Assembly (NCBI GenBank): GCA_943359485.1
Contig: CALRHR010000008.1
Location: 1 to 39,936, forward strand
Direction of reading: 5' to 3'
Source of the DNA: Candidatus Nomurabacteria bacterium
Lineage (GTDB): Bacteria > Patescibacteriota > Minisyncoccia > Phycocordibacterales > UBA9973
DNA length: 39,936 nt
Shown here: positions 1 through 39,936 of the stretch, one piece after another
Layout: every line of letters begins with the position of its first letter
Numbering within the stretch: position 1 is the stretch's first letter
Translations under genes and position numbers: made by a program
Notes under the pieces: generated by a model
The model's input: the letters and a program-made list of their open reading frames with translations, nothing else
Database searches by the model: none
Told to the model about the DNA's origin: nothing

Positions 1-132
1 ATGTCGTTCGGACATTATGAAAATAAATTTTCATATGCTCCTCTCTAATCAAAATATAACTGGGTACAATGTTTTGATGTCGTTCGGACATTATGAAAAT
101 AAATTTTCATATGCTCCTCTCTAATCAAAATA
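1..132. repeat. 76-bp-period tandem duplication at the 3' end of rpoD
   Basis: Positions 1-56 are repeated exactly at 77-132. Each unit carries, on the minus strand, the last four codons of rpoD with its TAG stop, an AG-rich Shine-Dalgarno-like stretch, and an ATG with eleven codons. Each unit also holds two inverted repeats: ATGTC/GACAT around GTTCG (1-15 and 77-91), and arms TATGAAAAT/ATTTTCATA (16-35 and 92-111). The first unit begins at the very first base of the window, so a contig-end assembly artefact cannot be excluded. Confidence 0.9.
2..34 (-). CDS. Start of an unidentified gene downstream of rpoD (partial)
   Basis: An ATG at 34 on the minus strand is preceded by an AGAGGAG-like ribosome binding site and reads MKIYFHNVRTT before leaving the window. 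The duplicated copy starting at 110 has the same eleven codons but then runs into the duplicated rpoD tail and stops at 45, giving a 21-codon dead-end ORF. I infer that the reading frame leaving the window is the real gene and the other a by-product of the duplication. Too little is visible to name a family. Confidence 0.3.
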   Translation of the reverse strand, partial: MKIYFHNVRTT

Positions 133-1332
133 ATTCTTTAACCTTGCGATTTTGTCGTGACTTCGAAGTTTCTCATGTACCTTAGCCTCTATCTGGCGAA
201 TGCGTTCACGAGTGACGCCAAACTCTTCTCCCACACGCTCGAGTGTATGCTGAATTCCATCTAGAAGCCCGTAACGCATTTCGAGAATCTTGCGTTCTTT
301 GGGATTTAGTTCTTCGAGAACTTCTTTGATTTGGTCAGAAAGAATCCTGCGAGAAGATTCTTGATCTGGACGCAAAATTTTATCATCTGGAATAAAATTC
401 TCCAAGGTTGATTTGTCATCATCATCCCCTACTGGCTGTTCGAGCGAAACTGTTTCCTGGGAAATATTTTCAATAACATGAATTTTTTCTACTGGAACGC
501 CCATCTCAGTGGCAATCTCTTCTGCTAGCGGTTCCCGACCTAAATCCTGGCTGAGCCTCCTGTGGGTCTGCTTGTACTTAGAAATTGTTTCCACCATGTG
601 CACCGGTATGCGAATAGTCCTTGACTGGTCGGCCAGTGCGCGGGTAATTGACTGGCGAATCCACCAAGTCGCGTAAGTAGAAAACTTATACCCCTTAGTC
701 CAATCAAATTTCTCAACTGCTTTAAACAGCCCCAGATTACCTTCCTGAATCAGGTCAAGCAATGTCAGATTAGCAGACCTCCCGGCATATTTCTTGGCGA
801 TAGAAACAACCAAGCGCAAATTGGCCCGAGCTAGCAAATTTTTCGCCTCCAGATCTCCATGCTCAATTCTCTTGGCTAGATCTTTTTCGTCACTCGCACG
901 AATGAGCGGATACTGGCCTATTTCCTTTAGATACATTTGAATTGAATCATTAATGGTAGATTTGTTTAAATCCTTGTCCACCAGATCGTTGTCAAGATTA
1001 AGCAAATTCCCGCCTTCGAGCACATCTATACCGGCAACTCCGAATTTTTCATAAAGCTCGTCTAAAAATAAAATATTATTTTCGATGTCAGGAAAAGTTT
1101 TCAGAATTTCATCGTAAGTGATAAATCCTCTTTTCCGTCCTTTCTCAATAAGATCATGGGAAAGGCGATCCAGATTCTCAGCCTTCTTCTCAGCGGAGGA
1201 AAGTTTTTTGGACTTCATAATTTTACCCGACACTTTCAGATTGCCTCGCTGGCGCTTTGGAGAAGCGGGTTTAGATCGAGATACATTGAGGCGTGGAGAT
1301 TTATTCAATTTTTTATTTTTCTTTTTTTTCAT
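121..1332 (-). CDS. rpoD: RNA polymerase primary sigma factor
   Basis: Housekeeping sigma factor of 403 residues that directs RNA polymerase to -35/-10 promoters. A lysine-rich N-terminus is followed by a region 1.1-like segment (about residues 50-105) and region 1.2. Regions 2.1-2.4 carry the motifs [19 protein letters not shown] and [13 protein letters not shown], then regions 3 and 4, ending in a helix-turn-helix reading [13 protein letters not shown]. It follows dnaG with a 9-nt gap, the dnaG-rpoD core of the macromolecular synthesis operon without the usual rpsU. The promoters recognised in this window fit a sigma-70 type factor. Identification is secure. The 3' end is affected by the tandem duplication at 1-132. 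Confidence 0.97.
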
Positions 1333-1341
1333 AGTTCTATT

Positions 1342-3093
1342 TTATTCACTATGACCCTGATTTTTTATAGAAGGGTCATGCTTTTTTTTGTTTAACTCTT
1401 GTATCTCGGCTAATAATTTAATCTCTTCTGCTTTGTCTTTGACCCTGCGAAGTTCTTGCATTTTTTGTGATAATTTTTCATTTATTTTTTCTGTTTCCCA
1501 ATTGGCAAACAAGTGATCGATTTCGAGGTAAATATCTTCACTATTTTGATAAAATAGCTCCGCTTCAAAAATCAAATCATTTTTTTTATCCCGATACTTT
1601 TCCAAAAATTGTTGGAACTTATTCTCTAATTCACTATCTTGTTTCCAAAAGGCAATTCCTGCCAATCTTCTTTCAATATAGTCTTTTCGATTCATCTTGG
1701 CAAGGGACCCTTGCGCCTCTTCTATCTCCTCTTTTTCACTTTTCAACTCTTGCTCAACTTTCTCAAAATCATCCTTTAGTGCTAATTCTGGTATGCCCGA
1801 GAGGTCGCTTATCTTTTTTATAAAATGTATTTTTTCTATAGAACTCTCGAGTGCCGCAATAAATGGCAGAACTTTGTCTTTCACATCTCTGCCTACTTTG
1901 CGTGCATCCTCTCCCGCGTCTTTTAAAATTTTTACTAGAAGAAATTCTATGATGTGTTTCGAGTTCTTAATCGCCTCTTTCCATGCATCAGGGCCTTGTT
2001 TAGAAATTAAATCTGCTGGATCCACCCCCTCGGGCATCGATGCCACTTTCACATCCATAGAGAGAGATAAGGCAATACGGCTCGCCCGCAGTGTTGCACT
2101 AAAACCCGCCTTATCGGCATCAAAAGCAAGCACAACATTCTCTGAAAGACGCCGTATGAGACCCAAATTACTTACAACATTTTCTTTGGAAACTTCAGAG
2201 GTAGACAATGCCGTACCTGAAGTAGCAATGGTATTTCGATACCCGGCTTGGTGCGATAATACCAAATCCATTTGCCCTTCAACTAAAATAGAAAAATTAT
2301 TCTTACGAATGGATTCTTTCGCTTTATCTAGCCCATAGAGTACAGCGTTCTTGCTGAAAATTGGTGTTTCAGGACTGTTTAAATATTTAGCAGATTTTCC
2401 ATCATCTATAAATATTCTTCCAGAAAATGCGATAATGCGCCCACTTGAATCCGATATCGGGAACATTATTCTTCCGCGAAATCTGTCGTACAGACCCCCA
2501 CCCATCCTCCCCCTTGATAAGGGGGAGGTGCCAACGGCGGAGGGGGTGGGTTTTTTAGCCAACCCCGCTTTTTCTATTTCCGTATCAGAAAAACCTTTTG
2601 ATTTTAAATGGTCGTAAAGCTTGCGCCAGTCCAGAATAGCAAATCCAATTCTAAAATCTTTTATACTCTTTTCATTTAATCCGCGGGACTTTAGATAATT
2701 CAGGACTTCAGTACTTCCTTCTAAATTTTTTTCAAAGTACTTTGTCGCTTCCTCCATTATTCTGAATAATTTTTCTTTTTCACTTTCGGCTTCTTTCATC
2801 TCTTGGGTAAAAGCTGTAAGTTGTACCCCAGCCTTATCTGCCAAAAGTTTTAACGCGCCTTTGAAATCCAAGCCCTCGAACTCTTCCACAAAAGAAAAGA
2901 TGTCTCCAGAAGCTGCGCAACCAAAACAATAATAACTCCCCCGGTCAGGTGATATAAAAAAACTGGGTGTTTTTTCATTATGAAATGGACACCGCGCTTT
3001 CAAATTCGCTCCCGCGCGCTCAAGTTTTATATAAGCAGAGACTACATCTTCGATCGAAAGTCTCTCTTTGATTTGTTGAACGGAAGAATTCAT
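1342..3093 (-). CDS. dnaG: DNA primase
   Basis: Primase of 583 residues that makes RNA primers for replication. The N-terminal CHC2-type zinc finger has Cys35, His38, Cys56 and Cys59. A TOPRIM core follows (SILVEGQMDLVLSHQAG, then AFDADKAGFSATLRA). The C-terminal helicase-binding region is rich in Lys and Glu. About residues 181-199 are encoded by a palindromic GC-rich element (2497-2550) absent from typical DnaG, placed between AGLAKK and the conserved YDRFRGRIMFP block. The ATG lies 2 nt after the stop codon of the RelE-like toxin gene, so translation is probably coupled to it. rpoD follows immediately. The terminal codons contain an 8-bp inverted repeat (1351-1358 and 1372-1379). Confidence 0.97.
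   Translation of the reverse strand: MNSSVQQIKERLSIEDVVSAYIKLERAGANLKARCPFHNEKTPSFFISPDRGSYYCFGCAASGDIFSFVEEFEGLDFKGALKLLADKAGVQLTAFTQEMKEAESEKEKLFRIMEEATKYFEKNLEGSTEVLNYLKSRGLNEKSIKDFRIGFAILDWRKLYDHLKSKGFSDTEIEKAGLAKKPTPSAVGTSPLSRGRMGGGLYDRFRGRIMFPISDSSGRIIAFSGRIFIDDGKSAKYLNSPETPIFSKNAVLYGLDKAKESIRKNNFSILVEGQMDLVLSHQAGYRNTIATSGTALSTSEVSKENVVSNLGLIRRLSENVVLAFDADKAGFSATLRASRIALSLSMDVKVASMPEGVDPADLISKQGPDAWKEAIKNSKHIIEFLLVKILKDAGEDARKVGRDVKDKVLPFIAALESSIEKIHFIKKISDLSGIPELALKDDFEKVEQELKSEKEEIEEAQGSLAKMNRKDYIERRLAGIAFWKQDSELENKFQQFLEKYRDKKNDLIFEAELFYQNSEDIYLEIDHLFANWETEKINEKLSQKMQELRRVKDKAEEIKLLAEIQELNKKKHDPSIKNQGHSE
1351..1379 (-). other. Inverted repeat at the dnaG-rpoD junction
   Basis: ATGACCCT (1351-1358) and AGGGTCAT (1372-1379) are perfect complements separated by 13 nt, within the last codons of dnaG and 19 nt before the rpoD start. 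In mRNA this could form a hairpin and act as a processing or stability element between the two cistrons. There is no following U run, so it is not an ordinary terminator. A role is inferred only. Confidence 0.4.
2497..2550. repeat. In-frame palindromic element inside dnaG (family A)
   Basis: Nested inverted repeats: inner arms CCTCCCCCTT (2506-2515) and AAGGGGGAGG (2519-2528), outer arms CCCACCC (2497-2503) and GGGTGGG (2544-2550). It encodes a Pro/Gly/Ser-rich insert in DnaG. The inner part resembles the element in pheT at 33907-33938, which makes this a dispersed family rather than a local accident. Confidence 0.75.
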
Positions 3094-3095
3094 TT

Positions 3096-3353
3096 TTATT
3101 TATATAAATTACTATGTGTATCAACATTAATAAACCTGACTCCATCTTCCCTTATTTCATATATTGCACGCAAGTCGCCTGTTATATTGATACTTCTACA
3201 CCCAGAATACTTGTCGTGTAATGTGTGATTATTGAGCTCGGGTGCAAATGGATTATTTTGGAAAATAATTAATCGTTCATTGCACTTATATTTTAATTTG
3301 ATCAAAAATTTTTTATACTGCTTTCTGAAATGGCTATGGAAATCAATGTGCAT
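3096..3353 (-). CDS. RelE/YafQ-like mRNA interferase toxin
   Basis: An 85-residue protein matching the compact RelE/ParE toxin fold. The basic N-terminal helical segment (HFRKQYKKFLIKLK) is followed by the family pattern LHDKYSGCRSINITGDLRAIYEI and a terminal FINVDTHSNLY. YafQ-type toxins cut mRNA on the ribosome and keep a C-terminal His; here His is present in DTHSNLY. It lies 9 nt downstream of a RelB/DinJ-like antitoxin gene and 2 nt upstream of dnaG, in the same direction. The pair is therefore transcriptionally ahead of dnaG-rpoD. Confidence 0.88.
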   Translation of the reverse strand: MHIDFHSHFRKQYKKFLIKLKYKCNERLIIFQNNPFAPELNNHTLHDKYSGCRSINITGDLRAIYEIREDGVRFINVDTHSNLYK

Positions 3354-3362
3354 GTAATAATA

Positions 3363-3635
3363 CTAAGAATTTAAACTTTTAATCATCTCTTCCGCACTGT
3401 AAAATGGTCCGACAATATTCTTGTTTGCTTTAGAATCAGAGAGAAGACGGTCGAGAAGTCTTTGGGTCTTTTTATTCAACACGGGATGGTCAGCAAAAGT
3501 CACTTGTCGTACATCTATAAATTCCTTAATATTCTGATTTATAACTGCATTTAAAGACACCCCGAGTGCACGAGCCACTTCGTGAGCTTTTTCTTTTAAC
3601 TTCTTATCTATTTTTATACTTAACATTGTTTGCAT
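3363..3635 (-). CDS. RelB/DinJ-like antitoxin
   Basis: About 90 residues from the ATG at 3635. An upstream in-frame start would add 19 residues, but these lie across the promoter and palindromes. The N-terminus (MLSIKIDKKLKEKAHEVARALGVSLNAVIN) fits the ribbon-helix-helix DNA-binding fold of RelB/DinJ antitoxins. The C-terminal part would wrap the toxin. Antitoxins of this kind neutralise the toxin and repress their own promoter; three short palindromes just upstream are the likely binding sites. It precedes the RelE-like toxin gene. Confidence 0.85.
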   Translation of the reverse strand: MQTMLSIKIDKKLKEKAHEVARALGVSLNAVINQNIKEFIDVRQVTFADHPVLNKKTQRLLDRLLSDSKANKNIVGPFYSAEEMIKSLNS

Positions 3636-3648
3636 AATATTTCTTATT

Positions 3649-3692
3649 ATATTGTAATATCTAAAGTATGTACTTTCGATTGACAATGTCAA
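3649..3692 (-). promoter_or_regulatory. Toxin-antitoxin promoter with three palindromes
   Basis: On the minus strand a TTGACA -35 (3687-3692) is followed 18 nt later by a TACTTT -10-like box (3663-3668). Three inverted repeats lie in a row: TTGACA/TGTCAA around one base (3680-3692), AAAGTA/TACTTT around two bases (3663-3676), and ATATT/AATAT around two bases (3649-3660). The first covers the -35 and the second the -10. This is the layout expected of an autorepressed ribbon-helix-helix operator. Confidence 0.65.
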
Positions 3693-3695
3693 CGC

Positions 3696-4298
3696 CTATT
3701 GAGGACTTGTAAATTTAAAAGTGGATAAAAAATGTTCAATTTCATTTTTATATTTTGTTGATGGATATGCTTGTAAAATAAAGACTGTGCTCGGGTAAGG
3801 ATTGCCGAAATAAATTATTGAATTATCAGAATCTTCTAAAGAAAGAATTCCATTGTACCATAAATAATTTATACCAAAAGAAGTTACCTTTTTAATAGAA
3901 GGGGTAAAATTTTGCCCTAAATCTTCTTGGGTCCATTCTGTCAAAGAAATTTGATCCGGATTAATTTTCATAGACAATAATACTCCCTTACCCCCAATAC
4001 CACCCACAAAACGTATATCATTATCATCAATTTTTTTAACTGCCCAGCTACTACTATATTCTACCTCAAACCCATACTCCTCATTCCTATAAGTTTTCCA
4101 ATTTACAGTTTCATCTTTTGGAGCTTGAGCAGAAGTATTTGCTGGAGCAACTACTGGTATCTGTGCTGGCTGTTCTGTAATTGGTTCTGATTTTTTTGTA
4201 AAACGAAAACCAAAATATCCAAGTAAGCCAATAATTAGAACTACTGCTCCAACTCCCATAAAAACCATATTCATAAACCCTCTTTGATTATTTTTCAT
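3696..4298 (-). CDS. Membrane-anchored protein with a C-terminal YGFEVEY-type domain
   Basis: A 200-residue protein. Residues 1-10 are polar and basic (MKNNQRGFMN), followed by one hydrophobic helix (about 12-32), a Pro/Ala/Gln-rich linker, and a globular domain opening with WKTYRNEEYGFEVEYSSSW and ending LSTFKFTSPQ. The pattern resembles the anchored extracellular PsbP-like or lipoprotein-like domains frequent in Parcubacteria; function unknown. The KNNxxGF start recalls type IV pilin-like leaders, but the usual glutamate at mature position 5 is not evident. The protein at 4837-5538 is a paralog with the same N-terminus and the same ending, so a duplication is likely. Confidence 0.7.
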   Translation of the reverse strand: MKNNQRGFMNMVFMGVGAVVLIIGLLGYFGFRFTKKSEPITEQPAQIPVVAPANTSAQAPKDETVNWKTYRNEEYGFEVEYSSSWAVKKIDDNDIRFVGGIGGKGVLLSMKINPDQISLTEWTQEDLGQNFTPSIKKVTSFGINYLWYNGILSLEDSDNSIIYFGNPYPSTVFILQAYPSTKYKNEIEHFLSTFKFTSPQ

Positions 4299-4344
4299 AT
4301 TATTTTTTGCTTATTTAGCTTATAAATTATGGATAATTTTGAAC

Positions 4345-4373
4345 TTGACATAAATTTTTACTTGGTATATACT
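4345..4373 (+). promoter_or_regulatory. Strong sigma-70-like promoter on the plus strand
   Basis: TTGACA (4345-4350), a 17-nt spacer and TATACT (4368-4373) give an almost consensus promoter. It points away from all neighbouring genes, which are on the minus strand. The predicted transcript would start near 4380 and meet the terminator-like hairpin at 4401-4424. Confidence 0.55.
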
Positions 4374-4379
4374 TTAGTT

Positions 4380-4424
4380 ACTTTTGGGAATTTCCCACGG
4401 CCCCTCGCAAGAGGGGAATTTTTG
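4380..4424 (+). ncRNA. Candidate small RNA (about 45 nt)
   Basis: The interval between the plus-strand promoter and the plus-strand terminator contains no ORF. It includes a GGGAA/TTCCC inverted repeat (4386-4396) and a 6-bp stem closed by a GCAA (GNRA) tetraloop. If transcribed it would be a very short structured RNA just beyond the 3' end of the PemK-like gene and antisense to any read-through from it. This is inference from promoter and terminator geometry only. Confidence 0.3.
4401..4424 (+). terminator. Rho-independent terminator-like hairpin
   Basis: CCCCTC (4401-4406), loop GCAA, GAGGGG (4411-4416), followed by AATTTTTG. The T run is on the plus strand only, so it would stop plus-strand rather than minus-strand transcription. 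The GC-rich stem also resembles the palindromic elements seen inside genes elsewhere in the window. Confidence 0.5.
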
Positions 4425-4425
4425 T

Positions 4426-4824
4426 TTAAGGACAATATAAATTCTTGAATTTATCCCTTACGTTACTCATCTCGCTAGTATCAAGTTCTGCTATCTTAGA
4501 AGACAATCTCTTATAATCCAATAATCTGGCTTGGCTTAATATCACTACACTTTTTACATTTCCTAAGGTTATTTGAACATACCAACTACCCTTGCGATCC
4601 TGAGAAGAAGTAGGAATACCCATAAAAGTAGATTTTGAAAGTTTCTTAAAAACCAGTACTGGTCTAGAAAATAATTTGCTCTTTCCATTTATTTCACTTC
4701 CAACATTTTCACCCAGAGATGCCCACCAAATTTCACCTTCCTTAAACAAAGGTGGCGTGTGTTTGTTGCTATGCAACTTCTCTTTAAGTTTTATCCATTC
4801 AAGAAATCTTTTTATAATACTCAT
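4426..4824 (-). CDS. PemK/MazF-family toxin-like protein
   Basis: About 132 residues from the ATG at 4824; a TTG two codons earlier is less likely. The core EGEIWWASLGENVGSE, then RPVLVFKK and a serine-rich turn (IPTSS), followed by VVILSQARLLDYKRL, matches the PemK/MazF beta-barrel of sequence-specific mRNA interferases. No antitoxin gene is adjacent on either side. It sits between two paralogous membrane-anchored proteins, 12 nt after the upstream one. It may be a solitary toxin, or its antitoxin may lie elsewhere. Family assignment is good; activity is not established. Confidence 0.8.
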   Translation of the reverse strand: MSIIKRFLEWIKLKEKLHSNKHTPPLFKEGEIWWASLGENVGSEINGKSKLFSRPVLVFKKLSKSTFMGIPTSSQDRKGSWYVQITLGNVKSVVILSQARLLDYKRLSSKIAELDTSEMSNVRDKFKNLYCP

Positions 4825-4836
4825 AAACAATTATTT

Positions 4837-5538
4837 TTATTTTGTAAATTTAAAAGTGGAGAGAATTTCTTTTTGATTTTGATCTAATTCTTTTTGATCA
4901 TTAACGATTATATAATACTTAAAATCTAAATGACTAATACTTAATATGTACTGAAAAGATTCGTCACTTGCTGAATCTAATGTCCAAACATCCCATTCGA
5001 AAGAACCTAATGTAATAGTTCCATGTGATATAATATCACCCCACTGCGCATCACTCTCAACATTATTTTTACTTATTTCAATATACATTGGTTTAACATC
5101 CCTACCTCCCATTGCACCCTCTATGGCTATTTGAGAACCACTATATTTTTCTGTAACATAAAGATCTTTAGGATATTGAAACTCAAATCCATATTCAGTA
5201 TTTGTATACGTCTTCCAATCTTTATCATTAATAACATTTTGTCCACTTGGTTTCCAATATTTATAATCATTCACACACACATTTTTAGACTTTATTCCTT
5301 CTGGAGCATAATCACATTCAGCAATGACACATTGTTTCTTAGTATCTCCTTCACATTCCTCTCTGGTATTAAAAACTATTAAATTACTGACAACTTGTGT
5401 ATTTAAATCCAGCGATGGTTCTAAACTTTTCGTATCCCCCCTTTGCTTTTTCTCCACCACTAAATACCCCGCTAAAAACACTAGGATAATAATACCTACT
5501 GAAACGATAGTTGCGAACCCTTTCTCATTATTTTTCAT
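4837..5538 (-). CDS. Membrane-anchored protein, paralog of the 3696-4298 product
   Basis: A 233-residue protein with a polar start (MKNNEKGFATI), one hydrophobic segment (about 9-27), a Cys-containing linker (CEGDTKKQCVIAECDY, possibly disulphide bonded outside the cell), and a C-terminal domain beginning DWKTYTNTEYGFEFQYPKDL and ending LSTFKFTK. N-terminus, domain start and last residues match the neighbouring paralog. The product probably faces the outside of the cell. Function unknown. A perfect 8-bp inverted repeat (5548-5555 and 5570-5577) lies just upstream, between this gene and rpoC. Confidence 0.7.
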   Translation of the reverse strand: MKNNEKGFATIVSVGIIILVFLAGYLVVEKKQRGDTKSLEPSLDLNTQVVSNLIVFNTREECEGDTKKQCVIAECDYAPEGIKSKNVCVNDYKYWKPSGQNVINDKDWKTYTNTEYGFEFQYPKDLYVTEKYSGSQIAIEGAMGGRDVKPMYIEISKNNVESDAQWGDIISHGTITLGSFEWDVWTLDSASDESFQYILSISHLDFKYYIIVNDQKELDQNQKEILSTFKFTK

Positions 5539-5547
5539 ATTATTTTT

Positions 5548-5577
5548 TCTAGATGGAGCCTTAGACTCTCATCTAGA
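5548..5577. other. Inverted repeat between rpoC and the next gene
   Basis: TCTAGATG (5548-5555) and CATCTAGA (5570-5577) are perfect complements around 14 nt. The repeat begins 9 nt upstream of the ATG at 5538 and 16 nt after the rpoC stop. No U run follows on the minus strand, so it may be an operator or an mRNA hairpin rather than a terminator. Confidence 0.4.
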
Positions 5578-5593
5578 CTCTATTTACTATTTG

Positions 5594-8500
5594 TTATCTC
5601 TTGAACCCTGTTCCAGCTGGAATGAGTCGTCCAATGATCACATTTTCTTTAAGTCCTCGTAGAGAATCCACTCCGCCCTTTATGGCGTTTTCAATCAGCA
5701 CACGGTTAGTATTTTGGAATGACGCTGCTGAGAGCCAGCTCTTGGTGCGCAATGAGACTTCGGTAATACCAAGCACTACTGTTTCCGCTTCGGCCTCTTT
5801 AAGGCCAAGTTCGGTAACTCGCATATTTTCTTCGATAAATGCTGTATTTTCTACGATATCACCAGCAGAAAAATTAGTTTCACCAGCATCTTTTATTTTT
5901 CGGCGAGAGAACATTTGACGAATAATTATTTCCGTATGCTTTCTCCCGATTGAGGCGCTCTGTAGTTCATAAACTTTGTTTATTTCTCGAATTATGTATT
6001 CTTCCACTAGTTCCTTTCCTCCCCATTTGAAAATTTCAGCAATGTCAGCTGAGCCATCGGTCAAAATATCACCTGCTTTGACGCGGTCACCTGTTTTGAT
6101 TGTTGGTGTTCTACGAAATGCCACCGTATATTCTATTTCGTTGCTTTTGCCATCCTGCTTGGTATCAGACAAAACCTTAATTACTTTTTCTTTTCCGTCT
6201 TTGGCTGTGATGGAAATGACTTCTCCATCAGTTTCTGAAATCACGGCTGGATTTTTGGGGATTCTCCTTTCAAATATTTCTTCAATACGCGGCAAACCCG
6301 TAGTGATGTCGGTACCAGCCACTCCTCCAGCGTGGAATGTACGAAGAGTAAGCTGAGTACCCGGTTCTCCGATAGCTTGCGCCGCAATAATGCCCACAGC
6401 TTCGCCTAATTCCACCAAACGGTTGCGTCCTAAATCAAGTCCGTAACAATTCACACAAAGACCATGGACAGTTTTGCAAGTAAGTGGCGAACGAACAAAA
6501 ACTTCTTCAAATCCAACGCCCTCGATATTGTAAGATTCTTCTTTGGTAACCAAGAATCCTTTCTTATAAACCACCTTGCCATTTTTATCTTTCAAGTCTC
6601 CGGCAAGTATTCTTCCACGAATATTTTTCGAAAGAGGAATTTCTATTCCGGAAATATTTTCTCTAGTAACTATTATCCCCTCTTTGGTACCACAATCAAT
6701 TTCGGTAATAACTACATCTTGCGCCACATCCACAAGTCTTCGAGTCAAGTACCCAGCCTTAGCAGTGTTGAGCGCCGTATCCGACGCACCCTTACGCGCA
6801 CCGTGAGTAATAACGAAATATTCAAGCGGCGATAGACCTTCTTGGTAACAAGGAATAATAGGAAACTCAAGGGTTTTACCTTGATTGTTTTGAATTAGCC
6901 CAATCATTCCAGTCATTTGCATAAGAGAACTCATAGTTCCTCTCGCCTTAGAGGTAAACAAATCATAAGTGGAGCTGTTTTTATCCAATGTGTTCGGCAA
7001 AACTTTTTCCAAATTTTTCTTAGTATGTGTCCAGATTTCAATAATTTTCTGATATTTTTCTTCCAATGAAAGCAATCCTTCCCTCCATTGCGATACGACA
7101 TCTTCCTCTAATTTTTTTCCTTCCGCTATAATTTTTTTCTTTTCTTCTGGAACTTTCACATTATCAAGCCCCCAGGTTGTACCGGAAACAGTCGAAAATT
7201 TAAAACCGAACGCTTTTATCTTGTCTAAAATAAGAGGCGTGGCGTCTATCCCGTATTGCGTAATAAGTTCGTCTAAAAGCATTGATAGTCTGTCTTGAGT
7301 CATCTCATCACTTACATAAGAAAAATCAGAAGGCAAGATGCTGTTGAAAAGAAGCTTACCAACCGAGGTATCAAAAATTCCTTCATTGAATTTTTTATAT
7401 TTATGCGAGTCAGTTGCCAGAACTTTTATTTTTGCTCGAAGAGAAATAACCCCATATTCATAAGCAAGGATAGCGGTATTCGGATTGGAAAAATATCCCC
7501 CTTCACCTTTCTCCCCTTCAACATTTTTTGTAACCCAGTAACTCCCGAGCACCATATCCATGCGGGGATTAACGATCGGTTCTCCATTTTGTGGCTTGAG
7601 TAAATTTTTACTAGATGCCATTAATTCTTTCGCTTCGGCTTGCGCTTCTTCAAGAAGAGGAACATACACCGCCATTTGGTCTCCATCGAAGTCCGCATTG
7701 AAAGCCGGACAAACGAGGGGGTGAACTTGAATAGCATTTCCTTCAATAAGGATAGGATTAAAGGCTTGAATACCAAGACGATGCAATGTCGGCGCGCGGT
7801 TCAAGAGAACAAATTTCCCGGCAATCACTTCCTCAAGCATGGCCCAAACAACTCCCTCTCGCTCTTCAATAAGCTTGTTCGCTCCTCGAATATTAAAAGC
7901 AAGTTCTGCTTGTAGAATTTTAGAAATCACAAATGGCCTGAAAAGCTCAAGGGCCATGTGTTTTGGCAACCCACATTGGTTTAATTTAAGTTCTGGCCCG
8001 ACAACGATAACACTGCGACCAGAATAGTCTACTCGTTTACCGAGCAGATTCTGACGGAAAAGACCCTGTTTGGATTTTAGATTATCAGATAAAGATTTGA
8101 GTGGTCGCTTCTGAGACTGGCTCATAGCTGCGGAATCATTTTGCTTGGCAATAGAGTTGTCAATCAACGCATCTACCGCCTCCTGAATAATTCTTTTTTC
8201 ATTTCGCAATATAACATCCGGCGCATTTATTTCTTTCAACTTTTTTAGACGATTGTTTCTGTTGATCACTCGGCGGTATAAGTCGTTGAGGTCAGAAGTC
8301 GCGTGCCTGCCACCATCTAGCGCTACCATTGGACGCAAGACCGGCGGAATAACTGGAATAACCGTCAAAAACATCCATTCTGGACGAATACCGGCATAAG
8401 ACATAGCCCGAATCAAAGAAAGTCTTTTCTGTAGTTTTTCTTTTTCGACTGTGCTGGTCTTTTCCAACATCTTTTCCGTATGAATTTTTAATTTATTTAA

Positions 8501-9178
8501 ATCAAGATTCTTGAAAATGGAATAAATCGCTTCCGCACCAATATTTGCCTCAAAGCAAATCCCGTATTTTAAAGAAAAATGATGAAAAGAAATTTCATTC
8601 AAGACTTTTCCTTCATAAATTTCACCAATTTCTTTCTTGGTTACAGAAAGCAAATTTTTCAACTTTTCTCGAGTGTCATCATCTGCAGCATTTTTTAATT
8701 TAGATTTGTATTCCCGATCAAGCCCAGAGACAAGTGCTTCTTTTTCATCTTCATGAACTTTAGTTATAATATAGCCAGCAAAATAGATGACCTTTTCAAG
8801 ATCCGAAACAGAAATATTAAGCAGTATACTCATTCGAGAAGGCACTCCCCGCAAAAACCAAATATGCGATACTGGTGTAGATAGCTCGATGTGCCCCATC
8901 CTCTCGCGCCTGACTATCGAGCGAGTAACTTCCACTCCACACTTTTCGCAGATGATGTCCTTATAACGAATACGACGATATTTCCCGCAATAACATTCGT
9001 AATCCTTTTCCGGTCCAAATATCTTTTCATCAAACAATCCTCCTCGCTCGCTCCTACCTGTACGATAATTTATCGTCTCAGGTTTAGTGACTTCCCCAAA
9101 AGACCATTCTTTAATTTGCTCAGGAGAAGCGAGCTTGAGTGCAATCGAATCAAATTCAGTGGTGTTTAATGTTTTCAT
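5594..9178 (-). CDS. rpoC: DNA-directed RNA polymerase beta-prime subunit
   Basis: Largest RNA polymerase subunit, 1194 residues, carrying the catalytic magnesium site. Visible: the N-terminal zinc site (Cys62, Cys64, Cys77, Cys80), the invariant [10 protein letters not shown] motif, the rudder and clamp region ([21 protein letters not shown]), a second zinc cluster ([17 protein letters not shown]), the trigger loop ([12 protein letters not shown]) and the C-terminal AGTGFKR. Length is near the minimum for bacterial RpoC, without large lineage inserts. It follows rpoB with a 1-nt gap, so the two are co-transcribed and probably translationally coupled. Confidence 0.98.
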
Positions 9179-9179
9179 A

Positions 9180-12100
9180 TTATTTATTTAATCCTTTTTT
9201 TAAATCTACATCGAGCGCGAGACCTCGAAGATAATTCAAGAGCACATTAAAAGATGCGGGAGAATTTGGTGGTCTAATTGTTTCATTTTTAATAATGGAA
9301 TCAAAAGTTGCCGATCGTCCGAGGATGTCGTCAGATTTAATCGTAAGCATTTCCCGGAGTGTATAGGCTGCGCCATAACCTTCGAGCGCCCAGACTTCCA
9401 TTTCCCCGAATCTCTGTCCCCCACCCTGAGCTTTTCCGCCAAGTGGCTGCTGGGTAATAAGCGAGTACGGACCAATGGAACGCATGTGAATCTTGTCTTC
9501 CACCATGTGGTGAAGCTTGAGCATGTACATATACCCCACCGCCACATCCTGCTCAAAAGCCTCACCTGTGCGTCCGTCAAAAAGTTTTACTTTACCATTC
9601 TCTGGCAGACCAGCTTTTATTAACTCTTCTTTAATTTCTTCATGTTTTGCGCTCAAAAATGGTGGGACTATCGCCTGATAGCCCAGAGTGTTTGCCGCCA
9701 TACCAAGATGCATTTCTAAAATCTGTCCCAAGTTCATTCTTGACGGAACACCGAGTGGTGAAAGTATAATGTCAATAGGTGTACCATCCGCAGTATAAGG
9801 CATGTCTTCTTCTGGTAATATTGTTGAAATAACACCCTTGTTGCCGTGACGCCCAGAGAGCTTATCTCCAACCGAAATATTTCTGATTTGGGCAATTTCT
9901 ATAACAATCTTTTTAATAATTCCCGCTTCTAGTGTATGTCCTAAATCGCGTGAAAAAATTTTCACCCCGATTATGCGTCCACGCTTGCCATGTTCCATTC
10001 GAAGAGATGTATCTTTCACATCCCGCGCTTTTTCCGCAAAGATGGAACGGAGTAGTCTTTCTTCTGGAGTAAGTTCCGTTTCACCCTTCGGAGTAATTTT
10101 CCCAACCAAAATATCATTTTCGCGAACCTCGGCTCCGATACGCACAACACCATCTTCATCCAAATCTTTTAATTTCAACTCTCCGACATTTGGAATATCT
10201 CGAGTGGTGATTTCAGGTCCAAGTTTTGTATCCCGAACTACGCAGATAAATTCTTCCACATATACGCTCGTAAATTTACTCTTTTTCACTAACCGTTCGG
10301 AAACAATAATCGCATCTTCATAAGTTGACCCAGACCAAGACAAAAACGCCACAAAAATATTTTGTCCGATTGAAATCTGCCCGCCGACCGTGCTACTGGT
10401 ATCGGAAAGAACTTGACCTTTTTTTACCTTATCTCCCACATTTACTGCTGGTCGTTGGTGAAAAACAGAAAAGTTATTATTCCTCATAAAGTTTACCAAG
10501 GGATAAGTTTTTAGAGAGGACTTTTCAGACTTTTGATCCACAACAATTTTTTTCGCATCTAGATAGGAGACAACGCCATCTTCTTCGGCGACAACAAGAC
10601 GCCCTGAATCCCGGGACGCCTTTTCTTCGATGCCGGTCGCCACAAGCGGAGCTTCCGGCAATACGCAGGGCACAGCCTGTTTCTGCATGTTAGAGCCCAT
10701 CAGTGCACGGTTAGCGTTGTTGTGTTCAAGGAAAGGAACCATTGAAGTCGCAATTGAGAAAGCTTCGTTTGTTGCCACATCAATAAAATCAATTTCATCA
10801 CGAGACACAGTTCCCGGTTCTGTACGAACTCTGGCTTCTACTTTTTCTTGGATGATTTTACCGTTTTCATCGTAAGGAATTCCGGCATGCGCAATGTTAT
10901 ATTTTTCTTCTTCAAGCGCATTTAAATAAACCACCTCGTCAGTAATTTTGCCATTCTTTACTTTCACATACGGAGTTTCAATAATCCCAAAATCATTTAC
11001 TTTAGCGTAAACTGAAAGGTGTACAATTAGTCCAATATTAGGCCCTTCCGGAGTTTGAATCGGACAAATTCTGCCATAGTGAGAAGGATGCACATCGCGC
11101 ACTTCGAGCCCTGCTCGTTCACGAGTAAGCCCGCCAGGGCCTAAAGCTGAAAGCAAACGAATATGTTCTATTTCTGCCAACACATTTTCCTGACTCATAA
11201 ACTGCGAGAGCTGGTTGGTGGTAAAAAATTCTTTAATGCGAGCTTGAAGCGGGCGTTGATTAATGATAGCAATAGGCATGGCTGTATCTACATCAATAAT
11301 CGACATTCGGTCTTGGATGTTTCTCTTGATTTGCATCATGCCGGTACGAATTTTTTGCTGGAGTATTTCACCGACAAATCGCACGCGTCTCTGTCCCAAG
11401 TGGTCAATGTCGTCACTCTTTGCTCCAGGAGTATTATTGAGCGTTATGATATGTGTCAGTACTGTTACTAAATCTTCTTTAGAAATAGTACGGCGGGCAA
11501 GAGCCTCTTCGTCCATGGATTTATCGAAACGCTGGTTAAACCTAAAACGGCCGACCGGAGAAAGATCGTACCTCTCTGGAGTAAACAAAGAATCAATAAA
11601 TTCTTTCGCATTTTCAGCCGTAGCCATATCACCATCTCGAAGTCGTTTATAAATTTCAATATAAGAATCGTTCAAACTTTTCAACCCATCTTTGGTTAAG
11701 CAATTTTTTATTATCTCTTCTACGCTAGAGGTTAACCCACCTTTAGAGGAGAACTCCTTTAGGATTGCTTCATTTGTTTCATAACCCATAGCACGCAGAA
11801 GCGCCGTGGCAGGGAATTTTCTCTTTTTGTCTATTCTTATATAAATGCCACCGTCACTTTCAGACTCTATCTCGATCCACACGCCACGCGCCGGAATAAT
11901 TTTCGCTCCAAAATATCTATTACCCTTGCTTTCACTCTCAGTAAAAAAAACTCCGAAACTTCGGGCAAGCTGTGGCACGATGACTCGCTCCACGCCATTG
12001 ATAATAAAAGTTCCGTGCGTTGTCATCAGAGGAAGTTCGGACATAAAAATCTCCTGCTCTTTGACGGTACCTAAAATTTTATTCGTCAATTTTACTCGGG

Positions 12101-12371
12101 CTTTTAGTTGACCCTGGTAAGAAAGTCTATTTATTTTAGAATCATTTTCGTCGGTCTTGGATTCGGAGAGTGAAAAAGAAGTAAATTCGAGTTGAAACTT
12201 TTTTGTAGAATAATCCAAGATAGGCGAGAACTCCTTGAAGACTTCCCCGATGCCTGTCTCCACTAACCATTTGAAGCTCTTGAGTTGGGCTTCGATTAAA
12301 TTTGGAAAGGGAGCGAGGGGTTTCTTGTATCGACCAAAATACTTCTTCGGACGCACGCTTGCTGTTTGCAT
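9180..12371 (-). CDS. rpoB: DNA-directed RNA polymerase beta subunit
   Basis: RNA polymerase beta subunit, 1063 residues, shorter than the 1342 of E. coli. Visible: the N-terminal lobe start (SVRPKKYFGRYKKPLAPFP), the rifampicin region with FFTTNQLSQFMSQENVLAE and GPGGLTRERAGLEVRDVH, the active-site segment HGNKGVISTILPEEDMPY, and the C-terminal clamp contact GGKAQGGGQRFGEMEVWALE. It starts the rpoBC pair; rplJ and rplL, the usual upstream genes, are absent here. A TTGACA-type promoter lies about 170 nt upstream, and a palindrome shared with the PaaX/Cas2-fold regulator gene sits just beyond it. Confidence 0.98.
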   Translation of the reverse strand: MQTASVRPKKYFGRYKKPLAPFPNLIEAQLKSFKWLVETGIGEVFKEFSPILDYSTKKFQLEFTSFSLSESKTDENDSKINRLSYQGQLKARVKLTNKILGTVKEQEIFMSELPLMTTHGTFIINGVERVIVPQLARSFGVFFTESESKGNRYFGAKIIPARGVWIEIESESDGGIYIRIDKKRKFPATALLRAMGYETNEAILKEFSSKGGLTSSVEEIIKNCLTKDGLKSLNDSYIEIYKRLRDGDMATAENAKEFIDSLFTPERYDLSPVGRFRFNQRFDKSMDEEALARRTISKEDLVTVLTHIITLNNTPGAKSDDIDHLGQRRVRFVGEILQQKIRTGMMQIKRNIQDRMSIIDVDTAMPIAIINQRPLQARIKEFFTTNQLSQFMSQENVLAEIEHIRLLSALGPGGLTRERAGLEVRDVHPSHYGRICPIQTPEGPNIGLIVHLSVYAKVNDFGIIETPYVKVKNGKITDEVVYLNALEEEKYNIAHAGIPYDENGKIIQEKVEARVRTEPGTVSRDEIDFIDVATNEAFSIATSMVPFLEHNNANRALMGSNMQKQAVPCVLPEAPLVATGIEEKASRDSGRLVVAEEDGVVSYLDAKKIVVDQKSEKSSLKTYPLVNFMRNNNFSVFHQRPAVNVGDKVKKGQVLSDTSSTVGGQISIGQNIFVAFLSWSGSTYEDAIIVSERLVKKSKFTSVYVEEFICVVRDTKLGPEITTRDIPNVGELKLKDLDEDGVVRIGAEVRENDILVGKITPKGETELTPEERLLRSIFAEKARDVKDTSLRMEHGKRGRIIGVKIFSRDLGHTLEAGIIKKIVIEIAQIRNISVGDKLSGRHGNKGVISTILPEEDMPYTADGTPIDIILSPLGVPSRMNLGQILEMHLGMAANTLGYQAIVPPFLSAKHEEIKEELIKAGLPENGKVKLFDGRTGEAFEQDVAVGYMYMLKLHHMVEDKIHMRSIGPYSLITQQPLGGKAQGGGQRFGEMEVWALEGYGAAYTLREMLTIKSDDILGRSATFDSIIKNETIRPPNSPASFNVLLNYLRGLALDVDLKKGLNK

Positions 12372-12536
12372 ATTTATTTAGTCCAAATAAACAAAAAAAA
12401 TAAAAGAAAAACAGACAAAAAAATGCTTTTCTTTAACTTCTTTAAATTTATTTAGTATGATTAAGTTAAAACCCTAGTAATAAAACACTATAATTACACA
12501 GGATTGCATCCAGTACTCAATCAATGAATCCCAAGT

Positions 12537-12565
12537 ACCCTACTTTATTTCCCTTTTTTTGTCAA
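12537..12565 (-). promoter_or_regulatory. Probable rpoBC promoter
   Basis: On the minus strand a perfect TTGACA (12560-12565), a 17-nt spacer and TAGGGT (12537-12542). Transcription would start near 12530, giving rpoB a leader of about 160 nt. The leader (12372-12530) is AT-rich, and I see no tRNA, riboswitch or ORF in it. The -10 is weak, which would leave room for activation. Confidence 0.5.
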
Positions 12566-12599
12566 CCAAAACTGTGGATTGTACTCAGAGAACACCCTA

Positions 12600-12631
12600 T
12601 TTGTAAATTTTGCATATGCGTAAATTACTCA
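12600..12631. promoter_or_regulatory. Outer palindrome of regulator 1, next to the rpoBC promoter
   Basis: A 32-bp imperfect palindrome centred on GCATATGC (12612-12619), with right arm TTACTCA (12625-12631) and a degenerate left arm TTTGTAA (12600-12606). It matches the promoter palindrome at 13258-13289 in inverted orientation: 17 consecutive bases (GTAAATTTTGCATATGC) are identical when both are read towards the gene. It lies 13 nt after the regulator's stop codon and 34 nt upstream of the rpoBC -35 box. Confidence 0.7.
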
Positions 12632-12644
12632 CTTTTAATATGAG

Positions 12645-13253
12645 CTAACTTAATTCTACTCCAAAATACCTCCTTATCTTCACATCTCGTAAAATATTCT
12701 CTACTGTTAGTACTTCCACAAACTTTCCTACTCCGAAGAAATTAGTAATGAATATTATTTCATCTTCACATGGATAGGGATAAATCCAAGCAGATTTTTG
12801 AAACTGAAAGAAATTTAGTTCTTTTAGATGGTACCTTAGAGCTTCCCTGCCTTTAGTAAATCTCATAGGAATATCGAACATTACCAACCTCCATTTCCCG
12901 TCCCATTTCTTAGGCTTTTTGATTTTCATGAGTTCGATATCAAAAGCCCTCAGCCTTGTCTCTCCTTTTTGGGTGATTTTTACTATTGTCTTTCCTTCTT
13001 TTTCGGTTACATATTCGATGAGGTTTTGATTACGAAGGTAAGCGATCGAATCAACTACTTGTTTTTTACTAAAACGCTTCGCGGTTTTGAATTGTCGAAA
13101 GACCTGCACAGCATTTCCCATGGAAGCTGCTATCAACATAAGAGCTGGAGTGGATGCAATAGCAAGCACACACAGAGCCACTTTTACTGCTTTTGCCTTT
13201 GATGTATCAGAATCCAAGAACTCTCGCAACCGTTCAGAATATTTTTTGTCCAT
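12645..13253 (-). CDS. PaaX/Cas2-fold transcriptional regulator 1
   Basis: A 202-residue protein. After a basic N-terminus and a hydrophobic helix (about 22-47) comes a winged helix-turn-helix (KRFSKKQVVDSIAYLRNQNLIEY, then a wing KTIVKITQKGE). A C-terminal Cas2-like ferredoxin domain follows, with KWRLVMFDIP, basic residues, and FFQFQKSAWIYPYPCE. PaaX-type proteins are dimeric repressors with this layout; members in Patescibacteria are often labelled Cas2 although no cas1 or array is nearby. The Asp of the FDIP motif, equivalent to the Cas2 catalytic Asp, is retained. The gene is bracketed by two related palindromes, one over its own promoter, so autoregulation is likely. Paralogs occur at 28929-29483 and 37062-37550. 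Confidence 0.82.
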   Translation of the reverse strand: MDKKYSERLREFLDSDTSKAKAVKVALCVLAIASTPALMLIAASMGNAVQVFRQFKTAKRFSKKQVVDSIAYLRNQNLIEYVTEKEGKTIVKITQKGETRLRAFDIELMKIKKPKKWDGKWRLVMFDIPMRFTKGREALRYHLKELNFFQFQKSAWIYPYPCEDEIIFITNFFGVGKFVEVLTVENILRDVKIRRYFGVELS

Positions 13254-13257
13254 ATAA

Positions 13258-13289
13258 TGAGTAATTCTAGCATATGCAAAATTTACTCA
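13258..13289 (-). promoter_or_regulatory. Promoter and operator of regulator 1
   Basis: A 32-bp palindrome with arms TGAGTAA (13258-13264) and TTACTCA (13283-13289), symmetric about GCATATGC (13270-13277). Read on the minus strand, TTGTGA, a 17-nt spacer and TAGAAT form a promoter almost entirely within the palindrome. The TAGAAT box ends 10 nt before the ATG, so the transcript would have almost no leader. A bound dimer would block this promoter. Confidence 0.75.
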
Positions 13290-13314
13290 CAAGAGGTTCC
13301 AAATTAATTAGATT

Positions 13315-14079
13315 TCAAATTTCAAATGTCACAATTAACGGACGATGGTCGGAGCCTTTTAAGTCCAACATTTCAGAAGAAATTTTTTTTAAGTTCTTAG
13401 AAAAAATATAGTCCAGCCGAGAATATAAGTTAATACCAAAAAAATGCAATATCTTCATCATTTTATATAAACCATCTTGTGGAGCGTCATTAGAACCATC
13501 GCAACTCCACTCTAAACCAGGGAAAACATTCATATAATCTTTTAAAATCCTCTCTACTTTCTTTTCTTGGAATCTCCTTAATAAAGAAGGCGCAAGGGTA
13601 TTAAAATCTCCGGATATTATTTCTAGCGCCGAAGCATCTCTCTTTGAATTTTGTAAAAGATATTCAAGCTGATGAAGCCGATGCTTAGTCCCTCCCTCCC
13701 AAGCAAGATGAGCGTTAGTGACCCGGAGTAATTTATTTTCAAACAAAAAATCCACGATCATTATTCCACGTTCTGATATTTGTCTATATTTCGTAAAATA
13801 TTGCGTCCAGTACACCTTCGACAACCGAGGAAGTAAAATTCTCTGGATATCTTTTAAAACAAATTTGGAAGAATTGTAAATAATAGCCAAATTACAAGCA
13901 CTGGTGTGATGAAAATATTCAACTTTAAAATTAGGTGGCAAAATTTCCTCAAAATCTATTTCTGCTTCCTGTACACAAACAATGTCGCAACCCCGACCAA
14001 AAAGATTTTTGATATTTTCCAAAACTTCTTTAAAATGGTATCCGTGCAAAATGTTGTATGTGGCAAAGGTTATTTTCAT
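13315..14079 (-). CDS. Endonuclease/exonuclease/phosphatase (EEP) family protein
   Basis: About 254 residues from the ATG at 14079; an ATG at 14106 would add 9 residues, but these overlap a trmD remnant in another frame. EEP-fold motifs in order: FATYNILHGY (metal-site Asn), VCVQEAE (catalytic Glu), VTNAHLAWEGGTKHRLHQL (His), ISGDFNT (Asp/Asn), LDYIFSKN and the terminal GSDHRPLIV (Asp-His). All catalytic residues appear present. Members hydrolyse phosphodiesters in DNA, RNA, nucleotides or lipids; the substrate here cannot be told. There is no signal peptide, so it is probably cytoplasmic. It is read in the same direction as trmD and the membrane protein upstream. Confidence 0.85.
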   Translation of the reverse strand: MKITFATYNILHGYHFKEVLENIKNLFGRGCDIVCVQEAEIDFEEILPPNFKVEYFHHTSACNLAIIYNSSKFVLKDIQRILLPRLSKVYWTQYFTKYRQISERGIMIVDFLFENKLLRVTNAHLAWEGGTKHRLHQLEYLLQNSKRDASALEIISGDFNTLAPSLLRRFQEKKVERILKDYMNVFPGLEWSCDGSNDAPQDGLYKMMKILHFFGINLYSRLDYIFSKNLKKISSEMLDLKGSDHRPLIVTFEI

Positions 14080-14162
14080 ATATCTTTTTTTGTTTTGTTT
14101 TTCCATTCCTCTATTTTTTTATGATTTCCGGAAAGTAAAACTTTCGGTACTTTGTAATTTTT
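14076..14162 (-). pseudogene. Remnant of a second trmD 3' end
   Basis: Translating this stretch on the minus strand gives KNYKVPKVLLSGNHKKIEEW followed by Lys-rich codons and a stop. It aligns with the C-terminus of the intact TrmD encoded at 15021-15671 (KNYKVPKVLLSGNHKLINEW), but it differs in sequence and is closer to the general TrmD consensus at IEEW. It has no start and overlaps the stop codon of the lycopene-cyclase-domain gene. I infer that an incoming trmD plus membrane-protein segment replaced most of a resident trmD and left this tail. Confidence 0.75.
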
Positions 14163-15018
14163 ATTCCGTATAAAAATATTTACGCAACTCGCTTTTATGT
14201 ATTGGTTCCCCACTTTTTATTTCCAAATCAATAAATATCTTATAATACGCAAGCATAATAGGTGTCCCAAGTAATATCCAAAAAACCAACTCTTCAACGG
14301 GAAAAACTTGATTAAAAAGTTTTACATGCCCTATGTACTGACCAGGGAATCTCCATTGATCTAAATATAATGCTGTGAGTTCAAAGCTCAAATATAAAAA
14401 TAAATTAAAAACACTGGCTTGTAGTAAATGTTTTACTAAAGAAGGTTTAATAAAAATAAGATAAAAGAACGGCAGAGATCCAAAAAGACCTATAAAGAAA
14501 TACGCATAGGGAAATAAAAGAAGGTGTGGATTAATATAAAAAATACTAATAAGTAAAACTATAACTCCTGAAAAAAATACAATAAAGTATTTGAATAAAG
14601 GAGAGACTTTATCAGGCCTTTCAACTTCAAAAAAATGCTCGTAAAAGATAATAGAAAAGAGCACCCAAAAAAAATACCAAATAAGAACATCAATAGGAAT
14701 AAGCCCAAAAATTTTATTAATAAATATGAGCTGTCCAGTCGGCGCCCAAGACCATGCTCCATTAATTTCTGCTAAAAAATCCACAATAAAAAGCAACATC
14801 ATCGCACCACACAAAGCAGCTATTAATTTTTTAGGTTGAATTGGTTTTCTAATAAATAAATAAACGGCTGGCACTCCAAAAAACAACAAAGTAGAAGTAA
14901 AATACCTAACATGAAAAAATAAAACAGTCGGAATACAAATAATAGCCATCAGTAAAACACAAAGAAAGTCTTGTCTTAATGCTTGATTACGAAAAATTCT
15001 TATTATTTCTTGTATCAT
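14161..15018 (-). CDS. Lycopene-cyclase-domain (CarR-like) integral membrane protein
   Basis: A 285-residue protein with about eight predicted membrane helices. Two tandem halves each show the carotenoid-cyclase pattern. The first is EINGAWSWAPTGQLIFINKI, then GLIPIDVLIWYFFW and FYEHFFE. The second is ELTALYLDQWRFPGQYIG, then QVFPVEELVFWILLGTPIML. Heterodimeric lycopene cyclases and related enzymes use the conserved Trp and acidic PxEE residues. PVEE is intact in the second half, while the first has PIDV, so activity as a cyclase is uncertain. No other carotenoid gene is in the window. The gene starts 2 nt after trmD and ends against a trmD remnant, a sign of insertion. Confidence 0.75.
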   Translation of the reverse strand: MIQEIIRIFRNQALRQDFLCVLLMAIICIPTVLFFHVRYFTSTLLFFGVPAVYLFIRKPIQPKKLIAALCGAMMLLFIVDFLAEINGAWSWAPTGQLIFINKIFGLIPIDVLIWYFFWVLFSIIFYEHFFEVERPDKVSPLFKYFIVFFSGVIVLLISIFYINPHLLLFPYAYFFIGLFGSLPFFYLIFIKPSLVKHLLQASVFNLFLYLSFELTALYLDQWRFPGQYIGHVKLFNQVFPVEELVFWILLGTPIMLAYYKIFIDLEIKSGEPIHKSELRKYFYTE

Positions 15019-15020
15019 AC

Positions 15021-15671
15021 TTATTTACCTTTCTTCCACTCGTTAATAAGCTTGTGGTTGCCCGACAATAAAACTTTCGGCACTTTATAATTTTTGCCGC
15101 GATATTTCAAAATCTCTGGTCTTGTATAAACTTCGCTCGTGGAAATCCTCTCTTCTTCGAGCGAGTCGTATTTTCCCAATACGCCAGGAATCTGACGCGA
15201 AATAGAATCGATCAAAACCAAGGCTGGAAGTTCGCCACCAGTAAGTACATAGTCCCCTATTGAGAACTTTTTTGTCCTTAATATTTTATCCACTCGTGCA
15301 TCTATACCCTCATATCTACCACAAATCAAAATAATATCAGTGTATTTTTTTGAGATTTGTTTTGCATAACTTGTCGTAAACTTTTCTGCACTTGGAATAA
15401 AATTAATAATTTGAACCTTTTTGCCCTTCGTTAGACGGAGGACCTTCGCCACTGCTTGAAGTAGTGGCTCGGCCCGCATGACCATTCCCGGTCCACCGCC
15501 GTAGGGTTTGTCGTCTACTGGACGATAATTATTTTCAGGAGCTTTTATAAAATCTCGGGGATTATAAAATTTTATAGAAATTTTTTTGTCCTTTATCGCT
15601 CGCCCCAAAATAGACTCCTTCATATAAGAGTCGAACATCTCGGGAAAAATTGTGATTATATGAAAACGCAC
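15021..15671 (-). CDS. trmD: tRNA (guanine-N1)-methyltransferase
   Basis: TrmD makes m1G37 in tRNA, preventing frameshifts. 216 residues, starting at a GTG codon (RFHIITIFPEMFDSY). SPOUT trefoil-knot motifs are clear: PYGGGPGMVMRAEPLLQA, then ICGRYEGIDARVD, and the knot FSIGDYVLTGGELPALVLIDSISR. The C-terminal domain ends in VLLSGNHKLINEWKKGK. It follows the KH-protein gene with a 9-nt gap. The length is about 30 residues below the E. coli protein. rimM, usually between rpsP and trmD, is missing here. Confidence 0.97.
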   Translation of the reverse strand: MRFHIITIFPEMFDSYMKESILGRAIKDKKISIKFYNPRDFIKAPENNYRPVDDKPYGGGPGMVMRAEPLLQAVAKVLRLTKGKKVQIINFIPSAEKFTTSYAKQISKKYTDIILICGRYEGIDARVDKILRTKKFSIGDYVLTGGELPALVLIDSISRQIPGVLGKYDSLEEERISTSEVYTRPEILKYRGKNYKVPKVLLSGNHKLINEWKKGK

Positions 15672-15680
15672 AGATTCCTT

Positions 15681-16046
15681 TTAGATTCCTTTCAGGTCTT
15701 CCATTGCTTCATCTACTGTCTTCAGTGAGCTTGGAGCTTTACCTATACCGCTACCTGTATTGTGGCTCATAAAACTAGATGGCGCAGGACGCATACTACC
15801 TTCTGGTTCGTTGATCTTCAAATTTACTCGAGCATTATTTTTCATACCAATGATTCGCAAAAGGGTGCGAATAGCTTTCGCAGTATTACCCATTCTGCCG
15901 ATAATCTTACCCATGTCCGCAGGGTTTACTGAGAGCGTTATAAGTACACCCATTTCGTCTACAGTACGATCAATCTTTACATCGTTCGGATTATCCACTA
16001 GAGCTTTGACTACATAATCCAGAAATATCTTGTCTGCTTCTTCCAT
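15681..16046 (-). CDS. khpA: KH-domain RNA-binding protein
   Basis: About 121 residues from the ATG at 16046 (MEEADKIFLDYVVKALVDNP); a GTG at 16103 would add an unlikely N-terminus. The single KH domain has the GxxG loop in MGKIIGRMGNTAKAIRTLLRI. After this the protein has a disordered tail (SMRPAPSSFMSHNTGSGIG). KhpA-like proteins bind RNA and are encoded between rpsP and trmD in many bacteria, as here. The tail is longer than in the usual 75-80 residue KhpA. Function in ribosome or sRNA biology is by analogy. Confidence 0.88.
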   Translation of the reverse strand: MEEADKIFLDYVVKALVDNPNDVKIDRTVDEMGVLITLSVNPADMGKIIGRMGNTAKAIRTLLRIIGMKNNARVNLKINEPEGSMRPAPSSFMSHNTGSGIGKAPSSLKTVDEAMEDLKGI

Positions 16047-16144
16047 ATCGTTTGTTAATATTATTTTGTAATAAGCGCAGTCGTTCCGACTTTTTAATAC
16101 CACGCTTTTATAATTATATCGAACTTATTTATACCAAGCAAGGC

Positions 16145-16453
16145 CTATTTCTTTACCTTTAGTTCTTTCCTCTTTACTGTGGGCTTTTTCTTCGGCAACA
16201 CATTCACCTTCTTGCCCTCTATAATCTTGTCATGTACTAAAAAGTTGTGCATTGTGTCCGAACATTTTGCACCTTTGCTCATCCAATATTTTATCTTGTC
16301 ACCGTCAAGCTTCTTTTCCCCCGCCTTTGGATTGTAAGTGCCGAGTATTTCTAAAAATTTCCCACTTTTAGTGCTGTGCTTTGAGTCAGTCAAAACCACC
16401 CGAAAACTCGGATCATTTTTTCTGCCTATCCTTTGCAATCTTATTTTTAACAT
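16145..16453 (-). CDS. rpsP: Small ribosomal subunit protein bS16
   Basis: bS16, 102 residues, a 30S assembly protein. The N-terminus MLKIRLQRIGRKNDPSFRVV and the LEILGTYNPK block are typical; the C-terminal tail is Lys-rich. It is the first gene of the rpsP-KH-trmD cluster. The -10 element TAAACT (16460-16465), extended by TGC, ends exactly 6 nt before the ATG, which predicts a leaderless mRNA. It is divergent from rnr. Confidence 0.97.
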   Translation of the reverse strand: MLKIRLQRIGRKNDPSFRVVLTDSKHSTKSGKFLEILGTYNPKAGEKKLDGDKIKYWMSKGAKCSDTMHNFLVHDKIIEGKKVNVLPKKKPTVKRKELKVKK

Positions 16454-16459
16454 AAGATG

Positions 16460-16468
16460 AGTTTAGCA
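16460..16468 (-). promoter_or_regulatory. Extended -10 promoter of rpsP
   Basis: TGC followed by TAAACT on the minus strand, 6 nt from the ATG at 16453. The -35 is weak (TTCAGT at a 17-nt spacing from an alternative TATGCT box). The geometry matches six other genes in the window and predicts transcription starting at or within a base or two of the start codon. Confidence 0.5.
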
Positions 16469-16534
16469 TAAATTATCAAAAAGGCAAACTGAAGTCCTGA
16501 CCTCCCCATTCTATCTGAAATTCAAAGAAGGGTA

Positions 16535-16564
16535 TTGGCTGAAAACCGGATGAGATGTTATATT
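16535..16564 (+). promoter_or_regulatory. Promoter of rnr
   Basis: TTGGCT (16535-16540), an 18-nt spacer and TATATT (16559-16564), which ends 7 nt before the rnr ATG. The mRNA would start at or next to the ATG. No Shine-Dalgarno sequence is present. Confidence 0.5.
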
Positions 16565-16571
16565 AAGAATA

Positions 16572-18527
16572 ATGAAAAATCATACAAACAAAAAAGAAGG
16601 CATCATCTCTATTTCCTCCAAAGGTACGGGCTATGTCGCAATCGGAGCAGAAAAAAACAAGGGGCAGGATCCAGAAATTGATTTCAAACATCTCAACACT
16701 GCCTTGCATGGAGACATGGTAGAAATAATTCTGCATCCAAAGGGCAAAGAACGACAAACCGCAGAAGTATCAAGAATAATCTCTCGCGCCAAAAATAATT
16801 TTGTGGGCGTATTGGAAATGGAAAACCATATGTATTTTCTTAAACCTGACGACACAAAAATGTATACCGACATTCTGATCCCGGAAAAAATGCTTTTTGG
16901 GGCCAAACCTGGACAAAAAGTTTTTGTGAAGATGGTTTCTTGGAATGATCCCCGCAAGGCACCAGAGGGGCGCGTGATAAAAATCTTGGGCCACCCAGGA
17001 GACAATGAAACAGAAATGCACGCAATTGCCATAGAAAAGGGTTTTGATTCGGAACTTCCTAAAAAAGTTGAAGAAGAAGCACAAAAAATATCCGCCCAAG
17101 GCGGACCCGCCTCGGGCGGGAAACACGACATAAAAGAGAGTGATCTTGCCGGCAGGAAAGACTTCAGAAAAATTCTTACCTTCACTATTGATCCATCGGA
17201 TGCGAAAGATTTTGACGATGCGATATCTTTTCAAATTCTCGAAGGTGAGGCTTATGAAATCGGTATTCATATCGCGGATGTCTCGCACTATGTAAAAATT
17301 GGTAGTCATCTCGACTTGGAAGCTAGAGAGCGTGGAACTTCGGTGTATTTAGTAGACCGGACTATACCAATGCTTCCAGAAATTCTCTCAAATGATCTGT
17401 GCTCGCTCGTCCCCCATAAAGACCGACTAACCATGAGCGCAGTTTTTGTGGTTGATAAAAACGCCAAAATCCAAAACGCCTGGTTTGGACGCACAGTCAT
17501 ACATTCTAAAAAAAGATTTACCTACCAAGAAGCGGAAGAATCTATTAAAAAATCTGGATTAGTGCTCCATAAAGAGCTTTCTATTTTAAATGACCTAGCA
17601 AAAAAATTAACCAAAGAAAGATTTGCATTGGGAGCAATCTCGCTCGACCAAGAAGAAGTAAAGTTTGTTTTGGATAAAAACGGAGTACCGATAAAAGTAA
17701 TCAAAAAAGAACGTGGTGATTCAAATAGGTTAATTGAAGAATTTATGCTTATGGCAAATAAGGAAATAGCCAGAGTTTTGTCACCCAAGAATAAAAATAG
17801 TAACGAAGAAAGAGTGTCCATCTATCGTGTGCACGATCTGCCAAGTAAAGAAAAGATGGCGGATTTAGCATTCTTCCTGCGAAGTCTGGGGCACAAAGTG
17901 TCTTTGCAGAACGGAATAATCCCAACCTTTGAGATAAATAAATTACTGGAAAAATTGGCAGGAAAAGGTGAAGCTGCCACCGTGCACCGAGCAATAATCC
18001 GTTCCATGGCCAAGGCAATTTATTCCACTAAAAATATCGGGCATTATGGACTTGCATTTCAATACTACACTCACTTCACCTCACCCATCAGACGCTACCC
18101 AGACATTATGGTGCACAGATTGCTTACAAATTTTTTGGCTGGAAGAAAAACAGGTAAAGAAAAATTACATGAGTATGAAAAGATCGCCCAAATAGCGTCC
18201 GAACAGGAGAAACGCGCTTCTGACGCAGAACGCATTTCAATAAAATACAAACAGGTCGAGTACATGTCCAAGCACAAAGGAGAAAAATTCGGAGGAGTGA
18301 TCAGTGGCATTACTGAATGGGGAATGTATATAGAAGAAATTGAAACAAAATGTGAGGGTATGGTACGAGTGCGAGATATAGATAACGATTTTTATGTTTA
18401 CAATGAAAAGAGACTGGAGCTAGTCGGACAAAAAAATAAAAAGAAATACAGACTGGGTGATCAAATAAAGATAAAAGTTGGTAATGTCGATCTAGAACGA
18501 AAAACAATAAATTATGTTTTAATTTAA
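16572..18527 (+). CDS. rnr: Ribonuclease R
   Basis: 3'-5' exoribonuclease of the RNB family, 651 residues. Cold-shock-like OB domains occupy about 1-170. The RNB catalytic domain opens with LTFTIDPSDAKDFDDAISF, whose Asp cluster binds magnesium. HIADVSHYVKIGSHLDLEAR and the late FTSPIRRYPDIMVHRLL follow. A C-terminal S1 domain reads KFGGVISGITEWGMYIEE. Residues about 174-183 (SAQGGPASGG) come from a palindromic element at 17091-17120 placed between the OB region and the RNB core. The following gene starts 4 nt after its stop. Confidence 0.96.
   Translation: MKNHTNKKEGIISISSKGTGYVAIGAEKNKGQDPEIDFKHLNTALHGDMVEIILHPKGKERQTAEVSRIISRAKNNFVGVLEMENHMYFLKPDDTKMYTDILIPEKMLFGAKPGQKVFVKMVSWNDPRKAPEGRVIKILGHPGDNETEMHAIAIEKGFDSELPKKVEEEAQKISAQGGPASGGKHDIKESDLAGRKDFRKILTFTIDPSDAKDFDDAISFQILEGEAYEIGIHIADVSHYVKIGSHLDLEARERGTSVYLVDRTIPMLPEILSNDLCSLVPHKDRLTMSAVFVVDKNAKIQNAWFGRTVIHSKKRFTYQEAEESIKKSGLVLHKELSILNDLAKKLTKERFALGAISLDQEEVKFVLDKNGVPIKVIKKERGDSNRLIEEFMLMANKEIARVLSPKNKNSNEERVSIYRVHDLPSKEKMADLAFFLRSLGHKVSLQNGIIPTFEINKLLEKLAGKGEAATVHRAIIRSMAKAIYSTKNIGHYGLAFQYYTHFTSPIRRYPDIMVHRLLTNFLAGRKTGKEKLHEYEKIAQIASEQEKRASDAERISIKYKQVEYMSKHKGEKFGGVISGITEWGMYIEEIETKCEGMVRVRDIDNDFYVYNEKRLELVGQKNKKKYRLGDQIKIKVGNVDLERKTINYVLI
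17091..17120. repeat. In-frame palindromic element inside rnr (family B)
   Basis: Two adjacent GC-rich hairpins: TCCGCC/GGCGGA (17091-17105) and CCCGCC/GGGCGGG (17106-17120). It shares 19 consecutive identical bases (CCCAAGGCGGACCCGCCTC) with the minus strand of the helicase-nuclease gene at 38394-38424. In both genes it is read in the same frame as QGGPAS. Confidence 0.8.
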
Positions 18528-18531
18528 ATCT

Positions 18532-20454
18532 ATGTTGAAAATGAAAATAAAAATGGGAATTTTTACATTACTTTCTGTTTTTGCAGGCTTACTTTTTGTA
18601 TCATTTATTTTCAAAATAACCAGCCTTGATAAAATATTTACATCCGAGAACAGCTCAACACTTACTGCACAGGTTACAATAAAAGAAGAAAAACCAAAAT
18701 ACTTTTATTTAAATAAAGGTAAAGATGAGTCACCAAAAGTTACTGCGCAAACATATTTGGTTGGGGACTTAAATACAGGTGAAGTAATCTTGGCAAAAAA
18801 TCAAGAACAAAGATTCCCCCTCGCTTCTGTTTCCAAGCTCATGACTGCCTTCGTGGCTAAAGAATTATTAAAGGGTGACGAAAATACGCAAATAAGCAAA
18901 AAAGCTGTAGACACCTCTGGCACCAACGGAGGTTTGCGAGTAGGCGAAAAAATAAAAGTAGACGATCTAACATACCCACTGCTTCTCGAATCAAGCAACG
19001 ACGCGGCAGAAACAATCGCTGAATATTTTGGCCGGGAATCTTTTTTAAAAAAGATGAATACGCTTGCAGAGAATTTAAAAATGTCAGAAACCTTTTACGA
19101 AGACCCAAGTGGACTCTCCCCCAACAACCAATCCACTGTGGGAGACATGTTTAAGCTCGCCGGATACATAAATCAAAAGCATCCGGAGATATTCCAAATA
19201 ACAACAAAGAGATCATTTACCGCTTCGAAACATACTTGGTCAAATATTAGCCAATTCCTGAAAAAGGCAGACTTTTTCGGGGGGAAAAGCGGATATACCA
19301 ATCCTGCCAGACAGACTCTTGTATCTCTCTTTTCTCTCTCGCTCGGAGATAGGAATAAGGAGACTGGAAAACGGCTCATCGCTATCTCACTTCTTCAAAG
19401 TAAAGACCGTTACCATGATGTAGAAAATATTTTAAAATTTTTGGAAAAAAATATTTATTATGGGGGAACAGCTGATGCGAGCACAGACTGGGTAAAAGAA
19501 AAAGTCGGAGCGCCGAACATCCAAGAGCCGGATTTTGTGACACTCGCATTTCTTGGAGATCTGATGCTTGACCGTGGAGTAAAAAACTCAGTAATAAAAA
19601 ATTTCAACAATGACTATTCCGAGCTTTTTGAAAAATTGGAAATGTTAAAAGATACCGACATAGTCTTTGCGAACCTGGAAGGCACAGCTTCGGATAAAGG
19701 CGAGGATAAAGGAAATCTATATTCATTTCAAATGGACCCTAGTGTTGTACCTGCACTTGCCGGTGCAGGAATAGATGTGCTGTCAGTTGCAAATAATCAT
19801 GTCGGGGACTGGGGCCGTGAATCATATATTGACACGCTCTCTCGCCTAAAAGAAAATGAGATCCTTTATACTGGAGGAGGAATGAATAGCATGGAGGCTG
19901 AAACACCAACAATCATTGAAAAATACGGAATGAAAATTGGCTTTCTTGGTTTTTCGGATGTTGGACCAAACTGGATGAAGGCAGATATTGAAAAAGCGGG
20001 GTTACTGCTTGCCAACAACCCTCGTTTTGAAGAAATAATAAAAAACGCAAGTATGCAAGTCGACTATCTGATAGTTTCTTTTCATTTCGGCGATGAATAT
20101 AAAAAAATACATAACGGGAGACAAGAAGAATTAGCACACAAAGCCGTAGATGCTGGCGCAAAGCTCGTCATCGGTCATCATCCGCATGTAGTAGAAGACA
20201 CCGAAGTTTATAGCAGAAAAGATTGCACTCAAAGTTCGTGCGCGAGTTTTATCGCCTACTCACTTGGGAACTTTATTTTTGACCAAGTTTTCAGCACGGA
20301 CACAATGCAAGGCATGTTGCTCAATATAAAACTCTGGAAGGACGGCAGTATGGATGTCCGCAAAGACACAGTAAAATTAAACAAAGCCTTTCAACCAGAC
20401 ACAGTAATAAAAGGCAAGGAAGAAAAGGTAGAGTTTAAAAGTCCTAAGAAATAG
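18532..20454 (+). CDS. D,D-carboxypeptidase (S11)-CapA metallophosphatase fusion
   Basis: 640 residues with an N-terminal membrane anchor (about 9-30). Domain 1 (about 70-310) is a penicillin-binding-protein-5-like D-alanyl-D-alanine carboxypeptidase with SxxK at Ser99-Lys102, SSN at 154-156 and KSG at 252-254. Domain 2 (about 335-625) is a CapA/PgsA-type metallophosphatase: LAFLGDLMLDRGV, VFANLEG, VANNHVGDWG, SFHFGDEY, GHHPHVVE and YSLGNFIFDQ. The first trims peptidoglycan peptides; CapA-type domains are linked to poly-gamma-glutamate and other envelope polymers. Both catalytic sets look complete. The protein is probably anchored with both domains outside. It lies directly downstream of rnr. 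Confidence 0.9.
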   Translation: MLKMKIKMGIFTLLSVFAGLLFVSFIFKITSLDKIFTSENSSTLTAQVTIKEEKPKYFYLNKGKDESPKVTAQTYLVGDLNTGEVILAKNQEQRFPLASVSKLMTAFVAKELLKGDENTQISKKAVDTSGTNGGLRVGEKIKVDDLTYPLLLESSNDAAETIAEYFGRESFLKKMNTLAENLKMSETFYEDPSGLSPNNQSTVGDMFKLAGYINQKHPEIFQITTKRSFTASKHTWSNISQFLKKADFFGGKSGYTNPARQTLVSLFSLSLGDRNKETGKRLIAISLLQSKDRYHDVENILKFLEKNIYYGGTADASTDWVKEKVGAPNIQEPDFVTLAFLGDLMLDRGVKNSVIKNFNNDYSELFEKLEMLKDTDIVFANLEGTASDKGEDKGNLYSFQMDPSVVPALAGAGIDVLSVANNHVGDWGRESYIDTLSRLKENEILYTGGGMNSMEAETPTIIEKYGMKIGFLGFSDVGPNWMKADIEKAGLLLANNPRFEEIIKNASMQVDYLIVSFHFGDEYKKIHNGRQEELAHKAVDAGAKLVIGHHPHVVEDTEVYSRKDCTQSSCASFIAYSLGNFIFDQVFSTDTMQGMLLNIKLWKDGSMDVRKDTVKLNKAFQPDTVIKGKEEKVEFKSPKK

Positions 20455-20508
20455 GGCACCCCGCTTGTTTTAAAAACTCTTCAAATAAATACAAAAATAG
20501 CCTACTTT

Positions 20509-21390
20509 TTACCAGCTCCCGCTCGAGCCTCCCCCGCCGGAACTCCCGCCACCAAACCCACCGAATCCCCCGCCACCAAAACCTCCACCACGCCCACCAC
20601 CAAACCACCACGGATAATGCCCTGAAGTTTGTTTTTGGGTATGAGCCCGCGAAACCATAAAATCAAAAAAGAGCCCAAGACCAATAGCCAAGAAAACAAG
20701 CGGAATAGCAGTCAGAAGTGAAGCAATAAAAAAATACCAAACAACAAGGGCTACCCCTCCACCCAAAACTCCTCCATGCCACCAAGCTTTAGACCGTCCT
20801 AAAATAGCAGCTAGAATTTGAAAAACAATGAACACAAAAAATAAAATAAAATCCCAAGGTAGATTGGACGATGATTCTGCCCCAGAGTAATCTTCAGGCA
20901 CAATATTGTTTCCCCCCAGTGCCTCTATCATTTTATCTACCGCGCCGTCGATACCGGCAAAGTAATCCCCCGCCCGAAATGCTGGTCGAACAATTTCGTC
21001 TTGGAGATACGCCGTCCCCAAATCAGTCAGGTCGCCTTCCACCCCGTAACCAGTATGAATTCTAGTTTTGCGATCCTCAAGCGAAACCAAAAATAGAACT
21101 CCATTATTTTTTTCGGCCTTGCCTATACCCCAGCTGGTAAATATTTCTTGCGCTACATTTTCTATCACATCCCCATTGAGCGAAGAAATAGTCACCACGG
21201 CAATTTCATTGGTTGTGCTTTTTTCAAAACTAGAAAGTTTGCCCTCGAGCGTGACTACTTGCTCACTCGACAGTATCCCTGCATAATCTTGCACAAAACC
21301 AGTCGGTCTCGCAGGGACATCAAAAGACAGAGCACAGAATGGCACTGCAAACATAAAAAGGAGTAAAAATTTGAGACAGAAACTACGCAT
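20509..21390 (-). CDS. TPM-domain (YgcG-like) secreted membrane protein
   Basis: About 293 residues from the ATG at 21390; a TTG at 21429 would overlap lemA. A signal peptide (MRSFCLKFLLLFMFAVPFCALSF) precedes a TPM domain: PTGFVQDYAGILSSEQ, NEIAVVTISSLNG, WGIGKAEKNNGVLFLVSLEDRKTRIHTGYGVEG. Two or three hydrophobic segments and a glycine-rich tail ending SSGGGGSSGSW follow. TPM proteins are regularly encoded next to lemA, as here, and are thought to act at the membrane or envelope. Substrate unknown. Confidence 0.88.
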   Translation of the reverse strand: MRSFCLKFLLLFMFAVPFCALSFDVPARPTGFVQDYAGILSSEQVVTLEGKLSSFEKSTTNEIAVVTISSLNGDVIENVAQEIFTSWGIGKAEKNNGVLFLVSLEDRKTRIHTGYGVEGDLTDLGTAYLQDEIVRPAFRAGDYFAGIDGAVDKMIEALGGNNIVPEDYSGAESSSNLPWDFILFFVFIVFQILAAILGRSKAWWHGGVLGGGVALVVWYFFIASLLTAIPLVFLAIGLGLFFDFMVSRAHTQKQTSGHYPWWFGGGRGGGFGGGGFGGFGGGSSGGGGSSGSW

Positions 21391-21418
21391 GAATTCGTGG
21401 GTAAATATTTTGAAAAAC

Positions 21419-22003
21419 TTAGTTTTCAAAGTTTACCTTTGGTGCCGCTTGATTTGCTTCCGGCACATCAAAGTACGATTTCTCGGTTACCCCGAAAATT
21501 TTCGCCAAAATCGAAGATGGGAAAGTTTTTACATTCGTATCAAAGACACGCACTAGTTCATTGTATTTCTGTCTCTCGACTGAGATGCGATTCTCAGTAC
21601 CTTCGAGCGAAACGATCAAGTCCCGATATGCTTGCGAAGATTGTAGCACTGGGTAAGCTTCGGCGATGACTAGCAAGCGTCCGAGTGCTGACTCGATTTG
21701 AGTGGCGGCTTGAGCTTTTTCATTTGGAGTTGTGGCTCCGGAGTACCGCGTACGCGCTTGCGCAATAACACCAAAGACTTCTTGCTCTTGCTTGGCTACA
21801 CCCTTGACAGTGTTTACAATGTTCGGAATCAAATCAAAACGCCTCTGATACTGATTCTCTACTTGAGCCCATTGCGCTGTCACTTGCTCGCCGACTCTGA
21901 TAAAGAAATTATATTTCGATATTACCCATAGCGCCAAAAGCACGATGATACCTACCCCCACAATCAACTTCATATTTCTTTGAAAAAAGTTTTGTTCTTC
22001 CAT
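21419..22003 (-). CDS. lemA: LemA family protein
   Basis: 194 residues. One N-terminal membrane helix (about 11-28) is followed by a long helical domain with the family signature ISKYNFFIRVGEQVTAQWAQVENQYQRRFDLIPNI and the C-terminal YNELVRVFDTNVKTFPSSILAKIFGVTEKSYFD. LemA proteins have a short N-terminus outside and a helical bundle; they usually pair with TPM proteins, here 28 nt downstream. An extended -10 (TGATATAAT on the minus strand near 22069-22077) lies about 70 nt upstream. Confidence 0.93.
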   Translation of the reverse strand: MEEQNFFQRNMKLIVGVGIIVLLALWVISKYNFFIRVGEQVTAQWAQVENQYQRRFDLIPNIVNTVKGVAKQEQEVFGVIAQARTRYSGATTPNEKAQAATQIESALGRLLVIAEAYPVLQSSQAYRDLIVSLEGTENRISVERQKYNELVRVFDTNVKTFPSSILAKIFGVTEKSYFDVPEANQAAPKVNFEN

Positions 22004-22078
22004 ATATTTTATTTCAGCTCGAGGCTGATCCGCCTTAAACGGAAAGTTACTTATTAATAGAATTATTATATCATACTT

Positions 22079-22957
22079 TTACTTTTCTGCACATTTTAGT
22101 TTGAGTACTTCAATGTCAGCCCCAGAAAGAGTCTGACTGTTACCTTGATTTAGTTCATACATTATAGCCTTAGGGTCGGTGACATGTGGAAGCCCAAGCG
22201 CATGACCGAGCTCATGCGCGAGTACCCGCACTAACTTTTCTCTACTGCTAAATTCATAAATATCTATTTCTCTAGTAAATCCATCGCTCGAGTAAACCCC
22301 TTCTTCGAAGGATTCCCCGCGAGAAACATTAACTGTGTTGTATTTGTCGACAGAGAGGTTGAGCGTCGCTACCAGACGGTTCAGCACCACGACAAATGCA
22401 TTTATTTCTTCTATCTTTTCATTGAGACCTGCTTGCATGTTTTGCAATTCTCTCGCATCCTGTTCTGTATGATTAAAAGTTTTTATACGCCTATCAAAAA
22501 TAACCTTTTCTTTTTCATATTCTATTTTCAATGCCAAAAACTTTGCCTTAAGCGTTTCATAAGAAGCTCTATTATTTTGAACCAAAATTCCCAAACCCGC
22601 GAGCTTACTCGTCGCCTCTTGGCGGTAATCATAAATTAAATTAATTTTCAATACATCAGAGGCAGTATCTGCAGGCGCATAAGTAAAAAGTTCTTTCCCT
22701 AAATATTCTCCTTTGGGTTTCTCCCAAACAGCCTCGGCATCTCTAAGCGCAGAGAGAAAATACTTTTGCGAAATATTAAATTTTTTATCGAACGAACCAA
22801 GGTTGTAAGGTATCGGCCGAGCACACGGAGCTGGCGCAAAGAAAACAAGGATCCCATCCCTAATATCCAAAAACCAAGCAGGTGGCAAAGAACGAAACTG
22901 AAAAGCCACAAACCCAAACACAAGAATGAATATAAAAATTCGAAAAACTTTTTTCAC
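22079..22957 (-). CDS. Matrixin-like zinc metalloprotease
   Basis: 292 residues from a GTG start. An N-terminal membrane helix (about 4-22) anchors the protein. A long helical or coiled-coil stretch (about 110-205) precedes the C-terminal catalytic part. The zinc motif is His248-Glu249-x-x-His252 with the third His at 258 (HELGHALGLPH), followed by a Met-turn candidate (KAIMYE). This matches the M10/M12 metzincin pattern. It probably acts outside the membrane on proteins. A TATAAT box (22964-22969) ends 6 nt before the GTG, predicting a leaderless mRNA. Divergent from secG. Confidence 0.88.
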   Translation of the reverse strand: MKKVFRIFIFILVFGFVAFQFRSLPPAWFLDIRDGILVFFAPAPCARPIPYNLGSFDKKFNISQKYFLSALRDAEAVWEKPKGEYLGKELFTYAPADTASDVLKINLIYDYRQEATSKLAGLGILVQNNRASYETLKAKFLALKIEYEKEKVIFDRRIKTFNHTEQDARELQNMQAGLNEKIEEINAFVVVLNRLVATLNLSVDKYNTVNVSRGESFEEGVYSSDGFTREIDIYEFSSREKLVRVLAHELGHALGLPHVTDPKAIMYELNQGNSQTLSGADIEVLKLKCAEK

Positions 22958-22963
22958 CTTTAT

Positions 22964-22971
22964 ATTATATC
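22964..22971 (-). promoter_or_regulatory. Extended -10 promoter of the matrixin-like gene
   Basis: TGA plus TATAAT on the minus strand, exactly 6 nt before the GTG start at 22957. The -35 (TTACTT, 18 nt upstream) is weak. Confidence 0.5.
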
Positions 22972-23027
22972 AAAAAAGTAACCAAAAAAGTAAAACAACC
23001 TAGATTTAATCCAGACTCAACTCTGAA

Positions 23028-23056
23028 TTGCATTTCTGCTTTATTTATGCAATAAT
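23028..23056 (+). promoter_or_regulatory. Promoter of secG
   Basis: TTGCAT (23028-23033), a 17-nt spacer and AATAAT (23051-23056) with an extending TGC. It ends exactly 6 nt before the secG ATG at 23063. A leaderless mRNA is predicted. Confidence 0.55.
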
Positions 23057-23062
23057 GCCCCT

Positions 23063-23305
23063 ATGAGTTTAGTCATATCAGTTTTGCCTTATGTACAAAT
23101 AATACTTTCGGTGGTTTTAGTTCTATCAATCTTGCTCCAGCAAACTAGCGCCGGAGTGGGGGGTGCTTTGGGTGGCAGTGATGGCGGGAGCTTTCATAAT
23201 ACACGCCGAGGCTTTGAGAAGTTTCTTTTTTATTTATCCATTGTTTGTGGAATTCTTTTTGCTTTATTCGCCTTGCTCAGTATAATAATAAAAGCTCAAG
23301 GCTAA
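23063..23305 (+). CDS. secG: Protein translocase subunit SecG
   Basis: 80 residues with two membrane helices (about 4-24 and 52-76) around a glycine-rich cytoplasmic loop (SAGVGGALGGSDGG). The LLQQTSAGVGGALGG stretch is the SecG signature. It is the accessory subunit of the SecYEG channel. The gene precedes a peptide-binding protein gene; an inverted repeat with a pyrimidine-rich tail lies between them. Confidence 0.93.
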   Translation: MSLVISVLPYVQIILSVVLVLSILLQQTSAGVGGALGGSDGGSFHNTRRGFEKFLFYLSIVCGILFALFALLSIIIKAQG

Positions 23306-23338
23306 TGATTAGGGTACACAAGGAAAAAATTTCACATC

Positions 23339-23361
23339 CTCAGAACTTCTGAGTCTTTCCC
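23339..23361 (+). terminator. Possible weak terminator after secG
   Basis: CTCAGA (23339-23344), loop ACT, TCTGAG (23348-23353), then TCTTTCCC. The stem is short and the tail is pyrimidine-rich rather than a pure T run. It may reduce read-through from secG into the next gene. Confidence 0.3.
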
Positions 23362-23410
23362 CCTCAGTCAAACCATTTAAAATTCTCTAAATTTTACCTT
23401 CGCAATCTCT

Positions 23411-25141
23411 ATGTTAAATTTTAAACTACCAAAAAAAACTGAAGTAAATTTAGTAATCTCTTCCTTCTCAAAAAAAGAAAGAATTATTTTTGCTGTACTT
23501 ACAATAATCCTCTTTATGAGCACCATCTCAATACTGGAATCAATAAACAAATCTTTCATGGTGGGCGTACCACTCTCCGGCGGGTCGGTGTCCCTAGGTA
23601 TAGTAGGCACCCCCCGTTTTATAAATCCCGTCTTGGCAAATTCTCTCGCTGATCAGAGCTTGGTCTCGCTCATTTATTCCGGATTAATGAGAAAAAGCAC
23701 GAATGGAACTTTAATCCCAGATTTAGCCGAAAAGTATGAAAAGTCAAAAGATGGACTATCATATACATTCTCCTTGAAGAATAATATATATTTCCAAAAC
23801 GGAAAACCTATCACTGCCGATGATGTGGTTTTCACCGTCAACAAAATAAAAGATTTGATTATCAAAAGCCCACAAAAGGTAAATTGGGAGGGTGTGAGTG
23901 TCGTCAAGATTGATGAGAAAAATATTAAGTTTACTCTGCAACAGCCATATGCTTCGTTTTTAGAAAATGCAACCATCGGTATCATGCCGAGAAGTTTATG
24001 GGAAGATTCGCCTATTGAACTCAATACTGCAAACACAAATCCTATTGGGTCGGGACCATACGAGATAGACTCTGCTAAGAAAAAACCTTCTGGAGTTATA
24101 GATTCCTTTGAATTAGTGCCTTTTCAAAAATTCATTTTAGGTAAACCATATATTCAAAATATGAATTTGCACTTTTTCCCCAACGAAGATGAGATGATTG
24201 TCGCGCTTAAAAACAAAACAATAAACCAAACAAGCTCGCTTACTCCCGAGAACGCAGAGTCCTTGGAAATAAAAGGTTATAAAATCCATTCTTCGGTCCT
24301 ACCGAGAATCTTTGGACTTTTTTTCAACCAAAATACCAATAATCTTTTTGTTAACAAAACAATCGTCAGAGCCATCGACCAAGCAATAGACAAAGAAAAA
24401 ATTGTTAGAGAGGTCCTCTTGGGGCATGGAATCGTAATCAATAATCCGATACCGCAAAATATAATCACTTACCAAAAAATAAACAGCATTGAGAATATGC
24501 CACGACCAGACATATTAAAAAAGGTACAGAATGATTTAGCAAAAGACGGATGGAAAGTCGGCGCGGACGGATTTTTGGAAAAAACCAAAAAGGAAAAAAA
24601 AGGTACAACGACTACCAAGCTTGAGTTTTCTATATCTACCAGTAATGCCACCGAGCTCGCCAAAACAGCCGAACTAATAAAACAAGACCTGGCTGAAGTC
24701 GGTATAAAAGTTGAGGTGAAAACTTTCGAAACTGGAAATCTTAACCAGAGCGTGATTCGTCCGCGTAAGTACGATGCCTTACTCTTCGGAGAAATTATAA
24801 ACAGAGAGTCTGACCTGTTCGCTTTTTGGCACTCAAGCCAAAGAAAAGACCCAGGGCTCAATGTCGCCATGTATACTAATGCCAAGGTAGACAAAATTTT
24901 AGAAGAAGCATTTGTGACAATCAACGACGACGAAAGAACTAAAAAATATATCCAGTTTGAAAATGAAATTAGTAAAGACATGCCAGCAGTTTTCCTTTAC
25001 AGTCCCAAATTCATATCCGTAATACCCGAAAATTTAAACAACTTTTTCATAAACCGCATTAACTCACCTGCAGACCTATATCAAAATGCGTACCTGTGGT
25101 ACAAAAATACCGAAAATGTGTGGAGATTTTTTGCAAAATAA
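23411..25141 (+). CDS. ABC-type peptide-binding protein (family 5, OppA/DppA-like)
   Basis: 576 residues. A single N-terminal helix (about 27-45) anchors it instead of a lipobox. The family 5 signature follows: GIVGTPRFINPVLANSLADQSLVSLIYSGLMR, LIPDLAEKYEKSKDGLSYTFSLKNNIYFQNGKPITADDVVFT, and later NPIGSGPYEI and a two-lobe ending with lysine-rich loops. Such proteins bind peptides for import. No permease or ATPase gene is in the window, so transport partners are elsewhere or absent. It lies between secG and the RNase J gene, as in other Parcubacteria-like gene orders. Confidence 0.9.
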   Translation: MLNFKLPKKTEVNLVISSFSKKERIIFAVLTIILFMSTISILESINKSFMVGVPLSGGSVSLGIVGTPRFINPVLANSLADQSLVSLIYSGLMRKSTNGTLIPDLAEKYEKSKDGLSYTFSLKNNIYFQNGKPITADDVVFTVNKIKDLIIKSPQKVNWEGVSVVKIDEKNIKFTLQQPYASFLENATIGIMPRSLWEDSPIELNTANTNPIGSGPYEIDSAKKKPSGVIDSFELVPFQKFILGKPYIQNMNLHFFPNEDEMIVALKNKTINQTSSLTPENAESLEIKGYKIHSSVLPRIFGLFFNQNTNNLFVNKTIVRAIDQAIDKEKIVREVLLGHGIVINNPIPQNIITYQKINSIENMPRPDILKKVQNDLAKDGWKVGADGFLEKTKKEKKGTTTTKLEFSISTSNATELAKTAELIKQDLAEVGIKVEVKTFETGNLNQSVIRPRKYDALLFGEIINRESDLFAFWHSSQRKDPGLNVAMYTNAKVDKILEEAFVTINDDERTKKYIQFENEISKDMPAVFLYSPKFISVIPENLNNFFINRINSPADLYQNAYLWYKNTENVWRFFAK

Positions 25142-25168
25142 ATTAATAAAAAATATTAAATAAAATAT

Positions 25169-27094
25169 ATGAGAAAAAATAGATTATCCTTTAGTGCATT
25201 TTCTGTTGATAACAAGAAGGCCGAACAAAAAGTTCCCAACAAAACAGCTCTCCACCCGGCAGTAGAACAAAAAGGGCTTGATAGAAAAAGGTCAATGAAA
25301 AGCTCTACTTATCAATACTCTAAGAAAAGATTTGGGACTAGCTCCAGGTCCCGCCCTTTCGGAGCAAACACCCAATATAAAAATTTAAACAGCATTAAAA
25401 CTCCACAACCAGAAAAAGGTGTAATTCGTATTATCCCGCTCGGTGGGGTAGAAGAAATCGGCAAGAACATGACGGCCATAGAAATAGGTGAAGACATTAT
25501 TGTTATCGATGCGGGTATGCACTTTGCCAATGAAGCCACACCGGGGGTTGATTATGTTATCCCAAATACAACTTACCTCGAAGAGCGTAAAGAAAAAATT
25601 CGCGCGCTCATTATCACCCATGGCCACTTAGACCATATTGGAGGCGTACCTTTAGTGCTCTCCCGCATAGGCAATCCCCCTGTATATTCCCGTAATCTTT
25701 CTATCTTGATGATGAGAAAACGACAAATAGAATTCCCACACCTGCCACCAATGAAAGAAAACATTGTGGAAAAAGATTCGACCATAACTTGCGGAAAAAT
25801 AAAAATTAGGTTCTTTGGAGTAACACACACCATTCCCGACTCCATGGGCATAATTATAGAAACGCCAAACGGCTGGGTCGTAACCCCCGGAGATTATAAA
25901 CTTGACCAAGTAGACGGAGTTGTATCTAAAGAAGAAGAAAAGGAGTATTCTATTTTTGATAATGCTAAAGTACTTCTTTTAATGACTGATTCTACTAATA
26001 TTGAAAATGAGGGTTTCTCTCTACCTGAGGCAAAAGTACATCAAGGACTTGAAAATTTAATAAGAAAAGTAAGTGGCCGAATGATTATTGCCGCATTCGC
26101 TTCACACATTACACGACTCGCTTTTGTAGTTAAATTTGCGGAATCTATGGGTAAAAAGATAGTGCTCGATGGACGCTCGATGAAAACAAATATCGAAGTA
26201 GCCATAGAAGCCGGACTTTTCCAACCTAAAAAAGGTACTATAATACCAATAGAAGAAATAAATAATTATCCGTTAAATAAAGTTGTCATTCTGATGACAG
26301 GCGCCCAAGGTGAAGAGTTTGCTTCACTCAATCGCGCCGCCAATAAAACACACACAAAGTTTACACTTCATAAAGGAGACACAATTATCCTTTCAGCCTC
26401 TATAATTCCGGGCAACGAGCTCAAGGTGCAAAAAATGAAGGATGGCTTAACTAGACAAGGCGTCAGAATTATCAGTTACCGAACAGCTGGTGAAGATTTC
26501 GTTCATGCGACCGGCCACGGCAACCAAGAAGACATCAAATGGCTTCACAGAAAAACTCACCCGAAATTCTTTATTCCAATTCATGGACATCATTCCTTTC
26601 TTGAAAAACACAAAGAGCTCGCCATAGACCTCGGTATGAGCGAAGAGAATATAATCGTTCCGGACAACGGTTCGATTATTGAAATATCCGCTGATGGAGA
26701 GAAGATGATATTAAGGAAAGAAAAAGCTCCTTCTGGTGTTATGATGGTAGATGGTGTTTCTATCAGCGACATGCAGGATGTTGTCATCCGTGACCGTCAG
26801 ATGCTATCGCAAGACGGCATGTTTGTCATTATCGCTCTCCTCGATCAGAAAACAGGAAAATTAAAAAAATCTCCAGACTTAATCTCCCGCGGGTTCGTAT
26901 ACTTAAAAGAAAACCAAGAGCTCTTACGCCAAGTACGAATCATTATAAAAAAATCTGTGGAAGACGGTATCGGAGGGCGCGATCAAATAGACTTCGACCA
27001 AATCAAAGCGCACCTCGGAGAAACAGTCTCGAAATTCTTGTATCAAAAAACCGAAAAAAGACCACTAGTGATACCAGTAATATTAAGTGTGTAA
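25169..27094 (+). CDS. rnj: Ribonuclease J
   Basis: RNase J family endo/5'-exoribonuclease, 641 residues. A basic, disordered N-terminal extension (about 1-85) precedes the metallo-beta-lactamase core: IRIIPLGGVEEIGKNMTAIE, HGHLDHIGG (first His at 151), the beta-CASP signature and GHGNQEDIKWLHRKTHPKFFIPIHGHHSFLEKHKELA, and a C-terminal domain (SRGFVYLKEN). All metal-binding His and Asp residues appear present. With RNase R at 16572 it completes a bidirectional RNA decay set. The MFS gene begins just after its stop codon. Confidence 0.95.
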   Translation: MRKNRLSFSAFSVDNKKAEQKVPNKTALHPAVEQKGLDRKRSMKSSTYQYSKKRFGTSSRSRPFGANTQYKNLNSIKTPQPEKGVIRIIPLGGVEEIGKNMTAIEIGEDIIVIDAGMHFANEATPGVDYVIPNTTYLEERKEKIRALIITHGHLDHIGGVPLVLSRIGNPPVYSRNLSILMMRKRQIEFPHLPPMKENIVEKDSTITCGKIKIRFFGVTHTIPDSMGIIIETPNGWVVTPGDYKLDQVDGVVSKEEEKEYSIFDNAKVLLLMTDSTNIENEGFSLPEAKVHQGLENLIRKVSGRMIIAAFASHITRLAFVVKFAESMGKKIVLDGRSMKTNIEVAIEAGLFQPKKGTIIPIEEINNYPLNKVVILMTGAQGEEFASLNRAANKTHTKFTLHKGDTIILSASIIPGNELKVQKMKDGLTRQGVRIISYRTAGEDFVHATGHGNQEDIKWLHRKTHPKFFIPIHGHHSFLEKHKELAIDLGMSEENIIVPDNGSIIEISADGEKMILRKEKAPSGVMMVDGVSISDMQDVVIRDRQMLSQDGMFVIIALLDQKTGKLKKSPDLISRGFVYLKENQELLRQVRIIIKKSVEDGIGGRDQIDFDQIKAHLGETVSKFLYQKTEKRPLVIPVILSV

Positions 27095-27095
27095 T

Positions 27096-28247
27096 ATGCA
27101 ACATAATAGAAAAATAATATATCTCGTTGGATTTCTTTTTTCTCTGCCAGTCGCCCTGACTGCTTATATAAACTCCAGCTTTCTTTCGTCTTTTGTAGGT
27201 GAAAAATTGGTAGCCATTGTTTATGTGCTCGGGTCAACGAGTTCTGTTATGGTCTTACTTTTCGCTCCAAAGATATTAAAGAAAATAGGCGGGTATAAAT
27301 TTTTACTTTGGGTTGTATTTCTAGACATTTTATCTATCCTTGCCATCACCTTGACCACAAGCATATGGAGCGCAGGTATATTGTTCATTTTATTTTTCTC
27401 ATTAAACTCGTTGATATTTTTCTCCTTGGATGAGCTTTCAAAAATATTTTCAAAAGATTCGAACACAGGGAAAGTTCGAGGAACATACTTAGCTTTCACC
27501 AGCTGCGCCTGGATCGTAGCCCAGTTGGCCTCTAGTACAATTTTAGGAGAATTCTCTTTCCAAGCAATTTACTTTTTAGCTTTTTTAATAATGATCTTGT
27601 GTCTACTAATATCATTTTTAAAACTAAAAAATATTCCAGACCCACAATATGATGACAGTAACGCACTAAAATCTATCAAGGAATTTTTCCATAACAAAAA
27701 CCTCACTCGAGCATATGGTTTCTCATTATTGCTCCAGACTTTTTTTTGCTGGATGATCATCTATACACCCATATATCTTTCTGCCCATCTCGGTTTCTCT
27801 TGGAAGGAAATCAGTATGATTTTCGCTATCATGCTTCTTCCTTTCGTCATTATTCCCTCCCCGCTTGGTAAGTACGCCGACAAAATTGGCGAGCGGAAAA
27901 TTTTAATGTTAGGTTTTTTAATTACTTCATTCACTACAATTTCTCTTTTTCTAATAGAAAGGCACGAAATCTGGATCTGGGCACTGCTCTTATTCGCTAC
28001 CCGTATCGGTGCCGCCACCATCGAATCCATGAGTGATATTTATTTTTTAAAACACATCCGTCCAGAGAATGAAGAGTTTCTGGGAGTTTACCGCACCGCA
28101 ACACCGGTCGCTTTCATTATCGGCCCTGCTGTTGCTCTCCTAGTTCTTTCCCTTGTCCCTGCCTTTAACTACATCTATGTTGTCCTGGGGGCCTTAATGC
28201 TCTATGGCGTCTACCTCGCTTCAAAAATAAAAAGGGGTGATGTATAA
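27096..28247 (+). CDS. Major facilitator superfamily transporter
   Basis: About 383 residues from the ATG at 27096, one base after the RNase J stop; a GTG three codons earlier would overlap it. Twelve hydrophobic segments are visible. A motif-A-like loop GKYADKIGERKILMLGF lies between helices 8 and 9 and a basic loop (KKIGGYK) in the first half. Substrate cannot be inferred. It is probably translated with RNase J. Confidence 0.85.
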   Translation: MQHNRKIIYLVGFLFSLPVALTAYINSSFLSSFVGEKLVAIVYVLGSTSSVMVLLFAPKILKKIGGYKFLLWVVFLDILSILAITLTTSIWSAGILFILFFSLNSLIFFSLDELSKIFSKDSNTGKVRGTYLAFTSCAWIVAQLASSTILGEFSFQAIYFLAFLIMILCLLISFLKLKNIPDPQYDDSNALKSIKEFFHNKNLTRAYGFSLLLQTFFCWMIIYTPIYLSAHLGFSWKEISMIFAIMLLPFVIIPSPLGKYADKIGERKILMLGFLITSFTTISLFLIERHEIWIWALLLFATRIGAATIESMSDIYFLKHIRPENEEFLGVYRTATPVAFIIGPAVALLVLSLVPAFNYIYVVLGALMLYGVYLASKIKRGDV

Positions 28248-28283
28248 TTTTTAGTAATTTATATGTTTAACTTATGGGAATAA

Positions 28284-28847
28284 TTATCTATTTTCTTTTT
28301 TAAGAATCTCCAGGAGATTTTTCATTGCCCGGCCACGATGAGAAGAATCGTAATATTCCGATGGGTGATATTCCAACATCACTTTATCCATACCATCCAG
28401 CTTTACAAATAATTCAAATTCTCTGCCTTTATGATCATTGTCCTTAGGAGGAACTATTACCCCCTCAAATGTGCCTTCAACTATAACAATATCTTCCGGG
28501 CCACGACATAGACCCAAGCGACACGTCGCGCTGATGCGTGAGCCGGCAAACTTGTGACCCATTTCATAAGGAGTAAAACATTTCCAAAAATCTTTTTGAT
28601 AAGGTCCTGGAAAGCCATTTAATGCTTCCATGTTTACTGAAACATCATCTACCAAAACTGGATGTTTATAAATTTCATATGCTCTTTGAAGCTTATACTT
28701 AATTATTTCATCTGGATTGCCCTGAATTTCAGGATCATTCCAAGGTTTTTTTTCACAATCAAAAAATTCGCCGAGTTTTAAAGACAAATCTCCAAATTTA
28801 AACTTACTTCCAGTAACAATATAAAGCTTTGGTCTCATTTGAATCAT
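28284..28847 (-). CDS. HAM1/RdgB-like nucleoside triphosphate pyrophosphatase
   Basis: About 187 residues from the ATG at 28847; the ATG at 28838 (MRPKLYIVTGSKFKFGDL) is also plausible. HAM1/ITPase motifs: IVTGSKFKF, PDEIIKYKLQRAYE, LVDDVSVNMEALNGFPGPYQKDFW, ATCRLGLCRGP, and the terminal YDSSHRGRAMKNLLEIL. These enzymes cleave non-canonical NTPs such as ITP and XTP to the monophosphates. Loop residues differ from typical RdgB (DDVSV for EDSGL), so specificity may differ. A copy of the regulator 2 palindrome lies just upstream, which suggests control by that regulator. It is convergent with the MFS gene. Confidence 0.85.
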   Translation of the reverse strand: MIQMRPKLYIVTGSKFKFGDLSLKLGEFFDCEKKPWNDPEIQGNPDEIIKYKLQRAYEIYKHPVLVDDVSVNMEALNGFPGPYQKDFWKCFTPYEMGHKFAGSRISATCRLGLCRGPEDIVIVEGTFEGVIVPPKDNDHKGREFELFVKLDGMDKVMLEYHPSEYYDSSHRGRAMKNLLEILKKENR

Positions 28848-28892
28848 TTTACAGCAGACTAGGTAAATATACAATTAGTTAATTTTAAAACG

Positions 28893-28925
28893 TATACTAT
28901 GTTGACGGCCGTTAGTATAGTATAT
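28893..28925. promoter_or_regulatory. Outer palindrome of regulator 2, upstream of the HAM1-like gene
   Basis: TATACTA (28893-28899) and TAGTATA (28913-28919) in inverted repeat around a core with ACGGCCGT. The last 19 bases (TGACGGCCGTTAGTATAGT) are identical to the promoter copy at 29492-29520, with the same arm spacing and the same orientation. It lies 9 nt after the stop of regulator 2. Read on the minus strand it retains a TATACT/17 nt/TATACG promoter-like geometry leading into the HAM1-like gene. Confidence 0.75.
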
Positions 28926-28928
28926 AAA

Positions 28929-29483
28929 CTATGTTAATTTCTTTAAAGTACCTATTTTACTAATTTCAAAAATTTCGACATATTCAAGAATCTTTAAGTT
29001 TTCCAGATCATTAATAAAATCTTTTGGGATTTTTAACTTCCCCATCCACACACTCTGATGGATCATTTTAAATTTAAGATTCTTAATCACTTCTCTGAGC
29101 CAGTTACGTTTCCTACGGAGCTTCTCAGGAATATCAAAACTTATTATGATTTGACTTTTTTGACCTGGAATTTCTTCGTAGTGTCTATCTGGTAAAGTAT
29201 TTCTCAAAGAATCTAATTTGTTTTTACCTTTACTTGAAATGGTAACAACATTTTTATTTTCTATTATCAAACCATCTTGCCTCATTTTTGATATATAGGT
29301 TCTCAATCGCTCTTCCCTATCCCTACAAACTTTTCTTTCTCTTTGCCGTTTATTATATTCATAGTCAATCTTACTCATGCCGGCACCATAGCCTGCTACT
29401 AGAACTGCGGAGAAAAAGTCGGCTTGACTTATAGTACCCTCGTAAAGTATTTCTAATGCCTTTAATAGAATTTTTCCTTTCAT
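28929..29483 (-). CDS. PaaX/Cas2-fold transcriptional regulator 2
   Basis: 184 residues. An N-terminal winged helix region (MKGKILLKALEILYEG, then RLRTYISKMRQDGLIIENKNVVTISSKGK) with a basic stretch about 45-60 (NKRQRERKVCRDREER) precedes a Cas2-like ferredoxin domain: IIISFDIPEKLRRKRNWLRE, IHQSVWMGKLKIPKDFINDL, VEIFEISKIG. The Asp of FDIP is kept. A TATAAT box lies exactly 6 nt before the ATG, inside a palindrome that is repeated after the stop codon, next to the HAM1-like gene. I infer an autoregulated repressor of both genes. Upstream is gyrB on the same strand. Confidence 0.82.
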   Translation of the reverse strand: MKGKILLKALEILYEGTISQADFFSAVLVAGYGAGMSKIDYEYNKRQRERKVCRDREERLRTYISKMRQDGLIIENKNVVTISSKGKNKLDSLRNTLPDRHYEEIPGQKSQIIISFDIPEKLRRKRNWLREVIKNLKFKMIHQSVWMGKLKIPKDFINDLENLKILEYVEIFEISKIGTLKKLT

Positions 29484-29489
29484 GACATG

Positions 29490-29520
29490 ATTATACTACA
29501 CTGACGGCCGTTAGTATAGT
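29490..29520 (-). promoter_or_regulatory. Promoter and operator of regulator 2
   Basis: Arms TATACTA (29492-29498) and TAGTATA (29512-29518) around a core containing ACGGCCGT. On the minus strand TATACT, 17 nt and TATAAT (29490-29495) form the promoter; the -10 ends 6 nt before the ATG at 29483. The palindrome covers the spacer and both boxes. Confidence 0.75.
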
Positions 29521-29570
29521 AAATACTATTAATTAATCTCTTTCCTTTCTATAAAGAAAAACACCAACCA

Positions 29571-31661
<2,091 letters not shown>

Positions 31662-31721
31662 TTATAAGAGTATTCTAGCAGAAAATTATGAAATTTGCTA
31701 GTAAAAATATGGAAAAACTAT

Positions 31722-33032
31722 TTACGCTAGAAGAGTCAAATCATATCCTTCTCGGATTAGCTCGTGACATAAAATAATCAATCCTTTTAAGCATTTTTCA
31801 GCATCTTCAGGAGTTTTTGGTTGTTCTTTGACAACACTCAAGTCTATGTCTAATTTCTTGAACTTTGCCTCCATGATATCATAAAAACCTTGAGTAATAT
31901 AATCTTTCATTACGTCAGGGTAAAGTGGATCAGAATACCTACTTAGCATAGATTGTATGTGGCCAAAATAATTTCCATGTCCAAACATTATTGAAAAAAT
32001 TTCATTAGCCCTACCAAGTGGATCTGTTTTAAATACCCCTAGATATTTTTCAAAAAGGTCTTTTTTTTGTTGAACCTGCCTTTCTGCACTAATCGCTCCA
32101 ACTATGGGAGCAACTATACTACAAAAACTATACACATCTTGACATCTTTCTAACTTTTGATCAGGTGGTTTTTTTAGTTCCGCCCAGTCAAGTGTTTCTC
32201 CCTTCCAAGATATAGTAGAAAATAATTCTTGAGTAGATTTATCTGGATATTTTAAATTTATTATTTTGAAAAATTCATCTAGGACAAGAGGGTTGAGCAC
32301 TTGGAGATCTGAAAATATTGACATACGGAGACGCTTTAATTCTGCAAGATTTAATTCCCCGCCAAGATCACCACCCTCAAGCTCTTGAAATCTTTCTGGA
32401 TTTGATCCCTTAGACTCTTTTCTTTTTTGTTCTTCCCTTATATTAAAAAATAATTCCTGAACCCTGTTCGAATTATCACCATGACGAACAAAAGTTTGTT
32501 CAATAGCAAGTTTTGCTTGCATGGTAATATACTCTCGATTATATTCTATTTCATAAGAAGTTGCATATCTTGGTAAACGAACTTCTGTAACTTTTAAAAA
32601 TGGATCTTTCCTCAAACTAGCCAGCATAGGTTCGTATTCAGGGTTAACATCGCCAAGACTTTCAATAATAATAACTTTGCCTTCCTTTTTCATAACCCGT
32701 AACGCTTCCCCCATGATTTTTTCTGTTGCAACATTATCTTCATTTAAAATATTTGTTAAAACAACTTCATCAACCGATTTATCTTGAAATGGAAGTTCTT
32801 CGGCATTAGCCCGTACAGCGACAGATTTATAATCAGCGCCCTCAGACATTGTTCTAAGTGTAAAATTAGCATCTCTAACTTTAAACATATCTTTTTCAAT
32901 AGCAAAATATTTATCCCCTGTTTTGGGAAGTATTCCACGAGGCGAAAAATCCATTACGCCAGGACTACCCCCTACGCCAATCTCAACAACTATTTTCCCA
33001 TTTGTAGGTTTTTTTGGTTCTAGTGTTTCCAT
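31722..33032 (-). CDS. Methyltransferase-like protein with an unrecognised C-terminal domain
   Basis: 436 residues. Residues about 14-160 form a class I SAM-dependent methyltransferase fold: motif I VVEIGVGGSPG, FAIEKDMFKV (motif II acidic residue), VAVRANAEELPFQDKSVDEVVLTNIL, then EALRVMKKEGKVIIIE. The remaining 270 residues are helical and charged, with no family I recognise. The start codon is well supported: GGAGG (33041-33045 complement) with an 8-nt spacer, one of the few clear Shine-Dalgarno sites here. A TGATACAAT extended -10 also lies between it and pheT. Substrate unknown. Confidence 0.65.
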   Translation of the reverse strand: METLEPKKPTNGKIVVEIGVGGSPGVMDFSPRGILPKTGDKYFAIEKDMFKVRDANFTLRTMSEGADYKSVAVRANAEELPFQDKSVDEVVLTNILNEDNVATEKIMGEALRVMKKEGKVIIIESLGDVNPEYEPMLASLRKDPFLKVTEVRLPRYATSYEIEYNREYITMQAKLAIEQTFVRHGDNSNRVQELFFNIREEQKRKESKGSNPERFQELEGGDLGGELNLAELKRLRMSIFSDLQVLNPLVLDEFFKIINLKYPDKSTQELFSTISWKGETLDWAELKKPPDQKLERCQDVYSFCSIVAPIVGAISAERQVQQKKDLFEKYLGVFKTDPLGRANEIFSIMFGHGNYFGHIQSMLSRYSDPLYPDVMKDYITQGFYDIMEAKFKKLDIDLSVVKEQPKTPEDAEKCLKGLIILCHELIREGYDLTLLA

Positions 33033-33058
33033 TTAATATACCTCCATTGTATCAGTAC

Positions 33059-34924
33059 TTACCTCACCTGCCAACCCGTATTTTCCTTGATTTTATTAGT
33101 TATTTTTTCCATTATTTCATTAACTTCCGTGTCTGTGAGAGTACGCTCATATGATTGAAAAACTAATCTAAACGCATAAGAAATTTTATCATCTTTTTTA
33201 AATTCATCAAAGAGTTCTGGACCGCGAATTACTAATTCTCCGGCATTGTCTTTGATAATTTTAGAAACTTCAACGCTTGTAACATTGACTGGCACCCACA
33301 CCGCTATATCTCGCGCGATAAATGGAAACAAAGACCACATATGAAATTTTTGTAAAGTAACACCTGTATGCGAAGCAGATACAGAAAAATTGAGTCCGTG
33401 TCGGAGCCCGCTTGCGGGTAAAGCGGCGAAATTTTCCTGTATCTGCGAAGTAAATTCATCTAATTTTTTTTCTATTATTTTATCTTTTTCATTATAAACA
33501 ACATGTGTCTCCTCTTTGTCTTTCAAAAAAACTGTTCCTATTTCGAAAATTTTTATTTCATTTAAACCAAGTAATGAAGAATTTATTTTATTTAATTTCA
33601 AGCTTTCCTTTAATCCGTCACTCAAATTTGTTCGCAAGAACTTTTTATCTGAAGCGCTTTGCATGACCTCCACTTCTCCCCTATCGCAAAAAACATATGT
33701 CATGACTTCACTATACCCATCTGTCAATAATTTATTTCTTGCAACCTGAATTTTTGCATAAGTTTCATTTACTTTCGGTGTGAAATTTATTCTTGGCAGA
33801 CAAGGTTCGACCTTGTCATAGCCCAAAATTCGCCCAATTTCTTCCGCCATGTCCTCTTCTATCTCTAGATCAAGGCGCATCGGTGGGATCCTGATTTCGT
33901 ATTTTGCTCCCCCTGCCAAGGGGGAGTGCCCATCGGGCAAGGGGGTCTTTTCGTAACTAATATTGTACCTTTTCAAAATATCTTCTATCTCTCTGTCTGA
34001 AATTTTCAAGCCTAAAATTTTAGAAATTCTTTCAGCAGAAAAAAAGAGCTTACACTCTTCTTGTTTCTTGGGATAAACATCTACAATATCCTCAAAAATT
34101 GCTTCAGGGCACATCTCTGCAATGAGAGCTGAGAGCTCAAGCATCCCATATTCTGCCATCTCTGGCGACAAATCATTCTCAAATCTTTTTCGTGCGTCAG
34201 TAAAAATATTTAAGGTTTGCGCAGTTTTTCTAACTGAAGTTGGGTCAAAATTCGCACATTCCAGAATGATATCTGTTGTATCTTTTGTCAATTCAGCATA
34301 ATTGCCGCCTTTTATACCAGCAATATCAAGTGAGTTGCCAAAATCATCAGCAATCACCATCATGGTGTCATTTAAAATCTTTTTTTCCCCACCAAGTAAA
34401 GCAATCTGTTCGCCATTGTTAGCATTGCGAACTTTTAATTTTAAATCTTTTACTTTGGCTAAATCAAAAACATGCGCTGGTTGTCCGCAATCGTACATCA
34501 CAATATTTGTCGCATCTACAATATTATTTATAGATCGCTGTCCGATTGACTCTAAATGTTTTACCACCCATTCTGGCGACGGACCAATTTTTACATTTCG
34601 TATGATCCTGCCCATATATCTGCGACATTTTGAACTTTCGATTGTTTTGACGAGCCTGGTCGGCTTCGATTCCGGAATTTTGTACTTGGGTGTTGGGTCG
34701 ACAAAATTTATATCTAAAAGTGAAGCAAGTTCACGCGCCACGCCCTGATGTGAAAGTAAATCATGGGCTCGATTTGGTAAAATTTTTATATCAAAAATAC
34801 TATCACCATCTTTTTTCTCGACAGTTTCTACCTCCGCTATGTGGTAAGTAATAATATCCGCCAGCTTTTCTGCAGAAGGTGCATCCGGAATATACCATTT
34901 GAGCCAATTGTAAGAGACTTTCAT
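33059..34924 (-). CDS. pheT: Phenylalanyl-tRNA synthetase beta subunit, trimmed
   Basis: 621 residues versus about 790 in E. coli. The N-terminus (MKVSYNWLKWYIPDAPSAEKLADIITYHIAEVETVEKK) jumps to DIKILPNRAHDLLSHQGVARELA, so the EMAP-like tRNA-binding OB domain (about 110 residues) is missing. The B3/B4 editing region, B5 (DREIEDILKRYNISYE), the catalytic-like core and the C-terminal FDX-ACB anticodon-binding domain (SYAFRLVFQSYERTLTDTEVNEIMEK) are present. Residues about 327-341 derive from a palindromic element. pheS lies 3 nt upstream on the same strand. Confidence 0.95.
   Translation of the reverse strand: MKVSYNWLKWYIPDAPSAEKLADIITYHIAEVETVEKKDGDSIFDIKILPNRAHDLLSHQGVARELASLLDINFVDPTPKYKIPESKPTRLVKTIESSKCRRYMGRIIRNVKIGPSPEWVVKHLESIGQRSINNIVDATNIVMYDCGQPAHVFDLAKVKDLKLKVRNANNGEQIALLGGEKKILNDTMMVIADDFGNSLDIAGIKGGNYAELTKDTTDIILECANFDPTSVRKTAQTLNIFTDARKRFENDLSPEMAEYGMLELSALIAEMCPEAIFEDIVDVYPKKQEECKLFFSAERISKILGLKISDREIEDILKRYNISYEKTPLPDGHSPLAGGAKYEIRIPPMRLDLEIEEDMAEEIGRILGYDKVEPCLPRINFTPKVNETYAKIQVARNKLLTDGYSEVMTYVFCDRGEVEVMQSASDKKFLRTNLSDGLKESLKLNKINSSLLGLNEIKIFEIGTVFLKDKEETHVVYNEKDKIIEKKLDEFTSQIQENFAALPASGLRHGLNFSVSASHTGVTLQKFHMWSLFPFIARDIAVWVPVNVTSVEVSKIIKDNAGELVIRGPELFDEFKKDDKISYAFRLVFQSYERTLTDTEVNEIMEKITNKIKENTGWQVR
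33907..33938. repeat. In-frame palindromic element inside pheT (family A)
   Basis: CTCCCCC/GGGGGAG (33907-33926) followed by GCCC/GGGC (33928-33938). It matches the dnaG element at 2506-2550 in order and spacing of its runs, and encodes LPDGHSPLAGG in PheT. A weaker hairpin, CCCGC/GCGGG at 33407-33418 in the same gene, may be a related insertion. Confidence 0.7.
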
Positions 34925-34927
34925 ATT

Positions 34928-35635
34928 TTAAAATTGATTGAGCCGTAAATCTCCTTGATAAAAAAGCCGTACATCTGGAATCCCCCATTTGACCATAGCA
35001 ATTCTGTCAAAACCATGCCCAAAGGCAAAACCTTGAAATTTGGCGGGATCCAAGCCGACATTTCGTAAAACATTTGGATGGAGCATTCCCGAACCACCCA
35101 TTTCCAACCATTTGCCTCTAAATTTAACAAATAATTCGAAAGAGGGTTCGGTAAAAGGGAAAAAACTCGGTCTGAATTCTAGATAAATATCTTCTCCCAA
35201 CATTTTTTTATAAAATTCATTAAGTATACCTTTCATGTCTGCCACGGAAATATTTTCTCCAACCATTGCTCCATCTATTTGATGAAACTGCATTTCATGG
35301 GTAGCATCTGTGGCCTCATTGCGAAAAACTTTTCCCAGAGAAATAAAAGCGCAAGGCATCCTCGATTCTTTGGCAGCTTTTTCTATGGAACGAGCGGTTA
35401 CGCTAGTCGTATGAGTTCTCAAAACTTTTTGCTTTTCATTTTTGATTACAAATGTGTCCTGCATATCCCGCGCTGGATGATCTCTCGGCACATTTAAAAC
35501 ATCAAAATTATACCACTCACTTTCGAGTTCTGGCCCAGTAACAATCTCAAAACCCATCTCCGAAAAGATCTGCAAGGCTTGATTTGCCAACATGGAAAGC
35601 GGATGCTCTTTGCCTTTTACAGTTTCTTCTGCCAT
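34928..35635 (-). CDS. pheS: Phenylalanyl-tRNA synthetase alpha subunit, lacking the coiled coil
   Basis: 235 residues, about 90-100 fewer than usual. The catalytic class II core is complete: HPLSMLANQALQIFSEMGFEIVTGPE, DHPARDMQDTFV, LRTHTTSVTARS (motif 2 region), GKVFRNEATDATHEMQFHQIDG, WLEMGGSGMLHPNVL and FAFGHGFDRIAMVKWGIPDVR (motif 3). The N-terminal coiled coil that contacts tRNA is missing; an in-frame TAA lies 4-6 nt upstream of the ATG, so no longer product is possible. An extended -10 TGGTATAAT overlaps the stop of trhO and leaves a leader of under 20 nt. Confidence 0.95.
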   Translation of the reverse strand: MAEETVKGKEHPLSMLANQALQIFSEMGFEIVTGPELESEWYNFDVLNVPRDHPARDMQDTFVIKNEKQKVLRTHTTSVTARSIEKAAKESRMPCAFISLGKVFRNEATDATHEMQFHQIDGAMVGENISVADMKGILNEFYKKMLGEDIYLEFRPSFFPFTEPSFELFVKFRGKWLEMGGSGMLHPNVLRNVGLDPAKFQGFAFGHGFDRIAMVKWGIPDVRLFYQGDLRLNQF

Positions 35636-35659
35636 AAATTAATTTAAACTAATAATATA

Positions 35660-35668
35660 ATTATACCA
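35660..35668 (-). promoter_or_regulatory. Extended -10 promoter of pheST
   Basis: TGG plus TATAAT on the minus strand, overlapping the trhO stop codon and 24 nt before the pheS ATG. It would permit pheST transcription independent of trhO. Confidence 0.45.
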
Positions 35669-36578
35669 AATCCGCTTCGATAGAACTAATTCTGCGTCCG
35701 TGCCTACTCAAAACGCACCCACCCGGACAAAAGGTGTTCCCTCCCGCGTCTTTAACACACTTCTCGCAGGCGATGAAGTGCCTGTGACAAACTGGATTCG
35801 CACAGTTTACATAATTTTCGGATTCTTCTGCGCAAGCATCGCACTTTCCAACAATTTTATGGTTTTTGTCATCTGTATAAAATCCCATAGTAATTCTTTT
35901 ATCAAAAACATACAGCTTCCCCTGAAAATTCTCATTTGGGTATTTCTCCATATAACTCACAATTCCTCCGTCTAATTGATACACATCCGTAAAACCTTGT
36001 GTAATTAAAAAGCCCGAGGCTTTCTCGCAACGCACTCCTCCAGTACAAACAGTTAGCACCGTTTTATTTTTTAGATGTTTAATTTGTTCGACTACTTTTG
36101 GCAAATCCCGAAAATTTTCAATCGGGGGCATTATAGAATTTTCGAAATGTCCAACCTTGTGTTCGTAAACATTGCGCATATCCACAATGTAAAACTCACG
36201 ACCACTTTTTATCCACTCGTGCAATTTTTCTGGTTGTAAGTGAATGCCAGTAATTTGATTTGGATCTATATCACAAGTGCCTAAATTAAGAGACACGATT
36301 TCTTTCCGCACTTTTATAGAAAGTTTAGGAAAAGCATATCCAGTACCTGCACTATATTTAAAATGAATATTCTGAAATCTTTTATCTTTTTCTAATTCCT
36401 GCACATATTCTTTTATATTCTCTTGAGTCCCTTCAAAAGTCGCATTAATGCCCTCAAAAGCAATGATGCACCTGCCCGTCAAGCCAAGATCCTCGCAAAT
36501 TTGCATTTGCTTGGTTTTGACGGTTTCTGGGTCATCAATGAAAACATATTTATAGAAAAGAATTATTTGATATTCCAT
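35661..36578 (-). CDS. trhO: tRNA uridine(34) hydroxylase (rhodanese-like, UPF0176)
   Basis: 305 residues. An N-terminal acylphosphatase-like domain (ILFYKYVFIDDPE ... EGINATFEGT) precedes a rhodanese domain (FYIVDMRNVYEHKVGHFENS) with the active-site loop VCTGGVRCEKASGFL and a Cys-rich C-terminus (CDACAEESENY ... CEKCVKDAGGNTFCPGGC). TrhO hydroxylates U34 of tRNA for 5-oxyacetyl-type wobble modification. The -10 TAAGAT (36585-36590) with TGT extension ends 6 nt before the ATG, and a TTGTAA -35 lies 16 nt further, predicting a leaderless mRNA. Confidence 0.93.
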   Translation of the reverse strand: MEYQIILFYKYVFIDDPETVKTKQMQICEDLGLTGRCIIAFEGINATFEGTQENIKEYVQELEKDKRFQNIHFKYSAGTGYAFPKLSIKVRKEIVSLNLGTCDIDPNQITGIHLQPEKLHEWIKSGREFYIVDMRNVYEHKVGHFENSIMPPIENFRDLPKVVEQIKHLKNKTVLTVCTGGVRCEKASGFLITQGFTDVYQLDGGIVSYMEKYPNENFQGKLYVFDKRITMGFYTDDKNHKIVGKCDACAEESENYVNCANPVCHRHFIACEKCVKDAGGNTFCPGGCVLSRHGRRISSIEADLV

Positions 36579-36584
36579 ATATTC

Positions 36585-36612
36585 ATCTTAACAATAAAAA
36601 AAGAAATTACAA
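36585..36612 (-). promoter_or_regulatory. Promoter of trhO
   Basis: On the minus strand TTGTAA, a 16-nt T-rich spacer and TAAGAT (36585-36590) preceded by TGT, exactly 6 nt from the ATG at 36578. Confidence 0.5.
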
Positions 36613-36661
36613 GATTTTGCTATTATTGAGTTATGGGCTAAATTTTTTAAAGAATTATATA

Positions 36662-36964
36662 TTATCGAAAACCAAGAAAGCTTATAGTATCTACTATGCC
36701 AGCACGACCGAGAAATATTGCGATTGCAACATAAAGTAAAGATATAAAAGCACCTAAGCATAGAAATCCAGCCGTACTTTGCCTCTTAAATAAATAAATG
36801 ATTCCAGATAAAACAAAAATTATAGCATACATTCCTGACAGTATAAATATAACATAAGGAGCTTTATCGTTTCCTGACAAACTAGAACCAATAATAGTGA
36901 TTGCCAGTAAAATAGCTGGAGTAAGTATTAATGCCCAATTAATTATTTTGTGGGTATCTTTCAT
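36662..36964 (-). CDS. Small integral membrane protein
   Basis: 100 residues with three predicted membrane helices (about 9-27, 37-60 and 68-88) and short charged ends (MKDTHKII at the start). No family recognised. TATAAT (36971-36976) with TGG extension ends 6 nt before the ATG, so the mRNA should be leaderless. Two palindromes lie upstream: a perfect 16-bp one (36998-37013) and the outer copy of the regulator 3 palindrome (37013-37046). The layout suggests that this gene is a target of regulator 3. Confidence 0.65.
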   Translation of the reverse strand: MKDTHKIINWALILTPAILLAITIIGSSLSGNDKAPYVIFILSGMYAIIFVLSGIIYLFKRQSTAGFLCLGAFISLLYVAIAIFLGRAGIVDTISFLGFR

Positions 36965-36970
36965 AAAAAA

Positions 36971-36979
36971 ATTATACCA
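36971..36979 (-). promoter_or_regulatory. Extended -10 promoter of the small membrane protein gene
   Basis: TGG plus TATAAT on the minus strand, exactly 6 nt before the ATG at 36964. No good -35 is visible, and the palindromes at 36998-37046 occupy the upstream region, where an activator or repressor could act. Confidence 0.5.
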
Positions 36980-36997
36980 TATTATTTACAAATAACT

Positions 36998-37013
36998 ATA
37001 ATTACGTAATTAT
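36998..37013. promoter_or_regulatory. Perfect 16-bp palindrome
   Basis: ATAATTAC followed by GTAATTAT, a perfect palindrome that abuts the outer copy of the regulator 3 palindrome and lies about 20 nt upstream of the -10 of the small membrane protein gene. It is a likely binding site for a second dimeric protein or an additional site for the same one. Confidence 0.5.
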
Positions 37014-37046
37014 GTTACAAACTCTGCGATAGCAGAAAATCTAACA
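37013..37046. promoter_or_regulatory. Outer palindrome of regulator 3
   Basis: TGTTAC (37013-37018), core CTGCGATAGCAG (37024-37035), CTAACA (37041-37046). It matches the promoter copy (37569-37602) in inverted orientation, including the asymmetric GATA centre. It lies 15 nt after the stop codon of regulator 3. Confidence 0.75.
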
Positions 37047-37061
37047 AATTCATAACTTCTT

Positions 37062-37550
37062 TTATTTGTTATTTTTAAAATCATATCCTCGCGCAAGTTT
37101 AAAAGTCTTTAGGCTATCTCTGAGTTCGATGCTTTTAATATAATCCAAAAATTCTTTCGGTAAAGGTGATGGCCCAACCCAAACACTCTTTTGTATCATA
37201 AGATAATTAAACTTCTTTAGATGCCATCGCAACCATTCCCTTTCAGCTTTTCTGGACTCTGACACATCAAACATTACTATTAAATTTTTTGGCGCATTTT
37301 TATTGAACTTAAAATTAAATTGTTTTAATGAATCAATTTTCTTACTGATATATTTTTTTCCTTTTAAAGTAACACATAATGAGCCATAATCTTCTATAAA
37401 TCCTTCTTTTACTAAAGAAGACATGGTTGCCCGCAACGAATTGGGTGAATATTTTTTAAATTTCGGTAAACCTAAAAGATTTACTCTCATACCTTTATAA
37501 TTGATGGATGTTTCACTCAATTCTTTTAAAATATCAAATATAATACTCAT
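37062..37550 (-). CDS. PaaX/Cas2-fold transcriptional regulator 3
   Basis: 162 residues. N-terminal winged helix (MSIIFDILKELSETS, then SPNSLRATMSSLVKEGFIEDYGSLCVTLKGKKY) and a C-terminal Cas2-like domain: LIVMFDVSESRKAEREWLRWHLKKFNYLMIQKSVWVGPSPLP, FLDYIKSIELRDSLKTFKLARGYDF. The Asp of the FD motif is kept. Shortest of the three paralogs in the window. The TATACT -10 (37557-37562, TGG-extended) ends 6 nt before the ATG, and two copies of a matching palindrome bracket the gene. Upstream is a helicase-nuclease gene, downstream a small membrane protein gene. Confidence 0.82.
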   Translation of the reverse strand: MSIIFDILKELSETSINYKGMRVNLLGLPKFKKYSPNSLRATMSSLVKEGFIEDYGSLCVTLKGKKYISKKIDSLKQFNFKFNKNAPKNLIVMFDVSESRKAEREWLRWHLKKFNYLMIQKSVWVGPSPLPKEFLDYIKSIELRDSLKTFKLARGYDFKNNK

Positions 37551-37556
37551 ACAGAA

Positions 37557-37565
37557 AGTATACCA
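37557..37565 (-). promoter_or_regulatory. Extended -10 promoter of regulator 3
   Basis: TGG plus TATACT on the minus strand, 6 nt before the ATG at 37550. The -35 region is covered by the palindrome at 37569-37602. Confidence 0.55.
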
Positions 37566-37568
37566 AAT

Positions 37569-37602
37569 TGTTAGGAACTCTGCTATCGCAGAAAGTCTAA
37601 CA
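37569..37602. promoter_or_regulatory. Promoter-side palindrome of regulator 3
   Basis: TGTTAG (37569-37574), core CTGCTATCGCAG (37580-37591), CTAACA (37597-37602); the arms and core share one symmetry axis. It lies 18 nt upstream of the ATG and over the -35 region, the position of a repressor operator. Confidence 0.75.
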
Positions 37603-37617
37603 TTTATTTGTTAAATT

Positions 37618-39936
37618 TTATTTACCAGAATATATCTCCGCCATTTTACAATATTCACATCCTGTATTTTTACCATAAGAATTATAATTACAAGGCCTGT
37701 TCACCCACTTGCCTGTTTTCACTAGTTGGTCATAATCCAGAATATCTTTCACTAAAAGTCCTATTTCTTCCAAGGTGATAACTCTGCTATACATCCTTTC
37801 TTTTTCGTTTTTAGCTTCCAAAAATTCCAGCCTACTCTCAATCACATTTGTTTTAGAATTGTTAGAGAGTAGGTATGAATACATAGCGAGCTGTCGCAAG
37901 TGATTGCTCATTCTTCCCTCTTCGTTCATTTTTTCAATATCACTTTTTTTGCGAACACCACCTGTCTTAAAATCAGTCACACGAATACTATCTTCGTCGA
38001 GTCTTTCTATTAAATCTATCTTACCGTAAATATTAAGGTGTGGAAATTCTTCGTCTCTAGTAGAAATGCTTTTTTCACTTTCGCGATTTGGTGCTATCTC
38101 GTGAAAGCTATTTTTTATCCATCTTTCTATCACCACGGAGACTTCTTTATCTGATGGTAAAATTATTTTGTTTAATTTTAAAATCTGGTCAATAGCTTCA
38201 TGGACTTTATTCCCAAACTCTAGGCTCGCGCTCTTATCCTGTGGCATTTTTAGTAAATTCATAAAATACCATTTCCACGGACATTCAAAAAAATTATTTA
38301 AAAGTGAGGCAGAAATATATCTGTCACTATAAATGTCTTTGACTAATTTCACCAGTTCTCCGAAAATTGATCCCTCTTTGCTGGTCTTTTCTTTCCCGAG
38401 AGAGGCGGGTCCGCCTTGGGTGGATGCTTTTTGTTTTTCAAAAATCTCGGACGGCAATTCGTCGATAATTTTTGCTAATTCTCTTTGCCTTTCACCGTCT
38501 TCCTCCAAAGAATAAGAAAGAGTGCAAAACTTTTTAGCTCGAGTAAGAGCTACGAAGAGCTTGCGCTTCACGGCATCGATATCTCCTTCTTCAACAACTT
38601 CACGGATGCTCCGTGGCAAGCTAAAGCCAAGCTTTTTACCACCTGAAAGGGAATGCTCATCTGTGTGCGCAATCCAAACATATTCGAATTCCCGACCCTT
38701 GCTCGAATGCATAGTGAGAACTTGAATGCCTGCTTTGAGGGGAGAAACAAGTGGCACTTCCACTGCTGCGGCTTCGATTTTTTCCAAGTAAGAAATAAAT
38801 TGAGACAATGTAAGCTCCGAATTTCTTTCAAGTTCTGGCTCTAATAAATCAAGAATAGTATCGGTAATTTCTTTACTGGTAACTAAATTTTTTCGATTGT
38901 CCTTTAATAATTCCCCGCTTATGATGCTAATCAAGGTTTTTAAATCTCTTTCTTTGACATCCTTATACCATGCTATGAGTTTCTGGAGCCAGAGGTTCAC
39001 GCTATTTTTGTCCACAAATAACGATGGCGTTTCCTTCATTAATATTTCTAGAGAAAATTCTTTCATATTTCTTTTGGCAAAAAATTGATGCGCAAGGATG
39101 GGGTCCACTTCCGAGGTCTTATCAAAAAAGGATGCAGCCAGAGCCACATTATCACCAGTAAATATTTTTAGCACTCGCACAAGAGACTGGGCTTCTTCTT
39201 GATCAAAAAAATTTAGAGACTCAAGCGACGCAATCGGCAACCCCACCTGGTGTAAAACTTGAATGGCATGGCGCACTTGCCTATTTTTAGGCACTAAGAT
39301 GGCAACCTCATTCGGAGGAAGTCCGGTTTTGATTTTTTCTCTGATATCCTCCGCGGCAGCAAATATTTCGCCCTCGCTATCACCCGCCTCAATCAGTCGT
39401 ATCGGGTGGTGTTCCTTGCTCTGGCTTATCAACTTCTCTTCTGACATGACACTTTTTAAAAGCATATGCGAAGCATCAAGAATGATCTGCGTGGAACGAT
39501 AATTGTCGACAAGGGTGATGAGTTTCGCTTCCGGAAAAGTTTTCTTAAAAGCCTTGAAGTGGTCAATCGACGCGCCGGAAAATCCATAGATGAGCTGCCG
39601 ATCGTCCCCTACCACGAATATATCCGGTTTCTCAAGCGGTCCCCAGACTTTTTTTAAAAATTCATTTTGCACCAAGGAAGAATCCTGATGCTCATCTATT
39701 AAAACATACAAATACCTCTCGCGGATCATGGACAGGGCTTCTTTTGAAATTTCGATAATTTTTACTAGAGACTCGAGCACATCGTCGTAGTCGAACAAAT
39801 TTCTTTCTTTTTTGACTTCTTCGTAAAATTTAAAAAACAAAGAGACTTCTTCAGTTTTCGTGAGACTCTCTAATTCTTTTAATGTTTCTTGTTTCAGACG
39901 ACCCTTGCTCTCACCTCTACTCGAAATATTATTTTC
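37618..39936 (-). CDS. UvrD-like helicase with C-terminal RecB-type nuclease domain (5' partial)
   Basis: The frame stays open to the window edge, so the N-terminus with the Walker A motif is missing. Superfamily 1A motifs are visible: LIDEHQDSSLVQ (Walker B), FVVGDDRQLIYGFSGA (motif III), LVDNYRST (IV), VLTMHSSKGREFEYVWIA (V) and VALTRAKKFCTL (VI). The C-terminal nuclease has SASLLNNFFECPWKWYFMNLL, a His (HEAIDQIL), VTDFKTGG and a terminal CNYNSYGKNTGCEYC. The one Cys before and three after the catalytic core suggest a Cas4/AddB-like iron-sulfur site. The product likely resects or repairs DNA ends. A palindromic element encodes an insert at 38394-38424. Confidence 0.92.
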   Translation of the reverse strand, partial: ENNISSRGESKGRLKQETLKELESLTKTEEVSLFFKFYEEVKKERNLFDYDDVLESLVKIIEISKEALSMIRERYLYVLIDEHQDSSLVQNEFLKKVWGPLEKPDIFVVGDDRQLIYGFSGASIDHFKAFKKTFPEAKLITLVDNYRSTQIILDASHMLLKSVMSEEKLISQSKEHHPIRLIEAGDSEGEIFAAAEDIREKIKTGLPPNEVAILVPKNRQVRHAIQVLHQVGLPIASLESLNFFDQEEAQSLVRVLKIFTGDNVALAASFFDKTSEVDPILAHQFFAKRNMKEFSLEILMKETPSLFVDKNSVNLWLQKLIAWYKDVKERDLKTLISIISGELLKDNRKNLVTSKEITDTILDLLEPELERNSELTLSQFISYLEKIEAAAVEVPLVSPLKAGIQVLTMHSSKGREFEYVWIAHTDEHSLSGGKKLGFSLPRSIREVVEEGDIDAVKRKLFVALTRAKKFCTLSYSLEEDGERQRELAKIIDELPSEIFEKQKASTQGGPASLGKEKTSKEGSIFGELVKLVKDIYSDRYISASLLNNFFECPWKWYFMNLLKMPQDKSASLEFGNKVHEAIDQILKLNKIILPSDKEVSVVIERWIKNSFHEIAPNRESEKSISTRDEEFPHLNIYGKIDLIERLDEDSIRVTDFKTGGVRKKSDIEKMNEEGRMSNHLRQLAMYSYLLSNNSKTNVIESRLEFLEAKNEKERMYSRVITLEEIGLLVKDILDYDQLVKTGKWVNRPCNYNSYGKNTGCEYCKMAEIYSGK
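38394..38424. repeat. In-frame palindromic element inside the helicase-nuclease gene (family B)
   Basis: GGCGGG/TCCGCC hairpins, encoding TQGGPASLGK on the minus strand. Nineteen bases are identical to the rnr element at 17091-17120, and the reading frame is the same. Confidence 0.8.

Follow-up and report, generated by a model that had tools for sequence, protein, structure and literature searches.

Palindrome-Bracketed Genes in the Window

The window, by which we mean the whole stretch of DNA analyzed, comprises 39,936 nt from a Candidatus Nomurabacteria bacterium (GCA_943359485.1, contig CALRHR010000008.1, positions 1–39,936, forward strand). Three genes of the PaaX/Cas2-fold type lie in it, each between two palindromes:

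12645..13253, minus strand: gene 1, PaaX_M/Cas2-fold, 202 aa, upstream of rpoB; GCATATGC (FB) family
13258..13290, minus strand: locus 1 promoter-side palindrome, which includes the extended -10 motif TGCTAGAAT
12600..12631, minus strand: locus 1 downstream palindrome, inverted relative to its upstream copy
28929..29483, minus strand: gene 2, PaaX_M/Cas2-fold, 184 aa, directly downstream of gyrB; CTAACGGCCGTCAG (FD) family
29492..29525, minus strand: locus 2 upstream palindrome
28893..28924, minus strand: locus 2 downstream palindrome, a direct copy about 4 nt past the stop codon
37062..37550, minus strand: gene 3, PaaX_M/Cas2-fold, 162 aa; CTGCGATAGCAG (FF) family
37569..37602, minus strand: locus 3 upstream palindrome
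37013..37046, minus strand: locus 3 downstream palindrome, with inverted centre and direct spacers

The neighboring genes rpoB, gyrB, rpoD, cmk, trmD, dUTPase, NUDIX, the kinases, ksgA and uvrD carry presumptive names read from their sequences, whereas RsmI, cysteine desulfurase, reverse transcriptase and MiaA were named by family or structure comparison.

The paired palindromes at the three window loci are real and far from chance. The best match between upstream and downstream flanks scored 24, 26 and 24 for loci 1, 2 and 3, respectively, while the top score in shuffled flanks (20 shuffles) was at most 13. ACGGCCGT occurred twice in the window against 0.12 occurrences expected, TCTGCKATMGCAGA three times when up to two mismatches were allowed (two exact; 0.20 expected) and GCATATGC three times (0.30 expected), the third occurrence being inside uvrD. 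The arrangement originally described, with one palindrome over the promoter and a second past the stop codon, was found at all three loci, although the distance of 9–15 nt given for the second copy did not hold at locus 2. With respect to orientation, the pair was inverted at locus 1 (inverted score 24, direct score 18) and direct at locus 2 (direct 26, inverted 20), as first reported, but locus 3, reported as inverted, proved to be mixed, with the centre bases inverted and the spacers slightly favoring the direct arrangement (direct 24, inverted 21). Of the pairs at 73 elements, 30 had a clear direct orientation, 16 had a clear inverted one and 27 could be assigned to neither, so inverted ends are not the rule.

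When the 60 nt on either side of the 73 genes were compared, the upstream stretch contained an extended -10 motif in 55 cases and the downstream stretch in 15, and this distribution fits the proposed autoregulation through the upstream copy. The companion proposal, control of the following gene by the second site, failed as a rule, given the same downstream count and a downstream neighbor that was convergent in 31 of 72 cases. In seven of seven hand-made families the upstream and downstream copies of an element resembled each other more, on average, than they did the copies of other members (permutation p from <0.0002 to 0.04; comparison made without L028, L099 and L104), and the element's own partner was the top match in just 36 of 68 cases. 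The outer arms of FF palindromes varied in sequence while their complementarity was kept. Some palindromes near gyrB resembled ordinary intrinsic terminators; the element families, judged by eye, did not.

Domain Content and Fold of the Encoded Proteins

PaaX_M (PF20803) scored above cut-off in all three proteins (E values of 2.7e-18, 3e-10 and 1.7e-12 for proteins 1, 2 and 3), and the same Pfam profile search of the three matched no other PaaX domain and no Y1_Tnp. The initial annotation had assigned a winged helix and a Cas2-like domain to each protein; its gene coordinates were confirmed and PaaX_M was common to all, but only in protein 1 could a winged helix be modelled confidently. Helix-turn-helix matches to protein 2 were weak and below cut-off, none to protein 3 appeared in the Pfam profile search, and the single-sequence model of protein 3 was unusable (mean pLDDT 45). 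The Cas2 Pfam cut-off of 23.8 bits was narrowly missed by proteins 2 (23.3) and 3 (22.7), protein 1 had no match to that model, and TIGR02277, with its cut-off of 264.55 bits, gave a score of 19.2. Over its full length, protein 1 was structurally closest to E. coli PaaX (8a39; Z 9.2, 171 residues, rmsd 5.8), and its C-terminal domain matched Cas2 (6jhz; Z 9.1, 71 residues, rmsd 3.4). G97, W117, D118, K120, D127 and S154 were invariant over 62 aligned sequences, among whose invariant or nearly invariant positions there was no histidine. D127 is the aspartate with which strand 1 ends, and we take it to be the equivalent of the Cas2 aspartate.

Bracketing among Relatives

The genome from which the window derives holds seven PaaX_M-type genes, six of them bracketed by palindromes. 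Among loci of the same genus, in a gene set biased toward better-scoring genes, 74 of 116 genes scored as bracketed versus 11 of 120 control genes. The gene family was searched in 60 of the 80 genus genomes, with 36 listed places falling outside the locus set, and copy number ranged from 0 to 19 genes per genome among the matches listed. Homologues without a downstream copy, named at the outset as grounds for doubting the layout, did not prove general: most genes had the copy, and those of the same-genus unbracketed class fell almost entirely (37 of 38 genes) in one conserved clade of the protein tree. These 37 unpaired genes and one unclassed gene formed a fully supported split, the exception being L067 (L035 and L104 omitted, L125 and L134 paired by eye, L107 and L116 unclassed). 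On this tree, bracketing is confined to one part of the protein family.

The layout extended well beyond the genus. Of 80 distant candidate-phyla loci, four were set aside for their short flanks. Among the 76 usable ones, 67 passed the upstream/downstream match, which was palindromic in 62; L359, L382, L394, L405 and L431 were non-palindromic by score, and in L359 and L382 the best match came from a duplicated gene end. Within the distant subset L383–L436, 41 of 50 usable loci were bracketed, 38 clearly palindromically. A phylum sample consisting of the 30 best-scoring loci contained 16 that were bracketed. Viral contigs, scanned twice, yielded no relative. A gene of the Trp-repressor family was found with the same palindrome layout.

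Element Boundaries, Empty Site and Duplicated Gene Ends

Homology between elements in different contexts (139 pairs) seldom passed the palindrome by more than about 10 nt (90th percentile). Comparison of relatives for empty sites, as suggested initially, yielded one, at the kinase block, which retained a solo palindrome; two other genomes with part of the kinase block had no palindrome. A solo behind gyrB in genome G002 (L287) was considered as a second empty site and rejected, as it belongs to an element with its own gene. At rpoB, the gene was missing from 23 of 30 loci, and no core stood in the 420 nt upstream there. Many elements are old and have been kept at sites shared between species (rpoB, kinase block).

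At three elements the 3' end of the neighboring gene was present on both sides. These gene-end duplications measured 51–53 nt, and that of L028 was identical over 53 nt; the gene-end repeats of L104 ranked below the highest-scoring of 74 mismatched controls, and other repeats came up in the gene-end scan at L077 and L130. Taken with the homology ends, the copy number and the empty site, the duplicated gene ends support the self-contained cassette that the initial annotation had offered as its second possibility.

Palindromes Occurring Alone

Solitary copies of the palindromes are also present in relatives, a point that the initial annotation had missed. Across the 80 genomes, with element ends included, pattern matches were found in 22 for F1, 33 for FF, 11 for FD and 17 for FB; the reversed-pattern control gave zero for F1, FF and FB and matched two genomes for FD. 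The four families together gave roughly 200 pattern matches in the one genus, again including element ends, with at most 12 of one family in any genome, and in several genomes the matches exceeded the element ends. The pattern search saw no solo of the three window families in the window. In the whole genome of origin these three patterns matched element ends only; a fourth family's pattern gave one match beyond those its element explains. Genomes with an element more often held solos (F1, p=2.8e-6; FB, p=4.6e-6, which becomes 3e-5 when the doubtful G035 is left out; hand-filled tables), an FB match in G073 that adjoins a PaaX-type gene not being counted as solo.

The fetched loci, which comprise the first matches per genome and chosen regions, with most listed FB solos outside the count, contained 69 intergenic and 17 in-gene solos; three FF matches and two FB in-gene matches, all without arms, were set aside. 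Of the intergenic solos, 36 lay between convergent genes, 32 in tandem and one in a divergent gap. Measured against a gene-orientation baseline from the gyrB, rpoB and RsmI loci, convergent gaps were enriched (36/69 versus 25% of intergenic bases, p=1.6e-6) and divergent gaps depleted (1/69 versus 13.5%). The enrichment was due to F1 and FD (33/49), while FF solos were distributed as 16 tandem, 3 convergent and 1 divergent. By raw count, the solo centre was no more than 27 nt from a stop codon in 53 of 68 cases; where the gap between tandem genes is short, FF solos can be equally near the next start and the stop. Five of eight FB solos outside genes were convergent, and only two had an extended -10 motif by eye. 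F1 solos weakly matched the element of their own genome (mean rank 5.3 of 14 versus 7 at random). Target duplications were looked for in solo flanks and none was convincing, and no GTAG-type tag at the palindrome foot was noticed by eye in the listed solos.

Some solos sat in frame within coding genes. Compared with solved relatives, RsmI had 11 additional residues at its FF palindrome and cysteine desulfurase nine at its palindrome, while the in-frame palindromes of miaA did not lengthen the protein. The RsmI loop holding the palindrome was variable in length within the genus, several relatives being equally long without a palindrome, and the RsmI case alone is therefore no proof of insertion.

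Discussion

As described in parts of two accounts, a REPtron is a tnpA-REP/RAYT gene bordered by palindromes that are also dispersed mostly outside genes, with several families each having its own protein (PMC8266576, PMC3116915); the reason for the persistence of REP/RAYT systems is, in the part of the latter account drawn on here, still open (PMC3116915). The present elements similarly combine a small gene bordered by palindromes, copies dispersed mainly outside genes, and several protein/palindrome families. They differ in that the protein is of PaaX/Cas2 fold and not HUH-tyrosine, copies are few per genome rather than hundreds, the two copies of a pair may have the same or opposite orientation, and a genome can hold several bracketed genes. 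In a literature search whose reach stopped short of subscription papers and preprints, no listed title or opening of an abstract dealt with bracketed PaaX/Cas2-fold genes.

By a narrow balance we favor a REPtron-like system, in which a palindrome family and its cognate PaaX/Cas2-fold protein, rather than an HUH transposase, occupy a palindrome-ended cassette. Such a cassette would span about 0.6–0.75 kb, from palindrome through gene to palindrome, and its protein, probably a dimer and in the member modelled a winged helix joined to a Cas2-like ferredoxin domain, would bind its own palindrome family and, as the upstream copy overlaps the promoter, repress its own gene. The two end copies and the dispersed solos would be the sites acted on in REPtron fashion. 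Palindromes or whole cassettes may move, or may have moved, through this protein by way of its Cas2 domain or through a host or other factor. Bracketing, confinement in the tree, dispersed solos, in-gene palindromes, homology ends, the empty site and the duplicated gene ends are all visible in the sequences and point this way. The Trp-repressor-family gene with its identical layout speaks against any strict need for a Cas2 nuclease; its family is not known to include nucleases.

The main rival, which we hold to be rather unlikely, is that these are non-mobile, autoregulated DNA-binding proteins with one site at the promoter and one behind their own end, the sites behind genes serving as roadblock terminators or insulators. 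The position of intergenic solos next to stop codons and their excess in convergent gaps are what it would lead one to expect, as are element positions common to different species, the same layout in another DNA-binding family, and FF outer arms that vary yet stay complementary, as under co-evolution of protein and site. The variable length of the RsmI loop in the absence of palindromes and the lack of FF enrichment between convergent genes also weigh the REPtron-like reading down and this rival up. Yet roadblocks do not predict palindromes inside coding frames, duplicated gene ends outside the elements such as the 53 identical nucleotides at L028, homology that seldom passes the palindromes, or the range of 0 to 19 genes (among the matches listed) in one genus.

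A host or phage recombinase might instead move the cassettes, with the protein a passenger autorepressor and the solos deletion scars. The 51–53 nt duplications do resemble the identity blocks of attachment sites, the empty site holds one palindrome, and the shared layout of the Trp-repressor-family protein suits a passenger; but matches in excess of element ends in several genomes, and solos in frame inside genes, make this improbable. The idea that the genes are plain autoregulators, whose second operator allows DNA looping and whose solos are ordinary regulon operators, draws on the frequent upstream -10 motif and on PaaX (8a39) belonging to a family known as repressors. With a single solo in divergent gaps, and FB solos that are mainly convergent and seldom associated with an extended -10 motif, we give it very little credence.

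Candidate-phyla genomes are strongly reduced, and the presence in one genus of 0 to 19 genes per genome among the matches listed, together with dispersed palindromes, calls for either selfish spread or an unrecognized function at gene ends. The PaaX/Cas2-fold genes of these phyla thereby gain a testable role, and their several protein/site families offer a natural comparison with REP/RAYT systems. Cas2-fold proteins are known from CRISPR integration, and should the Cas2 domain act on the palindromes, this would bear on the origin of DNA handling by such proteins during integration. A wider extension, which we regard as doubtful, would see miniature elements across candidate phyla in which Cas2-fold proteins, without recourse to HUH transposases, recognize palindromes and spread both these and their own cassettes, with a Trp-repressor-family protein defining a second class; genome-resident systems that pair a palindrome with a DNA-binding protein would then have more than one origin.

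Other known systems share single features. PaaX-family proteins are transcriptional repressors that likewise combine a winged helix and a Cas2-like domain, here modelled in protein 1, but the present proteins have no other PaaX Pfam domain, fall far under the TIGR02277 cut-off, and are encoded by genes that are bracketed and often multicopy. CRISPR Cas2 is similar in the fold of the C-terminal domain (protein 1) and in the invariant aspartate D127; here, however, the domain is fused to a winged helix and scores under the Cas2 family cut-offs. The smallest IS200/IS605 insertion sequences are about 0.7 kb with one small gene, from which the present elements differ in having no HUH transposase and in palindromes that also persist alone. 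Rickettsia palindromic elements lie in frame inside conserved protein genes, as some palindromes do here, where each family additionally has a bracketed cognate gene and the solos are mostly intergenic.

Palindrome pairs at the PaaX_M genes

The window makes up contig 8 in a genome of 713 kb and 20 contigs, and the best-matching named relatives were mostly Candidatus Nomurabacteria. Three of its genes exceeded the PaaX_M cut-off in a family profile search:

12645-13253, minus strand, gene 1, palindrome family FB
28929-29483, minus strand, gene 2, palindrome family FD
37062-37550, minus strand, gene 3, palindrome family FF

Modelled with AlphaFold2 (mean pLDDT 91), protein 1 shows a winged helix and, after it, a domain of beta-alpha-beta-beta-alpha-beta order. 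Structure comparison found E. coli PaaX to match it best over the full length and Cas2 structures to match the second domain. The initial annotation had assigned a winged helix and a Cas2-like domain to all three proteins; PaaX_M membership holds for each, while the winged helix was modelled in protein 1 only. As it had also described, every gene has one palindrome covering the promoter and a matching copy beyond the stop codon. This pairing is not chance; the best match between upstream and downstream flanks scored 24, 26 and 24 at loci 1, 2 and 3, versus at most 13 for shuffled flanks. Six of the seven PaaX_M genes in the window's genome are bracketed in this way, the exception being locus L003. 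Across the genus, a threshold score of 15 was reached by 74 of 116 genes with flanks (69 by a palindromic match) and by 11 of 120 control genes (8 by a palindromic match). Four of the best-scoring controls were DNA-binding genes with palindromes of their own.

Distribution of the layout

A protein tree was built from 115 genes, 75 of them classed as paired, 38 as unpaired and 2 left unclassed. In this tree 37 of the 38 unpaired genes and the unclassed L116 formed a single split with full support. Its proteins are highly conserved, and its 37 unpaired genes come from 37 different genomes. The remaining unpaired gene, L067, sits among paired genes. It is thus the variable part of the family that has bracketing. 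The 37 conserved, palindrome-free PaaX_M genes, that of L003 among them, are spread over the genus at one per genome. The number of PaaX_M genes ranged from 0 to 19 per genome in the 60 genus genomes searched.

The family was present in 92 of 286 genomes of a phylum sample, and 16 of the best 30 loci were bracketed, some by identical 34-38 nt copies. Flanks were usable in 76 of 80 named loci, and the threshold was reached by 67 of the 76 (62 palindromic by score), against 8% when flanks were paired between loci. Loci L357-L382, the first 26, are from close relatives and overlap with the genus set; 41 of the other 50 usable loci reached threshold, 38 with a palindromic match. By locus title these others include Kaiserbacteria, Gottesmanbacteria, Daviesbacteria, Nealsonbacteria, Moraniibacteriota and Levyibacteriota, and three carry the title Nomurabacteria. 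At L397 a 47-nt palindrome is identical at both ends. A general lack of the downstream copy among homologues had been named as grounds for refutation; most genus genes and distant loci proved to be bracketed, and one conserved clade is unpaired.

Palindrome structure and solo copies

Paired genus genes were sorted by hand into seven families by palindrome core and tree position. In all seven, the two copies of a locus were on average more like each other than like the copies of other members, with the own partner the single best match in only 36 of 68 cases. In palindromes of FF and of F1, a fourth family, outer arms of about 6-8 bp flank an inner core, and the few bases in between pair at chance level; this separation is less clear in FD. 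The arm sequence of FF differs between copies, with complementarity kept in 64-94% of copies versus 27-56% expected. An extended -10 was found upstream of 55 and downstream of 15 of 73 genes.

A pattern search of all 80 genus genomes, in which element ends are included, matched F1 in 22 genomes, FF in 33, FD in 11 and FB in 17. Reversed-pattern controls gave zero matches for F1, FF and FB and matches in two genomes for FD. The 69 intergenic solo palindromes (those without a gene) of F1, FF and FD in fetched loci lay in 36 convergent, 32 tandem and 1 divergent gaps; relative to intergenic bases around gyrB, rpoB and RsmI, convergent gaps were enriched (p=1.6e-6) and divergent gaps depleted (p=5e-4). 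The overall enrichment is due to F1 (26/39 convergent) and FD (7/10), FF having 3/20. The solo centre was within 27 nt of a stop codon in 53 of 68 cases, and in several short tandem gaps the distance to the next start was equally short. Of eight fetched FB solos outside genes, five lay in convergent gaps, two were tandem and one stood at the edge of its locus. Solos of a family were commoner in genomes holding that family's element (tables filled by hand), and adjacent solos from different families occurred at L225, L200 and L211. In the window's own genome, solos of FB, FD and FF were not seen in the pattern search, and F1 has a single probable one.

Palindromes inside genes

In-frame FF palindromes, which encode N-S-A-I-A-E-N variants, occur in rsmI of two genomes, in one cysteine desulfurase gene, in two genes for reverse transcriptase and probably also in ksgA. 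At this site RsmI is 11 and the desulfurase 9 residues longer than solved relatives; the RsmI site is a loop varying in length across the genus, and several relatives are equally long without a palindrome. In miaA, F1 occurs in six genomes and FF in one. The protein is not lengthened, so these copies look like replacements. In the reverse transcriptase genes (L257:940-1950 and L277:913-1947) the palindrome directly precedes the GLPLGN motif; the L277 enzyme best matched 8ub7.

The same layout in other protein families

Three of the best-scoring controls encode a 132-133-aa Trp repressor family protein (PF01371), bracketed by TATCATATATGATA palindromes:

L042:942-1340
L049:3617-4018
L054:4247-4645

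The fetched loci held nine Trp-repressor-family genes, most of which had been located by means of the TATCATATATGATA palindrome itself; all nine scored above threshold, eight via the palindrome and L481 via another repeat. This palindrome was present in 19 of 80 genus genomes (control zero). A further control near gyrB, L047:3982-4665, is similar to REP-associated tyrosine transposases (NF047646, a sub-threshold 40.7 bits for a cut-off of 80), with palindrome CACAGGTCAGACCTGTG upstream and part of CACAGGTCAGACCTGTG downstream. More than one protein family therefore shows this layout.

Signs of movement and of age

In seven genomes an F1 element (palindrome-gene-palindrome) lies between dUTPase/NUDIX genes and two kinase genes; the names dUTPase, NUDIX, kinase, rpoB, gyrB and ksgA are those we take neighbour or host genes to bear from their sequence. 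Comparison of empty sites, as the initial annotation had proposed, gave a divided answer: G001 has one palindrome and no gene at this place, whereas the block in G052 has neither, and G048 keeps the kinases alone without a palindrome. At three loci the 3' end of a neighbour, presumably rpoD (L028), cmk (L099) and trmD (L104), is present on both sides, outside the palindromes.

Table. Gene-end duplications flanking elements
L028: 53 nt, identical
L099: 52 nt, 5 mismatches
L104: 51 nt, 15 mismatches

The repeats resemble footprints left by insertions of differing age; judged only by its score, the L104 repeat was not above the best of 74 mismatched controls. In 139 element pairs from different contexts, the median end point of the match fell short of the palindrome's outer edge by 7 nt on the left and 39 nt on the right, with the 90th percentile 10 nt beyond it on either side; in some F1 pairs the match continued 50-90 nt further on the left. 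Elements often occupy one site common to several species, for instance ahead of rpoB (7 of 30 loci), a sharing that counts against recent activity. The best near-full-length gyrB match was only 77% identical, so there was no close pair for comparison. At G014:C2:4457-5754, G047:C1:325052-326349 and G068:C2:12042-13339 the gyrB match was interrupted at one shared query position and its pieces lay about 1.3 kb apart, a pattern suggestive of an intein.

With confidence just above even, we read these loci as a REPtron-like system, in which cognate palindrome families and a bracketed, probably autoregulated protein have spread, at least in the past. REPtrons, REP-associated transposase genes bordered by palindromes with further copies dispersed in the genome (PMC8266576, PMC3116915), would work alike but are defined by an HUH transposase; since this is absent here, the PaaX_M cassettes are not REPtrons. 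The Trp repressor case speaks for not binding the mechanism to the Cas2 domain. The strongest rival, a DNA-binding protein that stays in place and whose sites at gene ends serve as roadblocks or insulators, would account for palindrome position and conservation, yet leaves the in-gene copies, the identical duplication at L028 and the cassette boundaries unexplained, and we consider it rather unlikely. That the cassette is a passenger moved by another enzyme seems improbable.

Neighbouring genes

Genes adjoining elements are often of nucleotide-pool type (L001, L009, L020, L015, L022, L129 and window 28284-28874), by sequence NUDIX, dUTPase, thymidylate/adenylate/cytidylate kinase, HD domain and Ham1. 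Just past the rpoD end at the contig edge, a 20-nt AT-rich inverted repeat occurs twice in the window (16-35 and 92-111).

Follow-up and report, generated by a model that had tools for sequence, protein, structure and literature searches.

The window analysed here, a stretch of 39,936 nt of a Candidatus Nomurabacteria genome, encodes gyrB, a DNA-binding protein termed regulator 2 and a HAM1/ITPase-like protein in that order on the reverse strand, as well as two further members of the regulator 2 family (see table). The reading frame of the HAM1-like gene is open from position 28874, and its start was placed at 28838 by homology. Regulator 2 is enclosed by two matching sites: TATACTAnnnTGACGGCCGTTAGTATAGTA is present at exactly two positions (28893-28922 and 29492-29521), and 100 shuffles gave no match with up to three mismatches. 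The earlier note on this DNA correctly described two such sites with equally spaced arms, here TATACTA; the identical stretch comprises 20 nt (TGACGGCCGTTAGTATAGTA) instead of the nineteen it counted. Both sites are imperfect palindromes centred on ACGGCCGT and are spaced about 600 bp apart. The upstream palindrome precedes the start of regulator 2 (29483) and overlaps a -10-like TATAAT (29490-29495), with which the transcript is probably leaderless or has a very short leader. The downstream palindrome precedes the likely ATG of the HAM1-like gene (28838) by about 55 nt; its constant feature in relatives is the position after the stop codon of the regulator. Pattern searches of the whole genome (713 kb, 20 contigs) revealed only one further related palindrome pair, around a paralogue on contig C1, with no other copy of comparable quality and no solo copy of the regulator 2 palindrome.

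Table. Features of the window, ordered by position, with strand and basis of assignment
Feature	Position	Strand	Basis or remark
Downstream palindrome of regulator 1	12600..12631	.	
Regulator 1, same family as regulator 2	12645..13253	-	Own palindrome, core GCATATGC
Upstream palindrome of regulator 1	13258..13289	.	
HAM1/ITPase-like gene	28284..28838	-	Pfam Ham1p_like E=1e-21; gyrB-HAM1 adjacency without regulator
Downstream palindrome of regulator 2 (bracket 2)	28893..28924	.	4 nt past the regulator 2 stop (28929)
Regulator 2, winged-helix and Cas2-like (PaaX_M) DNA-binding protein, 184 aa	28929..29483	-	Pfam, AlphaFold, fold search
-10-like TATAAT of regulator 2	29490..29495	-	Read directly
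Upstream palindrome of regulator 2 (bracket 1), probable autoregulatory operator	29492..29523	.	Sequence matches; overlaps -10-like TATAAT
gyrB, ancestral HAM1 neighbour	29571..31661	-	Stop TAATG resembles the gyrB-HAM1 overlap of G141
Downstream palindrome of regulator 3	37015..37044	.	
Regulator 3, same family as regulator 2	37062..37550	-	Own palindrome, core TGCNATNGCA
Upstream palindrome of regulator 3	37571..37600	.	

Regulator 2 matches PaaX_M in Pfam with E=3e-10 (PF20803, 40.5 bits against a cut-off of 24), and its AlphaFold model (mean pLDDT 80) combines a winged helix-turn-helix (wHTH) with a ferredoxin-like domain. The earlier note was right about a Cas2-like domain in regulator 2. 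A fold search gave weak matches (best E 0.036), including Cas2 proteins, Rv0674 and PaaX of E. coli W, and a sequence search of the PDB returned no useful relative. A related locus in Candidatus Nomurabacteria carries a regulator 62% identical to regulator 2. The winged-helix N-terminus and the PaaX_M Cas2-like domain are shared with PaaX repressors (e.g. E. coli PaaX, PDB 8a39), and PaaX-like repression via a palindrome would be expected of the family. In contrast to PaaX, however, the regulators have half to two thirds of the length, occur in multiple copies and are bracketed on both sides. Pfam detected no PaaX_C domain, and the full-length PaaX model TIGR02277 gave no match to regulator 2 and 19 and 12 bits for regulators 1 and 3 (cut-off 264). 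No phenylacetate genes were found near the regulator, whose neighbours are gyrB, HAM1, MFS, thrS or nrdB. With CRISPR-Cas Cas2, the regulators have in common the ferredoxin-like domain, an invariant aspartate and an S-x-W (SVF-like) signature. The strand 1 aspartate, D117, is invariant across 30 relatives, as are R126, S144, W146 and G148, and the fold is supported by the model and the weak fold matches. Unlike CRISPR Cas2, the regulators are fused to a wHTH and have specific palindromes; with no Cas1 match in any of the 17 genomes checked, we rejected a CRISPR Cas2 identity. The open-access literature contained nothing on point for PaaX/Cas2-like regulators with palindromes in Patescibacteria. 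Judging from the sequence, regulator 2 very likely binds the palindrome at its own promoter.

The enclosure of the gene by its own palindromes is a property of the family. Bracketing was scored blind by comparing the two flanks of each gene, upstream and downstream, for their best 30-nt match, with a threshold of 23/30. In the family and class samples, the latter with one genome per species, 103 of 128 PaaX_M/Cas2-like genes were bracketed, compared with 27 of 749 other ORFs at the same loci; outside the class, the values were 11/21 and 0/31, respectively. All three family genes of the window are bracketed, each by its own palindrome pair. The palindromes match within one gene and differ between genes, with cores such as ACGGCCGT, ACGATCGT, GCTATAGC, GCTCGAGC and ACATATGT, and their half-sites are conserved, C and G occupying fixed inner positions. 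The genes were preselected for matching copies when pairing was compared within genomes; in 66 of 67 cases, the upstream copy found its best partner in the gene's own downstream copy, and the similarity of the palindromes followed that of the proteins (Mantel r=0.42, 0/1000 permutations). Regulator paralogues within one genome are at most about 75% identical, a divergence too large for recent transposition of the cassette, which we rejected. The rule applies to the majority of genes in a large, unstudied family of Patescibacteria and names a site on both sides of each. It thereby provides predicted binding sites for proteins often labelled merely PaaX-like or Cas2-like, and a natural set of more than 100 protein-site pairs for learning recognition.

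The HAM1-like protein matches human ITPA and belongs to the same Ham1p_like fold family as ITPA and RdgB, from which it is distinguished by the location of its gene beside gyrB and by its loop. The unusual loop residues mentioned in the earlier note are real: HAM1 relatives usually have the motif [YW]DP, which is replaced by F-[ED]-[LF] in the subfamily formed by the window's protein (28284-28838) and those of L133-L144. The catalytic K, E, D and SHR positions of the active site are retained in the gyrB-linked members. A weak sequence match was found to KomB of the Kongming defence system; its partners KomA and KomC are not encoded nearby, the flanking ORFs being MFS, regulator 2 and gyrB. In the family sample, HAM1 orthologues follow gyrB directly or at a distance of one to three genes, typically without regulator or palindrome. 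The gyrB stop and the HAM1 start overlap as TAATG in G141 and are separated by 3-30 nt in others; the gyrB of the window likewise ends in TAATG, ahead of the regulator cassette. A regulator between the two genes was found only in the window's genome (G000), G101 and G089, where the cassette looks to have been inserted. Elsewhere the regulator lies near gyrB and thrS without HAM1 (G075, G092, G094, G116, G138) or beside nrdB in other relatives. Both palindromes accompany it in the absence of HAM1, including loci at which a convergent gene follows and a promoter would not be expected, which argues that the downstream palindrome did not originate as a HAM1 operator. The most plausible interpretation of the two sites is that they bracket regulator 2.

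These observations bear on the proposal of the earlier note, a two-gene unit of regulator 2 and HAM1 with a common operator, serving nucleotide-pool cleaning or defence. The position of the palindrome relative to HAM1 in the window and the adjacency in G000, G101 and G089 would be consistent with such a unit, but this adjacency amounts to 3 of 80 genus genomes, and HAM1 is tied to gyrB, with neither regulator nor palindrome in most genomes. Joint presence was mildly enriched (four genomes versus 1.25 expected, P=0.019); in one of the four the genes are not adjacent. We reject the functional unit, which we consider very unlikely, together with the shared operator, as palindromes follow the regulator without HAM1 and HAM1 sits behind gyrB without a palindrome; regulator 2 may conceivably also act on HAM1 from the downstream site. 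The pattern can be explained without invoking nucleotide-pool control or a defence module; the link to HAM1 is probably positional, and HAM1 is probably not part of the unit.

The location of palindromes behind stop codons could also point to an RNA hairpin acting as an intrinsic terminator or 3' stabiliser. The complementarity of the arms was 0.760 within a site and 0.775 when arms of different sites in a genome were paired (p=0.15 in a permutation over arm and outer positions); a match no higher within than between sites fits protein half-sites, not an RNA hairpin. T-runs behind downstream palindromes were not enriched (23/103 versus 136/749 in controls), and one copy overlaps promoters. Following the half-site and T-run tests, the hairpin was rejected as extremely improbable. 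Hexamers resembling a -10 box accompany 79 of 103 upstream and 56 of 103 downstream copies, and an extended -10 was found behind 33 and 17 of them, respectively. The greater frequency of -10 motifs behind upstream copies, together with the overlap with TATAAT in regulator 2, makes it likely that regulator 2 represses its own gene.

Palindromes of this type also occur without a regulator gene between them. In the genus, 33 solo ACGGCCGT-type sites were classified, of which 19 lie between convergent genes against a background of 95 in 655 ORF pairs (P=4e-8), the strand classes carrying some error because genes were called by the longest-ORF rule. Almost all of these sites are located 2-60 nt past a stop codon; solo sites of the regulator 3 type are less clearly at 3' ends. 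Copies are few (0-7 per genome), and solo sites were found in 7 of 10 genomes with a close regulator compared with 6 of 70 without (P=5e-5); G082, G145 and G100 possess them in the absence of a close regulator. Two junctions occur both with and without the unit. Without a palindrome, mazG and dfrA overlap by 4 nt or are separated by 0-11 nt in most relatives, whereas in G101, G089, G075 and G090 they are 40-50 nt apart and the gap is filled just by the palindrome. Similarly, the 36-bp unit makes up the whole of the trmH|fpg junction in G145, G101 and G083, and the junction is 1-16 nt long or overlapping in G110, G146, G088, G082 and G117. The contrast between filled and near-empty junctions indicates that whole units were copied into them and prompts one to ask which agent copies a palindrome of 36 bp to such places.

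A plain autoregulator, with two operators looping the DNA across the gene and solo sites as ordinary regulon sites, would be a simpler option than those discussed below. A DNA loop joining the two copies would likewise account for their pairing: their spacing, the overlap of upstream copies with promoter-like motifs and the bracketing of TrpR-like and ArsR-like genes (see below) are all compatible with it. We nevertheless regard this explanation as unlikely, as no promoter is available for control at solo sites located between convergent stop codons.

The solo units invite comparison with REP and REPIN elements, which accompany RAYT transposases. In both cases, a gene is flanked by cognate palindromes, solo palindromes occur at gene 3' ends, and low activity is combined with long-term inheritance; extragenic solo palindromes inserted as units, as in REP-RAYT systems, are seen here at mazG|dfrA and trmH|fpg. 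The palindrome might be a small mobile element that is copied to the 3' ends of genes and has the bracketed gene as its partner or carrier; the copying could be performed by the Cas2-fold protein or by Y1 transposases of the same genomes. The occupied and empty states of both junctions, the palindrome of another regulator at trmH|fpg in G109 and G093, the Y1 transposase genes in 15 of 17 genomes checked and the bracketing of one RAYT-like gene by palindromes are in line with this possibility. However, the regulators are Cas2-fold wHTH proteins rather than Y1 (HUH) transposases, without a Y1/HUH match in Pfam (no Y1_Tnp in the bracketed gene product P0002), the copies are few, and each genome holds many gene-specific palindromes. 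Moreover, different species have the same junctions occupied, the divergence of paralogues gives no sign of recent transposition, and G083 and G090, both incomplete, contain solo copies but no Y1 match. Overall, we consider REP-like copying possible, if on the improbable side, and the main rival to the mechanism proposed below. A narrower version, in which many small wHTH-Cas2-like genes of Patescibacteria would each be bracketed by a private 36-bp palindrome and the protein itself would help to copy the units into 3' ends as a Cas2-fold counterpart of REP-RAYT, appears quite improbable; it would recall the handling of similar-sized DNA pieces by Cas1-Cas2. REP-like copying and a role in blocking transcription can both be true, as a role of REP elements in transcription termination has been reported (PMC8049555).

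We tentatively favour, at somewhat short of an even chance, a DNA-binding protein that represses its own gene and, through its site at the 3' ends of genes, blocks transcription in a lineage without detectable Rho. Based on the arrangement of the sites, we propose the following hypothetical scheme, in which (i) palindrome, DNA-binding gene and palindrome would form a self-contained cassette; (ii) the protein, with its winged helix and Cas2-like dimerisation domain, would form a symmetric oligomer on its own 36-bp palindrome, each paralogue using its own palindrome sequence; (iii) protein bound upstream would cover the promoter and repress its own gene; (iv) protein bound behind the stop codon or at convergent solo copies would act as a roadblock for RNA polymerase, insulating the neighbouring genes. 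According to this scheme, HAM1 would belong with gyrB and lie behind the cassette by chance. Binding, autorepression and roadblock are inferred from sequence. The roadblock is preferred for two reasons: there is no promoter for solo sites to control, and no Rho was found over the model cut-off in G000 and 20 relatives (21 genomes). Weaker matches to the Rho model in these genomes look like paired ATPase subunits. Several findings count against the roadblock, namely the solo sites of G082, G145 and G100, the copies upstream of genes in G011, the less clear 3'-end location of regulator 3-type solo sites and the lack of a solo regulator 2 palindrome in the window's genome. In addition, a whole 36-bp unit at a junction needs a copying mechanism, which the roadblock model does not supply. 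A roadblock of this kind would offer a testable explanation for the separation of convergent genes in tiny genomes that have no detectable Rho.

Other repeats were observed at the same or comparable positions. The bracketed control ORFs included some informative hits, namely TrpR-like, ArsR-like and one RAYT-like gene. The TrpR-like gene is enclosed by CTTAAnnTATCATATATGATA palindromes (L086:7201-7590, L133:7021-7419, L135:5127-5525), and its palindrome occupies trmH|fpg as a solo copy in G109 and G093 (junctions L308 and L311). The same junction is filled by another palindromic repeat, GCAATCTATCTGGCGAAG|CTTCGCCAGCGAACTGCT, in L302, L305, L306, L309, L313 and L314, from several species. Near-identical repeats TCTAATTCGCGCGAATAGACGAATAG bracket the ArsR-like regulator (L075:4211-4513, contig C1 of the window's genome), and near-perfect GTAGACGTC..GACGTCTAC palindromes the RAYT-like Y1 transposase gene (L109:6994-7692). 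G011 of genus g7 (L095-L100) contains seven near-identical perfect copies of TACAATTCTGACGGCCGTCAGAATTGTA, several of them upstream of genes; the one close regulator relative found there has a palindrome other than TACAATTCTGACGGCCGTCAGAATTGTA. In L184, L224 and L237, a YraN-like gene and the regulator alternate with three palindromes, one on either side of each gene. Short repeats of the AAAGTTATAAAGTTGTAAAGTT type flank several unrelated genes, among them that at 14161-15018 of the window and others in L086, L087, L112 and L118.
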